A stretch of DNA of 64,000 nucleotides from Sipunculus nudus (lineage: Eukaryota > Annelida > Sipuncula > Golfingiida > Sipunculidae). A model generated the notes under the pieces. The model saw only the letters and a list, made by a program, of their open reading frames with translations. It made no database searches and was not told where the DNA came from. The stretch covers positions 67,708,453-67,772,452 of the forward strand of contig CM049311.1 in NCBI GenBank assembly GCA_026874595.1. The letters are read 5' to 3'. Position numbers and translations under genes: made by a program. Shown here one piece after another: positions 1 to 64,000 of this stretch. Within the stretch, counting starts at the first letter, position 1. Each line of letters begins with the position of its first letter.

Positions 1-200
1 CCTTCTCAATATGAGCAATTTCAAGATTTGTAAATAAAACGAGCGATTTTCAAGAGAAGCCTTTTCTTATGATTATTTCGAGAGTTTATTTACATAGATT
101 TCCATCATACAAAATTTCCGACTTTCAAAAGAACACATGGCTGACAATTGTTTTGCAAAAAGAGATGCCAACCCGTAGAATGTATGTTTTCTTTCATTCC
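1..200 (-). repeat. 5' flank of an off-window methyltransferase copy
   Basis: This stretch matches, with substitutions, the sequence just upstream of the methyltransferase copies at about 34675-34865, 45955-46130 and 58290-58500. Shared features are the CTTCTCAT/ATGAGCAA start, the TGATTTTCAAG block and the TTTGCAAAAAGAGATGCCAAC block. In those copies the first coding exon lies immediately to the left on the minus strand. A fourth copy, or its remains, should therefore begin just before base 1. Homology fades near 200. Confidence 0.7.
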
Positions 201-1620
201 CGTCATAGATTAACGTAACCCTTCGGGCACTAAACAACCATTAGTGCGTTTCACAGTTGTAAGTATTAGTGCTTGTGATAGGCAAAACATAAAGACGGAA
301 AAACGGAGGAGCGTGTTCCTCAACGAAAGCAATGTATCACCTTTAAAGCTGATGGCAGTAAAGATTATATGCTTTTAAAGTATCCGGAGAAGACACAAAA
401 CGCGTGTATGTCTTTTAAACAGTCATTATATCATGACTTATTGACATGCATAACTTAAAGTGTAATATGTGCAATACAATGTTAGAGCGTGCATCTTGTT
501 ATATGAAGGATACATTACGCCATATACATATGAACGGCTTGTTGAGTAGAACCGATAACAGCGATGCAATCATGAAAGAGAAGGGGAACAGCAACTGCAG
601 CTCAAGTAAATCTGTGACTTTATATTATGAATATAATGATACACAATTTCTGTGAGAAATAAATTATTCCAGAAATGTTCCATCATTACTTGAAATCAGG
701 ACATTGGAATTAAATTTAGACAGTTCTGGTCCTGGGAGTGTTGAAAGTTTATCGGATATAGAACTAATTCACAGCACACAGGTATAGGAGGGCGAGGGAA
801 GATTTAGCGCTCGCATCCCAATGCTTTGTTTTTAATGTGGCGGTATAGGTCACAAATAGCTGTTTGTACTTAGTCCGATTTTAGTCAGAGTTAAAGGCCC
901 GATGTAGGTCAAAATTGGAAGGCCGCTGCAAAGAATATGTTACATACACCAAATGTAAATCCGTTTGTAACAGGTATAGAATCGGTAAGCACAGTTAGTG
1001 ATACACGCCAATGCGACGCGATTGATGGAGATGTAAAAAAATGTCCCGATATCTCTAGGGACCAGTTGATTGGAGGCTTTGCTGGGATCGGTGATGAGCT
1101 CATATTGCCGGCTTGTCGGAGCATTATTAGTGGGTGTTACTCTGTTCCAAGACACTGGGTGTAACTGTGTCGCCGTGAGAAAGAGTTTAGTTCCTACCCA
1201 ACAGCATACCTATGACTGAGATAGCTGCGTAATGATGAACGGTTCCCATAAAGAGCACTCAACAGTTGAGAGTGAAAATTTGTCATTGTTTGGGCGATCC
1301 AGAAAAATGACATGTATTTGGTTGCAGGGAATTTACGGTCTAGACGGATCACAAGCAGTTTAGTTGCCCTACGAAGTTCAAATGCAAAAACAAACGTAAA
1401 TCCTGCAAAACAGTTATATGCCACAGGAGAGAACCTGCTAGCACCCGAATTTAAATACACCTGACAAACGGAAAGCCAAAGAACAAACTGACAATCGCAT
1501 GAAAACATGTAACTTATTAATGTCATCAATAAGACAAAGAAGAAACTAGATGTGTCGGAACGACACGAATGCCCCCGCCTGGGGCAAATTAGAAACATTT
1601 GTTAAATTTTGTAAAATTTT
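201..1620. other. Unassigned stretch, no supported gene
   Basis: No recognisable domain, splice structure or repeat was found. The longest open frame (134 codons on the minus strand, 1194-1598) has no family signature and atypical composition (Ser/Phe/Cys-rich), so it is not called. Base composition around 780-1180 is slightly less AT-rich than the surroundings, which may hint at an old, unrecognised element. Confidence 0.5.
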
Positions 1621-1945
1621 TTAAGTTCAGGAAGTGTTGTATGGTCAAAAGTAGGTCAACAAGGGCAAAATGCAAACTCGATCTGTAAAGGGTCATTATC
1701 AAGCAACACACCAAAAATCAGGCCAGTATCTGCAGGCATTGTGAAAAAAAAATCCATATATGTGCATTTTTCATGAAAATTTCTGTCTTTCATGAAATTT
1801 TCTATGTTCAGGATCTGTCATATGGTGAAAAATAGGTTAACTGGGACGAAACGCGAACTCGATCTGTAAGTGGTCATTATGCGCCCACAGACCTAACATT
1901 AGGCCAGTATCTGTAAGCATTGTATTGCGAAACTAGAATATTAGC
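1621..1945 (+). repeat. Two diverged monomers of the ~180-bp satellite
   Basis: Two monomers, starting near 1622 and 1802, carry the same landmarks as the main array at 2626-4430: the GGTCAAAAGTAGGTCAAC-like block, then AACTCGATCTGTAA, then GGTCATTAT, then AGGCCAGTATCTG. They differ from each other and from the main array much more than the main-array monomers differ among themselves. This fits old edge monomers separated from the homogenised core by the insertion at 1946-2625. Confidence 0.8.
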
Positions 1946-2625
1946 AAAAGTTGATAATCATTTATAAATTTAAATTGGAGAGGTATATACCATGTTTCAT
2001 AACAATCCACCAAATGCTTCCTGAGAAATAAGCCCCTAAGTTTTTTTCTATACTAAGCTCTGTGACCTTGAAAAGTAGGTCAAGATCACCCATCTTTGAA
2101 CTTGACCAAGATTTTGTAAATATAATGCAATAGCACTGAAGAAATAGAGTTCCTGTGTTGAATACCTTTGGAGATATCCTGCACAAAAGGCCAAAATTGA
2201 AAAAATCCGATAAAATTTCATTAAAAAATCAGAAATTGCAGGTGACACCACCAAAATTGTGCAGCACATACAGACCATCAGTCCCAATGATCGTAGTAAG
2301 TTTTGTGAAAATCCACACAATGGTTCCTGAGATATAAACTTCCGAGTGTTTTTCTATAATCAGCTCTAAAATGTAGAAAAATGGGTCAATGTCACCCATC
2401 TTCGAACTTGACCGAGATTTTATCATTATACATCTTCACTGATGAAATAAAATTCCAACGGTGAATCCTTTTAGAGATATCCCGCTCACAAGGTAAAAGT
2501 TAACAGACGCGGAACGGACGGACGGACGGACAGACACCTGACAGACAGATGGACAGACGGACAGCTTGGGTGATGACAATAGCCCATCAGCCTATGAGCT
2601 GAGGGCTAAAAACGGCTGTACATGT
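1946..2625 (+). repeat. Dispersed repeat with GACGGACGG and GAGGGCTAAAA end
   Basis: This ~680-bp block interrupts the satellite. It contains two related sub-blocks with the GACCTTGAAAAGTAGGTCAAG / TCACCCATCTT / GAACTTGACC(A/G)AGATTTT theme. They are followed by a GACGGACGGACGGACAGACA simple tract and an end of the form CCATCAGCCTATGAGCTGAGGGCTAAAAA. A fragment with the same end in reverse orientation (TTTTTAGCTCAGCTGA...GTCCGTC) occurs at 13960-14085, so this is a dispersed family. No coding capacity is seen. Confidence 0.65.
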
Positions 2626-4430
2626 GTATTTGTCATGAAATTTCTATTTTTCATGAATTTTTCTAAGTTTAGGAGCCGTAAAACGGTCAAAAGTAGGTCA
2701 ACCGGGACAAAACGCGAACTCGATCTGTAACTGGTCATTATCTGCCCACACATCAAAAATCAGGCCAATATCTGCAGGCATTGCGAAAAAAAGTCTGTAC
2801 ATGTGTATTTGTCATGAAAATTTCTATTTTTCATGAAATTTTTTAAGTTTAGGAGCTATAAAACGGTCAAAAGTAGGTCAACTGGGAAGAAATGCGAACT
2901 CGATCTGTAACTGGTCATTATCTGCCCACACACCAAAAATCAGGCCAAAATCTGGAGGCATTGCGAAAAAAAAGTCCGTACATGTGTATTTGTCACGAAA
3001 ATTTCTATTTTTCATGAATTTTTCTAAGTTTAGGAGCCGTAAAACGGTCAAAAGTAGGTCAACCCGGACGAAACGCGAACTCGATCTGTAACTGGTCATT
3101 ATCTGCCCACACACCAAAAATCAGGCCAATATCTGCAGGCATTGCGAAAAAAAGTCTGTACATGTGTATTTATCATGAAAATTTCTATTTTTCATGAAAT
3201 TTTTTAAGTTTAGGAGCTGTAAAACGGTCAAAAGTCGGTCAACTGGGAAGAAATGCGAACTCGATCTGTAACTGGTCATTATCTGCCCACACACCAAAAA
3301 TCAGGCCAATATCTGCAGGCATTGCGAAAAAAAGTCTGTACATGTGTATTTATCATGAAAATTTCTATTTTTCATGAAATTTTTTAAGTTTAGGAGCTGT
3401 AAAACGGTCAAAAGTAGGTCAACTGGGAAGAAATGCGAACTCGATCTGTAACTGGTCATTATCTGCCCACACACCAAAAATCAGGCCAAAATCTGGAGGC
3501 ATTGCGAAAAAAAAGTCCGTACATGTGTATTTGTCACGAAAATTTCTATTTTTCATGAATTTTTCTAAGTTTAGGAGCCGTAAAACGGTCAAAAGTAGGT
3601 CAACCCGGACGAAACGCGAACTCGATCTGTAACTGGTCATTATCTGCCCACACACCAAAAATCAGGCCAATATCTGCAGGCATTGCGAAAAAAAGTCTGT
3701 ACATGTGTATTTATCATGAAAATTTCTATTTTTCATGAAATTTTTTAAGTTTAGGAGCTGTAAAACGGTCAAAAGTAGGTCAACTGGGAAGAAATGCGAA
3801 CTCGATCTGTAACTGGTCATTATCTGCCCACACACCAAAAATCAGGCCAATATCTGGAGGCATTGCGAAAAAAAGTCTGTACATGTGTATTTATCATGAA
3901 AATTTCTATTTTTCATGAAATGTTTTAAGTTTAGGAGCTGTAAAACGGTCAAAAGTAGGTCAACTGGGAAGAAATGCGAACTCGATCTGTAACTGGTCAT
4001 TATCTGCCCACACACCAAAAATCAGGCCAATATCTGCAGGCATTGCCAAAAAAAGTCCGTACATGTGTATTTGTCATGAAAATCTCTATTTTTCATGAAA
4101 TTTTCTAAGTTTAGGAGCCGTAAAACGGTCAAAAGTAGGTCAACCCGGACGAAACGCAAACTCGATCTGTAACTGGTCATTATCTGCCCACACACCAAAA
4201 ATCAGGCCAATATCTGCAGGCATTGCGAAAAAAAGTCCGTACATGTGTATTTGTCGTGAAAATTTCTATTTTTCATGAATTTTTCTAAGTTTAGGAGCCG
4301 TAAAACGGTCAAAAGTAGGTCAACCGGGACGAAACGCGAACTCGATCTGTAACTGGTCATTATCTACCAACACACCAAAAATCAGGCCAATATCTTCAGG
4401 CATTGCGAAAAAACGTCCGTACAACTGATT
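2626..4430 (+). repeat. ~180-bp tandem satellite array, about ten monomers
   Basis: The TTTAGGAGC(C/T)GTAAAACGG landmark recurs near 2668, 2848, 3028, 3209, 3389, 3569, 3749, 3929, 4109 and 4289, giving a period of about 180 bp. Each monomer contains AAAAGTAGGTCAAC, GCGAACTCGATCTGTAACTG, GCCCACACACCAAAAATCAGG, GCATTGCGAAAAAAA and GTACATGTGTATTT. Two main variants (CTGGGAAGAAATG versus CCGGGACGAAACG) are interleaved. Stretches of two or more monomers repeat almost identically (2878-3117 and 3419-3658), which indicates homogenisation by unequal exchange in higher-order units of about 540 bp. The identical 79-codon minus-strand frames inside are a by-product of the repetition. Confidence 0.95.
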
Positions 4431-4515
4431 CATTTCGGAATGACGGAATGACGGAATGACGGACATGGGTAAAACTATATGCCCCGGCCACTTTGTGGCG
4501 GGGGCATAAAAATAG
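4431..4515 (+). repeat. Satellite terminus with GGAATGAC repeats and hairpin
   Basis: The last satellite monomer breaks into three copies of GGAATGACGG-like sequence. A 12-bp-arm hairpin follows at about 4479-4507 (ATGCCCC-GGCCA, loop CTTTG, TGGC-GGGGGCAT) and then TAAAA. The combination of tandem core, short tail and terminal hairpin looks like the end of a mobile unit that carries the satellite, not a random edge. Confidence 0.6.
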
Positions 4516-6660
4516 CTAAAGTTGGTAAAGATATGACCTATATTGACAAAGTTAGGAGAAAAATAATATTTTGAAGTGTTTTGATGACCTTGACCATTCA
4601 AAAAAGACAAATATGACCCAGAAATCTTTCCAGTGTAAGAAAAGATAAGAAAAGATAAGATAAGGTATCATAATATTGCCAATTAGGAATTTGGGTTCTA
4701 AGCAACTGAGATGTGGCACAACTCAAAAAATATATCAATAATTATAATACTAATAGTATAATAATACTGTGTCAAAAGCATGTGATAACCGACTAGAAAA
4801 TAATAATCCTTTACGTATGCTCAATGAGCAAACGCACTGCCTTAGCATGAATAATTCCCTGAAACGATTTGTTTTGCACATGATGAACTGAGGTATATGT
4901 CTTCAAGATTTCAACCACCTGATTGCTCCTCTCAGAGGACGCTACCTTGTCATCATGGTTTTAGACTTACTCAGTACCTTTAGAAACACATACATTCAAA
5001 GTTTTCGAAGTCTTCACCCAATAATACGTTCTGCAGTTTTCCTCGTTCTTTCCAAATTTTCTTTGCAAGCGACACTCAAATTATTCCACCAGCAGATTAT
5101 ACTGAAGTTTATAACACTTTGTACAACAGATGTCTAACAAAAAGTTAGTATTTTCTTATCAAAATGAAAGCATTTCAATTTTATAAGAAAGTACATACTA
5201 CTTACAAAGTGATTTTTGCTCAACGGTGGCCTGAGGAATGCTGTCTGTCAGAGGCAAGAACCAGCAAGCAGGTGAAATGGATGACAACTGACAAACAGAC
5301 AGACATACTGACAAACTGACACAAAGTTGTTGACTAGACTGATTTATGTATAAGGCAAAGAGGAGAAAAATTAGCTATAGTTTATGAAGATAGAAGCAAC
5401 ATTGACAAAGTTATGATGAAAATGAAATTATGCCTTTTTCGATGACCTTGATCTTTGCACTATAATGACCAATAAAAATAGGCTTCTAGGACTTTTGATT
5501 GTCAATCAACATTTTTATGCGATTGCTGCAAAATGGAGGCCAATAGAGTCCGAAAAACACACCAACTAGACGACCAGAGGTGGAGCCCTTGCCAGAAAGG
5601 ATGTTGAAACAGTCAAACGGCGAGCAACTGGATCATTTCATAAAGATAAAGAAAAGGAACATAATGGGCAATAGTTTGTGAGATATGCCCTATATTGACA
5701 AAGTTATGAGGGAAAAAAGATTTTGATGTCTTGAAAACCTTGACCTTGAGCTTTTACCTATTATGAAAATACACATACAGCTTCCATAAATTTCAGAAAC
5801 CGTTCCGATATACGAAATGTGTGAGCTACAAAGGGATTCCTAAAAATACTTTGGCCTAAGAATGCTATAATGCTGTAAGACGCACGAACCAGCAGGCAGA
5901 CAAAATTAAGAACAAAATGAAAAACAGATCGGCATACTGACAAGTGACACAAAGTGGAGGCCAGTTTGCCTTAACAATGTCATGAAAAGACAAAGAGGAA
6001 GAAAATGAGCATAAGTTTGTAAGAATACGACCAATATTGACAAAGATATGAAGTAAAACTATTTTGAAGTGTTTTGTTGAACTTGACCTATTTGACCTAT
6101 TTAAAAATGAACATACAGTTTCCAGAAATTATTCCAATATATGATATGTATAACTTACATAGTGATTTCTGTTGTACTATGGCCTGTAGAATGCTCTATA
6201 TTAGAGGCAAAAAAAAACAGCAAGCAGGCATAATTGAGGACATCTGACAAACAGACAGACCTACTAACAAACTGACACAAAGTTGTGACCAGTTGACTAA
6301 ACTTCTGTATAGGGAAGACGACGAGGAAGAAAATGAGCAAAATTTTGTAAAACTAGGACCAATATCGATAAAGTCATGAGGAAAATAAAATTTCTAAGTG
6401 TTTTGAAGACCTTAACCTTGAATTGATATCTTTTTAAAAAATTCACATTCAGCTTCGAGAAAACTCCCGATGTAAGATATGTATAGAAAGGTGATTCCGT
6501 TGAACTATGGCCTGTAGGATGCTATATGTCAGAGGCAAAAAACAGTAAACAAGAGAAATTGAGGACAACTAACGAGCAGACAGATATACTGACAAAGTGA
6601 CACAAAGTTATTACCAGTTGACTAGACTAAGTTTTGTTGAAGACGACGAAGATAAAAAGT
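4516..6660 (+). repeat. Degenerate ~330-bp tandem repeats
   Basis: A module recurs around 5228, 5850, 6180 and 6509. Its order is GGCCTG(T/A)(A/G)GAATGCT, then AGAGGCAAxAACAGCAAGCAGG, then CTGACAAACAGACAGAC and CTGACACAAAGTTG, then GACCAATATTGACAAAG, then TTTTGAAGTGTTTTGA(T/A)GACCTTGACC. The last three intervals are close to 330 bp; the first is roughly double and probably hides an eroded unit. A partial unit lies at 4500-4640. The part at about 4640-5200 shows no module and no gene. No coding capacity. Confidence 0.75.
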
Positions 6661-8380
6661 GTGCAAAATTTTGCAAAAAGGGAAAACCTCCGTTTTCCAT
6701 TGAATGTGAATTTCTTGCATTAAGACTTATTGTTACTTTAAATACTAATATGGGCACAAGATTCCTTATATTAAAGAATGTAAATGGTGATTTTTTTTCT
6801 GTATTGATATTATAAGTATTATAATATTTATATTAAATATTATCATTTAAAGCCATTGTACATTTCATAAAGGATTGTCTTTTACATCCATTTTTTTATG
6901 TCTTAAGCGAATGACACCTTCAAATAATATATTTTGCCAACATATATATTATTCTACAATCTATCTAATTAATACGCAGTTAGGTTTTTTTTTAGGCAAT
7001 GATTTACCTGCTTCCCCTCTGATACACTCAGAATTCTGCACACGTATCGTCGTTACCCTCTTCCAGGACAAGTTTGTTTTCTTTTGCGGGATTATATCCT
7101 TTTAACCTGCATAATCAATGCGTCATGGAAACATGAAAAGGCCATTTAAACCTGTTGCATTCCCTCATAACGGCAGAAACGGGCCTTAAAAGTCGGACTG
7201 TCACAACATGGCATATTTATGCGTACACAAATTATAAATCCTTAATACTTGGTCACTGTGTGATGATACCCTTTGGTTTTCATGTCTGTCGTAATTCAAT
7301 TCATGACACGGTTTTTTCGGTCGAAAATACCAAGTTCTATTAAGTCTAGATGGTTTCAGATGCTCAAGGGGCTGTTGCAAGCAGATGGCCCGCAAGTCTG
7401 TAAGACGACCAGCCAATAACGAGAGCCCGGCCATAAAACTCTTCCTTTAATATGTTTAATAAGTGATCACATGCAAAGTGAAAGTTCCACATGGTAAATA
7501 AAAGTGTAATCAGTGACCTTGTGCCACATCGTAGATAAGGAGCAGCGTCCGTGTACTTCGTCAAAGGTTGAGCCGCAGTGTTCTTTGACCCCTGACCCAA
7601 GGTTCTGAATGACTTCCGACCTAGATGCATAATTTTGATTGGTCATGTCACAGATCGAGTATATGTTGGAGCCCGCTTGCGGATCTGGACCATCTTCCGA
7701 TGGGCTTGGCCCATATGAGGATCTGTTACTGGGCTACTCATCGGCAGATGAGAAGCCCAATAACGAGTTTGATACCATGCACTTTCTAGTCCATCTGCAG
7801 ATGTGCTTGGCCCAATAACCTATTTTAGTTTTTGTTAGTAATACGTTGAATATATATTATTTTTTTTATCTTGATGACTTTTGTGAAACATAAATCACGA
7901 TCACATCCTTAAATCAATAATTTTATCATCAAAATTACATAGATGTGCATTCAGTGTTACAACAAACTTTTTATTAACTTTATTCAAACAATTCATAACT
8001 AGACTACTTTGCATCGTTACAATTGTCCAGGGTTTTACGATTTGCTGGGCTAAAATTTAAGTCATTTATTACTTAAGTTATATATGTCTTCTATAAGGCA
8101 AACAATTAAAACTTTCTCCTGGGATATGGCTTAACAGATGAATATACATAGGAAACGTGGTATTGTTCGGTATTTAAATATATATAATTCATTTCCAACT
8201 GGTTGCGAGTGCTGGTGCAGTTTAAAGTAGGGTTGCATGGTACACGAGTGCATGTCCTGTGGGATTTCGCCATCGGTTTAGGCAATGTCTTGTAGCGGTT
8301 TTAAATTGAGGAGCAGATAAAAAAAAGAAGGGATACAACAGTTTAAGAATTTGCCCTGCATACGTTTAAAGTCTGAGACG
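6661..8380. other. Unassigned AT-rich intergenic sequence
   Basis: No domain, RNA gene or clear repeat family was recognised. A short GC-richer patch at 7670-7830 repeats the phrases GGCCCA(A/T)ATA and CATC(T/G)GC(A/C)GATG several times in both orientations, giving local dyad symmetry, but it does not resolve into a complete terminal-inverted-repeat element. Open frames of 60-90 codons here are random. Confidence 0.5.
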
Positions 8381-8900
8381 AGAAATGCTTTTTCTCACCT
8401 AGATACACTCAATGACATGCTTTGAAATCACATTCTGTTATTACTTGTGCTTTATCTGAACACACCTTTGAACATTTTATCTCAACATAGAATTCACATT
8501 GCATACACTTAATGACATACACTTTAGACATCACTATGGCGATGCAGTCACTGATAAACAGTTTGTGGCACTGTAATAGCACAACTGTAATTTATCTGCT
8601 TACACACTGAAGTTACACTGAATATACTATTATGGACACCTGTCTGAACGCACCGTTGAACACGTAGTCTCAACAATGAATTCGCATTGCACACACTTAA
8701 TGACATTCACGTTTGACATCACTAAGGTGTGCAGTCACTGACAAACAATTTGTGAAACTGGTATAGCACAACTGTAATTCCTCTGCTTACACACTGAAGT
8801 TATCCTATAATAGTAAGGTGGTTAGTAGAGAGACCTCGCATATTTCACAATGCACCATTGAACACAAGTCTATTTATGTATTTTATTTGAAACACAACTA
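8381..8900 (+). repeat. ~188-bp tandem duplication with a partial third unit
   Basis: Two adjacent units start near 8452 and 8640. They share TCTGAAC(A/G)CACC(T/G)TTGAACA, TCTCAACA, ATTC(A/G)CATTGCA(T/C)ACACTTAATGACAT, GCAGTCACTGA and AGCACAACTGTAATT, followed by CTGCTTACACACTGAAGTTA. A fragment with GCACCATTGAACACAAGTCT near 8850 and an earlier one near 8401 (ACACTCAATGACATG) show that more units once existed. Non-coding. Confidence 0.8.
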
Positions 8901-9144
8901 TTACTGTTAAGGTTAGTACCATAACATTCTTCAGGAAATACAATCATGTTCAAAATATTATTGCTGGGGTTCAAACTGTTGCTGTTCTTTTGACAGACTT
9001 TCTCACGTATTCTGCCCTGCTAGCCTCTTGACCAAATTTGACCCAACCTCCTGAGAAAACCATACATTTTCTTATATTATTATAAAAGACGAAAAAAAGG
9101 CCAATCTTAATGTGTATCCATTGGTAGGGGTGTCGATTAACAAT

Positions 9145-9146
<2 letters not shown>

Positions 9147-9223
<77 letters not shown>

Positions 9224-9345
9224 GAACCACCATGCTGGTTCATTGTATATAGAATGAAAGAGTATACACAGAAATGTCGCTTAACTGCCGGGATTCGAAC
9301 CCATGACATTCCAATTTCCGGTGCGGCTGCCTGAACCACTTACAT
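9147..9345 (-). repeat. tRNA-derived SINE-like element with (CT)n(TA)n tail
   Basis: Read on the minus strand, the region from about 9340 to 9275 has tRNA-like promoter elements, including a good B-box (GGTTCGAATCC) and a weaker A-box (TAAGTGGTTCAGG). A short body follows and then (CT)n and (TA)n tracts at about 9220-9188 and 9187-9147. This is the layout of a tRNA-SINE with a microsatellite tail. An independent insertion with a similar GA/TA tail sits in the first introns of the methyltransferase copies. It is not a functional tRNA: no acceptor-stem pairing is apparent. Confidence 0.55.
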
Positions 9346-10279
9346 ATGTATATATATGTATATAAGGGCATTTTACATATGTTACAACAATAAACACAAA
9401 TCTCCTGAATTAATATCATACATAATACAATAAGCTGGAAATACATGCCAACTTACACATATAGTTTCCATCGGCTATCTATCACTATATCCCATTTCAA
9501 TTGGCTATTATATATGAATGACAACCAACAATCTTCATATGAAGCAGAAAATTTTATCATTTAAATTTTGGATATACATTCTATACATATTAATGGATTC
9601 TTTGAAGTGCTTGTGACTATCAGTTAGCTATTCTGCACTAACTTCAAGGAATTTGTTATATACATTGGCTCTCATAGATACAGCAATTAGTTCGGATACC
9701 CTTATGACATAAAACGCGTAAAATTTTCACAAACTAATATATAAAATGCAGAATATATCAGGAAATATATCTATACCTTCCCCTGGACACATGAGAAGTA
9801 TTCCTGGATTAACATATTGTAATAGAATTTCTCGTAATAGACAATAAAGTTCTGGACAATTAAATTTGTATAATTATCTTTACTTCGTTACCATGGCAAC
9901 AAGGTATTCATCTGTAATGATTTGAAATCACACCTTGATATAAAAAAGACCAGTGTATTTCATAAATGTAATATATCATGTATCAAATATTAAATCATGT
10001 TCTTATCTATTCACCTGATCCTTTCTTTTCACTTTTGCGGCTATGCGTTGCATTTTCGCGTGCAAGAGACTTCTCGGACATGCATGTGTCTGTTATCATG
10101 CCAGAGAGTACCTTCAACTGAAAACTAAAACATTTGTCGTGATATCCTCTGAACCACAATTATTCAAAGTATCTTTCTTATACTTTCACTTATTATTCAT
10201 GTCATATTAGACACATAATATCTTAAAATATATTAACAGTAGGTGGCTTCTATATTCTATAGATATATATATATTATAT
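9346..10279. other. Unassigned AT-rich sequence
   Basis: Very AT-rich with no recognisable gene, repeat unit or element end. The AT run at about 10260-10279 directly abuts the putative LTR start, so it may include the retrotransposon target site. Confidence 0.45.
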
Positions 10280-10643
10280 TGTCATCACGCCAGGTATAAT
10301 TGTCGGATATCCCATTATTTTGATAATAACACCCCAGAGGGTAAGTGGGCGATCCCACCTAAGGGGACAGCCAATCAGGATAGCTCCCGGCCCGGGGACC
10401 CAAAACGAGGCTAGAGGATAACCCGGGTTACTCACTCTGACCTTGGCGCTGGAAGGGTTCAAACACTTGTCGACATAAGGCGAAAGATAAGTAGCCGCCG
10501 CGATAGTTTGAGCCTTTCACTACGCGCACCCTTTTAGGACTGGCAGTGTCATTATTGTTATCTGGACAACCTTTTCGGCCATTCTGGTATTTTAAACGTA
10601 ATTCCTGTGTTGTTTTCTATTTCCTGTGGGAAAATATCCTACA
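10280..10643 (+). mobile_element. Putative 5' LTR of a retrotransposon
   Basis: A 364-bp GC-richer block starts TGTCATCACGCC and ends TATCCTACA, i.e. TG...CA ends. A tRNA-primer-like sequence follows immediately, and an intact gag begins 112 bp downstream. Position, termini and composition all fit an LTR. No second copy was found in the window, so the 3' LTR is absent and the call rests on context. The start could be a few bases off. Confidence 0.6.
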
Positions 10644-10644
10644 C

Positions 10645-10660
10645 TGGCGAGCGTTGGCCA
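10645..10660 (+). promoter_or_regulatory. Putative tRNA primer-binding site
   Basis: TGGCGAGCGTTGGCCA begins two bases after the LTR end (TACA, then C). A TGG-initial sequence one or two bases after the LTR is the expected position and form for minus-strand priming by the CCA end of a host tRNA. The tRNA species was not identified. Confidence 0.5.
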
Positions 10661-10754
10661 GCTCGTAAATTTAAATATTTACGAGTAGTGATCGAATCTG
10701 TATATCGGCATATTCATTATTAATTGTTCTCTTCAAAATTTTTGTAACAACCGT

Positions 10755-12029
10755 ATGTCACATAGTGACTGTAACACTGCCATTCCGGGGGAGTTAGTAC
10801 TGAAATTCAGCGACCTAGCCATCAACTCCGAGACGTCGCCGGCGGCTGCAGAAAAGATGGACGCGCAACTCATACAGACCATGGCCGAATCCCTGAAGGA
10901 GCAAGCTGACACAAACAGGTATGTGGCATCCCAAACTAAAATTTCTAGAGTAATACAATCAATTGAGAAAACGGCAGGGAATAGCTTCACCCAAACTAGA
11001 GCTTGGCTAAGAGCCATGGACTTAGCCTATATTGATTTAGAAGGGAGTGATGATGCGATGATAGAGGTAGTAAAGGGCACGCTCATGGGCAAAATTAGGG
11101 AGTCGGTTGATGATTTTTGTTTAGAGCACACAGAAATGTGCACCGTCCAAGATGAACACGGCAGGTCCTTTAAGCAAGTAAAGAGGCCTACATGGCACGC
11201 CCTAAAAACCCACATTCAAAAAGCCTTCCTTCCGGACAACGAACAACAACAGTTAAAGAATAATCTAAAGTATATTACCCAAGACCCACGGTCCACACTA
11301 AAATTGTATAATGAGGATTTCCGTAGAGCCGCCCGACAAGCTTACCCCATAGAGGAACGTTCAGAAACAGACAAAAGGGTACTCGTAAAAACATACTGTA
11401 ATGGTCTCCTAGAAAATCACATTGCTTTAGCCGCGTGCACCCAACCCTCCCTTGACAAGGCCATGCAGGCCGCCCTTTCTAAAGCGGACGAAATTGCGTG
11501 CTATAACGATCTCGACCGGGGCGAAATCCCCATGGAGGTCGATGCCATCCGGCCGTACCAACCTAAAGGTCGCTCACGCGTCAGGGGCCGGCCTATGGCC
11601 AGTCGTGGAAGCACCCATCGTACACCCAATCCCATTCAATGCTTCTATTGTCAAAAGTTTGGACACATCAAAGCCGAGTGCCTCTCATTAAAACGTGACC
11701 TTGCGCGTCACGCTCCGCCGGCCTCGCCCCGGCGTAATTATTCACCCCGTGGGTACGCTCAGTCGAGAAACCCCACTAGGCAACACCGCTACGCTCCACG
11801 TGGCCGCGCCCCCAGTAATACCGGCTCGGTTTATGAGCAGCGCCGTAGAAATATTGAGCCCATGGTTCACGCCGTAGAGGATACGGTCTATGAACATCAA
11901 ACGTGTTGTCGCTGCTGTACACAAGCGCCACATTGTTGTGCAGAGCCCTCCCAGGATCAGGTCCTAGCCCAGCCTATGGATCAAAACACTGCATTAGATT
12001 ACTCCATGCCCCAGCCAAAAAACTTGTAA
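10755..12029 (+). CDS. gag: Retrotransposon Gag (Ty3/Gypsy-like) with CCHC zinc knuckle
   Basis: This is an intact 424-residue frame with no stop or frameshift. Residues about 75-255 have the helical, charged character of a retrotransposon capsid domain (SFTQTRAWLRAMDL near 77-90; LKLYNEDFRRAARQAY near 182-197). Residues 296-309 form one CX2CX4HX4C zinc knuckle (CFYCQKFGHIKAEC), flanked by Arg/Gly/Pro-rich nucleic-acid-binding sequence (about 270-355). A Cys-rich tail follows (CCRCC, HCC near 384-395). The ATG at 10755 is the first in frame after the putative LTR and primer site. The frame ends in TAA four bases past an A AAA AAC heptamer, and protease continues in the -1 frame. Its intactness suggests a relatively young insertion, although the element is truncated downstream. 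The Gypsy versus other LTR assignment comes from gag/pro style only, since no RT is present. Confidence 0.88.
   Translation: MSHSDCNTAIPGELVLKFSDLAINSETSPAAAEKMDAQLIQTMAESLKEQADTNRYVASQTKISRVIQSIEKTAGNSFTQTRAWLRAMDLAYIDLEGSDDAMIEVVKGTLMGKIRESVDDFCLEHTEMCTVQDEHGRSFKQVKRPTWHALKTHIQKAFLPDNEQQQLKNNLKYITQDPRSTLKLYNEDFRRAARQAYPIEERSETDKRVLVKTYCNGLLENHIALAACTQPSLDKAMQAALSKADEIACYNDLDRGEIPMEVDAIRPYQPKGRSRVRGRPMASRGSTHRTPNPIQCFYCQKFGHIKAECLSLKRDLARHAPPASPRRNYSPRGYAQSRNPTRQHRYAPRGRAPSNTGSVYEQRRRNIEPMVHAVEDTVYEHQTCCRCCTQAPHCCAEPSQDQVLAQPMDQNTALDYSMPQPKNL
12017..12023 (+). promoter_or_regulatory. -1 ribosomal frameshift slippery site A AAA AAC
   Basis: The heptamer sits in the correct X XXY YYZ phase of the gag frame (codons ..A, AAA, AAC). 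It is followed by TTG and the gag TAA. Slipping back one base gives a continuous reading into the protease frame. This heptamer is an established eukaryotic/retroviral -1 site. The GC-rich stretch just downstream (CCCCAGGGGCGCCC, about 12045-12058) could form the stimulatory structure; folding was not computed. Confidence 0.75.
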
Positions 12030-12478
12030 GCACCGTATCAACACCCCAGGGGCGCCCTTTTCTCACATTACATTTTCAAAAACACTCATTTCAGGCCTTG
12101 TTAGACACAGGGGCATCCCGTAGTTTGATACGGTTCAATGTTTTTCAAAAATTGCAAAATTTAAACCCCCATTTAGTTCTAAATTCTCCTCCACATGGGC
12201 TACAAGCGGTCACAGGCACCAAGCTGGGGGTACGGGGTGTAACATATGTTCAATTCTACAACCTCCCACCCCTTTTCTTCTTCGTAGTTCAGGACTTGCC
12301 GCACGAAATTATCATCGGTAGTGATGCTTTAGACCTTGGAGAAAGTCACATTGATTTCGAATTTTCCCGGCTCACCTGGTTTGGAACTCATGTCGTTTAT
12401 CATAAAAAAATCTCACTCATAATTCGTAGACCATATATGTTATTCACGTCTTTCTTCAATATGTATTTTTTTGTTTGA
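12021..12478 (+). CDS. pro: Retropepsin-like protease in the -1 frame of gag, pol truncated
   Basis: The frame is open from about 11903 and takes over from gag at the slippery site. It encodes an aspartic protease with the active-site motif LLDTGAS (Asp codon 12104-12106) and the flap-distal hydrophobic-hydrophobic-Gly motif IIIGSD (12308-12325). Both are at the spacing of a single-domain retropepsin that acts as a dimer to process Gag polyprotein. Coding resemblance ends near residue HVVYHKK (about 12410). The last ~20 residues are AT-rich and unrelated, and TGA is reached at 12478. Reverse transcriptase, RNase H and integrase are missing, so this is a 5' fragment of an LTR retrotransposon with an apparently intact protease. 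It is expected to be expressed only as a Gag-Pro frameshift product. Confidence 0.82.
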
Positions 12479-12769
12479 TATGTTGGATGGCTTTATTTGC
12501 CATTCTTTGCTGACTTTTAATTGAGGAGGGGTTTCCGGGAGTATTATAGCATAAGTAATCTTTATATCTTATAGTGAACCCCAAGGAAAAATACTTGCCA
12601 GATTTGCATTTAAATTAACTCAGTTAAATATGAAACCAACTTAAAATTTAACAAAATCGAACAATAAAAACTTTTCATCTTAAGATATGCAATTGTTTTA
12701 AATCTAGTTCATTTAAGTAAAATAAATAAAAAAAAGTAATTTTACTTATGCTGCAGTGCATTACCCGTG
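12479..12769. other. AT-rich sequence after retroelement truncation
   Basis: No reverse-transcriptase motif or LTR is found here, so host sequence appears to resume at or shortly before 12420-12480. No gene is visible. Confidence 0.5.
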
Positions 12770-13020
12770 TACTTGTACTCGGATTTAAGAATATTTAAAA
12801 TTCCTGTACTTTGACTTGTCAAATTCTGAAGTACTTATATTTTAGTACAGTACCTCTATACATGTACTTTGACTATATTTAAATTTCCTGAACTAAGACC
12901 TGTTGAATTCTGTTCTTAAGTAAAGAACACTGTAATTGTACCTAGACGTATATACGTACATGTAAAATTCCTGTATTTCGACTTCTAAAGTACATACATT
13001 TGTATTTGACTAGAGCTTGA
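12770..13020 (+). repeat. Degenerate short tandem repeat (TTCCTGTACTTTGACTTGT theme)
   Basis: Three to four diverged units contain (A/T)TTCCTG(T/A)ACT(T/A)(T/A)GAC(T/C)TGT, then (A/G)AATTCTG and GTAC. They are spaced roughly 75-95 bp and are rich in the palindromic tetramer GTAC. No coding capacity. Confidence 0.55.
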
Positions 13021-13959
13021 ATATTTGCACTATAAATCATATGGCACTTGGTTTACAAAACCATGTTTCTTTACAACTAGAGAAAATTGAAAGACATTTT
13101 AAGGGCATAGTAATTATCTGTTACATATACAAATAATGCCATATATGTATTAAAGATCAGTCCTTTTTCATATGTGATTTACGTAACAGACCAAACCGAG
13201 TCAGATGGCTATGAGGCGTGGCACAACTGTGTTATACAGAATATATAGAAAAAATCATTTCGAGGATGTCTTTCTTCTGATATTTAGAATGCTTCAGTCT
13301 TCTCGCTGATGCTGTATTTTGAGGGTGTGTAAACAAGTGTTGGCGTAGCCTGAGGAAAAGATATCAATATATAGTCCTGCTGACCTTTCAGTATTTTTTT
13401 TCAAACAAAGTGGACCGGTTCTCATCTTGTAGCACTCATTTAAAAGTTAGGGGTAGACGAAAGAACCAGGCAAGCAAACAGCCAGCACGAAAATTAACAC
13501 TTAGCAGAAAAGCGAGGTGGACAGCTTAGCGGAAAAGTAGGATATAAATTGAAATACGTAAACTTACTTGTAATACCTTTCAGGTAAGTAAAAAATAATA
13601 GCTGTAGCTGTATTTTTTCTGCCTCCGGTCCTCTTGAGGTTCGTCCAGTCCTGTGACTATGATTAAAATGCTAATGGCGGAGACCTTCCAGTTGTACCTG
13701 TTGTCCGACGTAAAACTTTTGCCGGAATGTCACCTTCAGGATGTGCGCGTTAGGGCTGACACTGCCAGCCTAGTGTGTATGAGACGAAATCACCTGACCG
13801 GGTGTACTTGTCTCAGACCATTAAAAAACCACATTATTCCAAGGACATAAGTGTAAAGACCATGTCGGCTGGTGTTCAAGTTATCACCCACATCTTTACA
13901 TGATATTCGGACACCCCTTTTATTATACGTCGATGTTCACGACTACACAAAAGACCTGT
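13021..13959. other. Unassigned intergenic sequence
   Basis: No gene, RNA or repeat family was recognised. A 65-codon frame at 13653-13850 lies in slightly GC-richer DNA but has no recognisable domain, start context or splice boundaries. Confidence 0.45.
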
Positions 13960-14090
13960 CTCCTTTTTAGCTCAGCTGACTGAAAGCCTACTGAAGTATA
14001 GGAATGGCGTTTATTCCGTGGTGTGTCCGTCTGTCAGGCCGTCCGGGCGTCCTGCCGTCCGTTAGCAGGACACAGACTATAACCGCTGGA
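13960..14090 (-). repeat. Fragment of the GTCCGTC / AGCTCAGCTGA dispersed repeat
   Basis: The segment starts TTTTTAGCTCAGCTGACTGAAAGCC and runs into GTGTCCGTCTGTC and GTCCGTTAGC. This is the reverse-complement relative of the end of the element at 1946-2625 (GACAGACGGACAG ... GAGCTGAGGGCTAAAAA). It marks one end of a dispersed family; the other end is not visible. Confidence 0.6.
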
Positions 14091-15129
14091 CCTAGATCAT
14101 CCAGGGAGTTCAATAAAAAATCTTCTTGGAAACCTGAAATTGGGTCGGTGCGACCTAAATCCTCCAAGCTATGGGCCTTGTAAGTACCCCCGGAATAATT
14201 AAAATTTGAATCAAAACCTCCACTATCTTGATAATAGATCTACTCCGGAACTGTCCACTAATGAGGGATATCTGGCAAGTCAAGCCAGCTGGTAGTATAA
14301 ACAGTGCCTGCTCCTGCGCTCCAAGGTCATATTATATAGAATTTACTCTGTGTATAAAAGTCAGCTACATTCTGTTTTTTTTTGCCACTTTTTTTCACTT
14401 ATTCTTAACAGAATGAGTGAAGGAGTTCCTGGATTATCTATAAGCAGATGTATTGATTCTGTTTATGAAAAGCAGCAGACCAAACTAGAGGATAAGTACA
14501 TGCCTAGTTCGTGTATACAAATAAAGGCCTGTTTTCATGGCTAATATACCTTAAGCTACTAAACCATGTTGAAACCTCTTTAAATATTACAAATTATATT
14601 TTAAATCTGCCATTCCGGTTGATATAAACTATATATTTCTTTAACCTCAAGGTGAGGTCTAACCTCAGGGTGAGAGGAGCCAACATACAAAGAACCACCC
14701 CATCAGAGATTGAGTTACGTTTGAATATTTTACATATGAAATATAATTTAAATTTGGTGCCATCATGTGACCCTTAGTAATTACTGGTGTATAGTCTTTA
14801 TTAATATTTTTGGTCATTTTCAATCAGTAGGAAGTAGCTGTTTCATTTATGATGAAATTTTTCAGTAAATGTTAAATTTATTTTCACTGTGACTTAGTGC
14901 AACAACTAATTAATATTACTTCATTATGTGGACTTATTTTTTATCTTATTTTATGCCTTATCTTATTCTCTTAATCTGTTGACTGTTTGCAATACTTTCT
15001 TCAACTAGCAAAATACAGGGATAACCTCTTCCGGGACAAAGCCGAGATGAAAATTCGCCATGACAAGGAAACCCGCTCAATAAGGGACAGAGCGATTACG
15101 GGTTGATCATTAGTGACAGGTCACTGATG
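14091..15129. other. Unassigned AT-rich sequence
   Basis: No gene is supported. A small local duplication (AACCTCA(A/G)GGTGAG, twice, 14643-14673) is present. The 62-64-codon frames at 14228-14544 are Cys/Phe-rich translations of AT-rich DNA. Confidence 0.45.
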
Positions 15130-15990
15130 TTTAGATAACAACATAAGTATTTATAATGAAAAGAACGAGAGATAGAGAATAAGAGAGAGGATAAATGAAT
15201 GAATGAATTAATTAATTATTAAAGAAATGAATTAATTAATTAATGACAAAAGGACTTGATTCATTGATTGATTGATTGATGGGTAGAAAGAGACTCTGAG
15301 AGAGAGAGTGAGAGAGAAAGAGAGAGTGAAAAATTGATTGAGAGAAATGGGTAGACTCGGAGAGGTAAAAAAAGAGACTCATAGAGAGAAAATGATTGAG
15401 AGAATAAGAGACCGAGGGAGATGAAGAGGAAGAGAGAGAATGAATGAATGAATGATTGATTGATTGATAGAAAGGGATACATGTTCTTTGTGTGTGTGTG
15501 AGAGAGAGAGAGGGGGGGGGGGAGAGTATGAGAGAGAATAAATGAAAGAATAATTGATTGTGAGAAAGAGAGACTGAGAGAAAGAGTGAGAGAGAGAGAG
15601 GGGGTTAGAAAGTAACAGAGAGTGTATGTGTGAGAGACCGAAGAGATTGACAGAGAGGGAGAAAATGAATATTTGAGAAAAAGACTTGACTGATAGAAAG
15701 AGAAACTGAGAGACTGAGAATATTTGAGAGCATGACGGAGAGAAACGGGGTAGGATTGGGGGGGGGGGGGCAGAGAATGAATGATTATAAGGCGGCGGAT
15801 GGATTCTCAGAGAAAGAGGAAGAGAGAAGGAATATTTGAGAGAAACACAGAGAGAGATAAAAAAGATGAAGATTTATTGAGAAAAATTGAAGTATTGGAA
15901 AAAAAAGATAGAGACACAGTGAAGGAAATAATGATTGATTGATTGATTAATTGATTGATTGATTAATTGACTGATTGGATAGAGAGAATG
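15130..15990 (+). repeat. Left (GA-rich) arm of a large inverted repeat
   Basis: This purine-rich arm mixes GAGAGA tracts with TGAATGAATGAATGA and TTGATTGATTGA minisatellites. It is not merely compositionally opposite to the CT-rich block at 16430-17160. The order of motifs at 15377-15455 (GAGAGAAAATGATTGAGAGAAT, GAGATGAAGAGGA, then TGAATGAATGAATGA) reappears in reverse complement at 16620-16700. Likewise GGAGAGTATGAGAGAGAAT at 15521-15540 reappears at 16882-16900. The arms are therefore homologous inverted copies. Confidence 0.8.
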
Positions 15991-16267
15991 AATGCATACG
16001 AGATTGTCGTGTCGTGATTATTGTAATTGTGTACACGCATTAGAAATGGATTATAATGATAAAATAAAAAAAACGAGAACACAGTGAATGAATAATTACG
16101 TATTTATTACATTCATTAATTCTGTGTATATACAGAATGACAATATAGAGGTCTACAAGTCCGGATTAGATTGCAGGACCAAAACAAAAGAAAAGGAAGT
16201 ATATATATAATACATTAAATATACAACCAATTGTCAACAGCCAAGACTATTCCCTAAACTATTCAAG

Positions 16268-16317
<50 letters not shown>

Positions 16318-16429
16318 TCTTTAAAAGCTATCTTATATAATAATCAGGAGCGGACAATATTATACCGAATGGTTCGATTTACTGACAAGTGAAATCGTAT
16401 CTAGGCATATAAAATAATGTAATCTCTTT
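15991..16429. other. Spacer of the GA/CT inverted repeat with (TA)n tract
   Basis: This ~440-bp AT-rich spacer between the two arms contains a (TA)n run at about 16270-16313. No gene or other repeat is visible. Confidence 0.6.
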
Positions 16430-17156
16430 TTTCATAATCTCCTCTCTCTCTTTCTCTCATTCTTTCGACCTAATTATCTGTCTGTTACTCAATCTTTGTT
16501 CTCTCTCTCTCTTTCTCTCTCTCTCTCTGTATCTCTTTCTATCAGTCAATCAATTTCTTTCTGCCTCTCTCTCTCTCTCTGTTTCTCTCTCTCCCCCTCC
16601 ATCTCTCTCTTTCTCTCTGGGACTTTTCTTTCATTCATTCATCAACTCCCTCTCATCCTCTTCATCTCTCGCTCATTCTCTCAATCATTTTCTCTCTTTG
16701 TCTTTGTCTTTCCTCTCTCACTCTCTCTCCCCCAAATCTATCAAATTGAATCAGTCAGTCTCCTTTCCCTCAATTTCTCTTTCTTTCTCTCCCTCTCTTT
16801 CTCTCAATCAATCAATCAGTCAGTTAATCAATTTCTCTCTCTCTCACTCTGAGATTTTTCTTTCTTTCATTCATTCATTCATTCTCTCTCATACTCTCCA
16901 TCTCTACTGCTCATTCTCTCAATCATTTCCTCTCTTTCTCTCTGAGCATCTCTTTTTCCTCTCTCGGTCTCCCCTTCTCTCAATATCTCTCTGTCTGTCT
17001 CTCTCTCTCTCTCTCAGAGAATTTATCTTTCAATCATTTATTCATTCATTCTTTCAATTATTTATTCTTTCTCATACTCTGCATCTCTCTCGTTCATTCT
17101 CTCAATCATTTTCTCATTTTCTATCTGAAAATCTATTTCTCCTTTCTCGGTCTTCT

Positions 17157-17160
<4 letters not shown>
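16430..17160 (-). repeat. Right (CT-rich) arm of a large inverted repeat
   Basis: This pyrimidine-rich arm of TCTCTCTC tracts mixed with CATTCATTCATT and CAATCAATCAGTCAG is the inverted counterpart of 15130-15990. Internally it shows a loose ~150-200-bp periodicity (CTCATACTCT(C/G)CATCTCT ... CTCATTCTCTCAATCATTTTCTC recurs near 16665, 16890 and 17075). The long Ser/Leu/Phe-rich frames here (118 and 204 codons) translate the simple repeat and are not genes. Confidence 0.8.
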
Positions 17161-17197
<37 letters not shown>

Positions 17198-18313
17198 TCT
17201 TCTCCGATATAAATATATATCAGTACGTGTGTGTGCATGGGATTCATCCCCCCTCTCCCCTTCGAAAGATAAATTGACGCCACTGCATTGTTCAGTATTT
17301 ACAAGAATATAAAGACGAGACGAGCCAGCCTTACCGCAGTCATTTTTGGCTGCCTAGGAAACGTATGGCGACATACAAAATTATTTTACTTCTCAAAGAA
17401 GGTTCCGAGTGTACCCCTATATGTATAGACTTAAAAGAGGCGGGGAATATAAGCTGGTCCCTTTCACGTGGAGCGCAAAACCTTGTATTTGTCATTCATA
17501 GGGGCAGTGGTGCCTGACCGTATGCACTACAGCACACATGCCCGCCTGAGTAGTACACACGTCCGATGTTCCACCTTAGAGCCGTCACAATAAAAATATT
17601 TATATTATTTTGTGTGTATGATGTTGTGTGTGTGCATGCGAAGGTGTGTGTATGTGTGCTTTCAATAAATTGTTTTGGCTCAGGTCAAATCCCAGGTCCA
17701 GTTTAACCCCAGGTCCAGTTTAACCCCTCGTCCGTATCCCTGGCCTGAATCATATACAACCTGGACATGGTAATGAACAGAGGCTTTATTTTCGGCGTCA
17801 CAAAAAGGTATAATAGAAGAAAAGCATGTAGTAATTCTGAATAAGGCTGGTCAATTAACGTAAATCAAATTGAATAGAGGCTATGCACAATTAATTAAGA
17901 ATATTTATACGCACTATTCTCATTTAAATGGCCTTACTTGAGTGTTGACTCTTGTACACACAGAGACCCTATTAACATGGACACCTACGCTTCACACATT
18001 ATGCAATCAGGATGGAATCAAAAGAGAGTGAGAACTGCGCATACTATAGGTTAATTATTAACTGCACCTTGCCACATGTCCGTACAATACCCTAACACCG
18101 GAGTGGTTCATTTGTTTTCAAAGTGGCCTGGCTGCGTGCAGTCCGGGATTACAAAGGTCAGAGGTCTCCAAGTACGGCAGATTCTGGTCTGAACTTCGTA
18201 TAATTCTATTGCGGGACAGATATATCAGACAGTTTCGTGTTATTTTATAAAACTGTAACTGTAAGCAAACTAAACGATATTTCGAAATAAAATGCGTGAA
18301 ATCTTTCATTGAA
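17161..18313. other. Unassigned; (TA)n tract, GT-rich patch, small duplication
   Basis: A (TA)n run occupies 17161-17196 and a GT-rich stretch lies at about 17610-17665. A phrase, CCCAGGTCCAGTTTAACC, is directly duplicated at about 17690-17725. No gene is recognised before the sulfotransferase relic begins near 18314. Confidence 0.5.
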
Positions 18314-18460
18314 GTCGTAGGCAGTAATCTTGTGGAAGGCATTCGCTATCTTGAAACAACATGACCGGATTATCTGGACTAGATCAGCCATTTTGAAGTT
18401 TACGACGGGGATATTCATATGTGTGGATATCCGAAAGCATATTCATTGTTACCATTAATT
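18314..18460 (+). pseudogene. Sulfotransferase first-exon relic, copy 1
   Basis: The plus-strand frame reads through GIRYLETT, stop, PDYLD, stop, ISHFEVYDGDIHMCGYPKAYS. This resembles the N-terminal region of cytosolic sulfotransferases (SULT family), where a phrase of the type FEVRxxDI(W/F)xxxYPKSGTHW leads into the PAPS-binding loop. The YPK is kept, but the following Ser-Gly-Thr is replaced (AYS), and two in-frame stops interrupt it. SULT enzymes transfer sulfate from PAPS to hydroxyl or amine acceptors in the cytosol. This copy cannot encode one. A second, independent relic of the same exon lies 0.9 kb downstream. Confidence 0.65.
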
Positions 18461-18479
18461 TAGACTGTATTTACCTAGA

Positions 18480-18690
18480 TATGGCTACTTCTGATCGAAA
18501 GATATCATTTCGGTCGCCGTCAATGTATGCCATCGGCCTCAAACCGACCATGTCGGCCGCCAGCGCCCAGAGGCAGGCAATTTCGGCCGCCAACTCAAGT
18601 GAACCAAAGACCGTCACTGACTGTGAAGTCTATCTTATATCGGTCGCGGCGTGAACCGGGGAGCACCATTTCGGCCGCCGGGCCCCTCGT
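18480..18690 (+). repeat. Degenerate TCGGCCGCC minisatellite
   Basis: At least five variants of (A/T)TCGG(C/T)CGCCG recur at roughly 30-40-bp spacing (near 18512, 18532, 18555, 18580, 18637 and 18672). They form a local CpG-rich island in AT-rich DNA between the two sulfotransferase exon relics. No function is apparent. Confidence 0.5.
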
Positions 18691-18776
18691 CACCTAGTAA
18701 CTACAAGCCTGTCATTAAAAACTACCAATTTTTTGCTCCGTTGGCCACCGTCTGCAAATAAAAGAACCAAGGCTTG

Positions 18777-18802
18777 GGGGGGGGGGGGGGGGGGGGGGGG
18801 GG
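18777..18802 (+). repeat. Poly(G) tract
   Basis: About 26 consecutive G residues. Length is liable to sequencing error, and the tract is potentially G-quadruplex-forming. Confidence 0.9.
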
Positions 18803-19204
18803 ATTTCATTATCGTTTTGCTAATATATAAGCTCCATCACGTCTCATGAAAATGAGCAGTGTTATATGGTGCATGCAAAAAGTTAATGAATATTGATGAC
18901 AACCACATGATTAAACATGCTGCTGTGAGTCAGAGCTTCGGTAATCTGTTTAAATTTCACCTACATTATTCTTAACGGTTAAAAACGGGCGGTTACTATG
19001 GTTTATCGAAATGTATGTAGATACGGCAGCTATGGCCATTGGACGGACATGATCGAAAGTTGATTAGGGGGTGGGGGGAGTAAAAAAAGAAATGATATAT
19101 TTTAAGAATGAATTACATATGTTTCATGTTACAACTGGATGGTTTAAGCCAATTCATCGTAACTGAACCAGATTATCACCCGGAAGCCAAGGCAAAACCA
19201 TATC

Positions 19205-19390
19205 CATGATGACGGGCATGAAACTTCTTGTGAATTAAATGGCAGACTAAGTCGACGGCATCCGTTATTTTGCTGTTACAAGACCGGGATATCTGGAAAA
19301 GATTAGAGCCCTTTGAAGTGTAACACGGGGATGTCTATTGGTGTGAATATCCGAAATCAGGTGTTGTAGGCATTGGTGTTTTGTATTACG
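19205..19390 (+). pseudogene. Sulfotransferase first-exon relic, copy 2
   Basis: The reading shifts frame. It starts DDGHETSCELNGRLS, then GIRYFAVTRPGYLEKIRA, then, after a further shift, FEV-stop-HGDVYWCEYPKSG. The order matches the SULT N-terminus up to the PAPS-binding YPKSG, which is better preserved than in the relic at 18314-18460. At least two frameshifts and one stop are present. It lies about 110 bp before the exon-2-like segment at 19497, so the two probably belong to one dead gene. Confidence 0.65.
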
Positions 19391-19496
19391 AATGTATTTT
19401 TTTTTATATTCATAGCAATCTTTATTTCGCACGGTTATCATGCGTTTGTTGAAATGTATCATGTTCATCCATCAAAGGTATTTTACCTCATTTCAG

Positions 19497-19767
19497 GTAA
19501 TCTTTGGATGTCGACGATCATCAGGGCAATTTTACAGCAAAAAATCTTGATGCTTATGAGAGAACTAAAATTCTCCATTCAGAAAACATGCTTGATTTCA
19601 ATTTTCCAACGGCCAACCCAATTCCTCATTCTGGTCTTTATTGGTGTCATATCCAATACCAATACCTCCCGATAATCTTATCTGAACAGAGAGTAAAGAT
19701 CGTGTATATAGTGCGGAACCCAAAGGATGTTGCCGACTTGCCGTCTCTTGTTACCACTTTCATTTAG
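19497..19767 (+). pseudogene. Sulfotransferase second-exon relic
   Basis: A consensus acceptor (TTTTACCTCATTTCAG, ending 19496) leads into a frame that contains KNLDAYERTKILHSENMLDF and then VKIVYIVRNPKDVA. The latter is the SULT segment whose Arg and Ser/Asp contact the 3'-phosphate of PAPS. The open frame runs about 88 codons, then diverges (DLPSLVTTFI) where the family continues with an AVSxYH-type sequence. No later exon was found. Together with the upstream first-exon relics this is a truncated, dead sulfotransferase gene. The same exon type occurs on the minus strand at 52386-52625. Confidence 0.75.
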
Positions 19768-19861
19768 TCAAGTGGAAACAAAAGTAAATGATCTGTGCAA
19801 AGATATGGGCTGTGATTTTTTTATTGAATTAACAGATTAGGCAACCCAAGAACAATGATCA

Positions 19862-20053
19862 GTGGCGTCAATTTATCTTCATCTTCAAGGGTGGGGGGGG
19901 GGGGATGACTCGCAGGGTGGGGAGCTGACTCGTAATGGTGGTTCGGGGGGGGGGGATGACAGGCGTGGAGGGTAGTCAAAATTGGGATAAAACAGACATG
20001 TTTATTCATATATATATATATATATATTATATATGACTATAAATATATTATAT

Positions 20054-20099
<46 letters not shown>

Positions 20100-20395
20100 T
20101 ATTGTGCGTGTGACATATCAAATGTATATCAATTTAGTATAAGGTTTTAAGAAATAAGATATATATTAATTCTAAACCATTTAGATATTAATTTCATGGT
20201 AAACTTATAAATGGAACAAAAGTCTATAATTCGATTTATTTATATATTTTATTTGAAATATATAAATATTATTCTCTGAAAAGTGGGGGGGATGATTACA
20301 TGGACCATCCCCCCCCCCCTTGCCAAAAAGTGGGGGGATATATACCCCCCCCCCCCCCCCCCCCCATATTTACGCCCTTGACAATGTACATGCCA
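19862..20395. mobile_element. Possible short element bounded by G/C tracts
   Basis: The left edge reads AGTGGCGTCAATTTATC then AAGGGTGGGGGG. The right edge, reverse-complemented, reads TCAAGGGCGTAAATATGGGGGG. The two ends are therefore loosely inverted, each passing into a homopolymer run (G at 19890-19950, C at 20342-20366). The interior carries (AT)n runs at 20013-20092 and no coding capacity. This could be a decayed MITE; the TIRs are weak and no target-site duplication is clear. Confidence 0.35.
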
Positions 20396-21000
20396 TTTTG
20401 GTTGTACTTTGTGGGGGAAAGAAGTGATTTTTATTCAGTAAACACTACGATGTATTGACAGGGTGTTTGTAAACTAACACTAGCCCTGCTAGCCTTTGTA
20501 AACTAACATTCACCCCTCACCTGGATCAGTCGGCCGATAGCGAGGTGCAAGTGGTTAATTTACGCATGGGCCAAGTCCGTGCTAGGGGCAGCCATAGTTG
20601 ACATCCGAGGTTTGAAAGTCCAATTTATTTAGCTGAGTGTACAAATGGTTAGCTTAGTAAAGCAACCCTAACTCAAGCTTATTGGTGTGCAAACATATTC
20701 GTTCTTGTGAATGATCTGTTAGTGTAATAAATAGTATTCAGTATCGTTGGCTCTCTTGAGATGTGTATATGGAAGCACAAAACTTAATCTAGCATCATTT
20801 TATTTCTGCTGTATCCTTGGCCTATTGTTAGATACGCAAACTTATTTCCAAATTATCTACTTCATATCTCAACCATAACGTCTTGGTATTCATACTGCCA
20901 ACATCGGAACAACTAAATATCAATCGAAAATAACATGAGCCGACGACGTAAACCTCGAATGTCCTTTGGTAAACCGTAGATGTTGGATGAACTTAAGTCT
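20396..21000. other. Unassigned sequence
   Basis: No gene or repeat recognised. A short local duplication of the phrase (G/T)TTTGTAAACTAACA(C/T)T occurs at about 20466-20510. Confidence 0.5.
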
Positions 21001-21270
21001 ATACTTTAAGGCCCAAAAAAATAAAAGGTATGGTTCTCAGGCACCGCCCGCGTCAATTTTAACCCCCCGCATCAAAAATTTTTATTTTGATTTTGATCTT
21101 TCAAGAAAGTATTTAGCAAAATATTTGTAATTTTCATGGTTTTTCCTGATTATATGACATTTTTATCGAAACATCCAAAAAAAGGTCAAAAATAAAATAC
21201 CGCCCGCCCGCACTGATTTCTGAAAAAAAGTGCCTGAGAACCATACCTTATTTTGTTTGCCTAAAGGGTA
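21001..21270. mobile_element. MITE with terminal inverted repeats (AAGGTATGGTTCTCAGGCAC)
   Basis: The left sequence at 21026-21044 (AGGTATGGTTCTCAGGCAC) is exactly mirrored by GTGCCTGAGAACCATACCT at 21229-21247. The inverted match continues imperfectly outward for ~20 bp (CTTTAAGGCCCAAAAAAATAA against CTTTAGGCAAACAAAATAA). Inside, CCGCCCGC blocks also pair. The ~230-270-bp non-coding interior and long TIRs are characteristic of a miniature inverted-repeat transposable element. The transposase family is not identifiable and target-site duplications are uncertain. Confidence 0.75.
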
Positions 21271-21735
21271 TTAAGACATTAAATTGTTCAATGCAAAGGA
21301 AAAACCGAAACAAAGGCAGGTCATGCGGGGCGGGGGGAGGGGGACTATAGTCTTGCTACCGTAATGCAATTCATGATTCGGCAATGGATAATACAAATGG
21401 CTATCATGACTGAGGGGTAGCGCACAGGATTCAAAGCCGGGAGATAGTGAATTCGGATCTCAGCAGAGGTGTAAGATTTTGCACGGTCTGTCCAAACACA
21501 AAATGAACGCTCTGCAGACTTAATGAGAAGGTCATGCCTAACAGCCTGGTTTCCCTTAAACAGGTGAAATAATCACAGGGCCTGGTTAACACCACAATAT
21601 AAAAATGAGAGGACGCGTGTTATACTGCCCTGTAACGTAGTCCGAAACTGGGATGGAATTTTGCAGATGTACGTAAACTTAGTTAAGCAGTCATTAAAAA
21701 ATGGAGGTGGTTACCTCAAAACATGCTAAAAATGA
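21271..21735 (+). repeat. Unassigned stretch with a tRNA-SINE-like fragment
   Basis: Around 21398-21465 the plus strand shows a tRNA-like A-box (TGACTGAGGGGTAGCGC) and a degenerate B-box (GAATTCGGATCTC) about 45 bp apart. This suggests the 5' end of a decayed tRNA-derived SINE. No tail or core domain is clear. The rest shows nothing recognisable. Confidence 0.35.
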
Positions 21736-21739
21736 ATAA

Positions 21740-22038
21740 ATTAAATAATACAACCAGTAGGTTCGTCTTGAGAAATTAATGATCGGCAATGGGGAATACA
21801 ATCAGCAGGTTTACCTTGATCCAGTGCATGGTCCACCAATGCATGGTGCAAGCAGTAAGTTCCCCTTAATACAGTACATGAATTGGAAATGTATAATGCA
21901 ACAAATAGCTTTGTCTTTATACAATGCATGGTTCCGCCATGCATAATACAACCAGTATGTGTCCTCTTCATGAAATGCTTGATTCGGCAATGAATAATGC
22001 AAGTAGTATGTTTCCCGAATGAATGGCACTACTGATCG
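21740..22038 (+). repeat. ~62-bp degenerate tandem repeat
   Basis: Five units follow the plan GGCAATGxATAATGCAA(C/G)xAGTA(G/T)GTTxxCCTTxATxxAGTGCATG. They are seen near 21748, 21800, 21860, 21925 and 21985. The last unit forms the left arm of the hairpin described next. Confidence 0.65.
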
Positions 22039-22103
22039 GCAATGAGGAATCGATCAGTAGTGCCATTCATTCGGGAAACAAACTACTTGCATTATTCATT
22101 GCG
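21986..22103. repeat. 53-bp near-perfect inverted repeat with 12-bp loop
   Basis: 21986-22038 is almost exactly complementary to 22051-22103 (about one mismatch in 53), separated by GCAATGAGGAAT. The left arm is the last ~62-bp tandem unit of the preceding array, so the right arm is an inverted copy of that unit. This would form a strong cruciform or RNA hairpin. Confidence 0.9.
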
Positions 22104-22299
22104 AAACCATGTATTGCATAATGGGAAAATCCATGCTTCTATTACACGAGAAGAAAAGCTGAGTAAGCGGAAGCATAAAAGAAATTGCATAGCTAATTAG
22201 ATTAAGACAGCTAATTGGATTAAAACACGATTTGACTTTTTGTCACAATGTAATCCATTAAAATTGAAGCACATAATTATAAATTAGCTGTTACTAAGT

Positions 22300-22650
22300 A
22301 ATCAATCATCGATTCTATATTTCACAGCTTATTACACGAATAGTTTATTTAAGCCAACTGAAATAGTCCGGTAGGAATGCAGATTCTAAAACCAGCTGCA
22401 TCATCGAGAGTAATGCATAAAAAAGTTTCCCAACTTGACTTTCGCTTTATAAAAAGGAGGGGTTCAACCAAGGAGAATCAATCATCGATTCTATATCTCA
22501 CAGCTTATTACACGAATAGTTTATTTAAGCCAACTGAAATAGTCCGGGAGGAATGCAGATTCTAAAACCAGCTGCATCATCGAGAGTAATGCATAAAAAT
22601 GTTTCCCAACTTGACTTTCGCTTTATAAAAGGAGGGGTTCAACCAAGGAG
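22300..22650 (+). repeat. 176-bp tandem direct duplication
   Basis: 22300-22475 and 22476-22650 are nearly identical and directly adjacent, starting AATCAATCATCGATTCTATAT and ending GGGGTTCAACCAAGGA. Few differences indicate a recent duplication. No coding function is seen. Confidence 0.9.
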
Positions 22651-22959
22651 GATTCATGACAAAACCTAATACAAGGTACCCAATTCCAGAAAAGGGGTGG
22701 AGGTGGGGCGGAGTTTCCAGGCCTCGAAAATTGGTCTGATACAGTGGAAAAAAAGTTGCGGTGGCTGAAAAGGGGGTTCCGACCCCTGGGCTCTCCTTGG
22801 GTCCACTTCTGCTACTAACAAGGTACACATATCTCCATTTTTGTTACTTGCTGGAATAAAAGATTTTGGCAAGTATGTTGGACAGTCCCGTATGTTTGTT
22901 GCTTGCAGAAATCTTCGATTTTCGCAAGCATGTTGATCACCCGCGTATGTTTGTTTGTC
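22651..22959. other. Unassigned spacer
   Basis: A short pair of related phrases, TTGCT(T/G)G(C/G)A(G/A)(A/T)AA ... TTCGCAAGCATGTTG and TTGGCAAGTATGTTG, at 22848-22935 suggests a tandem pair of about 50 bp. No gene is visible. Confidence 0.45.
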
Positions 22960-24380
22960 TGTATGTATGTATGTCTGCGCGCTACAGGCCACAATTTTGC
23001 ACCCATCGCTCTGAAACTTATAGATAAAGTGTAAGATCAGTTATCCTCGGAGCCTATGGTTTTTGGCTATAATCAGTAAAAGGTCAGGTCAGGGTCACCA
23101 AAAAGCCCTCAAACGTTTTTTTTTCTTCATATCTCAATCAAAATTAATTGTAGCCGCTTAATCTGTAGCTCATTTAATTCCTCATTCCGCTGTTAATATG
23201 GTTAGGTTTTTGGGGAAAAGGTCATGAAATTTGATTTTTTTTCTAACTGTCTTAATTTTTTAACCAAGAGAGGTCTGTTTTTTGTATTAGGTTGAGTTAA
23301 ATGCTCTTATTATCATACAATTGCAAGTCTCGTAGATTCTCGCCCATTTCTCGGCAAACGTGATTTTTCGAGATTTCATTAAATATGATCTTGAGGTCAC
23401 CATTCTTTTTAACTATGACTATGAAAGTAATATATTTTGTGTTATTTATAAATATCTCGAAACCATTTTTCATATTTTGGAAATAGCCACCAGGGGGCGT
23501 GGTATTTGCTTCACTGTAACATATCATTTTTCTGCAATATCTAAAAAATATTAAAATTGTCACAATTTTTATTGTTGTATCTAATATAAGGATTATTGTC
23601 TGATTCGTCCGCACATGTAGCTTTGTGCTGCCGTTATCATGGTTACCAAATTTTGGGGTAAACTTGGCAATCTGAAAACATGGAGCTTTCTGCTTCCATC
23701 TTTGTTGATATTTATACTAAAAGGGTCTACTTTTCTGCATGAGGTAGCATTCCCTTGGTTCTAAGTCAGTCAATTGCAAGTCTCGTAGAATCTCGCTCTG
23801 TTTTCTTTAAACGAGAAATTACGAGATTTCGCAGAAATGCTGATAACTCGATCACGTTAAAGGTTAGAGTAGTAGTTTTCAGCATCTGGTAGCCTTTCGG
23901 AAGCTTAACTAAAAATCTCTCCAAATCTCTCATCCACTACCGCCAAAGGGGGAAATTCGTGATTTCGAACAAATGTCTGTATCGCGGCCATTTAAATGCC
24001 ACAGATTTTGTTTTCTATTGATCAAGAATCCTTTGACTAGTTTTAAGTGACAAAAGTGAATATCTCGTCATATCTCGCACCATTGGTTGTCAAACGACAA
24101 CATGGGATCATTTAAAGAAACGCCTATAACTCTGTCATTTTTAAGCTGAAGACCTATAGTTTTCAGCATTTTATAGCGTCTTACACTCTCGGTCACATTA
24201 TGTCATTTTATTGTGAGTTTCCTTAAACCTCGCATCGCTTTTCTTCAAATAATGAAAGTACATCCCATAGCCGTGACCATAAGTTGCGGCAGTATGTGAT
24301 CATTAATGTCAGCAGGGGCATTACATTTGATAATTGGAGCAATGTTCTATGGGTGTGCGATGGTCCATGAAGAAGACTTC
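22960..24380 (+). repeat. ~1.4-kb dispersed repeat, copy 1 (TCTCG-motif family)
   Basis: Collinear with 27200-28690. Shared landmarks, in order, are GCTACAGGCCACAATTTTG, GGAGCCTAT, AGGTCAGGGTCAC, GCAAGTCTCGTA, CCACCAGGGGG, CGCACATGTAGCTTTGTGCTG, ATCTCGTCATATCTCGC, GAAAGTACATCCCAT and GGTGTGCGATGGTCC. Internally a motif of the type CTCGTxxAATCTCGCxx...CAAACGAGAxATTxCGAGATT recurs at least four times, giving repeated TCTCG/CGAGA dyads. No open frame of note. The length and fixed order suggest a non-autonomous mobile element; its ends are unknown. Confidence 0.75.
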
Positions 24381-24699
24381 TATCGTGTTGTTTTTGCTTC
24401 CTTCGATTGTTGCTTCGTAAGCTTCACAGACCAGCAGCAACCGCCTGGTTGGCAATTGTCCTCAATGTAAACAACCCATGCTGTTCTGTTAACTTGTCCT
24501 TCGTTGCTTGAGTTTTGGTGTATATTGAAGTAAAATCAAATGCCGTCTTTTGCTGCTGCATATTGATTGGAAATTGAATAAAATCAAACAAGAACCAACC
24601 AACCAATGTTCTATGAGCGCTATTTCAGGTTTGAGATGAGAAAAATTGATTTCTGCATAAACCATTTTGACCAGATTTGGAAAAAAAAAATTCATTGAG
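24381..24699. other. Unassigned sequence
   Basis: No gene or repeat recognised. A GTTGCTTCG/GTTGCTTGAG-type phrase recurs, without a defined unit. Confidence 0.45.
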
Positions 24700-25300
24700 T
24701 GGTCTCAAATCGTTTTCTCAGGGAGTTGAGCCAAATGCTTTGTGATGCTAGCCAGTGGTAGTCAATGGATTTTAATGATACCCAAACCAGGTGTGTGTGG
24801 AGTCTGGTAGAGATTAAGGGTGCCAATACTTACTTGAGTGTGTATAAGCATATACTTGCCTCTTTTTAAATCAGGTTTCTTGGGGCTTGAAATTTTGTTT
24901 GTGGGAGCAGGGTAATATTATCTTGTTACCCTGTATACACATCTTTCGTGGGACCATTCGTTTAAATATGAGGTCCAAAAAAATGGATGATTGCATATAC
25001 CAAGTACAGTGCTATTATCATATTTTAAATTTCAGACTGGTCCTAACTTTTTCTCTGAGGGAGTTGAGCCAAATGCTTTGAGAGGCCAGCTAGTGGGTGT
25101 CAGTGAATTGCAATGATACAAAAGCCAGGTGTGTGTGTTGAGTCAGGTGGAGATGAGGTGGTCCAAAACACTTTTTGCCTGTGTATAATAAAGCATATAC
25201 TGGCTCAGCTGAAATAAGGTTTCTGGGGGCTTTAAATTGTTGTTAGTGGGAGCAGGGTATTATTATCTTGTTACCCTGTATATACACCCTAAACTGGGCC
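24700..25300 (+). repeat. Two-unit tandem repeat of about 342 bp
   Basis: The landmarks TCAGGGAGTTGAGCCAAATGCTTTG, CCAGGTGTGTGTG, CAGGTTTCTTGGGGCTT and GGGAGCAGGGTAATATTATC (with TTGTTACCCTGTATA) occur first at about 24715-24945. They recur in the same order at about 25055-25285. The units differ by about 10-15 per cent. Non-coding. Confidence 0.8.
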
Positions 25301-26998
25301 TTAAGACACCAGAAACATGTATGTTGGACCATGAGAACAGATCTGAGGCAACGAATTGTCTATCAAAAATAAAAAAAATAATATATCAAACTGTTCTAAA
25401 ATTGTATCAATATATTTTATCGAATCTATTTTACTCCAATGAATTGCAACTAATTTTTTTATAAATAAATGATATTCAACTACATCCAGCAATAAAAAAA
25501 TTTAAAAAAAGTAGTTTTTTTTGGAGGGGGGGGGGGCGGGGGTTATGTTTGATAGTAAATTCAGGCTTCTCAGAGATTCCGGCTGTGGGCCTGGGTACAA
25601 TGGGCACCAGACCGAATTTTAATGAACATTTTTCTGCTGTTATTAGATGACCAAGTCTCTATGAATTTTATAAAATTTTTATTCTGGTACCAAGATGACA
25701 GTGAAAATGGCCCTATTTTTTCAATCATTCACCACCCGGTTCGAGCGTTCCCCGAATAAGAAAGAGCCCGCCCCACCGCATTTTCTGCAAGGGTTCCTTT
25801 CCTCGGGGTTCAAACTATTCTACCGGGGCGGGGTTTAGTCCATCTGTCTTAAATTTGAGTCCGGGGCACGTCAAACAACACGAAAGTGCACGAATGTTTC
25901 GGCATTAAAATCAGCCAATATCTAAAGGCGGAGAATTCCTGGAGAATTTCCGGTGAGTTTTGTATGAAATGATACTTTTAATTACACGTTTAAATAACTT
26001 AAAATCTACAAATATATTTCTCTTAAGACATTTATTCACTGTTAAATTACCTAAGTAATAACCTGCTCATAATTAAGCATTTTAAGCGCAAACAATGTGG
26101 GATTGCCACTAACACCAGTCTAGATCACCAGCTAACATTGACTACCGATCTTACATAAGACGAAAACGCAAACACTACATAATGTTAAACAGTGTATTGT
26201 GCAAACCGGAACAAAAGCATGCAGGTATATCAAATGTGCAGGTTATTAAGGAAATATAATATAATAAAAAAATATACGTTTGCTCACATTAAATGATAAA
26301 TAAAAAGAAAAAAAACTATCACCATCTGCTAACCCGCTCCCTCATTCATTCCAAAGGTTACAGTTGCATGTAATTTGTTATCTGATTACTTACCACTTCA
26401 GACTCCTTAAAACCCTGCTTTCCTTTTTTAACCAAAGATTCCAATTGTTAACATTATTTTTCATATTTCACATTACAGATACAAGAAGGGGACATTACAA
26501 TTAATCCGTGAAGGGCAGGACCGCTTGGAATTGTGTAATTCCCGGGCGCAGGCTGACCGGCCACCTTGCTTCTTTAAAACGGCCCTAATTTAAGCCATCA
26601 TGAGACTGGAAGATGTCTTCAGGCCGAACTGTTTGTCCAGGAATGAAAGGTCTCGTCTCCGTTACCCAGAGGTGTGTCTCTGTCTAACACGAACGCGGCT
26701 TCGCTTGCATTTCGGCATTCTGGACGTTCAACTCTTCAATTTTCATTTTCATTGTTTTTTCTTATTTCCAGCAGTCATGAATAGAAGAACTGCCAAGGAT
26801 TCAGTTGGGCCTGTATAATTTTTATTTCTGTCAACAAACGGAATTTCCTGTATAGGATAGCTACTAATAACCACAGGAGGTATTGTACATTATTTTTATC
26901 ACATTTTTCATTCACAGAAATGCAACATCATAATTACTCATGAATTGTCTCTTCATTGAAAAAAATTAAACACTTTTTTTTCGCTTAATCACTTGTAA

Positions 26999-26999
<1 letters not shown>
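25301..26999. other. Unassigned sequence including a G-rich tract
   Basis: Contains a G-run at about 25527-25545 and ordinary AT-rich DNA. A 72-codon frame at 26600-26818 has no recognisable domain. No repeat family or RNA gene is supported. Confidence 0.45.

Positions 27000-27063
<64 letters not shown>
27000..27063 (+). repeat. (CA)n(TA)n microsatellite
   Basis: About 12 CA units followed by about 21 TA units. It directly precedes the second copy of the TCTCG-motif repeat. Confidence 0.95.
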
Positions 27064-27066
<3 letters not shown>

Positions 27067-27069
27067 TGA

Positions 27070-28690
27070 GGGCTATAATGAAATCCCCGCTGCCATCGCT
27101 GTCTGTCCCAGTTTCAGTCGGTATGTCCGACAGGAAAGACCCAAATGGTATATCAGATGTCTGTTTGTCTCTCTGCCTTTCTGTCTATATTATTACCTTT
27201 CCGGCAAGCGTTTGTCTGTCTGTTTGTTTGTCTGTATTTCCACGGGCTACAGGCCACAATTTTGAAGTAATTGCTTTTGAACTTATAGAAAAAGTGTTAA
27301 ATCGGTTCTCCTTGGAGCCTATTGTTCATGGCCACGATCTGACAAAGGTCAAGGTCAGGGTCACTGACACCCCTCATAATAAGGTTTTTCATCATAACTT
27401 TGTAAAAAATAATCGCAGCCACTCTAGCAGTAGCTCAAAATAGTTGCCACTTTTAGACGACTAGCTTTGCTGCAAAATCGTTCCATTCTGCTGTTACCTT
27501 GGATAAGCAATTTTGGGGGAAAATTCATGAAATTTATTTTTTTCTAATTTTGTCATTATTAAAGATACCTAGGTCTAGTTTTATGCAAAAGGTAGTGTTT
27601 AGTCAGTAATATATGATCAAATTGCAAGTCTCAGAGAATCTCACACCATTTCTCGTCAAATGAGATTTTTCCCGATTTCATTAAATGTGACCTAGAGGTC
27701 ATAATATGTTAACACTGATTTTGAAATCATATATTTTGTGTTATTTATAAATATATCGAAATTGTTTTTTCATTTTTTTTAAATTGCCACCAGGGGGTAC
27801 GGTACATGAAACACTGTAAAATATAATTTTTTCTGGAACATCTAAAAAAATATAAAACAAGTTACAATTTTTATTGTCATATCTAAAACTAGGATCATGG
27901 ACTTATTCTTCCGCACATGTAGCTTTGTGCTGCCATTACCATGGTTACCAAATTTTGGAAAAAAACTTGACCATCTAAAAATATATAGTGTTTTGCTTCT
28001 ATCTCTGTTAATATTTATATTAGAAAGGTCTATTTTTTGCTTGTGCAGCATTCAATTGATTCTAAGTCGTCCATTTGCAAGTCTCGTCAAATCTCGCTCG
28101 GTTTCCCGTCAAACGAGATATTACGAGATTTTATAGTTATGCATATAACTTCATCACCATTTAAGCTAAAGAGGATTAGTTTAAAGTCTTTTGAAGCATT
28201 TCGGAAGTTGAACATGACATAACTGCAAATCTCGCCAAATCTCGCATCATCTCATGTCAAACGAGGCTATTTGAGATTTTAAACTAATGTCTATATATCG
28301 GTCATTTTTATGCTAGAGATTTCATTTTTCTATTGTTAAAGAATCACTTGACTAGTTTTAATTTGTTAAAGTCAATATCTCGTCATATCTCGCGCTATAT
28401 CTTGTCAAACGAGAACATGGGACCATTCAAAGAAACGTCTATAATATTGTTATTTTTATGCCGAAGACCTATGTTTTTTTCACCATTTGATAGCGTCTAA
28501 CACTGTCGGTCACATTATGTGATTATATTATAAGTTTTGTTAAATCTTGAATCGTTTTTCTTCAAATAAAGAAAGTACATCCCATTAAGTGACCATAAGT
28601 GGCGGCAGTATGTGATAGAAAATGTCGGCAGGGGCATTACATTTGACAGTTGGAGCATTGTTCAATGGGTGTGCGATGGTCCTTGAAGCG
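27070..28690 (+). repeat. ~1.4-kb dispersed repeat, copy 2 (TCTCG-motif family)
   Basis: Collinear with 22960-24380 at perhaps 75-80 per cent identity by eye. It begins with GTCTGTCTGTTTGTTTGTCTG-type simple sequence, then GGGCTACAGGCCACAATTTTG. It ends with GGCAGTATGTGAT, GCAGGGGCATTACATTTGA and GGGTGTGCGATGGTCCxTGAAG. The TCTCG/CGAGA motif recurs four times (near 27625, 28078, 28230 and 28375). Copies share no open frame. Confidence 0.75.
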
Positions 28691-28968
28691 GCACAATAGG
28701 GATTGATTCCGCTTGTGTTTTTGGTTGTGGCCTCTTTTTCCCTGCATTCAGAGCTTAATGATAGGGTCTAAAGGGTAATCCCTTTAAACAAACAAAGAGA
28801 CAGGCTCCCCCGAAATGTTACTGAATGCAGAGATTGTGTAGCTTATAAACACAATCACTACTATAATATCAGGGACGGTCCCCGATTTTTGTAGTTAGGC
28901 GTCTCAAATCAGGAACGGATAACCGGTTTGCAATTTGGGGTAGGGGTTTAATAAAAATTATATATCAT

Positions 28969-28997
28969 ATATAATAATCATAATAATAATAATAATA

Positions 28998-29029
<32 letters not shown>

Positions 29030-29072
29030 AATAATAATAATAACATAAAATAATAATAACATAATAATAAAA
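28969..29072. repeat. (TAA)n/(TTA)n microsatellite with internal inversion
   Basis: (AAT)n is followed by (ATT)n and then (AAT)n again, so the tract is self-complementary and could fold. The flanking 28691-28968 holds no recognisable gene. Confidence 0.9.
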
Positions 29073-29374
29073 TATCTCGAATCTTTCTTTTATCATTTTT
29101 GAAAATAACCACCAAATGGCGCTACAATAATCATTATTGTGCCATATCTCCAAAACTATAAACTGTGTCACAACTTTGATTGCAGCATCTGAAACTAGAT
29201 TTAATGCGTTTATCCACTTGGTGACTCTGTCATATTATTCCCATACCATGGTGACATAATATAGGTTACAATTCGTGAAATTCAAAATATGACGATTTAT
29301 TCAAATAGACTGTAGCTTATTTTATTCATGCTTACAATGTTCTACCGCATGAGTACATGACCTTCACCTGGAGT

Positions 29375-29575
29375 TTATTTTCCGGTTCTCTGTTTGTTTG
29401 TCCATCTAGTCGTCTGCGACTTGTCTGCGTCCAACAATAGTTGCCAATCAAAGATCATCGAAAACCTGAATGCAACCGCGTCCCATTCCGGTTCGCAAAA
29501 GTAAACATCTTCACTGACCAGGTCTTCAAGGTAAACATACCGGTGTATGAATTTCTTGCCACGAGCACAGCGCAA
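29375..29575 (-). CDS. Possible small exon or ORF, function unknown
   Basis: This 67-codon minus-strand frame has unusually protein-like composition for this AT-rich region (acidic patch YLEDLVSEDVYFCEPEWDAV, then FDWQLLLDADKS). It extends upstream in frame to about 29590 without a stop. The surrounding 29370-29580 is GC-richer than its flanks. No domain is recognised, the start is not compelling, and acceptor/donor sites were not resolved, so it may be a lone exon, a relic or chance. Confidence 0.2.
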   Translation of the reverse strand: MRCARGKKFIHRYVYLEDLVSEDVYFCEPEWDAVAFRFSMIFDWQLLLDADKSQTTRWTNKQRTGK

Positions 29576-30895
29576 GAAAAGAAATGTAGATATATTGTTG
29601 CTTATTGAGACAGTATCTCTTTTTTTATTTTAACTTTATGAAAAAATTAGCCAACATTTTCTGATCTCCTTTAATACAACCTCAACCCGACAAAAAGCCT
29701 GGTTACCGGGTTTGTCAGCTAATACTAAATAGGCAGAAACAATGCCTCAAAGCGGCGCCTTCGATGACCGCTCTGGATACCCCTTTTATCTAATGGCAAA
29801 TGACCCTGATGGGCCACCCTGGCCTGCTTTCAACACATAAATAGATACAACTAACCAAAGAAATAAAAACAAAAATAAATGAACAAAATGACAATATATA
29901 ATATCATAACAGTGTTAAAATAGGCGAGTTGTTAAATTGTCAAGTAAAGAAATGATCTCATGGCATTGAGCAAAAATCGATTGTAAGTTTCAAATTTATG
30001 AATTTTGAAGTTTGAAATATGCATCCGTTAATTTACCGTATATTTTTTACAGACAAAAAGCTTTCCATAACAGTTTGGCAAAATACATATAATATATATC
30101 ATTATAATATAAAATATATAATTAAAATTTATAAAACCAATAGTTTTTATTAGTTTTTATAACTTCATCCAGGTTTGAGAAATACCAAAGTGTTTTTATT
30201 TTTCACGTTGTACAGTATATTTTAGTTTGCATAAATTTTACATGTGAAGTAGTTTAGATACCGCGGATTATTCAGGTCTTATACGTTGGAGATTGTGAAA
30301 CGCCTAGTTAAATATGCATTTAGTCTTAGCGATTTCCTGGACAACTGGATTGAATTGTCGGGACCAGGAATAGTTATACACACTAAGTGTCAAGTTAGCA
30401 GTATTATCATTTTTTTATTTTTTTTTTTATTATTATTATTTGTAGTATTGTTTAGAAATGGCAGACCTGCAATGTGGTACATGGCTTTGACTATACACAC
30501 AATGTATCTCTTTATCCCTTAACTCCAGTCTGGGACCAGTATTTCCAGTAAAGGACGTCTGGAGACTGTTTAACCGGACTCTGTATGTAACTGGAGTTGT
30601 TATTTTATGTTTGTGGAGCCAGTCCTTTTTATGTAGACCTAGGCGTAACAAGCTCCGAACCCGGCCTGGTGGTTGGTTTCAAATTACATAATATTTCATC
30701 AATATATTCTTTATTGCTTACCCACTGCCTTGGGTTTTGTTTTATTCCTGAGTGCTAATACGATGTGTGCGCCTTTAAAGATTACACATTCTCTATTTTT
30801 CCACGTTTCAGCAAAGGCAACCAGATTGCAGGCAGCAGATATCCTAGGGGACTGCTCTGGGACAGCGTTTAAAGGGTTTCTTATTCACTCGCTTT
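29576..30895. other. Unassigned AT-rich sequence
   Basis: Contains a T-rich tract at about 30408-30441 and no recognised gene or repeat. Frames of 70-80 codons on both strands are not supported by any family signature. Confidence 0.45.
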
Positions 30896-31860
30896 ATTTG
30901 CATTGAGCGAGACCAGCCCCACTAGAGAGGTACTTTTAAATGGAAAATGAACGGCACCTTACACTCATTCTGTTTAACTCATTCTGTTAAGGCGGGCAAC
31001 CACTAACAATTTATTTAGTATAGGATATTCCGTGTTCTGATCTAACTAATAGGCATAGGGAAGAATGAAAAATAATCAAAGATCAAGACTGCTGAAATCG
31101 TTTGAACCATGGGGACCTGAGGTCCACCTACAACAAAATAACCCTTTCCAACTAAACAATTAAAAATCTCATCAAACCGGGGAGAGACAACTGTTTTTCT
31201 TACCTTGTATATTACCATCCGTATCGATACTATGCTGCTACAATGAAGAATGCTAACGGATTGCAAAATTTTATTTATTTAAACTTTTATACAGGATAAC
31301 CCTTTTAGTCAAGAATAATTTATCTGCCACACAACTCGACTGGACAATGCATTTTATAAAATCTTGTAAAGTACAACAAATATAAAAATAAAAAGTGCAT
31401 ATTCACATAAAATTATGACATTCAAGGTAAAGCAGAGTGCATTCACGAGAAGTACATGATTAATGGGAAAATGGCCTGTTCGAGGTTTGAGTAATAAGTT
31501 AATTGACATGGTCATTGCCAGTGCCTTTTTGTTGGACTTTGGTAATACGATTAAAATCCTGCATACAAGTTCACGGGACCTAGAATATATTGAAATACAA
31601 AAACAGGATTAACAACATAAATTGATAACAAAATATTTTTATGTCCATGAACTTGTTTGTTTTTCTGTTTGGCTAAAACTGAATAATTTTATCCAAAGGA
31701 TATGCACGTATTTTCGAATATAGCAAATATAGATCAAGATAATGTTTGTCTCAGATCAAAAGTGTGTTAATCCTTACAATATATTCTTAAGTGATACATA
31801 TAAAAAGCACAGAGCAAAACTTCCACCATTTGCATTCAGGTATCTCCTTTCTGGATCAGG

Positions 31861-32872
31861 TCAGTGACTGGTTGTTTTGACGGCGAGAAGTGTGACACAT
31901 TTGAGGACTTCCTTAGCTTGACATGGGTGACCGTCAGTCATACTTTCTTGTTCAACAGCAGCCATCATATCGTCAAGTAAATCTTCTCTCATTTCCTCAG
32001 GCACCAGATCTAATGCAGGACGAAAACCTTTCACAAAAGCTAGAGTGGAAACAGTTTTTTATAAACATTCAATTTATCCTTCATTTAATATTATCAATAT
32101 TAAGGCAGTCTGCTTCATAAATATTTGAAGTGTGTTCAGATGTTGAGATAAGACATATAGCCACAGGGGCACATTTAGCATATAGTTCTTTATACTAACT
32201 GAAAAAATTGCGTTTGTATTTGAACAACTATTTTATGAATACCAATATCTTATAGAAATTTAACAAAACTTTTTCCATGAAAGAAGACAACAGTTTACTA
32301 TACCTCTGGTCATTGGGAACTCAAAAAAGAGCACTTCGTTATCCATGACGTCAAATCCATGCCTCAGAACCATTTCCGTGAATACATTATTTTTTTGTCA
32401 GCCAAGGCACCCCTTCCGCCTTTGACGGCTCCATACACGTCAAAATGTATTCTGGTAATACATGTTCTAATTCCTGAAATTTCAAGCATTATCTATACAG
32501 AATATGGTTCATATAATTAGACTGGATGAGAGTGATAATCAATCGAATAGTATATTCATCTGCTATTGAGACGTAAGTTTTTATTTTACATTGCTAATAA
32601 TAGTTGAGGACTATCATTTCGTTACCTCGAAGCTTATCTAGTTCTTCCAACGAGGGCACCCAATAATCGTTTTTATAATAGCAGCTGTGTAACGGTAGGG
32701 TTGATAAAATAAAGGAAACAGTAACATGGCCCTTCCACCTGGATTAAGGAGCCAGTTGATGTTATCAAGAGCACATTCCATGTCACTAACCCACTGAAGA
32801 GCAAAAAGGACGTGGCACAGGAAAAGTTAGATTTGTACGTGGAGATGTCTTGTAGGTTGCGATCCTGAAATA

Positions 32873-32930
<58 letters not shown>

Positions 32931-34492
32931 CGAGAGCGAGAGAAAAAAAAACAGAGTCATGTGATTGGAACGCAATCATCGAATCTCGGAACCTATGCTT
33001 TTTTTGCGAGGTTGTGTGCTAAGTCCTCTATCCTTATCATTGCGCCACCTACGCAGAATCATATACATAAACTAAACATTAACAGCTGCTTGTTTATCAG
33101 TAATGACTTGTACTCTTTCCACATGATTCATTCCTATTGAATTTAATAACAATATGCCTAATCTCTTTGGCTGAAGGTAGTTATCAAACTAGAATTTTGT
33201 GGCGATGGAGATGCAACAGTATCCTCATACCAGACATACCCTTTGTTCTGAAGCATATATTGACATAATACTAGTTCAACAATTTTTTACTCGTCCAATT
33301 ACTTTTTTGAAACAATATTGGAATCATAATTGAAGAAACTTCTGCAATATTTCAAAAGTTATGGAGTACATAAAAGTGTATAATTCAGCTAATTTGACCT
33401 TGAAGACATATGTCAAGGTCGCTAGTCTTCAAACCTGTTCATAATTTCGGTAGAAAAATTTGTGTGTCTGATTTAAAGAAAATATATCGCACTACTTAAA
33501 CAGTTATTTTGTTTACCAAAAATTGTAAATTTCCGCACATTAGGACTGTAATACCAAGGTCAAGTTCACAGTTTTCAAATATATACGAGTTCTTTGCGGA
33601 AATAATTTGTGTAAGTATTTTTTAGAAGAATATGCAGTACATCGAAATCAAGAGCTTCACCATTATCCTTGATTTTGGCAGAATTGACCATAAAGGTCAA
33701 AGTCAAGGCCAATTTTTACAGATTCGGTTGTTAGATGGCCTTGTAAAGGATTCACCTTGACCTTTATCTTAAAGGTCAACTTTCGATTCGACATCTTTCA
33801 AATTAGTGTTTAGAAAAATACATTCATGCATTAGAGAAATATTTTCTTCGTTTTTCACTATATATAAATATTCATGTTCAAGCCACACTAATAATAAGGT
33901 CATGGCCCAAATTTCAACAGGCGTCATTCTCTGACGCATATCTGTGCATTTGTAAATTATAGTTGCGCTAACATTTTCATTCACAAGACAAACCTATCCA
34001 AGGTTATCAGTCAACCGGTTTCATAAAACAGTCAATTCAGAGTTTCTTGAGAAAATTATGAATTAGGGTATTATAAAAAACAATTCAGATTCAAGAACAC
34101 TATTGTAGTGAAGGCCATGAATGAATTTTAAATAGCCTTCCTCCTCTCATCCATTTCTATGCACATGTCAAGTTTGATGTAGATCCGTGAGATTTTTTTT
34201 TCTTATCTCGCTCTCAAGAAACCATGCTAGAATTTTAATATATCCGGGGGACCTATCCGGGAAAAGAACTAATTGCCAACCTCGATATCCATTCATTCAG
34301 CCCAAATGTGATCGTTCTCGTGCTTCTGCTTGACGTATTTTATCATGGGTTCGCTCACATATACTGCATCGAGGTGGCAATTAAACCTCTGCTGCAAGTA
34401 AAAGCTTGTCTCTCCTGTCCCACAGACGATATCAATCAAGTGATCATCCGGGCTTATATTTGTCATAAGTAAGCTGTTAATGAACGCTTCAT
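31861..34492 (-). pseudogene. Methyltransferase pseudogene, copy A (JHAMT-like)
   Basis: Four exon-equivalents lie at about 34281-34492, 32626-32864, 32305-32473 and 31861-32039, in the order and with the splice sites of the intact copy at 43102-45758. Exon 1 has lost about 60 bp after the first codons, carries a Gly-to-Val change in the SAM-binding motif (DIVCGTG) and ends with CGA changed to TGA. Exon 2 has a one-base loss before the LHWV-equivalent and a Trp-to-stop change near its end. Exon 3 carries an A-run insertion that brings in TAA. Exon 4 is open but ends slightly differently (TGA at 31861). Multiple independent lesions make this a pseudogene. Confidence 0.9.
32876..33065 (-). repeat. 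tRNA-SINE relic with (TA)n tail in intron 1, copy A
   Basis: On the minus strand an A-box-like GTGGCGCAATGATAAGG (about 33050) and a decayed B-box precede a body ending in TTTTTTTTCTCTCGCTCTCGC. A (TA)n run follows at 32876-32929, directly before exon 2. Equivalent sequence with a (CT)n tail occurs at the same intron position in copies B and C, so the insertion predates the duplication. The (TA)n expansion is specific to this copy. Confidence 0.55.
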
Positions 34493-34865
34493 GGCTCTGG
34501 AACTACATGGACGCCACAGAGTTTAGACAAGTTACACTTACGCTGGAATTCCTTGTCTTTTATGTATGTTATAATTAATGTCAGGGACACATCATTCATA
34601 TATGTGACATTATATATGATCAGAATTTTATTGCATAAAATGGTAACTGATAAATCATAAATCAAGGTGATGCCACCTTCTCATCTATGAGCAATTCAAA
34701 CATTGGTAAATAAAAGGAGTGTTTTTCAAGAGAGGCTTTTTCTTTTGATTCTTCAGAGGCTTAATTGAACATGGAGGGCCATCAAACAAAATTTAAAAAA
34801 AAAACACAAGGCTGATAATCGTTTTGCAAAAGGAGATGCCAACTTGTTGAATGTATGTTTTCTTT

Positions 34866-36240
34866 TTTTTTTAAGAAGTGACAAAATAAAAGTGATATAT
34901 TATGTTTTCTTTTACTTTTGTGTTATAATATTAATAAAACATTATATTTGCATACTTTTGCTATTTATTATATAGGAAATCTGCCTCACGTCATCAAAAA
35001 CAATCATTAATGATTGTTTACGGAACATATTAAATGTATACACTAAATCGGTAAGTTTTGTCATTTATGGAATAAATGTTCGTAAATAAATGTATATTCA
35101 AAATGTGCTCAATCAGTAAAGAGTACAGAATAAAGAACATTCATTACCATGCATTATTGAAATAACTCCTCTATCCTGGACCTAAAATTGACTACATAAA
35201 ATACGGCGTAAGAAGTCTCTTCGTCTTAAGGATATATAACGATAGATTATGGTATTGCTATACAGCCTGTTAATGTTTATAGTTTTTTCTTTCTATTTTT
35301 TTAAGAAGTGGCAAAATAAAAGTGATATATTATGTTTTCTTTTACTTTTGTTTTATAATATTTGTAAACATTATATTTGCAAGCTTTTGCTATTTATTAT
35401 ATAGGAAATCTGCCTCACGTCATCAAAAACAATCATTAATGTTTGTTTACGGAACATATTACATGTATACACTTAATCGGTAAGTTTTGTCATTTATGGA
35501 ATCAATGTTCGTAAATAAATGTATATTCTAAATGTGCTCAATCAGTAAAGAGTTTAGAATAAAGAACATTCATTACCATGCATTATTGAAATAACTCCTC
35601 TATCCTGGACCTAAAATTGACTACTTAAAATACGGCGTTAAGAAGTCTCTTCGTCTTAAGGATATATAACGATAGATTATGGTATTGATATACAGCCTCT
35701 TAATATTTATAGTTTTTTCTTTCTTTCTTTTTAAGAAGTGGCAAAATAAAAGTGATAGTTTATGTTTTCTTTTACTTTTGTGTAATAATATTTGTAAAAC
35801 ATTATATTTGCATACTTTTGCTATTTATTATATAGGAAATCTACCTCACGTCATCAAAAACAATCATTAATGATTGTTTACGGAACATATTACATGTATA
35901 CACTAAATCGGTAAGTTTTGTCATTTATGGAATAAATGTTCGTAAATAAATGTATATTCAAAATGTGCTCAATCAGTATAGAGTACAGAATAAAGAACAT
36001 TCATTACCATGCATTATTGAAATAACTCCTCTATCCTGGACCTAAAATTGACTACTTAAAATACGGCGTTAAGAAGTCTCTTCGTCTTAAGGATATATAA
36101 CGATAGATTATGGTATTGATATACAGCCTCTTAGTATTTATAGTTTTTTCTTTCTTTCTTTTTAAGAAGTGGCAAAATAAAAGTGATATATTATGTTTTC
36201 TTTTACTTTTGTGTTATAATATTTGTAAAACATTATATTT
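34866..36240. repeat. 430-bp tandem repeat, three full units plus a partial
   Basis: The landmark TTAAGAAGTGxCAAAATAAAAG occurs at about 34872, 35302, 35732 and 36163, giving periods of 430, 430 and 431 bp. Units are about 97 per cent alike. Each has GCCTCACGTCATCAAAAACA and then a dyad around CAATCATTAATGATTG; the dyad is a perfect 22-bp palindrome in units 1 and 3 (34998-35019 and 35858-35879). Copies B (46125-46560) and C (58500-58850) each have only one, diverged, unit. The amplification is therefore unique to copy A and recent. Confidence 0.92.
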
Positions 36241-37790
36241 GCATACAGCCTGCTAATATTTATAGTTATATATTTATAACCATTTAAAGCCATAAGAACC
36301 CCAAAACTTTCAATTTAAGTGATCCGAATGTGCCACTTTTACTTTAACTCTCCCTATCACCATAAAAACACACGATTCACTTTAGAAATATATACACATT
36401 CACCTTGTATGACGCAGTGATCGAGAGAAAACTGGTCAAAATGAAAAAGGAGAAACAGCAGCTAAAAAAGTAGAAACAAAAAGCTTCCAATGAACCTGAA
36501 ATACCTCATGATCTTATATTAGGCTAAAATATTGTAAAAGTATTAACACATACACATACACGTGTACAAGAGTCACCCTAGCCATTGCCGTGAAGTTGTT
36601 TACAGGCGAACATGAGACTGAGGACGTACACCACACCAAGGACAAACCTGACCGGTGAGCTACATATGAAGCATAATACAAATAACATCATATATGTATT
36701 ATCTTATGTGTCCACCAGGACCGATATTACTGGTTCCTAAACGGATCTCTAATAGAAGTCTTACAGCATAAATAAAGTGTCCTAAATGTATACATAGCCG
36801 CATAATATATAAATATCCGTTCACAAAGAAATAAAAGGTTTACGTAACATAGTTGTGCAGTGAGGTGTAGCTAGACTTGCATTATCTATTGCTCTTATGT
36901 GCATGCATATGTATATGGATGCAAACATAAATCAATTGAATCACTAAATAAAGCCCGTTCACATTTACTTGGAGGATGTGTCTGTGCCCGTTAGTACTCA
37001 TTCAATATGGGATTGCTGAGAGATATTTTATATGCATGAGATGTGCCAATGATACAAATAATCTTTTAATGTTTCTACTTCAGAAGAATTTTTACTTATA
37101 TTAAGGTCTCAAACTGCTCCAAAATAATTGTTAAACATTGTCCCGATTTTCCTTAATATAATCTAAAATTATATTCTTGTAATTCACATGTACAATATAT
37201 GGAAACTTAAATATTCACTACAATTTTAAGAACAAGAATTTCTCAAACTTCGTTCAAATTTTAGAGGCTTATAAGAACTATTGTATTTATATACTTCATT
37301 ATATATTTTATATTTTGCGGCCATTTAATGTTCAAATATTTCATTTTAGACGAAGTTGTCGAAATTTTATGAAGTTGTTAATCTATTTTCTGAAATGTTT
37401 GCATATTCGTAATGGAAAACTTTTTATCTGTAAAAATTACACAGTTACTTTTCGTTTGAAAATTTATAACTGGAATATTCAATAAATCCATATATTTGAA
37501 ACTTATTAATGAAAATAAAAAATAGTCATGTTGATTTAAACTCGATGCCAAGAGGCCATTTCTTCACTCGGCTGTTTAACAACTCAGCCATATGCACGTT
37601 GTCACGAAATTATAGTTTAACCTTTTTCATTTCTCGGGTTAGCTTTATCTCTGTATGTGTTAAAGTAGGCCAGGTTCACCGATCAGGATTATTTGACATG
37701 AGACAAGAGGGTAATGCATTGCGGTCACAAAGGGCACCGCTTTGTGGTTAGCCGTTGTAATAGGCTCATTCTTTACAGTCTACTAAGTAA

Positions 37791-38404
37791 TCAGAGCGGT
37801 TTTGAAAATATATAAGCCTAAGTATCAAAGCAATCCCAGGCTTTGTATTAGACCTAAAAAATATAGATGAAACTCTTTGGTAAAAGATTATTTGTGACGG
37901 CCGCCTTTTTTATTCCGTCTTCGGTGTCCAGAAGTCTACCATCCACAAGTTTGGATTCGGTGCCGCCAGGTGGTATTGTCTAATTTGTGCATGTTAATTA
38001 GTATATCTTACTTTAAGGCATCTGCCGTTCCACCTGTACACGTTTGTAAAGCAAGCGCTAGTGTGCGTTTAATGGGATTTTGAGTAATTCACAGTCTATC
38101 CTTAGTTTGTAACAAGAGAACTTGAAAGGCCAAGTTTAAGTTGCTTTAGAAGACAGCTCTAGTGTAGGTACTCTGCAGTGTCGGGTGACTCTAGCTACTG
38201 AATTCTAAAGTGTCAGATGACTCCGACCACCGAGGCTTCACAACACCACCAATTGTTTTATCGCCAAGGTTAAGCAGACGTTCGCGCAGCGTGTAGTCGA
38301 GATGTACTGTGAACTTACTGATTCCTAAGGTTTTGATGATCCGTATGCTCTGTTAAGTCAGAGATCGTGTCCGTCAATAAGTCCGTGTTATTGCACGAGT
38401 TTTT
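37791..38404. other. Unassigned sequence between duplication A and the Gypsy relic
   Basis: Homology with copy C ends near 37790. The remainder up to 38404 is moderately GC-richer and may be the 5' region (LTR or leader) of the Gypsy relic that follows, but no LTR ends or primer site could be fixed. Confidence 0.35.
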
Positions 38405-38780
38405 TTTTTCAATCAACACGGCAGCCCCGGAAAGTGTCGAGTTCCGCCGGATCAAGATCCGGGATCATCCGTGCTAATATTGGGGTTCTCGAAGGTCCAA
38501 CAACACGGCAGATACACGGACGAACCCGGGCAAACGCGGATGACCAAGGACCGGACAGTCACGGCTTAGCGACTGACCAACACGGGAAAGACAGGTAGAG
38601 CCCCGGATGAACACGGATCAATACAGACTGTCAAGGACACACACAGACAATCAAGGCAGAGCTAATGCTGTCCCCGGACCGGATGTCGCCATCAAGACCA
38701 ACAATTATCGCCGCGGACCATCACGGCGGCTACACGGTTTACCCGCCGGATCGTGCCGGATGTGATCCCTGTCGATCCTG
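38405..38780. other. GC-rich island with recurrent ACACGG/CCGG motifs
   Basis: About 375 bp of CpG-rich DNA in AT-rich surroundings. The pentamer CACGG (or ACACGG) recurs about ten times, mixed with CCGGA(T/C) and GATCAAGATCCGGGATC. No open frame on either strand is convincing. It precedes the Gypsy integrase relic and could be its leader, or an unrelated minisatellite-like island. Confidence 0.4.
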
Positions 38781-39159
38781 CACCTACATCGGACTGGGGC
38801 TTTACACAATAGAGTATGGGAGGCTCGCGAACATAAGTTAGTGTTAGCGAGGTTTAGGGTCGCGTCGCGTAAGCAAGTAACAGACTAGGCTGCACGTGCT
38901 CAGTTTCCAGCAGTAAAGATCCTTTAAGATCTGAAATTGGCACTCGCTTTAGCCAAAAACCAAAGTTGCCTGGGCAACAATTTCCCAGGCAACGAAACGT
39001 AAGCTACGGGATTCGTGAACTATCCGGGCCACAACAATCACGGATACAAGTTCGTCAAAATTCGCCCAAAAACAGAAAAATTACATATTTTTGGCTGCAT
39101 AATGGAATGAGGCGGAAAAACCCGGATGCAGATCGTACCCCGTTTCACGTTTAGAATGG

Positions 39160-39598
39160 CGACCTATTGCGCGATTCGTTCCCGAAAGGTATAGGCAAAT
39201 CTTTAAAGTAGATTGTGGTACCGACTGCTTTGCGAGATCACATGATGACGTTAGGCCATAGGACCATGCGTTCAGGTGATCTGGGTATCGAACATTAATA
39301 TGAAAGATTACATAATGAGGTTTATTTTAATGGAATGTATCGGTACGTAGCACAATTATAGTAAGATGGTGACATGTGTCAGCGTACGATAACAAAAGGT
39401 AAGTTTGGGACCGCTCCCTTAGGTAAACTTTCGATAATCCAAGAACCGTTCTATCGTGTGGCCACAAAACTGGTCGGACTGATATACCCGGCATCGGATT
39501 CGGGAATTGTTTAATCGTCACCGTTATGGACTACCCATTCGTTGGTCTGAGACTGTACCAAGGCAGAACGTAGAGACGGTCACAGTAGCACATATTTA

Positions 39599-39677
<79 letters not shown>

Positions 39678-40330
39678 GCAGGTAGGAAAACCGGCGAACA
39701 TTTTAACTGACATGAGGAGTCAATTTACCATGGAGCTCATTAGTGAGGTAAACAGACTGATATCTATCAAAGCAAATCTATCACACAACACCTTACGAGC
39801 CTATGTGCAACGAGATGGCGAAGCGGTTTAATGTAACGCTGAAGCTTATGCTGCAGCGGATGTTTAGTGAGGGGCCAAAAGATTTGGTTCAATGCGTCAA
39901 AGCTGTATCGCATGGTGGGTTGCTTAACTGGCTGTCGGTTTGAGGTCCTTTGCGGATATTGAATAAGAAGGGTACAGATGCAGAGGTTAAAACCACATAT
40001 CAATACGTGCTTGACCTAACAGAATGGTTAAGTGACACGGGCGCCGTCACAGGTGAGGCGTTCGAAAAAGGCTAAATTTCTAGAATAAGATAATTTCGAA
40101 AGACATGCGGTTGTGCGATATCAAAATCGTTGATCAAGTTTACTTGTTGTTGCTGACTCACTGCACAAACTATGTGTGAAACGGAAGGAGCCATTTTGGT
40201 TCTTGGGGAATGTCAGTGACCTGGACAAACGAGTTAACGTCAATAGGAAACAGAAAACTTCTATATTAATCTGCTCAAGCAGTATCATACTAATTCAGAG
40301 CCGCAACACATTCTCGCTACCGTGAATGAT
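39160..40330 (+). pseudogene. Degraded Ty3/Gypsy integrase region, split by (TA)n
   Basis: Frameshifted plus-strand pieces follow the order of a Gypsy integrase. First is a zinc-binding region with ...RYRQIF near 39190 and MCQRTITKGKF near 39377. Next is the start of the core with [14 protein letters not shown] and VTVMDYP (first catalytic-type Asp, about 39460-39535). Then come [16 protein letters not shown] (second Asp, about 39680-39728) and the third region EPMCNEMAKRFNVTLK (39797-39845). The C-terminal module has AEVKTTYQYVLDL (about 39980-40015) and FYINLLKQY (about 40258-40285). In the third region the usual Glu of the VERFNGT-type motif is replaced (AKRFNVT). Several stops and frameshifts are present. 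A (TA)n tract of about 75 bp interrupts the core between the two Asp motifs. The upstream reverse transcriptase is absent. Confidence 0.8.
39597..39677. repeat. (TA)n microsatellite inside the Gypsy integrase core
   Basis: Nearly pure TA/TATATT repeat interrupts the integrase relic. Recognisable integrase sequence (…VETVTVAHI, then VGKPANIL) resumes on either side, so the tract was inserted or expanded within formerly coding DNA. Confidence 0.9.
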
Positions 40331-40636
40331 AAAAGACGGGAACAGGGTAAATCCTGTAGTTGGGCCATCGTTGGACAAAGATCACTGTGTTAAAGCTAAC
40401 GGTGGAGAGACTATTGTCCCCATACTCAGTTCCGTACAACGCACAAGAGCACTCGGTCTCGTACAGATTTAGAGGGGCTACTCTAAGGTATATGACGTAT
40501 GGGTCGGACCGACCTAGTGTGTAGAAAACATTAAATTATAATATGTTTAGTAAAGGTATTATGCGAGATCAGCGTGTTCATGTTCATGACCAAAAACGGG
40601 TCCTGGTCATTGTATGAGACTTATGAATATAAATAA
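40331..40636. other. Possible further Gypsy remnant, unassigned
   Basis: Sequence directly downstream of the integrase relic retains a non-AT-rich composition until about 40510, but no further pol motif or LTR could be recognised. Confidence 0.35.
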
Positions 40637-41415
40637 GAATACAAGGATTAATATAGGGTATGACTCCTTCATGAAACACTTCCAGAAAATAATGGTATAC
40701 CGGCGACTTGGCCATGGACTAGTTGCTTGGAAAAATCGAGTGTTAACACTGCCAATTATTATAGGGTAATTTGCATTGAGCATGACCAACCCCACTAGAG
40801 TGGAACTTTTAAATGGGAACTGAACGGCACGTAACAATCATTCTATTCAGCAAGCAAATACTATTACTCAATTCAATATAGGATGTTCCGTGTTCTGAAT
40901 GTGCATTTTCTATGAATCTTAATCCCCTGCATCTCCTTAACCTGCAAAACATTTTTGAAACTGTATTTATCTGGGCTTCCCAAAAAATCAGTGTCACATG
41001 AGACGGTTTTCTTTACATGGTATAAAATGCATGTATAAAATTGTTTCCCTGGTCACTTAGGTCAAGAAACGGACAGATTACCCACTTACAAATGAAAAAA
41101 AAAACTTGGTTATTCTGCATCACACAGGCAAAACGATTGGTGACGTTATAAAGCAATTGTACTGACTGCGATGCTTTAGAAAGTTGTTTAAGTTTTCAAA
41201 CACAACCACCTGGTACAATAGAAAGCGTAACCTGTGCTTCTTAAGGTGCAATATCCACTTCGTGAGTAAATGTAAAAGTTCCTAGAATACAAGGATTAAT
41301 ATGGGGTATGACCCCTTCATGAAACACTTCCAGAGAATAATGATATACCGGCGACTTGGCCATGGACGAGTTGCTTGGAAAAGTCGAGTGTTAACACTGT
41401 CAATTTTTATAGGGT
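40637..41415 (+). repeat. Pair of ~135-bp direct repeats, 650 bp apart
   Basis: 40637-40770 and 41287-41415 are about 92 per cent alike. Both start AATACAAGGATTAATAT and contain CCGGCGACTTGGCCATGGAC and GTGTTAACACTG, ending TATAGGGTAA. The intervening DNA includes the start of duplication copy B (near 40780). Sequence between 40910 and 42270 has no counterpart in copy A, so the repeats may bracket an insertion. Confidence 0.8.
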
Positions 41416-43101
41416 AAAACATTTTGGGTCCTAAGTCAAGGCAGTATTTTTATATTTGGATACTAGAGGGCACGTTTTCTGAATGAAGTCATCAATTTTC
41501 ATTTAAAGGTATTTCTTCAACTGCAATTGTAAACGGAATGCCTCTGTTTGTTAGCATTTCTCAGTCAATTATAAGGGTATTTGCAACAGAGACAACAATC
41601 GTTAGCAGGAGAATATGACTGAAGTAGTATTTATAACAGGAATATGAACTCATGCTATGTGTGATGTTGAATAAATATAATCCGAGTAAATTGGCCACGA
41701 CTTAACCCTTTAGGCATAAACACCTATGACGAAACCAATCAGATAGACTGCTTACTTACTGCTTTATTTCGCAACGGCTGAAAATTTCCGGTCCTGTAAA
41801 TATCCGCTAGAAAGGAAATGAAGTAGCTTACACCAAGCGCTTTAAAAGGGTGACATTCTTTGGCACTAGTGAAATAAAGTTGTATGTCCACAGCAGAACA
41901 GAAAAAGTTACTTAGCCTGCACATAACGAATAGAGAATAGAAAGATATTATTACAACTATATGTGTGCAATCGCCAAAAGTTTCCTGAAAGGCAAACAAA
42001 CCCCTACCCCCCTCCTTACCTAGGTCCGGAACTGGGCAGTAAGTGGATATCGGCTACGGAGTGTGCACCCTTGGGAATAAGGTCAAGGTCAATAATAAAT
42101 ATCAATTACAAATTTGTGATCTTGGACTATTGTTGTTCTCGTATTTCTTTTTCTTTAATATGCCATAATGGAGATCTAGCAAATCGTTTGCACAACTGTA
42201 ACCTAAATAGGTCCACTTACAAAATGAAAACCCCATCCATATAAACAAATGAAAACATCATCAAATCCAGGAGACAGAACCATGTTTTTTTACCCCGTAA
42301 ATTATCAGCCGTATCGATACAACGCTGCTACAATGAAGAATGCTTGCGGATTTCCAAACTTTCTTTACCTTAATTTTTATACATGATAAGCCTTCTCAGT
42401 CAAGAGTAACTGATCTGCCACACAGCCTGATTAAACAATACAGTTTATAAAATCTTGTGAGTAAATTACCAATGTCATAAAAATTGCATATACACATATA
42501 ATTATGACTTGCAAGGTAGTGCACAGTGCGATCACGAGAAGTACATGATTAAAGGGGAAAAAATGTAACATAAGACCTACAAAAAGCATTAAAACAATGG
42601 GGGGGGGGGGGGTTCAGGTAATTTTTTAACCAATTCAGAACGACGTTTAATGAGGAGAAATTTCTCCGAGAGTCACACAATGTTTTTGCAATATATGGAT
42701 AATAATTCATAACTTCTTAAAACAATCAGTCCGAGGTTTGAGTAATATAGGTAATTGACGTGGTCAGTGCCGGTGCCATTTTGTTGGACTTTGGTAATAC
42801 GTTTACAATCCTGCATATTCAATCACTAGATAATGGCAGCCCTCTTGACCTAGAATATATTGAGATACCAAAACATGATTACCATCTAAGATCGATTTTA
42901 TAATATTTTCCTGTCTCTCTGTTTAGCTAAAATTGAAGCTATTATATCCAAAAGATATACCTGTACTTTTTGATTATAGAAATTATAGATCAATGTTATA
43001 TTTGTCGCGAGTTAAAATGTGTGTTAATACTTATATATTATGCAATATATTCTCCTCTGATGCATATAAAGAGCAGAGAATAAGATTTCTAGCATTGGCA
43101 T

Positions 43102-45758
43102 TCAGGTATCTCGTTTCTGGATCAGGTCCGTGGTTTTGACGGCGACAAGCATAACACATTTAAGGACTTCCTTAGCTTGACATAGGTGACCGTCATTCAT
43201 ACTTTCTTGTTCCACAGCAACCATCATATCATCAAGTAAATCTTCCCTCATTTCCTCAGGTACCAGATCCAGTGCAGGATGAAAACCGTTCAATACAGCT
43301 GCAATGGAAACATTTTTACATGAATTTTTCATCAATTTATCAATTGATCAAACTTCATAAAATATTATTAATATTAAGTCAGATTGCCTCATAAATATTT
43401 GAAGTGTGTTCAGAAGTTGAGACAAGAAATAAAGCTACTTCGGCACGTCTAGTATTTTATAATTGATACTAAATTGGAAAATGCGTAGTTATTTAAACAT
43501 ATATTGTATTTTATGAAAACCAATCTGTTTATGTAAATTTAACAAAACATTTACATGAAAAAAGGCAACAGTTTAGTATACCTCTGGTCATTGGGAACTC
43601 AAAAAGGAGCTCTTTGTAATGCATGACGTGAAATCCATGCCTCAGGACCATTTCCTTGAATACATTTTCTTTGGTCAGCCAGGGCACCCCTTTCGCCATT
43701 GCCGGATCGATACCAGCCAAAATGTATTTCGGTAATACATGTTCTAATACCTGAAACTTCAAGCATATTCTATACAGAATATGGTTCCTATAGTTACACT
43801 GTATGAGAGTGATAATCAAAGACATTTAATATTCATCTAGTGAGACGTTGGTCTTATTTAATAAAGCTAATAATAGTTATGGGCTGTCTTTCTGTTACCT
43901 CAACGTTTATCCACTTCTTCCAACGAGGGCTTCCAATTATGGTCTTCATAATAGCTGCTGGGTAACGGTAGGACTGATAAAATAAAGGGAACAGTAACAT
44001 CGCCCTTCCATCTGGTTTAAGGAGCCAGTTGATGTTTTCAAGTGCACATTCCATGTCACTAACCCAATGTAACGCAAAAAAGGACGTGGCATAGGAAAAG
44101 TTAGATTTGTACGTTGAGCTCTCTTGTAGGTTACGATCCTGAAATAATAATAATCATAATATATACAAGAAGAGAGAGAGAGAGAGAGAAAGAGAGAGGG
44201 ATGTGGTTGGAACGCATCCATCGAATATCAGAGCTAATGCTTTTTCTTGCAAGGCTGCACGATGAGTCCTCCATCCTTTTCATTATTCCGGAACATCATA
44301 TACATTTTCGAGACACTATCAGCTGCTTGTTTCACAGTAATGTCTAATACTCATACCACATCATTCAAACAGAATGTATCAAAAATTTATATATAATCTC
44401 TTGGGTTCAGAGTAGTTATCAAACTAGAATTTTTTGCGTCGGAATACCCTTGGACAAGACTACCTACTTGTTCTGAAGCATATATTGACATTTCGCAAGG
44501 TCATTATCACAAGAGTCAAGTTCAACAGCTTTTTAACTGGTCCAATAACGTATTTGAAAGAAAATGTGAATTCTAATTGATTAAATATTATTGCAATATT
44601 TAAAAGTTATATAGGGTTCATAAAATTGTAAAATTCAGCTTATTTGACCTTATAGATCAATATCGAGGTCGCTAGTTTCCACACCTGTTCATAATTATGC
44701 TAGAAATTTGGTGTTTCTAATTTGATTCGCACTTCTTCAATAGTAATATGGTACAACAACGATTGTAAAGTTTCTCACAAGGCCATGAATACCAAGGTCA
44801 AGTTTAGAAGTTTTCAAGCATATACGAGATCTAAGTGGAAATAATTTGTGCGAGTATTTTTATGAAGAACATGTAATATATCAACATTTTGAGCTTCACC
44901 ATCATCCTAGATTTCGGCAGATTGGACCATAATGATCACATTCAGTTGCAGATGATTCTGTAAAGCATTGACCTTAATGTTGATCTTCAAGGAAAACTTT
45001 CTATTCGTCGTCTTTCAATTTGAATTTCAGAAAAAATGCACCATGGCCTTGAGCAATTTGTTTGTTTTTCACTAAATATGGAAATATTCAAGGTCAAGGT
45101 CACTCTCATAATAAGATCATGGCCCAAATCAACTTCATTTTCTTACAGATATATGTGCATTTGTAGAATAAAGTTGCGCCATCATTCTCATGCAAAGACA
45201 AACCTATCCAAGGTCAACCGGTTTATCAAACTAATCAATTCAGAGCTTTTTGAGATAATTATGAATTGTGGGATTAAAAAAAATGAACCAATTTTAATTC
45301 ATATTTAAGGCCATACTATGAGTGAGCGCCATGAACCAATTTTTAATTGGCTTCCTCCTCTCACACCTATCTATGCACATTTCAAGATTGTTATACATCC
45401 GTCAGATTTTATTTGTTATCTCGTTCGCAAAAATATCCCTGCTTAATTCATAGCATATCCGGCTTCTTGTCTGGGAACAGAACTAATTACCAACCTGGAT
45501 ATCCATTCGTTCAGCCAAAATACGATCGGTCTCGTACTCCTGCTTGACGTACTTTATCATGGCTTCGCTCTCATCCACTGCGATGAGATGGCAGTTAAAC
45601 TTCTGCTGCAGGTAATAGCTTGTCTCTCCTGTCCCACAGCCGATATCAATCACATGATCATCCCAGCTTATATTTGTGACATAGCTGTTTATGGCGGATC
45701 GTCCGTATTCCTTCTGAGGCGTGTTTCCGGCAATGTAAGCCGTTGGAGGACGCTGCAT
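43102..45758 (-). CDS. SAM-dependent methyltransferase, juvenile hormone acid methyltransferase-like
   Basis: Four exons, complement(43102-43298, 43582-43750, 43899-44138, 45495-45758), give an uninterrupted 289-residue protein. All three introns (1356, 148 and 283 nt) are GT-AG with phases 0, 0 and 1. It is a class I Rossmann methyltransferase. Motif I VIDIGCGTGE is at about residues 36-45, the acidic ribose-binding position is Asp62 (IAVDES), and Asp86 (MDIQ) is the likely adenine contact. SFFALHWVSD lies at 107-116 and LLKPDG at 127-132. The SFxxLHWV and LLKPxG phrases plus SPRWKKW (about 158-164) and total length match juvenile-hormone-acid O-methyltransferase-like proteins, which methylate carboxylic acids. 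In molluscs the substrate is unknown, so only the fold is secure. Start: the first ATG, conserved in the pseudogene copies. A DIRS-like element lies about 0.85 kb upstream and may affect its promoter. Confidence 0.9.
44165..44310 (-). repeat. tRNA-SINE relic with (CT)n tail in intron 1, copy B
   Basis: This is the positional equivalent of 32876-33065, with a short (CT)n tail directly before exon 2 and a body containing ...GCATTAGCTCTGATATTCGATGG... on the minus strand. The A/B-box region is more decayed than in copy A. Confidence 0.5.
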
Positions 45759-46344
45759 GGTTCTGCAACTATTTTGACGGAACAGAATTTAGACACGTAA
45801 TACTAATATTGGAATTCCTTGTATTTTTTATGTATATTTTTTATTTATATGTATATAATAATCATAGTCAGGGAGGCACCAGTCATGACATCCTGTATGG
45901 TTACAATTTTATTGCATAAAATGGTAACTGATTACCCATGGATCATAAATCAAGGTGATGCCACCCTCTACCCCATGGGCAAGTTAAACAATGGTAAATT
46001 AAAGGAGTGATTGTAAATAGAAACATTTACTTTTGATGGTTTCGAAAGTTTATTGAATATGAAGGGCTATCAAACAAAATTCCCGATTAAAAAAAACACA
46101 AAGATGCCAGCTTTTACTATGCATGTTTTCTTAATTTTTAGAAATGGCAAAATAAATTTGATATAATATTTTATTTTATTTTACTTTAGTGCGATAAATT
46201 AATATTTGTATATCATTTGCTTAATATAAATGGAGAAAATCTGCGTCACGTCTTTAGATTCCAATTATTAATGTTAGTTTAAGGAATGTATTACATGTAT
46301 CACTAAATCGGTAAGGTTTGAACTTTATGGAATTAATTTTCTTA

Positions 46345-46391
46345 TATGTATATATATATATATATATATGTGTATATATATATATATATAT
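46345..46391. repeat. (TA)n microsatellite with GTG interruption
   Basis: A TATATA run upstream of the intact methyltransferase, within the single 430-bp-type unit of copy B. It is absent from the equivalent part of copies A and C. Confidence 0.9.
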
Positions 46392-46784
46392 TTTAAAAAG
46401 TACAAAAAAAGAACATTCATAATCATACATTATTGATATAACTCCTCTACCCGGAACCTGAAAATCACTATCTATAACACGACGTCTAGATGTCTCTTCA
46501 TCTTTAGGATGTGTAACAATGGTTAATGGTATTGAAATAAAGCCGTTTTATATTTATGGTTTTTTTATAGCCATAATAAACCCCGAGAGCCAACACTTAA
46601 GTGTCCCAAATTGTTTGTAAGCACTCTACTATAAACCAGTCATAAATTTGTACATACATTGAGATACAAGGGGCCTTTTATTACAACAACTCAATATCAA
46701 ACCAAACCAGTCTGACCCAGTTATTGGGTGACATCTCTAATCTTAAACTCTAACCATCTACGCTCTGCCCACAACTAGAACGAA

Positions 46785-47715
46785 TCCCCAAAACACCCAA
46801 TTGATTTAAAGTATGGGCTTGGATAAGCCCATAATGGAGGAGTATATGTAAAGTGATTTTAGAGGTATCAGTAATTACCCAGTGTAAGGGTTACTCCTCC
46901 AATCGCCCATGATTCGGATAATATCTGCTGACAATCCACATTTAATCTTTAATTTCGGGTCAAATTAGTCTTTGGTCAAAATTTGAACAGGGGCATTGTG
47001 GATTAAAAAGGGCGGCACGCTGTTTGATGGGGGCACAGTCAGCGAAAACGCATTAATTACATCATAGGTGGGGAATACTCGGGGACCTCTCAGGTGGGGT
47101 AACGGTACAAGAAGCTCACGCTGACGAAACTGAAAAATCTTAGTCTTCTGCACTCCTAATTAGACCCCTGACTCTGTTACTGTAAAGTCTTTCCTTTCAA
47201 ATGAAAGACTGGGTCAAATTTGGAAAGTGTTGTTACCAACATGTCCCCTTTCCCCAAGAGCCCGCGAAAAGGCTACCAGACAAACTGCCCAAAAAAGAAA
47301 CTGCGTCATCCGACTGCGACAGATAAAGAAGGGGACGAAGTTTAAGCATAATTAAGGGGATAATTGACTTTTTATTTCTTCATCACATCTCCCTTTACCC
47401 TATTTATACCTGATAGGACAGACTGGTGGAAATAATTGTCATACAATGGATTAGGGAAATCTGCTTTCCTGTGAAGAATCCGTATAACATTTAGATTTGC
47501 TTTACCATATTCAGTTTCCTTGTTCGTGCAAGGAAAGCTGCAAATCTACACATGTTATCATTCGTAACAGGTACTGATTGTATCCTAGACAAGGGGTAGA
47601 CAAAATTTCAAATATGTTCTCCTTTATACATTGTATGTTTGTTTTTTATGCTGTCTGCTAGGGCCGAGGACCTGTAGTATCTGACTTCTTCATCAAGCCG
47701 GTAAACCAATGTGTG
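46785..47715 (-). pseudogene. DIRS-like tyrosine recombinase, decayed
   Basis: Frameshifted minus-strand segments follow recombinase order. RLDEEVRYYRSSALADS (about 47658-47708) begins it. Next come FAAFLARTRKLN near 47520 and VLSGINRVKGDV near 47395. RQRELLVPLPHL and INAFSLTVPPSN follow (46965-47153), and last CGLSADIIRIMGDWRSNPYT (about 46870-46930). The HSFRRGG-type box carrying the His-x-x-Arg catalytic residues, expected shortly before the last segment, is missing. The codon at the expected nucleophilic Tyr position is a stop (GGG TAA TTA). The recombinase would have inserted the element DNA by site-specific recombination; this copy is inactive. Confidence 0.75.
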
Positions 47716-47719
47716 CCCG

Positions 47720-49190
47720 TCAAAACTGTGGGGACAGATAAACAACATATTTACTGGACATGTGACACTTAATGTTAGCTAGCAAATCTTGCACTGGCCT
47801 AACTGGATACTGAAATAACAAGAAAGCCAGACGCAAAATCTTGCCTGGTTGGTGAAGCCTAGAAAAGGCATCAGGAGTGTGATTTAATTTTTCCGGTAAA
47901 AAGCAAGATTCCAGCCAAAAGTTATGTTTTGATGAAAGTGAAAATAATCCTAGCAAATAATTCATAACATTAACTGTTTCTACTGATACCCCGCTTGAGT
48001 ATTCCCACCCCACATGAGCTGTCCGTGTCGACTGTGACTCTTTTATCTTCCAAATGTCTGTCCCATTTTCTTGCCGCTAATACAACAGAGAACACGTCTT
48101 TATAATTATTATGCATGTCTTTTACTTTGGGCCAACTAGCTACCCAGTTAACATACAACCAATCATCGTGGTATTGCGTGTCTGATGCTTTTTTTGAAGC
48201 ATCCATAAACACATGCGTTTCAACCCGTGAAGGCAGATAACACTTCATGTACTCATGTTTCCACAGGCAGGTTTGCCACAACCTGATGTCTTTGTCGAAT
48301 TTACCAGACAGCTTGACCTGGTGGAAGCCTTTTTTTAGCTCAGCCATGGGGTCTAACATGCGTCGTAAAAATACTCTACCGCCCCGCACAATCTGGCACC
48401 CAGTTTAATTTCCCTGAAATCGGATGTATGTGTCTAAGTTTTGCATAGGGCCATCAACTTTTTTCCAGCTTTTACAAAAGCCTAATTTTTTTCAGAAGTG
48501 CTTTTCAATGCAATAGGTATTTTTGCTCTCTTCAAACGTTTTACTAATAATGAGAAAATCATCTAAATACACCACATTAGATTTAATCCCCCTGCGGGCC
48601 ATCACACACGTGTTAATCTATTAAAAATACCCAGGGCCCCACTGGCTCCGAATGGGAGCCTGATATCGAACATAACAGTTTCCTTTGTTTGTCCTTTAAA
48701 AGTCCATTTCAACCCAGAAGCAGCATAATTTTATTTGTGAAGGAGAACGGACCTATACGCATCATGTTAATCAACTTTTGCTAGAAAATAATTTCTCTTA
48801 ACAAGAATTAGTTTCTCCTGCAAGGACTGATAGTTTACCGACTCATTTCTATGGTAATATGCATTAACCCTCAAGCAAGCTACAATCATGAATTATCCGC
48901 ACGGTATCAGTTCCTGGTTTTGATATGGACCCCAAGGCACTAATGATTAGAGGAAAATTGAGGACATATTCAATAATGTCCCTCTTGTATGCCTTTAATA
49001 ATTTCAGTTTCCACTTGGCCCATATGATTATTTGTTATTGCTGGTTTGATAGACTTGACATTATCTACAATTGAAAACCCATTTTTAATACCATTTGATA
49101 AAAATTCTTTAACTTGGTCTCCCTGCAGTTCCTCTTTCCAACGTTGTAAATGTGTACCAAGAGAATTTTGAAAATGTTGGTTCGTAGAGG
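47720..49190 (-). pseudogene. DIRS-like reverse transcriptase and RNase H, decayed
   Basis: RT sequence begins near 49190 (GTHLQRWKEELQGDQVKEFL near 49125) and continues with NESVNYQSL near 48850, NYAASGLKWTFKGQTKETVM near 48735-48690, RLPFGASGALGIFNRLTR, and the catalytic YLDD at 48558-48569. RNase H-like sequence follows with VFMDAS (about 48210) and VDTDSSCGVGILKRG (about 47995). LPEKLNHTPDAFSRLHQPG comes at about 47850-47910. At least four frameshifts or stops separate these pieces. The motif set matches DIRS/Ngaro RTs of aquatic invertebrates and not Gypsy. Confidence 0.82.
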
Positions 49191-49218
49191 CCTAACACGA
49201 ACAACTGGGTAGCAATTC

Positions 49219-50407
49219 CTACCCCTGATGCGGGCTCAAGTTTACGCTGGGATTTTGGGACCTTGTGTGGGTTTTACCATAGCCCCCCGCCCCCACAGAA
49301 CATACATGTACAAACTTACAGTTTGTGCCGAACTTGCATGACCCCCCGATGAAGGAAATACAGATTTCTTTACTTGTCTCAGGGTCCCTTGGACCCGATT
49401 CCCCGGGCCTCTCATTATGTTTATGTACATTACCTCCAGGGGATTTACCTGCCGTAGTAGTGGTACTTATCTTTGGTTTTAACCATATCCTACTGATGGT
49501 GGCTATTTGGGAACCCCATCTACAAAATAGCTTGGCCTGCTCTATACAAGCCATCATATAGCAACACATCTATCCATCTATACTGCTGTGTCAGCCTAGT
49601 AACCTGAATTAAATATGAAAAATAGTCTGGTCTTTTTCTGCAGCTTACCCTGTCTTGTGTGGGTATCAAGTATTCTTAGTAAAGCGGCAAACCATTGTTC
49701 TTGTGTAATGGTCTCAAGTTTTGGTTTCCTTGACGTGGTGGGCCTTAAAACAATACAGCGGGATGTATCTGACACGACCTCCGCCAAACCGCTGTTGTTA
49801 TTGGAGACTCCTAAAACCCCTTGCGCATAGTCAACAACTTTTAAATAAGGTACATCTGGTAATAGTCTTAGATACATTGAGGTTTCAAGATGATTGGCCG
49901 TTTGTAAGCTGATAGGCGTACCTTGACTCGCAGTCCCTTGAAGTTGTGTTTGAGCGGCAGATATTAGCGGTGTCGGGAGCACGACGCCCTGTTGATTAGC
50001 TGCAGACTCAGGAGCTGGTGGCTGTATCCTTCCCGAAGGATGCTGCCCCTTTGTGCCGATCATATCATCTACAGTAGTTGCAATATACCATCAGCTGAGA
50101 AAAAACGTCTGTTGCTGCTGGGCTCTCGGTAGGGCGCAGCTATCTTGGTTACCGTCAGTGGGTCATTTAAGCGTTTTACGGCACGACGTAAAGCAAGGAC
50201 CTTGGCAAGAGGCGAAATTTTTTTTACAATACCTCTTCGTCGAATAACACACACAAGTTTCGTGTTCGTAGACCCATTCCTGTTCGCACTGACTGTGTCT
50301 TATGGCTTTTCTGAAAGGCCCACTCCTGGATAGCGAGGTCGACGGCCATTTCAGTCAACTTATTCGTTTGCAACATGAGTTCACTTTGCTTCCTTCGACT
50401 CCCATTT
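49219..50407 (-). pseudogene. DIRS-like Gag region with CCCH zinc-finger motif
   Basis: Broken minus-strand frames start near 50407 (TEMAVDLAIQEWAFQKS, then a stop after LCVLFDEEVL at about 50238). They continue at 49596-50063 (TITQEQWFAALLRILDTH near its end) and 49219-49569. The last frame has CX7CX5CX3H (C70, C78, C84, H88 of that frame, SCKFGTNCKFVHVC, about 49305-49362). DIRS/Ngaro gag proteins commonly end in such CCCH motifs plus a second Cys/His cluster. Here the second cluster is degraded (CSVGAGGYGKTHT). Confidence 0.7.
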
Positions 50408-52262
50408 TAACGGATGAACTGCTGTAATTATTGCCAAGACGCAATGCTGTAGTGTTCAGCGAGCATATAAGCCAGAGCATAAAATTTGAGCTAACCCGAT
50501 CTTAAAAAGCCGATCCTAAAATGTGATTTCCGTGCTGCGTACAGAGATAAACTAATTCAAAGTACCCTGCTCTGAAGTGTGGCTATGTTCTTCTAGCTAA
50601 TTGGCCAGTGTCATGTGACCCTGGTCTGAAGCCACCCATTGGCGCCCCTAAAATCCCAGTCATGAATGGACTGGTCACTTTAAGAGGGCCGAAAGTGCTT
50701 CCATAAAGAAGCGCCTTTCCTTAAGACACCCTATCACCATAAAAAACTACGAGTAACAGCAGATAGAAAGGGTAGCCAAGACGTATAAAACAAAACAAAA
50801 ACCTTCCTATGACCCTGGAATAAATCTTAATTTATCATAAGCAATTTTTGGATATCTGGTGCTTTTCACCAAAATAATGTTTGCACAGCTTCAATTAAAG
50901 CTAGAAAGAAATTAAAGTCTTTAAATACTAAAACAAAAGAAAAATTCAAAGTTCTACCTTTTGTGATTATGTCGTGATTTTGTGATATATATCAAGTATA
51001 AAACCTATTATACTCTCCAATGTCGGTCATGCCATGGTACATACAGGTTGCATAAAAGTGATACCGAAAAGAATAAATGAAAAGACCTTCTTGATATCGA
51101 AATAATGTAGACGGTGCCAAACATTCACCAGTTTACACAGTTTTACATAGATTAATATAAATGCAGGAGTTCAGAGTAACAGTTCAGGGCTTTGGTCAAG
51201 AGGTCAATGTGTTTGTGATAGTTCTGGAAAACCTTTTGGCTAATTTTTTTTCGATTTGTGCATGATAGCAGTGATATTTTGTGATGTTGGCACATATGTT
51301 CATATATTTGGTTTGTGACTTCCCATACAGGCGTACAAGACTCTGCCCAATCATTAAGATGAAAAACTGTTCACAGGCAAACATCCGCGCCATGGATAAA
51401 ACTGACCGGTGTCCAAAAAAAAACGAAGCATGATACAAAAAAAAGATTACGATACCTGTCTCATGTATCTACCAGAACCCAAATAACTGCTTCATGTACG
51501 GATCCCTAACTGACGTCTTACAGCATATATAAATTGTCCTAATACGTAGATCCCTGCGTCCACATAAACGTATACATAGCCACATCATATTTTTATATAT
51601 ATCGTTCACCTTGAAATAAACGGTTAACCCGACACAGTTATGCAGTGAGGTTTGGCTAGGCGTGCATAATATATAACTCTCATGTGCATGCATGTGTATA
51701 TGAAAGCAAACATAAATCAATTAAAGCACTAAATTAAGTCCGTTCACATTGGAGGATGAGTTTGTGCCTGTTCGTACTCAGTTAAGGTGGGATTGCTAAA
51801 CTTATCATATATGCCTGAGATGTGACTATAATACATATGTTGTATTAATGTTTCTTCTTGAGAAAATTTTTTGATTTATAAAAGGATCTAAAACTGCTCC
51901 AAAGAATTGTAAGACATTGTTCCGTTTTTCGTTAACCTTACCTAAACAGTTGCTTTTGGATTACTTCACATGTACAATTTATGCAAACTAAAATGTTCTC
52001 TACAATGTGAAGAATAAAAACACTATGGTACTTATCAAACCTGGTTGAGGTTTTAAAAAATAAGAACTATTTTTTTTTATATTTTAATTATATATTTTAT
52101 ATTTTCAGCAATTTATGGTTCGAAATATTCCATTTTCAACAGATAAAGTTGTAAACCTATTTCTTGAAACTTTTTTTTTATATTTTGCCTAACTATAATG
52201 GAGAGCTTTTTATCTGTTAAAATTATACAGTAACTTTTGGTATGCTCATTTCAAACTGGAAT

Positions 52263-52345
52263 ACAGTAGAGCGCCGTTTTTCCGAAAGCGTTGGGGGACA
52301 AGCTTTCTTCGGTAAAACGAATTTTCGGAAAAACGTTAGGGGGTC
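52263..52345. mobile_element. Pogo/Tc1-like transposon terminus with hairpin
   Basis: Right after a TA dinucleotide the sequence reads CAGTAGAGCGCCGTTTTTCCGAAA. Its inner part forms an inverted repeat with TTTTCGGAAAAACG at about 52321-52336 (CGTTTTTCCGAAA ... TTTTCGGAAAAACG). TA-CAGT starts are typical of pogo-type elements. It coincides with the breakpoint of duplication copy B. The opposite end was not found. Confidence 0.45.
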
Positions 52346-52385
52346 TGGGGCCAATTTTGTACGACAGTTAATGATTTACTAAACG

Positions 52386-52625
52386 CTATGTTGCTGAGGG
52401 AACACCGTGTTTCTTTCGACCCATGTAGGATACGGCAACGTCTTTGGGATTCCGGGCAATGTATATCATTTTGACCTGATTTCTCGAAACTTCTTCGAAA
52501 AGGTATTGGAAATGTAAGTGGCCGAGGAACAATGCAGGGGGAGGCTGTTTGCTGGAAATCGGAAAATTTAAATCTAGCATGCTTTTTTCATGGACCAGTT
52601 CCGTGTTCTCAAAGGCCAGGGTTTC
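52386..52625 (-). pseudogene. Isolated sulfotransferase exon
   Basis: An open minus-strand frame contains ENTELVHEKSMLDLNFP, HLHFQYLFEEVS and VKMIYIARNPKDVAVSYMG. This is the SULT exon carrying the 3'-phosphate-binding RNPKDxxVS motif, including the Ser that the relic at 19497-19767 lacks. A possible acceptor (…TAAGATAG, near 52633) precedes it. No flanking SULT exons are seen within 2 kb, so it is probably a single-exon relic or one exon of a gene with very long introns. It could instead be a captured fragment, as it lies 40 bp from the pogo-like terminus. Confidence 0.65.
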
Positions 52626-52639
52626 TCACCCTATCTTAA

Positions 52640-53351
52640 TCCTGTGATAATTGTTGACACCCAAATATTACATACAAAAAAAGTAAAAAGTCCACACACA
52701 AATATCTTTGTTCTGCGTGGAATTAGGCCAACTACAAAAATTAATCTTGAAATAGTGTAAATGGTCAACACAAATTTAGTCAGTTTCCTGTACCTTTGAG
52801 AATTATTTTAGAAAAGATGTGTCACAGCACAAAACAGTAACAATACCAACATTACAACAAGAAATTGATTCACGAAAATGGGAGCGCGTATTAGTAGAAC
52901 AATTTACTTGTGTGGTCGAAAATATTATAAAATTACCTATGTTGTTTTCTATTATTTAATTATGAAATCTTTATCAAGTTTTACAAATTATTCATATTAA
53001 ATTGTATTAGGATGCCTCATGGCATAATCGCTTAACACATAATGTACTGATAAATTATTCATGAGGAAATTGTGTATAAGTGGAAAACATGATAATCTGT
53101 GATCATGCCATTATTACCTGATTTAGGATATCACAGATAAACGTCGCCATCGCACACTCCAATGTTTCTTATTTTCTTCAGGTGTTCCGGTTTTATTGCA
53201 GACAAGTACGGAATACCGTTAACTCAGTAAATGCCATTAATTGTATAAGTCGAATAGTCACTGCTATCACCTGGGGAGTCCATGTTCAGAGACAATTAGA
53301 TCACAATTCACAGCAGTGTAAGTCCATTTAAATTATATAAGAGGTATTTTT
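52640..53351. other. Unassigned AT-rich sequence
   Basis: No recognisable gene or repeat. Confidence 0.45.
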
Positions 53352-53590
53352 TTAAACTTATTTATTTTACATGGATTGTACAGATAGTTATTATAACTAA
53401 TCGAGGCACTCCCCATGGCTCCGATGATGGCATTCTATTGTCTGTACGGGTGACGGAAACCGGAGTTCCCAGAGAAAAACCACCGGCCTTGGACGGCCAA
53501 CTACAACCCACTCTCATAGCCAGGCCGGGAATCGAACCCGGGTCGCCAGCGGAGAGAGCCAAGCGTTTTACCAATCAGCTATCCAGGCTC
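53352..53590 (-). repeat. tRNA-derived SINE, full-length
   Basis: On the minus strand it starts GAGCCTGGATAGCTGATTGG (A-box TAGCTGATTGGTAAAACGC) and has a perfect B-box GGTTCGATTCC about 45 bp on. A conserved-looking body with GGTGGTTTTTCTCTGGGAAC and CTCCGGTTTCC follows, like the central domains of widespread invertebrate tRNA-SINEs. It ends in TACAATCCATGTAAAATAAATAAG. The overlapping 70-94-codon frames on both strands are translations of the SINE. Pol III promoter elements are intact. Confidence 0.8.
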
Positions 53591-54944
53591 AAACATGACT
53601 CAAACATGGTGTGCAACCGAACACCCAGTCCCGGAGCAATAAACACGGCTAACATGCATGTCACGTTTATGATCGTTGTTCACTTTCTTGAGGGTATGAT
53701 CTGCCATATATCTGATAATTAAACCAACATTGTTGATGTTACCTGTAAAAAGGGTAATTTAGTCAGGACAGCCTTATAAACTGAGACCGCCACGGAATTT
53801 AGTTATATGAAATATCAGAATCCCTGGTTGGTGGTTTTTACTCCAAATAGGTCTATCGCATTTGGTATGTAACAGTTGGGCTATTGCTACAACTATGGCA
53901 ACAGTTTACCATCTATTATTATTATTATTACTCTTCTATTGTTATCTGTTACTATTAATATTCCTAATGTTGACGGGATGATATGCTAAATGAATTAATG
54001 TCTTTATTGGTATTTTTTAATACAGACATGTTTCATTATTTTATCTTTAAATGTTTATTGAGTGTTTATTGCTACCTACATAGTAAATATGTTGGTAACA
54101 TTCAAATCTAGGAAGGCTTAGTGCACTGAGAATTTGCATATGGATTCATGCTTGATATCACGTACATATCCCTAGATGTCTAAAAATGATAAAAATAATA
54201 AATATTATTACATGTAAGATACAAGGGTTTTATTTGATTATTGAATAGGAAATGTATTGCTTAAGAGATTTATGAATATTTACAAAATGAGAAAGAACTA
54301 CTCGTTCTCAGCCAATATTTGAACAATCTTTGAATTACTCATGGAATTCGTGTGCAAACATTTTCTTGTGATATTTTCCACCTTTTCTCTGCTTTATATC
54401 CTGCAGAGCGTTAACATATCAACAAAGTGTATCTATAAAAGGATAGGTGCATTAACATTGCTTTTAATCGGCGAAAGTGTGCGTTCTTCAAAGAGGGAGT
54501 GATAAAACATGAAGCAGCCCAACAGCGCTTTGTCCATGAATATTTCTTAATGGAATTGTACTCTTATTTTATTCAAAGGCAGTTATCTTTAAATATTACC
54601 AACCTCCATCAAGAAAACGCATATTCAGCCTTGTTAAAAAATAATTGTTTCAGAAATCAATGACATCGAAAAATCAAACATATTAGCCTTGTAACACGTG
54701 AAATCACATATTACACAATGTGGCATAAGATACCTTTGACTTAATTAATCAGACGTGTATGCTATCTATTATTTTGTCTTTATTTTCATAAATCGTGGAC
54801 ATCTTTACTGCCAGACATTTCTACGTGGAACTTGGACGATGTATTACACTTACGTTTCCATTCCTGAACAACTGTGTACAACGACAGTTAAAATGTTCCT
54901 TTTCAATTCAAAATTTTATGTTTGCCTAAAGTTCCCTTTGAAAC
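53591..54944. other. Unassigned AT-rich sequence
   Basis: Ordinary AT-rich DNA with a short (TTA)n at about 53918-53932. No gene or repeat family recognised. Confidence 0.45.
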
Positions 54945-55654
54945 CCTGTATATTACCATCGGTATCGATAAAACGCTGTTACAATGAAGAATGATGGCGG
55001 ATTTCTAATTATTTTTAATCCTATTTTTTTTTTCAGGACACCCCTTTCAGTCAAGAGTAACTGATCTGCCACACAGCCCGATTGGAAAATGCAGTTTATA
55101 CAATCTTATTAAGTTTAATACCAATGCCATTTAAAAAATCATAGTGCGGTTCGAGAAGAACAGGATTAAAGGAGAAATACAATGTAACACAAGACACAAG
55201 ACATACAAAATAACATAAAGGCAATGGGGTGGGGGGTCAAGTGATTTTTTTATCATTTTAGATCGACGTTTAATCTGGAGAAATTTCTTGAGAGTCAAAC
55301 ATTGTGTTTCTCAATATAATAATTTATAAAATCTTCAAATAGACGGTCCAAGGTTTGAGTAATATAGTTAATTGACACGGTCATTGCCAGTGCCATTTTG
55401 TCGGACTTGGGTAATACGTTTGTTATCCTGCATATTCAAATACTAGATAATATTAAACTACCAAAACATGATTAACAAGTAAAGTTGATTATACAATATT
55501 ATCCTGTCCATGAATGTGTCTGTTTTTCTGTTTAGCTAAAATTGAAGTACCTTTATTCAAAGGATATACTATTTTTCGATGATATCTGTTATAGATAAAT
55601 GTAATATTTGTCGCAAATAAAATATGTGTTAATCCTTGCAATATTTTCTTCCCT

Positions 55655-58109
55655 GATACTGCGACAATCATGACACATTTGAAGACTTCCATAGCTTGAC
55701 ATGGGTGACCGTCGTTCATACTTTCTTGTTCCAGAGCAAACATCATATCATCAAGTAAAGCTTCTTTCATTTCCTAAGGCACCAGATCCAGTCTAGGATT
55801 TGTAAGTTTCAATACAGCTGCAGTGGAAATCCGTTCATGTACATCCAATTTACACTTCATCAAATATTATCAATATTAAATCGGACTAATCCATAAATAT
55901 TTGAAGTGTGTTTAGAAGTTAAGACAAGAAATTTGCTGCTTGGGCACATTTAGCATGTTGTTATTTATACTAAATGGTAATATGGGTATTTTTTTAAAAC
56001 AATATTTATTTTATATAAAAATCCATCTGTTTATGTAAATTTAACAAAACAAAAGTTTAGTATACCTCTGGTCATTAGGAACTCATGAAAGAGCCCTTCG
56101 GAATCCATGCCGTCAAATCCATGCCTCAGGACCAATTCCTTGAAAAACATTATTTTTTGTCAGCCACTCCATACCATACAAAACGTATTCAGGTAATACA
56201 TCCTGAAATTTCAAGCATAATCTATACAGAATATGGTTAATTTACTAACAATGGATGACAGTGATAATCAAACGAATAGTATAATCATCTGCATGTGAGA
56301 CGTAAGTCAATATTGGCAATAATTGCTGAGAGCTGTCATTCCGTTACCTCAACGCCTATCCACTTCTTCAAACGAGGGCTTCCAGTTATCGTTTTAATAA
56401 TAGCAGCCATGTAACGGTAGGGTTGATAAAATAAAGGGAACAGTTTCATGGCCCTTCCACCTGCTTTAAGGAGCCAGATGATGTTATTAAGAGCACATTC
56501 CATGTCAGGAACCCAATGAAGCGCGTAAAAGGAAGTGGCAAAGGAAAAGTAAGATTTGTACGTGGAGCTCTGTTGACGGTTACGATCCTGAAATAATAAT
56601 AATAATACTATACAGGAAGAAAGAGAGAGAGAGAGAAAGAGAGATAGAGGGAGACGTAATTTGTATGCACCAATCGAAACTGAGAGCCTATGCTTTTCTT
56701 GCGAGGCTGCAAAATAATTCCTCTATCCTTTTCATTATTCCACCTACGGAACTTCATATACATTTTTTTAAACACTAACATCTGCTTGTTTCAGAGTATT
56801 GTCTAATACTCATACTACAGCATTCAAACCTGGAATTTAATAACAACATATATAATCTCTGGGGGTGATAGTATTTATCAAACTAGAATTTGTAGCGTCG
56901 GAGACGCCCGGTGTCCTCGGGCAAGACATAGCCCCTTGTTCTGAAGCATATATTGACATTTTACAAGGTCATGATTACAAGTTCAACAGCATTTTAACTC
57001 GTCGAATAACGTATTTGAAACAAAATTTATATCCTTATAGATGAAATATTATGCAATATTTCAAACGTTATAGGGTTCATAAAAATTGTATAATTAAGCT
57101 AATTTGACCTTGAAGAACAATGTCAAGTTCGCTAGTTTTTAAACCTGTTCATAATTTTGGTAGAAAAATTGGTGTGCCTTATTTAATTCGTCCTACTTCA
57201 ACAGTAACTTGATTCACCAAAAAATGTACATTTTCTCACATAAGCCTTTAATACCAAGGTCAAGATCAGAAGTTTTCAAGCATTTATGAGATCTTAGTGG
57301 AAATAATGTTTTTATGTATTTTTGAGAAGACATGCAGTACATCGAAATAATGAGCTTCACCATTATCTTAGATTTCGGCAGATTTGACCTTGAAGATCAA
57401 AGTCAGTTGTCAGATGATTTTGTAAAGCATTAACCTTGACATTCATATTAAAGATCAACTTTCTATTCGACATCTTTCAATTTGATTTTCAGGAAAAAAA
57501 ACTTCCCATGGCCTTGTGCAATATTGGAAATAGTCAAGGTCAAGGTCACTCTCATAATAAGGTAATGGCCCAAATATAAACATTTTTTACACATACCTGT
57601 GCATTTGTAGAATGGAGTTATGCCACCAATCTCATGAAAGGTCATCAATCAACCGGTTTCTTGAACCATTCCAATAAAAGTTGAGAAAATTATGATTTGC
57701 GGCTTCATATTCCCATCCACATCTATGGACATGTCAAGTGAGATATACGTATAAAACTATATATACGTGAGATTTTTTTTAGTTCGTAAGAAACTATGCT
57801 AAAACAATAGTATCTCAGGCTTCCTGTTTGGGAATAGAACTAACTACCAACCTTGATATCCATTCGTTCAGCCATAATACGATAAGTCCCGTACTCCTGC
57901 TAAACTATTTTATCACTGGGTCGCTTACATCCACTGCGGTGAAATGGCAGTTAAACTTCTGCTGCAGATAAAAGCTTGTCTCTCCTGTTCCACGGCCGAT
58001 ATCAATCACGTGATCAACGAACTTTTTTGACATACCTGTCTATGGCGGATCTTCCGTGTTCCTCCTGATGTGTGTTTCCGGCAAGCTAAGCCGTTGGAGA
58101 ACGCTGCAT
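55655..58109 (-). pseudogene. Methyltransferase pseudogene, copy C (JHAMT-like)
   Basis: Exon-equivalents lie at about 57852-58109, 56348-56587, 56066-56202 and 55655-55817. Exon 1 has TAC changed to TAG at codon 8, a frameshift before the SAM motif (DIGRGTG, Cys to Arg) and further stops. Exon 2 is fully open over 80 codons, including SFYALHWVPDMECAL and KTITGSPRLKKW. Exon 3 is shortened by about 32 bp, which removes the segment equivalent to GIDPAMAKGVP and shifts the frame. Exon 4 has a stop at the PEE position (CCT TAG). Its 3' coding end diverges. The open exon 2 suggests the loss is fairly recent or that exon 2 survived by chance. Confidence 0.9.
56605..56770 (-). repeat. tRNA-SINE relic with (CT)n tail in intron 1, copy C
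   Basis: Same position and body as in copies A and B (GCGAGGCTGCA, CCTCTATCCTTTTCATTATTCCACCTACG on the plus strand), with a (GA)n/(CT)n tail at about 56617-56650. Confidence 0.5.
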
Positions 58110-59763
58110 GTCTCTGTAACTAATTGGACACAACACTGTTTAGACACGTTACACCAGTGCTGAAATTCCTTGTAATTTTTCTATGTATATTATATTCATT
58201 GTCAGGGAGACATTAGTATTATACGTGACATTATGTATGATTTCAATTTTTTAATTGCATGAAATGATAACTGGTTGCAGAAAGATCACAAATCAAGGTG
58301 GTGACGACGCCTTGTTGTTCATGGACAATTTAAACAATGGAAAAATAAAACAAGTGATTTTCAAGCTTTTACTATTGACTCTATCAAGGGTTAATTGAAT
58401 ATGGAGGGCCATCTAACAAATTTCCCGGCTTAAGAAAAACAAGCCAAGACTGACAATTGATTTGCAAAAAGAGAATCCAACTAATAGCATGTATGTTTTC
58501 TTATTTTCAAGAAGTGCCAAAATAAACGTGATATGATAATTTTTTTCTTATTTTACTTTAGTGCTATAATATTTGTATAACAATAACTAAATATAACTTG
58601 AGAAAATCTGCGTCACTTCATTTAATGGAACTTAATGGAATAAATGTTCTTTAATAAATGTATATTCAAAACATTGTTCAGTCAGTAAAAAAGTACAGGA
58701 AAAAGAACATTCATTACCATGCATTATTAAGATAACTCCTATATCCTGAACCTAAAAGTGACTACGAATAACACGGCGTCAAGACGTCTCTACATCTTAA
58801 GGATATTGGTATTAATATAAAGCCTGTTAATATTTATAGATTTTATTTAAAGCGATAAGAACCGAATGTGCTTCCATAAAGAAGCAACTTTCATTTACAC
58901 TCTCCCTATCACCAAAAAAACACACGATTCACTTTGGAAATATTTAAAGATTAACCATGTTTGACGCAGTGATCGGGAGAAAACTGGACAAATAAAAAAA
59001 AGGAGAAACAGCAGAAAAAAAGAGTAGAAAGAACATAAAACAAAACAAAAACCTTCCCATGGACCTGAAATAAATCATAATTAAGATAAACCATTTTTTG
59101 GGATATCTGGTGCTTTGAAGCAAAAAGATGCCTGAACAGATTCGATTGAAGCCAGAATAAATTAAATTGTCAAAATACTGAAAATAGGTAAAATTCAAAT
59201 TTGAGTTCTACCTTTTATGATTATGTCGTGATTTCGTGATATATATCAAGTATAAAACCTGTTATACTCTCCGATGTCGGTCTTGACATAGTACATACAG
59301 GTTGTACAAATGAAATACCAACAAATATGTAACAAATCAAAACCTTCTTGGTATCGTAATAATGAAGACAGTGCCAAATTTTTACCCATTTTACAATATT
59401 CTGGCCAAATTTTCCTCGATTGTTACATTATACAGTGATATTTGTGACGTTGACGCATATGTCTGTTTCTTTGGTTAGTTACTTCAGGATCGTATAATAG
59501 GCTAAAATATTGAAATACTCTTAACACATTAACATACACGTGAACAAGAGTCTGCCCAGCCACTGTAGTGAGATCCCGTTCACAGGCGAACATTTGACTG
59601 ATGACGAATGTGCACCATGGAAAAAACTGACCGGTGAGCTACAAACAAAATACAAATAAGAGCATGATACCTGTCTTATGTATCCTCCAGAATCGATGGC
59701 TCATGAACGGATCTCTAATGGAAGTCCCATGGCACATATAAAGTGTCCTAAATGTATACATAG

Positions 59764-59831
<68 letters not shown>
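59764..59831. repeat. (TA)n microsatellite
   Basis: About 33 TA units. Copies A (36793-36815) and B (51580-51602) have only a few TA steps at the same place, so this is a copy-specific expansion. Confidence 0.95.
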
Positions 59832-59837
<6 letters not shown>

Positions 59838-60062
59838 CCGTTCACCCAGAATTAAAAGGTTTACGTTCACATTAACTGGGAGAAGAATCTATGCTAGTTA
59901 GTATTCATTGAACATGGGACTGCTATGACATAATATATATGCATTAGATGTACCCATATATCCGTTCACCCAGAAATAAAAGGTTTACGCAAAATAGTTG
60001 TGCGGTGCGGTGTTTGCTAGAGTGGCATAATTTATTTCTCCTATATGCATGCATGTGTATAT

Positions 60063-61467
60063 TAGAGCCCTGTGCGGGCCAAAACCAGCCCCGCCGGCTG
60101 CGGGGGCCCGCAATCCCCCCCCCCCCCGGGCCGTCGCGAGCTGACTTTTTTTTCAGCATTTTGTGGGGCGGGGCGGGCCGAAAAAAATTCTCTGTGGGGC
60201 AGGGTGGGTGCGGGCTAAAATATGGGATATGCGGGGCTGGGCGGGTTACATGATAATTAAGTACGGGTTTCTGCGGGCCGAATGTATGGTTAAATAGTGA
60301 GAAGATGATCACATTTCTGCAGGTCTGTTTATGTTCTGAATTACTAAATAGTACTTGTGAAATATAAATTCCCTTAGTTTTGAACCAGAATTATCTAAGC
60401 AGAGACAGTTTTTCACAATACTGGAAATGTACCTGGGAATGGCGTTGTATAATTATAGACTGTCCAGCACTGTAGTCTATACTTTTTGCCTGTCTCTTTA
60501 TAATAGTCATTATGCCTGTCATGTTATAATAGTCACAGTATGTGTGCATCTGGCTCTGTCAACAGCTGGATATAGCTTTACATGACTGCAAAGACTGAGG
60601 TGTGTTAATCCTGGATGAGCAAGTGAGCACTGGTTAGTTTAGCGGACTGCATTAGCAAAGCAAAATAAGAGCATGCCATGGGGCTCATTTGATATTTATT
60701 CTTGTGAATTAACCATGATGTAGCTGATCATCGTTGGACAAGATTAAGCTCTTTGTCAAATAAAAGGTATGAAGTGTGGTGAGAAAGTATACTACCTGCT
60801 AACGATGAGTAGTGTAACTCTAGGCATAAAAAGTGATTGTTTATGCTAAGGTTTCATTTTATGTTTCCGAACAGCAGCATATGCATGGTAAATATATGTT
60901 TAAACTGCAATTATGCTGTAAGCTAAATACCTAAATATGTTGAATTTATAATTACCGTAAATATTTTAAGGAGACACAATGGCAATATTTGATTAGTATG
61001 TTCCAGTTACTGCAGTGATATTTCCAGTGATATGGCACTAAATAATTTTTCTTTGGGCAGTAGTCATTCTTAAAAATAAAAAAATGTATGGTAATTCTTA
61101 GACACTCGTCCTTACCTGTGAAAAAACTAAAATGTCCTACTATCAAAAACACATGAGAACGCTATCTACTCAGATGGTCATTCATTATGAATATGTGAAG
61201 ATAAGTAATACTTTTTTAGTTGTCTACCTTTTTGGTTGTCCCTTGTGTTTATTTGCGGGTTGAATGCGGGTTGACTTTTGGTTAAAATGCGGGTGAAGGT
61301 GGGTGCGGATGAAAGCTATATATACGGGGCGGGTGCGGGTCGATTTTTTATTGTTGCGGGGCGGTGCAGGGTGGGTCTTTACAACTGCGGGGCGGGGCAG
61401 TTGCGGGCTGAAGGTTTGATTTGCGGGGCGGGTGCGGGCTCTATATCCATGCCCGCGCAGCGCTTTA
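60063..61467. mobile_element. Non-autonomous hAT-like DNA transposon
   Basis: Left end TAGAGCCCTGTGCGGGC and right end (reverse-complemented) TAAAGCGCTGCGCGGGC match at 14 of 17. Flanking 8-mers are GTGTATAT (60055-60062) and GTATATAT (61468-61475), i.e. an imperfect 8-bp target duplication as made by hAT transposases. Both subterminal regions (60065-60260 and 61255-61455) are strongly GC-rich with GCGGG(C/T)/GCGGGGC repeats in inverted orientation, around an AT-rich interior. Paralogous copies A (near 36915) and B (near 51690) lack it. No transposase frame is present. Confidence 0.78.
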
Positions 61468-62340
61468 GTATATATAAGGATGCAAACATAATTCAATAAG
61501 AGTACTAAATTATTTCCGTTCACATTTACTGGGAGGATGAATCTATTCCCGTTGGTACTCATTGAATGTGGGATTGCTAAGAAAAATGCATAAGATATGC
61601 CTAAAATACAAATGATGTTTCAATGTTTCTACTTCTGAAGAATTTGGATTTATATTAAGGTCTCAAACTGTTTCCAAAGAATTTGTAAACATTGTTCCGT
61701 TTTTCCTTAATATAATCTAAAATGTTGCTCTAAGAATACTTCGAATGTATAATTTATGCAAGCTAAAATATTCTCTACAATGTGAAGAATAAAAGCTTTC
61801 TCAAACCTGGTTCAAATTTTAAAGACTAATATGAACTATTGTATTTATAAAGTTCACAATATATATTTTATTATGTGGTCATTTATGGTTCAAAATATTC
61901 CATTTAGACACATGAAGTTGTAAACCTATTTTCTGAATCATGTATTGTTTTCAATTTTTGCATATTTGTAATGAAAAGATTTTTATCTCTGAAAATTATA
62001 CAGTAACTTTACGTATGCAAAATTCAAACTGGAATATTCAATACATTTATAAAATTAAAACTTACAACTAAAAAAAATCTTGTCGATTTCTCGATGCCAA
62101 GAGGTCAATAATATAATTGGCCGTTTAATAACTCAGCTATATTCACACTGTCACGAAACTTTAAACATTTTTTTTTAATTATTTCACTGGTTAGCTGTGT
62201 CTTTGTTTGGTTGGATGTAGGGCGGGGTCGCCTATCAGGGTTATTTGACATGAGACAAGAGGGGAATGCTTTTTGGTCACAGAGGGCACGGCTTTGCCGT
62301 TGTAGTAGGGGCATTCTTTCCAGTCTACTTGTATTAAGGC

Positions 62341-62900
62341 TATAATTTCAGATACTGGTAATCAGTGAGTACTTCTAGCAATCACTGAGTCTCTGATATT
62401 TATGTAAGTGGAAATTTGTTTGAGCTATTTGTGCACACACTTTTAGACTGTTTAGTAACTGAACATACTTAAAATCAAGCACCTCAAAACGAGGCCCACA
62501 GGGCCCATCTATACAGTAGTTGAAAGCAAAGGGACCAGGTCATCAGAAACGGAAGCCTTATACTTTTATGTTTGGACCGTAACCAGTCGATCTCGAGTTT
62601 GCGGATATAGCTCATTATATCTTAATTAGGATTGCAAATATAACGATATATGAGTATTATCGAATATAAAGGAATTTTAGAAACTCATACTAGAGCCAAT
62701 TATATTGTGTATAGCCTAGATATAAGTTATTCATGAAATATAATTATTTCCATTCGGGAACAAAACGTTAAAATTTAAAATGCACGACTTCTGAATTTCA
62801 ACTGCACATTTTCCCTTAAGACGGAAAATAGTGGTCACCTGTAGGTTGATATATGATCTAAGATACTATGATACAGGTGCTCTTTAATTAAGTGAAACGG
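62341..62900. other. Unassigned sequence beyond duplication C
   Basis: No recognisable gene. A short GC dyad (GAGGCCCACAGGGCCC) lies near 62490. Confidence 0.45.
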
Positions 62901-63580
62901 GCGTAACTCCTGTTTTGGAGCTCGTGTCTGGCCGCGTGTTGCATTCTTTGTTTGATCCGTACTGGTTGAACTCTCGTTGTCATCTGAGCCTTGGGTTTTC
63001 ACGCCTGGCCGGGGTCATGTGATGAGCCTGGTGTGTGGAGATACACAGCGATGTTTTTCTAGAGAATTCCTGAAACGTGTGTTGCGCAAGATCCTATAGA
63101 CTGTTCGAGAAGTGGAAAATTTTCGGCTTGAGGTGTTAAGGTATATAAGGGGGCTGTGTTTAAGCAACAGGCAAACAGCAGAGTAGATTCCAGCGGACGC
63201 AGAAGCGTGTGTCAGGACCTTATCCGACGAATGCGGCAATTATAGATTTTCAAAGACTTTCTCCTGGATTTTATGCATTTGGACTTCAGTTTACCTTCTG
63301 GGTTGTTGCAAGAACTTTCCACTGGACTGTCATTCTCCGAGAATGGACTTATCGGACTTAAAGTTGTGATGGTGTTGGTGTCCAGGTACTGTGCACATAA
63401 TTTTTTGTGAAATTGTATTGACTTGTTGCTATACCGCTGTTGTACTGTATAATTGTATTGATTTAGTGTATTGTATTGTTAGGGTTGTCTTAAGAATAAA
63501 TTATAGTTATTTGTTAACAAAGAAACCACTGACGTCTTTATTCATTCCCCTAGACATTTCACGCTGCCTAGTGTTACATG
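62901..63580 (+). promoter_or_regulatory. LTR-like or promoter-like block with TATA box and poly(A) signal
   Basis: GC-richer sequence contains a strong TATA box (GGTATATAAGGGGG, about 63139-63152) followed by about 350 bp, then AATAAA (about 63496) and an end of the form CCTAGTGTTACA (63579). TATA, then a transcribed part, then a polyadenylation signal and a ...ACA end is the layout of a solo LTR, with a possible start TGTGATGAGCC near 63016. Target-site duplication was not found, so an ordinary pol II promoter with a non-coding transcript is an alternative. Confidence 0.35.
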
Positions 63581-64000
63581 TTCTGATTTTTTATCTCCAT
63601 TACAAAATTTGTGTTCATCATGCATACGTGATCTGTTTATATAAGGTTCCGTAACAACTAATACTCAAATATGATATAAATGAGCCTGTACTGGTAAAAT
63701 TAATTTCCAGTAGTGGTTAAGCTTCTTTAAAATGCCAACCTTATATTTCTTTTGAAGCTAAAGATTAATCTGAAGTTGTCAATATGTATGACACGGCATG
63801 CTCCTAAGGGGGTTGTCCAGGACAAAATTTATGAAAATTTTACCCTGGTTTCATTCTCTATGATAATACAGATATTAGTATTCATACTCATTTGCTATTT
63901 TGATTATACCTGGCAAGCTGAATTACAAAAACGATCTAAATAAGATTACACATTTTATTCAGTAAGCAACCTACTTTAGAAATTTCATTCAGTGAGAGGT
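63581..64000. other. Unassigned AT-rich sequence at the window end
   Basis: No recognisable gene or repeat; short frames only. Confidence 0.45.

Follow-up and report, generated by a model that had tools for sequence, protein, structure and literature searches.

Intact, decayed and chimeric copies in a JHAMT-like methyltransferase gene cluster of Sipunculus nudus

Clusters of related genes may have multiplied and decayed where they stand, or may have been shaped by exchange with copies elsewhere in the genome. Which of these histories applies was examined for a run of methyltransferase genes in a window of 64,000 nucleotides from Sipunculus nudus (assembly GCA_026874595.1, contig CM049311.1, referred to as C6, positions 67,708,453 to 67,772,452 of the forward strand; coordinates below are those of this window unless a contig is named). 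Self-comparison revealed three collinear segments, A (ca. 30.9–37.8 kb), B (ca. 40.8–52.3 kb) and C (ca. 54.9–62.3 kb), with segment B also containing a stretch (46566–50738) that has no match in the other segments. The matching pieces were ca. 70–85% identical (73–77% for the longest ones), with E values down to 0.0, and together with tblastn searches this agrees with a sequence-only reading of the window, which had proposed three collinear segments that each carry a four-exon minus-strand gene. The same reading had described one intact and two dead copies as a case of gene birth and death, with a further copy off the edge, and the frames and lesions set out below bear out each of these points.

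The middle copy (copy B; 43102–45758, minus strand) had been predicted to keep a full four-exon frame of 289 codons. Its gene model indeed consists of exons at 45758–45495, 44138–43899, 43750–43582 and 43298–43102, separated by three GT-AG introns of 1356, 148 and 283 nt, and its CDS of 870 nt encodes a protein of 289 amino acids. Copy B is intact, yet not pristine, and in this respect the prediction needs correcting: its 3′ end is 7 nt shorter than that of its relatives, and the missing bases include the stop codon of most of them, with the result that the frame continues into bases belonging to the relatives' 3′ sequence and acquires a tail of eight amino acids (DLIQKRDT). The stop is located two residues past KTT (e.g. 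KTTSH-stop) in 11 of the 13 relatives compared with B, while copy D (see below) has the C-terminus KTTNQPLT-stop and copy C also departs from the common ending.

The flanking copies A and C each carry their own set of lesions, and the two sets differ, in keeping with the independent lesions of the sequence-only reading. Copy C (55627–58109, minus strand) is a pseudogene with exon 1 at 58109–57852, exon 2 at 56587–56348, exon 3 at 56202–56066 and exon 4 from 55817 to about 55627, and tblastn with B matched its exons with E values of 1.8e-37, 9.5e-18 and 3.2e-10. The early TAG, SAM-motif change and exon 3 deletion ascribed to this copy correspond, respectively, to a TAG at 58088 in the place of the Tyr8 codon, to DIGRGTG instead of DIGCGTG in motif I, and to a loss of eight codons; frameshifts near 58016, 57907 and 56145 and stops at 57902 and 55776 were found in addition. 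Copy A (31861–34492, minus strand) retains a remnant of exon 1 (34492–34281) followed by exons 2–4 (32864–32626, 32473–32304 and 32039–31861), which B matched with E values of 5.8e-26, 2.8e-23, 1.1e-21 and 6.8e-6. Its lesions, introns, ends and trees identify it as both a pseudogene and a chimera. The deletion predicted in its exon 1 lies between the ATG and codon 34 and makes this exon 52 nt shorter than that of copy D; the missing part takes in the Gln15 codon and shifts the frame. The predicted nonsense mutations were located at 34295 (TGA) and 32640 (TAG), and the predicted frameshifts near 32807 and 32395.

The copy off the edge is copy D, located at C6:67708273–67705604 with its ATG 180 bases to the left of window base 1 and with an unbroken frame. 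Its upstream sequence occupies positions 1–199 of the window (minus strand), and matches the sequence upstream of A, of C and of several copies on contigs C15 and C3.

The 289-residue protein of copy B scored above the gathering score in seven of the eight listed Pfam models, including Methyltransf_25, _11, _31, _12 and _23 (best E value 4.6e-16, for Methyltransf_25), and both Methyltransf_11 and Methyltransf_25, which had been put forward as a check on this protein, are thereby included. A PDB search with B alone returned JHAMTs as best matches (2.4e-14), while a profile built from nine spliced paralogues again had a JHAMT as its best match (4.4e-20, profile positions 7–269 of 283). The top six PDB sequences found with this profile were all JHAMTs, and five of these six alignments spanned profile positions 6–8 to 269–279 of 283 (the other one spanned 32–279); the similarity to solved JHAMTs is full-length in this search and extends beyond the SAM core alone. 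Motif I of the class I SAM methyltransferase domain (DIGCGTG) is present in B, and D38, G40, G42, G44 and D62 are invariant in all 20 intact frames of the family (see below). The assignment to JHAMT-like class I SAM methyltransferases, made earlier by motif similarity, is supported by these Pfam models and PDB matches. B shares the SAM-binding core with BioC and UbiE as well (E values of 1.6e-14 and 4.7e-12, below the model cut-offs), but unlike the likeness to JHAMTs this one is confined to the core. PF12248, given as the FAMeT (farnesoic acid methyltransferase) domain accession in the accessible part of PMC10015273, was not among the eight Pfam families matching B at E values up to 0.001, and a FAMeT identity was rejected on this ground.

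According to the portion of PMC13223930 available to us, JHAMT contacts the substrate carboxylate through Tyr7, Gln14, His115 and Trp116. Mutants reported there mark Gln14 as essential, replacement of His115 by Asn or Gln leaves partial activity, and Tyr237 contacts the epoxide in the insect enzyme, a contact of some insects only (PMC13223930). Chain 9xyq was taken to be the enzyme of that paper because a constant offset brings its residues into line with the numbering used there. Alignment to 9xyq revealed that all four carboxylate contacts are kept in B, as Tyr8, Gln15, His112 and Trp113. The Tyr237 epoxide contact is absent from B, in which the aligned residue is Met249 (by our own numbering offset), and the carboxylate end of the site therefore looks conserved while the far substrate end does not. 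Across the 20 intact frames, Tyr8 and Trp113 are each kept in all 20 and Gln15 in 19 (with Ala in L016), and position 112 is His in 14, Asp in five (all of the C2 copies) and Gln in one. Given these changes at positions 112 and 15, members of the family need not share one chemistry. The solved JHAMTs (9xyq, 9xyo, 9xys, 7ebs, 7ebx, 7ec0, 7ejb and 9un4), which we take to be insect enzymes, resemble B in the class I SAM domain, the full-length profile alignment and the Tyr/Gln/His/Trp carboxylate site; compared by sequence alone, B differs from them in its low sequence identity and in having Met at the position of the Tyr237 epoxide contact. B and D would encode a SAM-dependent, JHAMT-like small-molecule methyltransferase, and we infer that its activity, in B at least, would be carboxyl methylation, the likeliest reaction being methylation of the carboxylate on a small hydrophobic acid. 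Judging from the solved enzymes, exons 1–2 would hold the methyl donor, with Tyr8, Gln15, His112 and Trp113 holding the carboxylate beside it.

The array in the window is one fragment of a genome-wide family. At least 139 exon matches to B were found on contigs C2, C3, C6, C8, C15, C16 and C17 of the 1.43-Gb genome (153 contigs), and modelling of 40 genomic stretches with our own protein-to-genome aligner yielded 46 gene models, fragments included, among which some distant members of the family may be missing. Most of these models keep the three introns, located at codons 88 (phase 0), 168 (phase 0) and 225 (phase 1). By our own reading, 20 models have an intact frame from start to stop as well as GT-AG introns, and these are found on six of the seven contigs, with none on C16. 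Sixteen of them were scored clean by script, and the other four (L014, L016, L022 and L025) were added because their own stop comes before the frameshift called at codon 282. The models L027, L034 and L046 are clean but incomplete, and were kept out of the intact count. A short frameshifting change near codon 9 is common to three C15 copies (L018, L020 and L023), suggesting amplification of a dead copy along with the C15 array. Prokaryote relatives were represented by 70 loci from 383 pattern matches (obtained with two peptide patterns), 23–44% identical in their best segments. A recent gain from bacteria was not supported, the top prokaryote match being 30% identical over residues 34–148.

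Selection was examined with codon models under three tree topologies for seven intact genes, with p-values uncorrected for the number of tests. Neutrality was rejected for B (ω of 0.44–0.48; p = 0.019, 0.006 and 0.005 on the three topologies, uncorrected) and for D (ω of 0.51–0.52; p of about 0.02 on each topology, uncorrected). An ω near 0.46 in B corresponds to moderate constraint only. For C, ω was 1.07–1.08, for which neutrality was not rejected and which lies above background (p = 0.003, uncorrected). For A, ω was 0.60 in exons 1–2 and 0.80 in exons 3–4, differing neither from 1 nor from background, and pooling of the dead copies A, C and L018 yielded an ω of 0.73, likewise not different from 1. 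The dN/dS comparison that had been suggested for these copies thus finds constraint on B and neutral-like evolution of C, while A is compatible with either. Across the seven intact genes, exons 3–4 evolve faster than exons 1–2 (ω of 0.62 versus 0.36; p = 0.016, uncorrected, with the common value located on a coarse grid).

Several features of the window point to contig C15, another chromosome-sized contig, on which the partner array spans 0.4 Mb. A block at 17734–32876, ending inside copy A, is collinear with C15:32468502–32480129 in in-order pieces that are 80–91% identical (mostly 87–91%) and are interrupted by matchless stretches; its left limit is the end of the C15 stretch compared, and to its right the identity drops to 73%. 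The block includes a sulfotransferase-like fragment (19501–19764, plus strand; Sulfotransfer_1, 1.3e-6), an 88-residue open stretch corresponding to domain positions 63–104 of 255, and a pair of sulfotransferase matches ca. 2.5 kb apart, one with stops and one open, is found to the right of C on C6 and to the right of L026 on C15. The distance of 34.7 kb between D and A resembles the 35.4 kb between L024 and L025 and the 34.1 kb between L021 and L022 on C15. In a coding tree of 42 rows, from which, as from the residue counts, four low-scoring models (two from L015, the L030 model and the second L033 one) were left out, A grouped with L022/L025 (support 97), C with L026 (98) and B with L016 (76), all of them on C15. 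When the two gene halves were analysed as separate trees, D was united with the C15 copy L027 in the 5′ half (support 100). C grouped with L026 in the 5′ half only (support 85; the L026 branch is very long) and with L028 in the 3′ half (56), while the pairing of B with L016 appeared in neither half. Comparison of the half trees with the 42-row tree therefore indicates that the C15 ties are firm for A and D, but not for B and C.

Copy A is a chimera, in which the 5′ half belongs to the D side while exons 3–4 and ca. 15 kb downstream belong to a C15 lineage. The switch is located in intron 2 (32474–32625, minus strand), where a changepoint analysis put the breakpoint between D/L027-like and L022/L025-like sequence at 32582–32520. 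In sliding windows, the upstream region and exon 1 of A were about equally near several copies; across the greater part of intron 1 and on into exon 2, A was closest to D or L027, and from late in exon 2 up to and including exon 4 it was closest to L025 and L022 (0.91–0.97). Of 348 sites separating L022/L025 from L027/D, A had the L022/L025-like state at 42 of the 328 before the changepoint and at 17 of the 20 after it, a gain that was matched by none of 2000 permutations. Moreover, a 5′-half tree that joins A to L022/L025 is worse by 149 units of lnL, and a 3′-half tree that joins it to D is worse by 117 (AU p < 1e-30 in both cases). The non-coding K2P distance between A and L025 fell from 0.42 in the 5′ half to 0.075 in the 3′ half, the latter being far below the 0.24–0.29 among A, B and C and thus indicating that the exchange, the direction of which we infer, took place long after the array arose. 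Among the lesions of A, the frameshift near 32395 is located within the part that was exchanged; L022 and L025 do not have it, and it therefore probably arose after the exchange.

Taken together, the account that we consider likely is that B and D are working JHAMT-like genes and A and C dead ones, in a cluster that arose, and is still changing, by duplication of large segments and by exchange between copies on different chromosomes; copy A would be the product of one such exchange, with the joint in intron 2, and its death probably came afterwards. Should one gene instead have been duplicated three or four times in place, with two copies decaying and no exchange between chromosomes, the neighbouring segments would show what they do show among themselves, namely the same order and a similar divergence (the non-coding K2P range given above), and the half trees likewise leave B and C without a firm placement on C15. 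Such a history is nevertheless improbable in view of the block shared with C15, the half trees and AU tests for A and the union of D with L027 in the 5′ half, and for copy A it is already refuted, barring an assembly error at that place. Of the tandem array in the sequence-only reading, the collinear copies thus stand, but a simple in-place series does not, with A chimeric and with D and much of the left half of the window tied to C15. That some of the copies, or the chimera, are assembly artefacts such as uncollapsed haplotypes or misjoins appears very improbable: the non-coding 3′ half of A differs from that of its C15 partner by 7% and the window has zero undetermined bases, although two C2 copies located 2 Mb apart (L040 and L044) do sit on branches of near-zero length in the coding tree and the assembly seems to include bacterial contigs.

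The loss of the relatives' stop, the added tail and the two dead neighbours could also mean that B, too, has died recently or is in the process of dying, with a frame that happens to be unbroken still. Rejection of neutrality on the B branch in all three topologies, along with the preserved splice sites and the four retained active-site residues, makes this quite unlikely. Somewhat more room is left for an enzyme that acts on a group other than a carboxyl and shares only its fold with JHAMT, a minor though real possibility: exons 3–4 evolve faster, all five C2 copies have Asp at position 112, and B matches the BioC and UbiE models too, be it below their cut-offs. Yet the carboxylate-site Tyr, Gln and Trp are nearly invariant among the 20 intact frames, and the JHAMT alignment is full-length. 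A bolder extension of the likely account, which we hold to be doubtful, is that copies on two chromosomes exchange repeatedly at intron 2, where the conserved exons 1–2 (SAM and carboxylate) are swapped against the faster-evolving exons 3–4 (substrate). Copy A would be one clean product of such exchange, the similarity of L027 on C15 to D ends in intron 2 (its exons 3–4 were not found), and the relationship between D and L013 differs between the halves. More specifically, D and L013 group together in the 3′ half with support 100, both lacking four exon 3 residues, whereas a 5′-half tree that puts them together is worse by 83 lnL units (AU p 1e-5). These halves were cut at the breakpoint of A, and all that the AU tests tell is that either D or L013 is recombinant. 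A changepoint of D in intron 2 was set aside as independent evidence, being confounded by the fact that A, the comparison sequence, itself switches there.

Lineage-specific expansion of jhamt-like genes is already known from arthropods, and the chimera is the least ordinary feature here. The accessible part of PMC10015273 describes jhamt-like duplication in arthropods as frequent and lineage-specific, the scorpion Centruroides sculpturatus having 18 such genes. The S. nudus family resembles the expansions described in that part in its rapid change of copy number, and differs from them in that 20 of its 46 models are intact by our reading, in its distribution over seven chromosome-sized contigs, and in having one demonstrated chimera; the string "pseudogen" is absent from the main text of PMC10015273. 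Outside arthropods, the accessible part of PMC9181382 reports that gastropods and bivalves have genes of the sesquiterpenoid pathway, and that JHAMT occurs in amphioxus and echinoderms. Titles and abstract openings, in a search that most subscription journals lie beyond, yielded no description of a JHAMT-like expansion outside arthropods.

The cluster is real and mostly a case of ordinary birth and death with some unusual shuffling, and constitutes a test case for the exchange of exon modules. To our knowledge, the function of JHAMT-like enzymes outside arthropods is mostly untested. The 20 intact frames, with their changes at the His position (five Asp and one Gln) and the one copy with Gln15 changed to Ala, form a natural comparison set in which the dead copies serve as neutral controls. 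The chimeric copy A in turn offers a testable case of inter-chromosome exchange joining two enzyme halves. If intron 2 does exchange recurrently, the array would be a recombination library of substrate specificities, and repeated recombination there would provide a concrete route to new ones.

Segment B contains a stretch (window positions 46566-50738) that has no match in segments A or C, and its open frames, judged by eye, recall retroelements. Pfam returned no match for two of these frames at 47723-48404 or for one at 49599-50090, and a CCCH zinc finger match at 49222-49569 inside the same stretch. Elsewhere in the window, the plus strand at 10692-12475 carries a retrotransposon gag sequence (Retrotrans_gag, 5e-8) adjoined by a partial protease frame (RVP, 4.4e-4).

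Tandem repeats were found at 2608-4423 (10.1 copies of a 180-bp unit, with 94% matches) and directly upstream of the dead methyltransferase copy A, where a 431-bp unit is repeated 3.2 times (34859-36246). Diverged counterparts of this 431-bp repeat lie upstream of the intact copy B and the dead copy C. Between segments B and C, ARAGORN reported a tRNA-Arg (tct) on the minus strand at 53517-53589, which could be either a gene or a SINE.

Each of the two methyltransferase clusters is adjoined by a pair of sulfotransferase matches, one broken and one open (C6:67779155-67782359 and C15:32520483-32523712). The sulfotransferases are a separate large family of their own, with at least 151 matches across the whole assembly, many of which form a single open frame over almost the entire domain. 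Contig C2 carries five closely similar methyltransferase copies (L040-L044) scattered across 2 Mb, all with Asp at the position of JHAMT His115; the tree branches of L040 and L044 are near-zero.

Contig C123 carries a COX1 frame of 489 aa that is perhaps that of the host mitochondrion. It differs from nine of the 11 COX1 matches in the assembly, which are frames of 577-578 aa with nearly identical scores, found on contigs C60 (57 kb), C61 (2.17 Mb), C62 (2.01 Mb), C66, C72, C74, C75 and C89. Because these nine frames look bacterial, the assembly seems to include several related bacterial genomes, perhaps those of symbionts.
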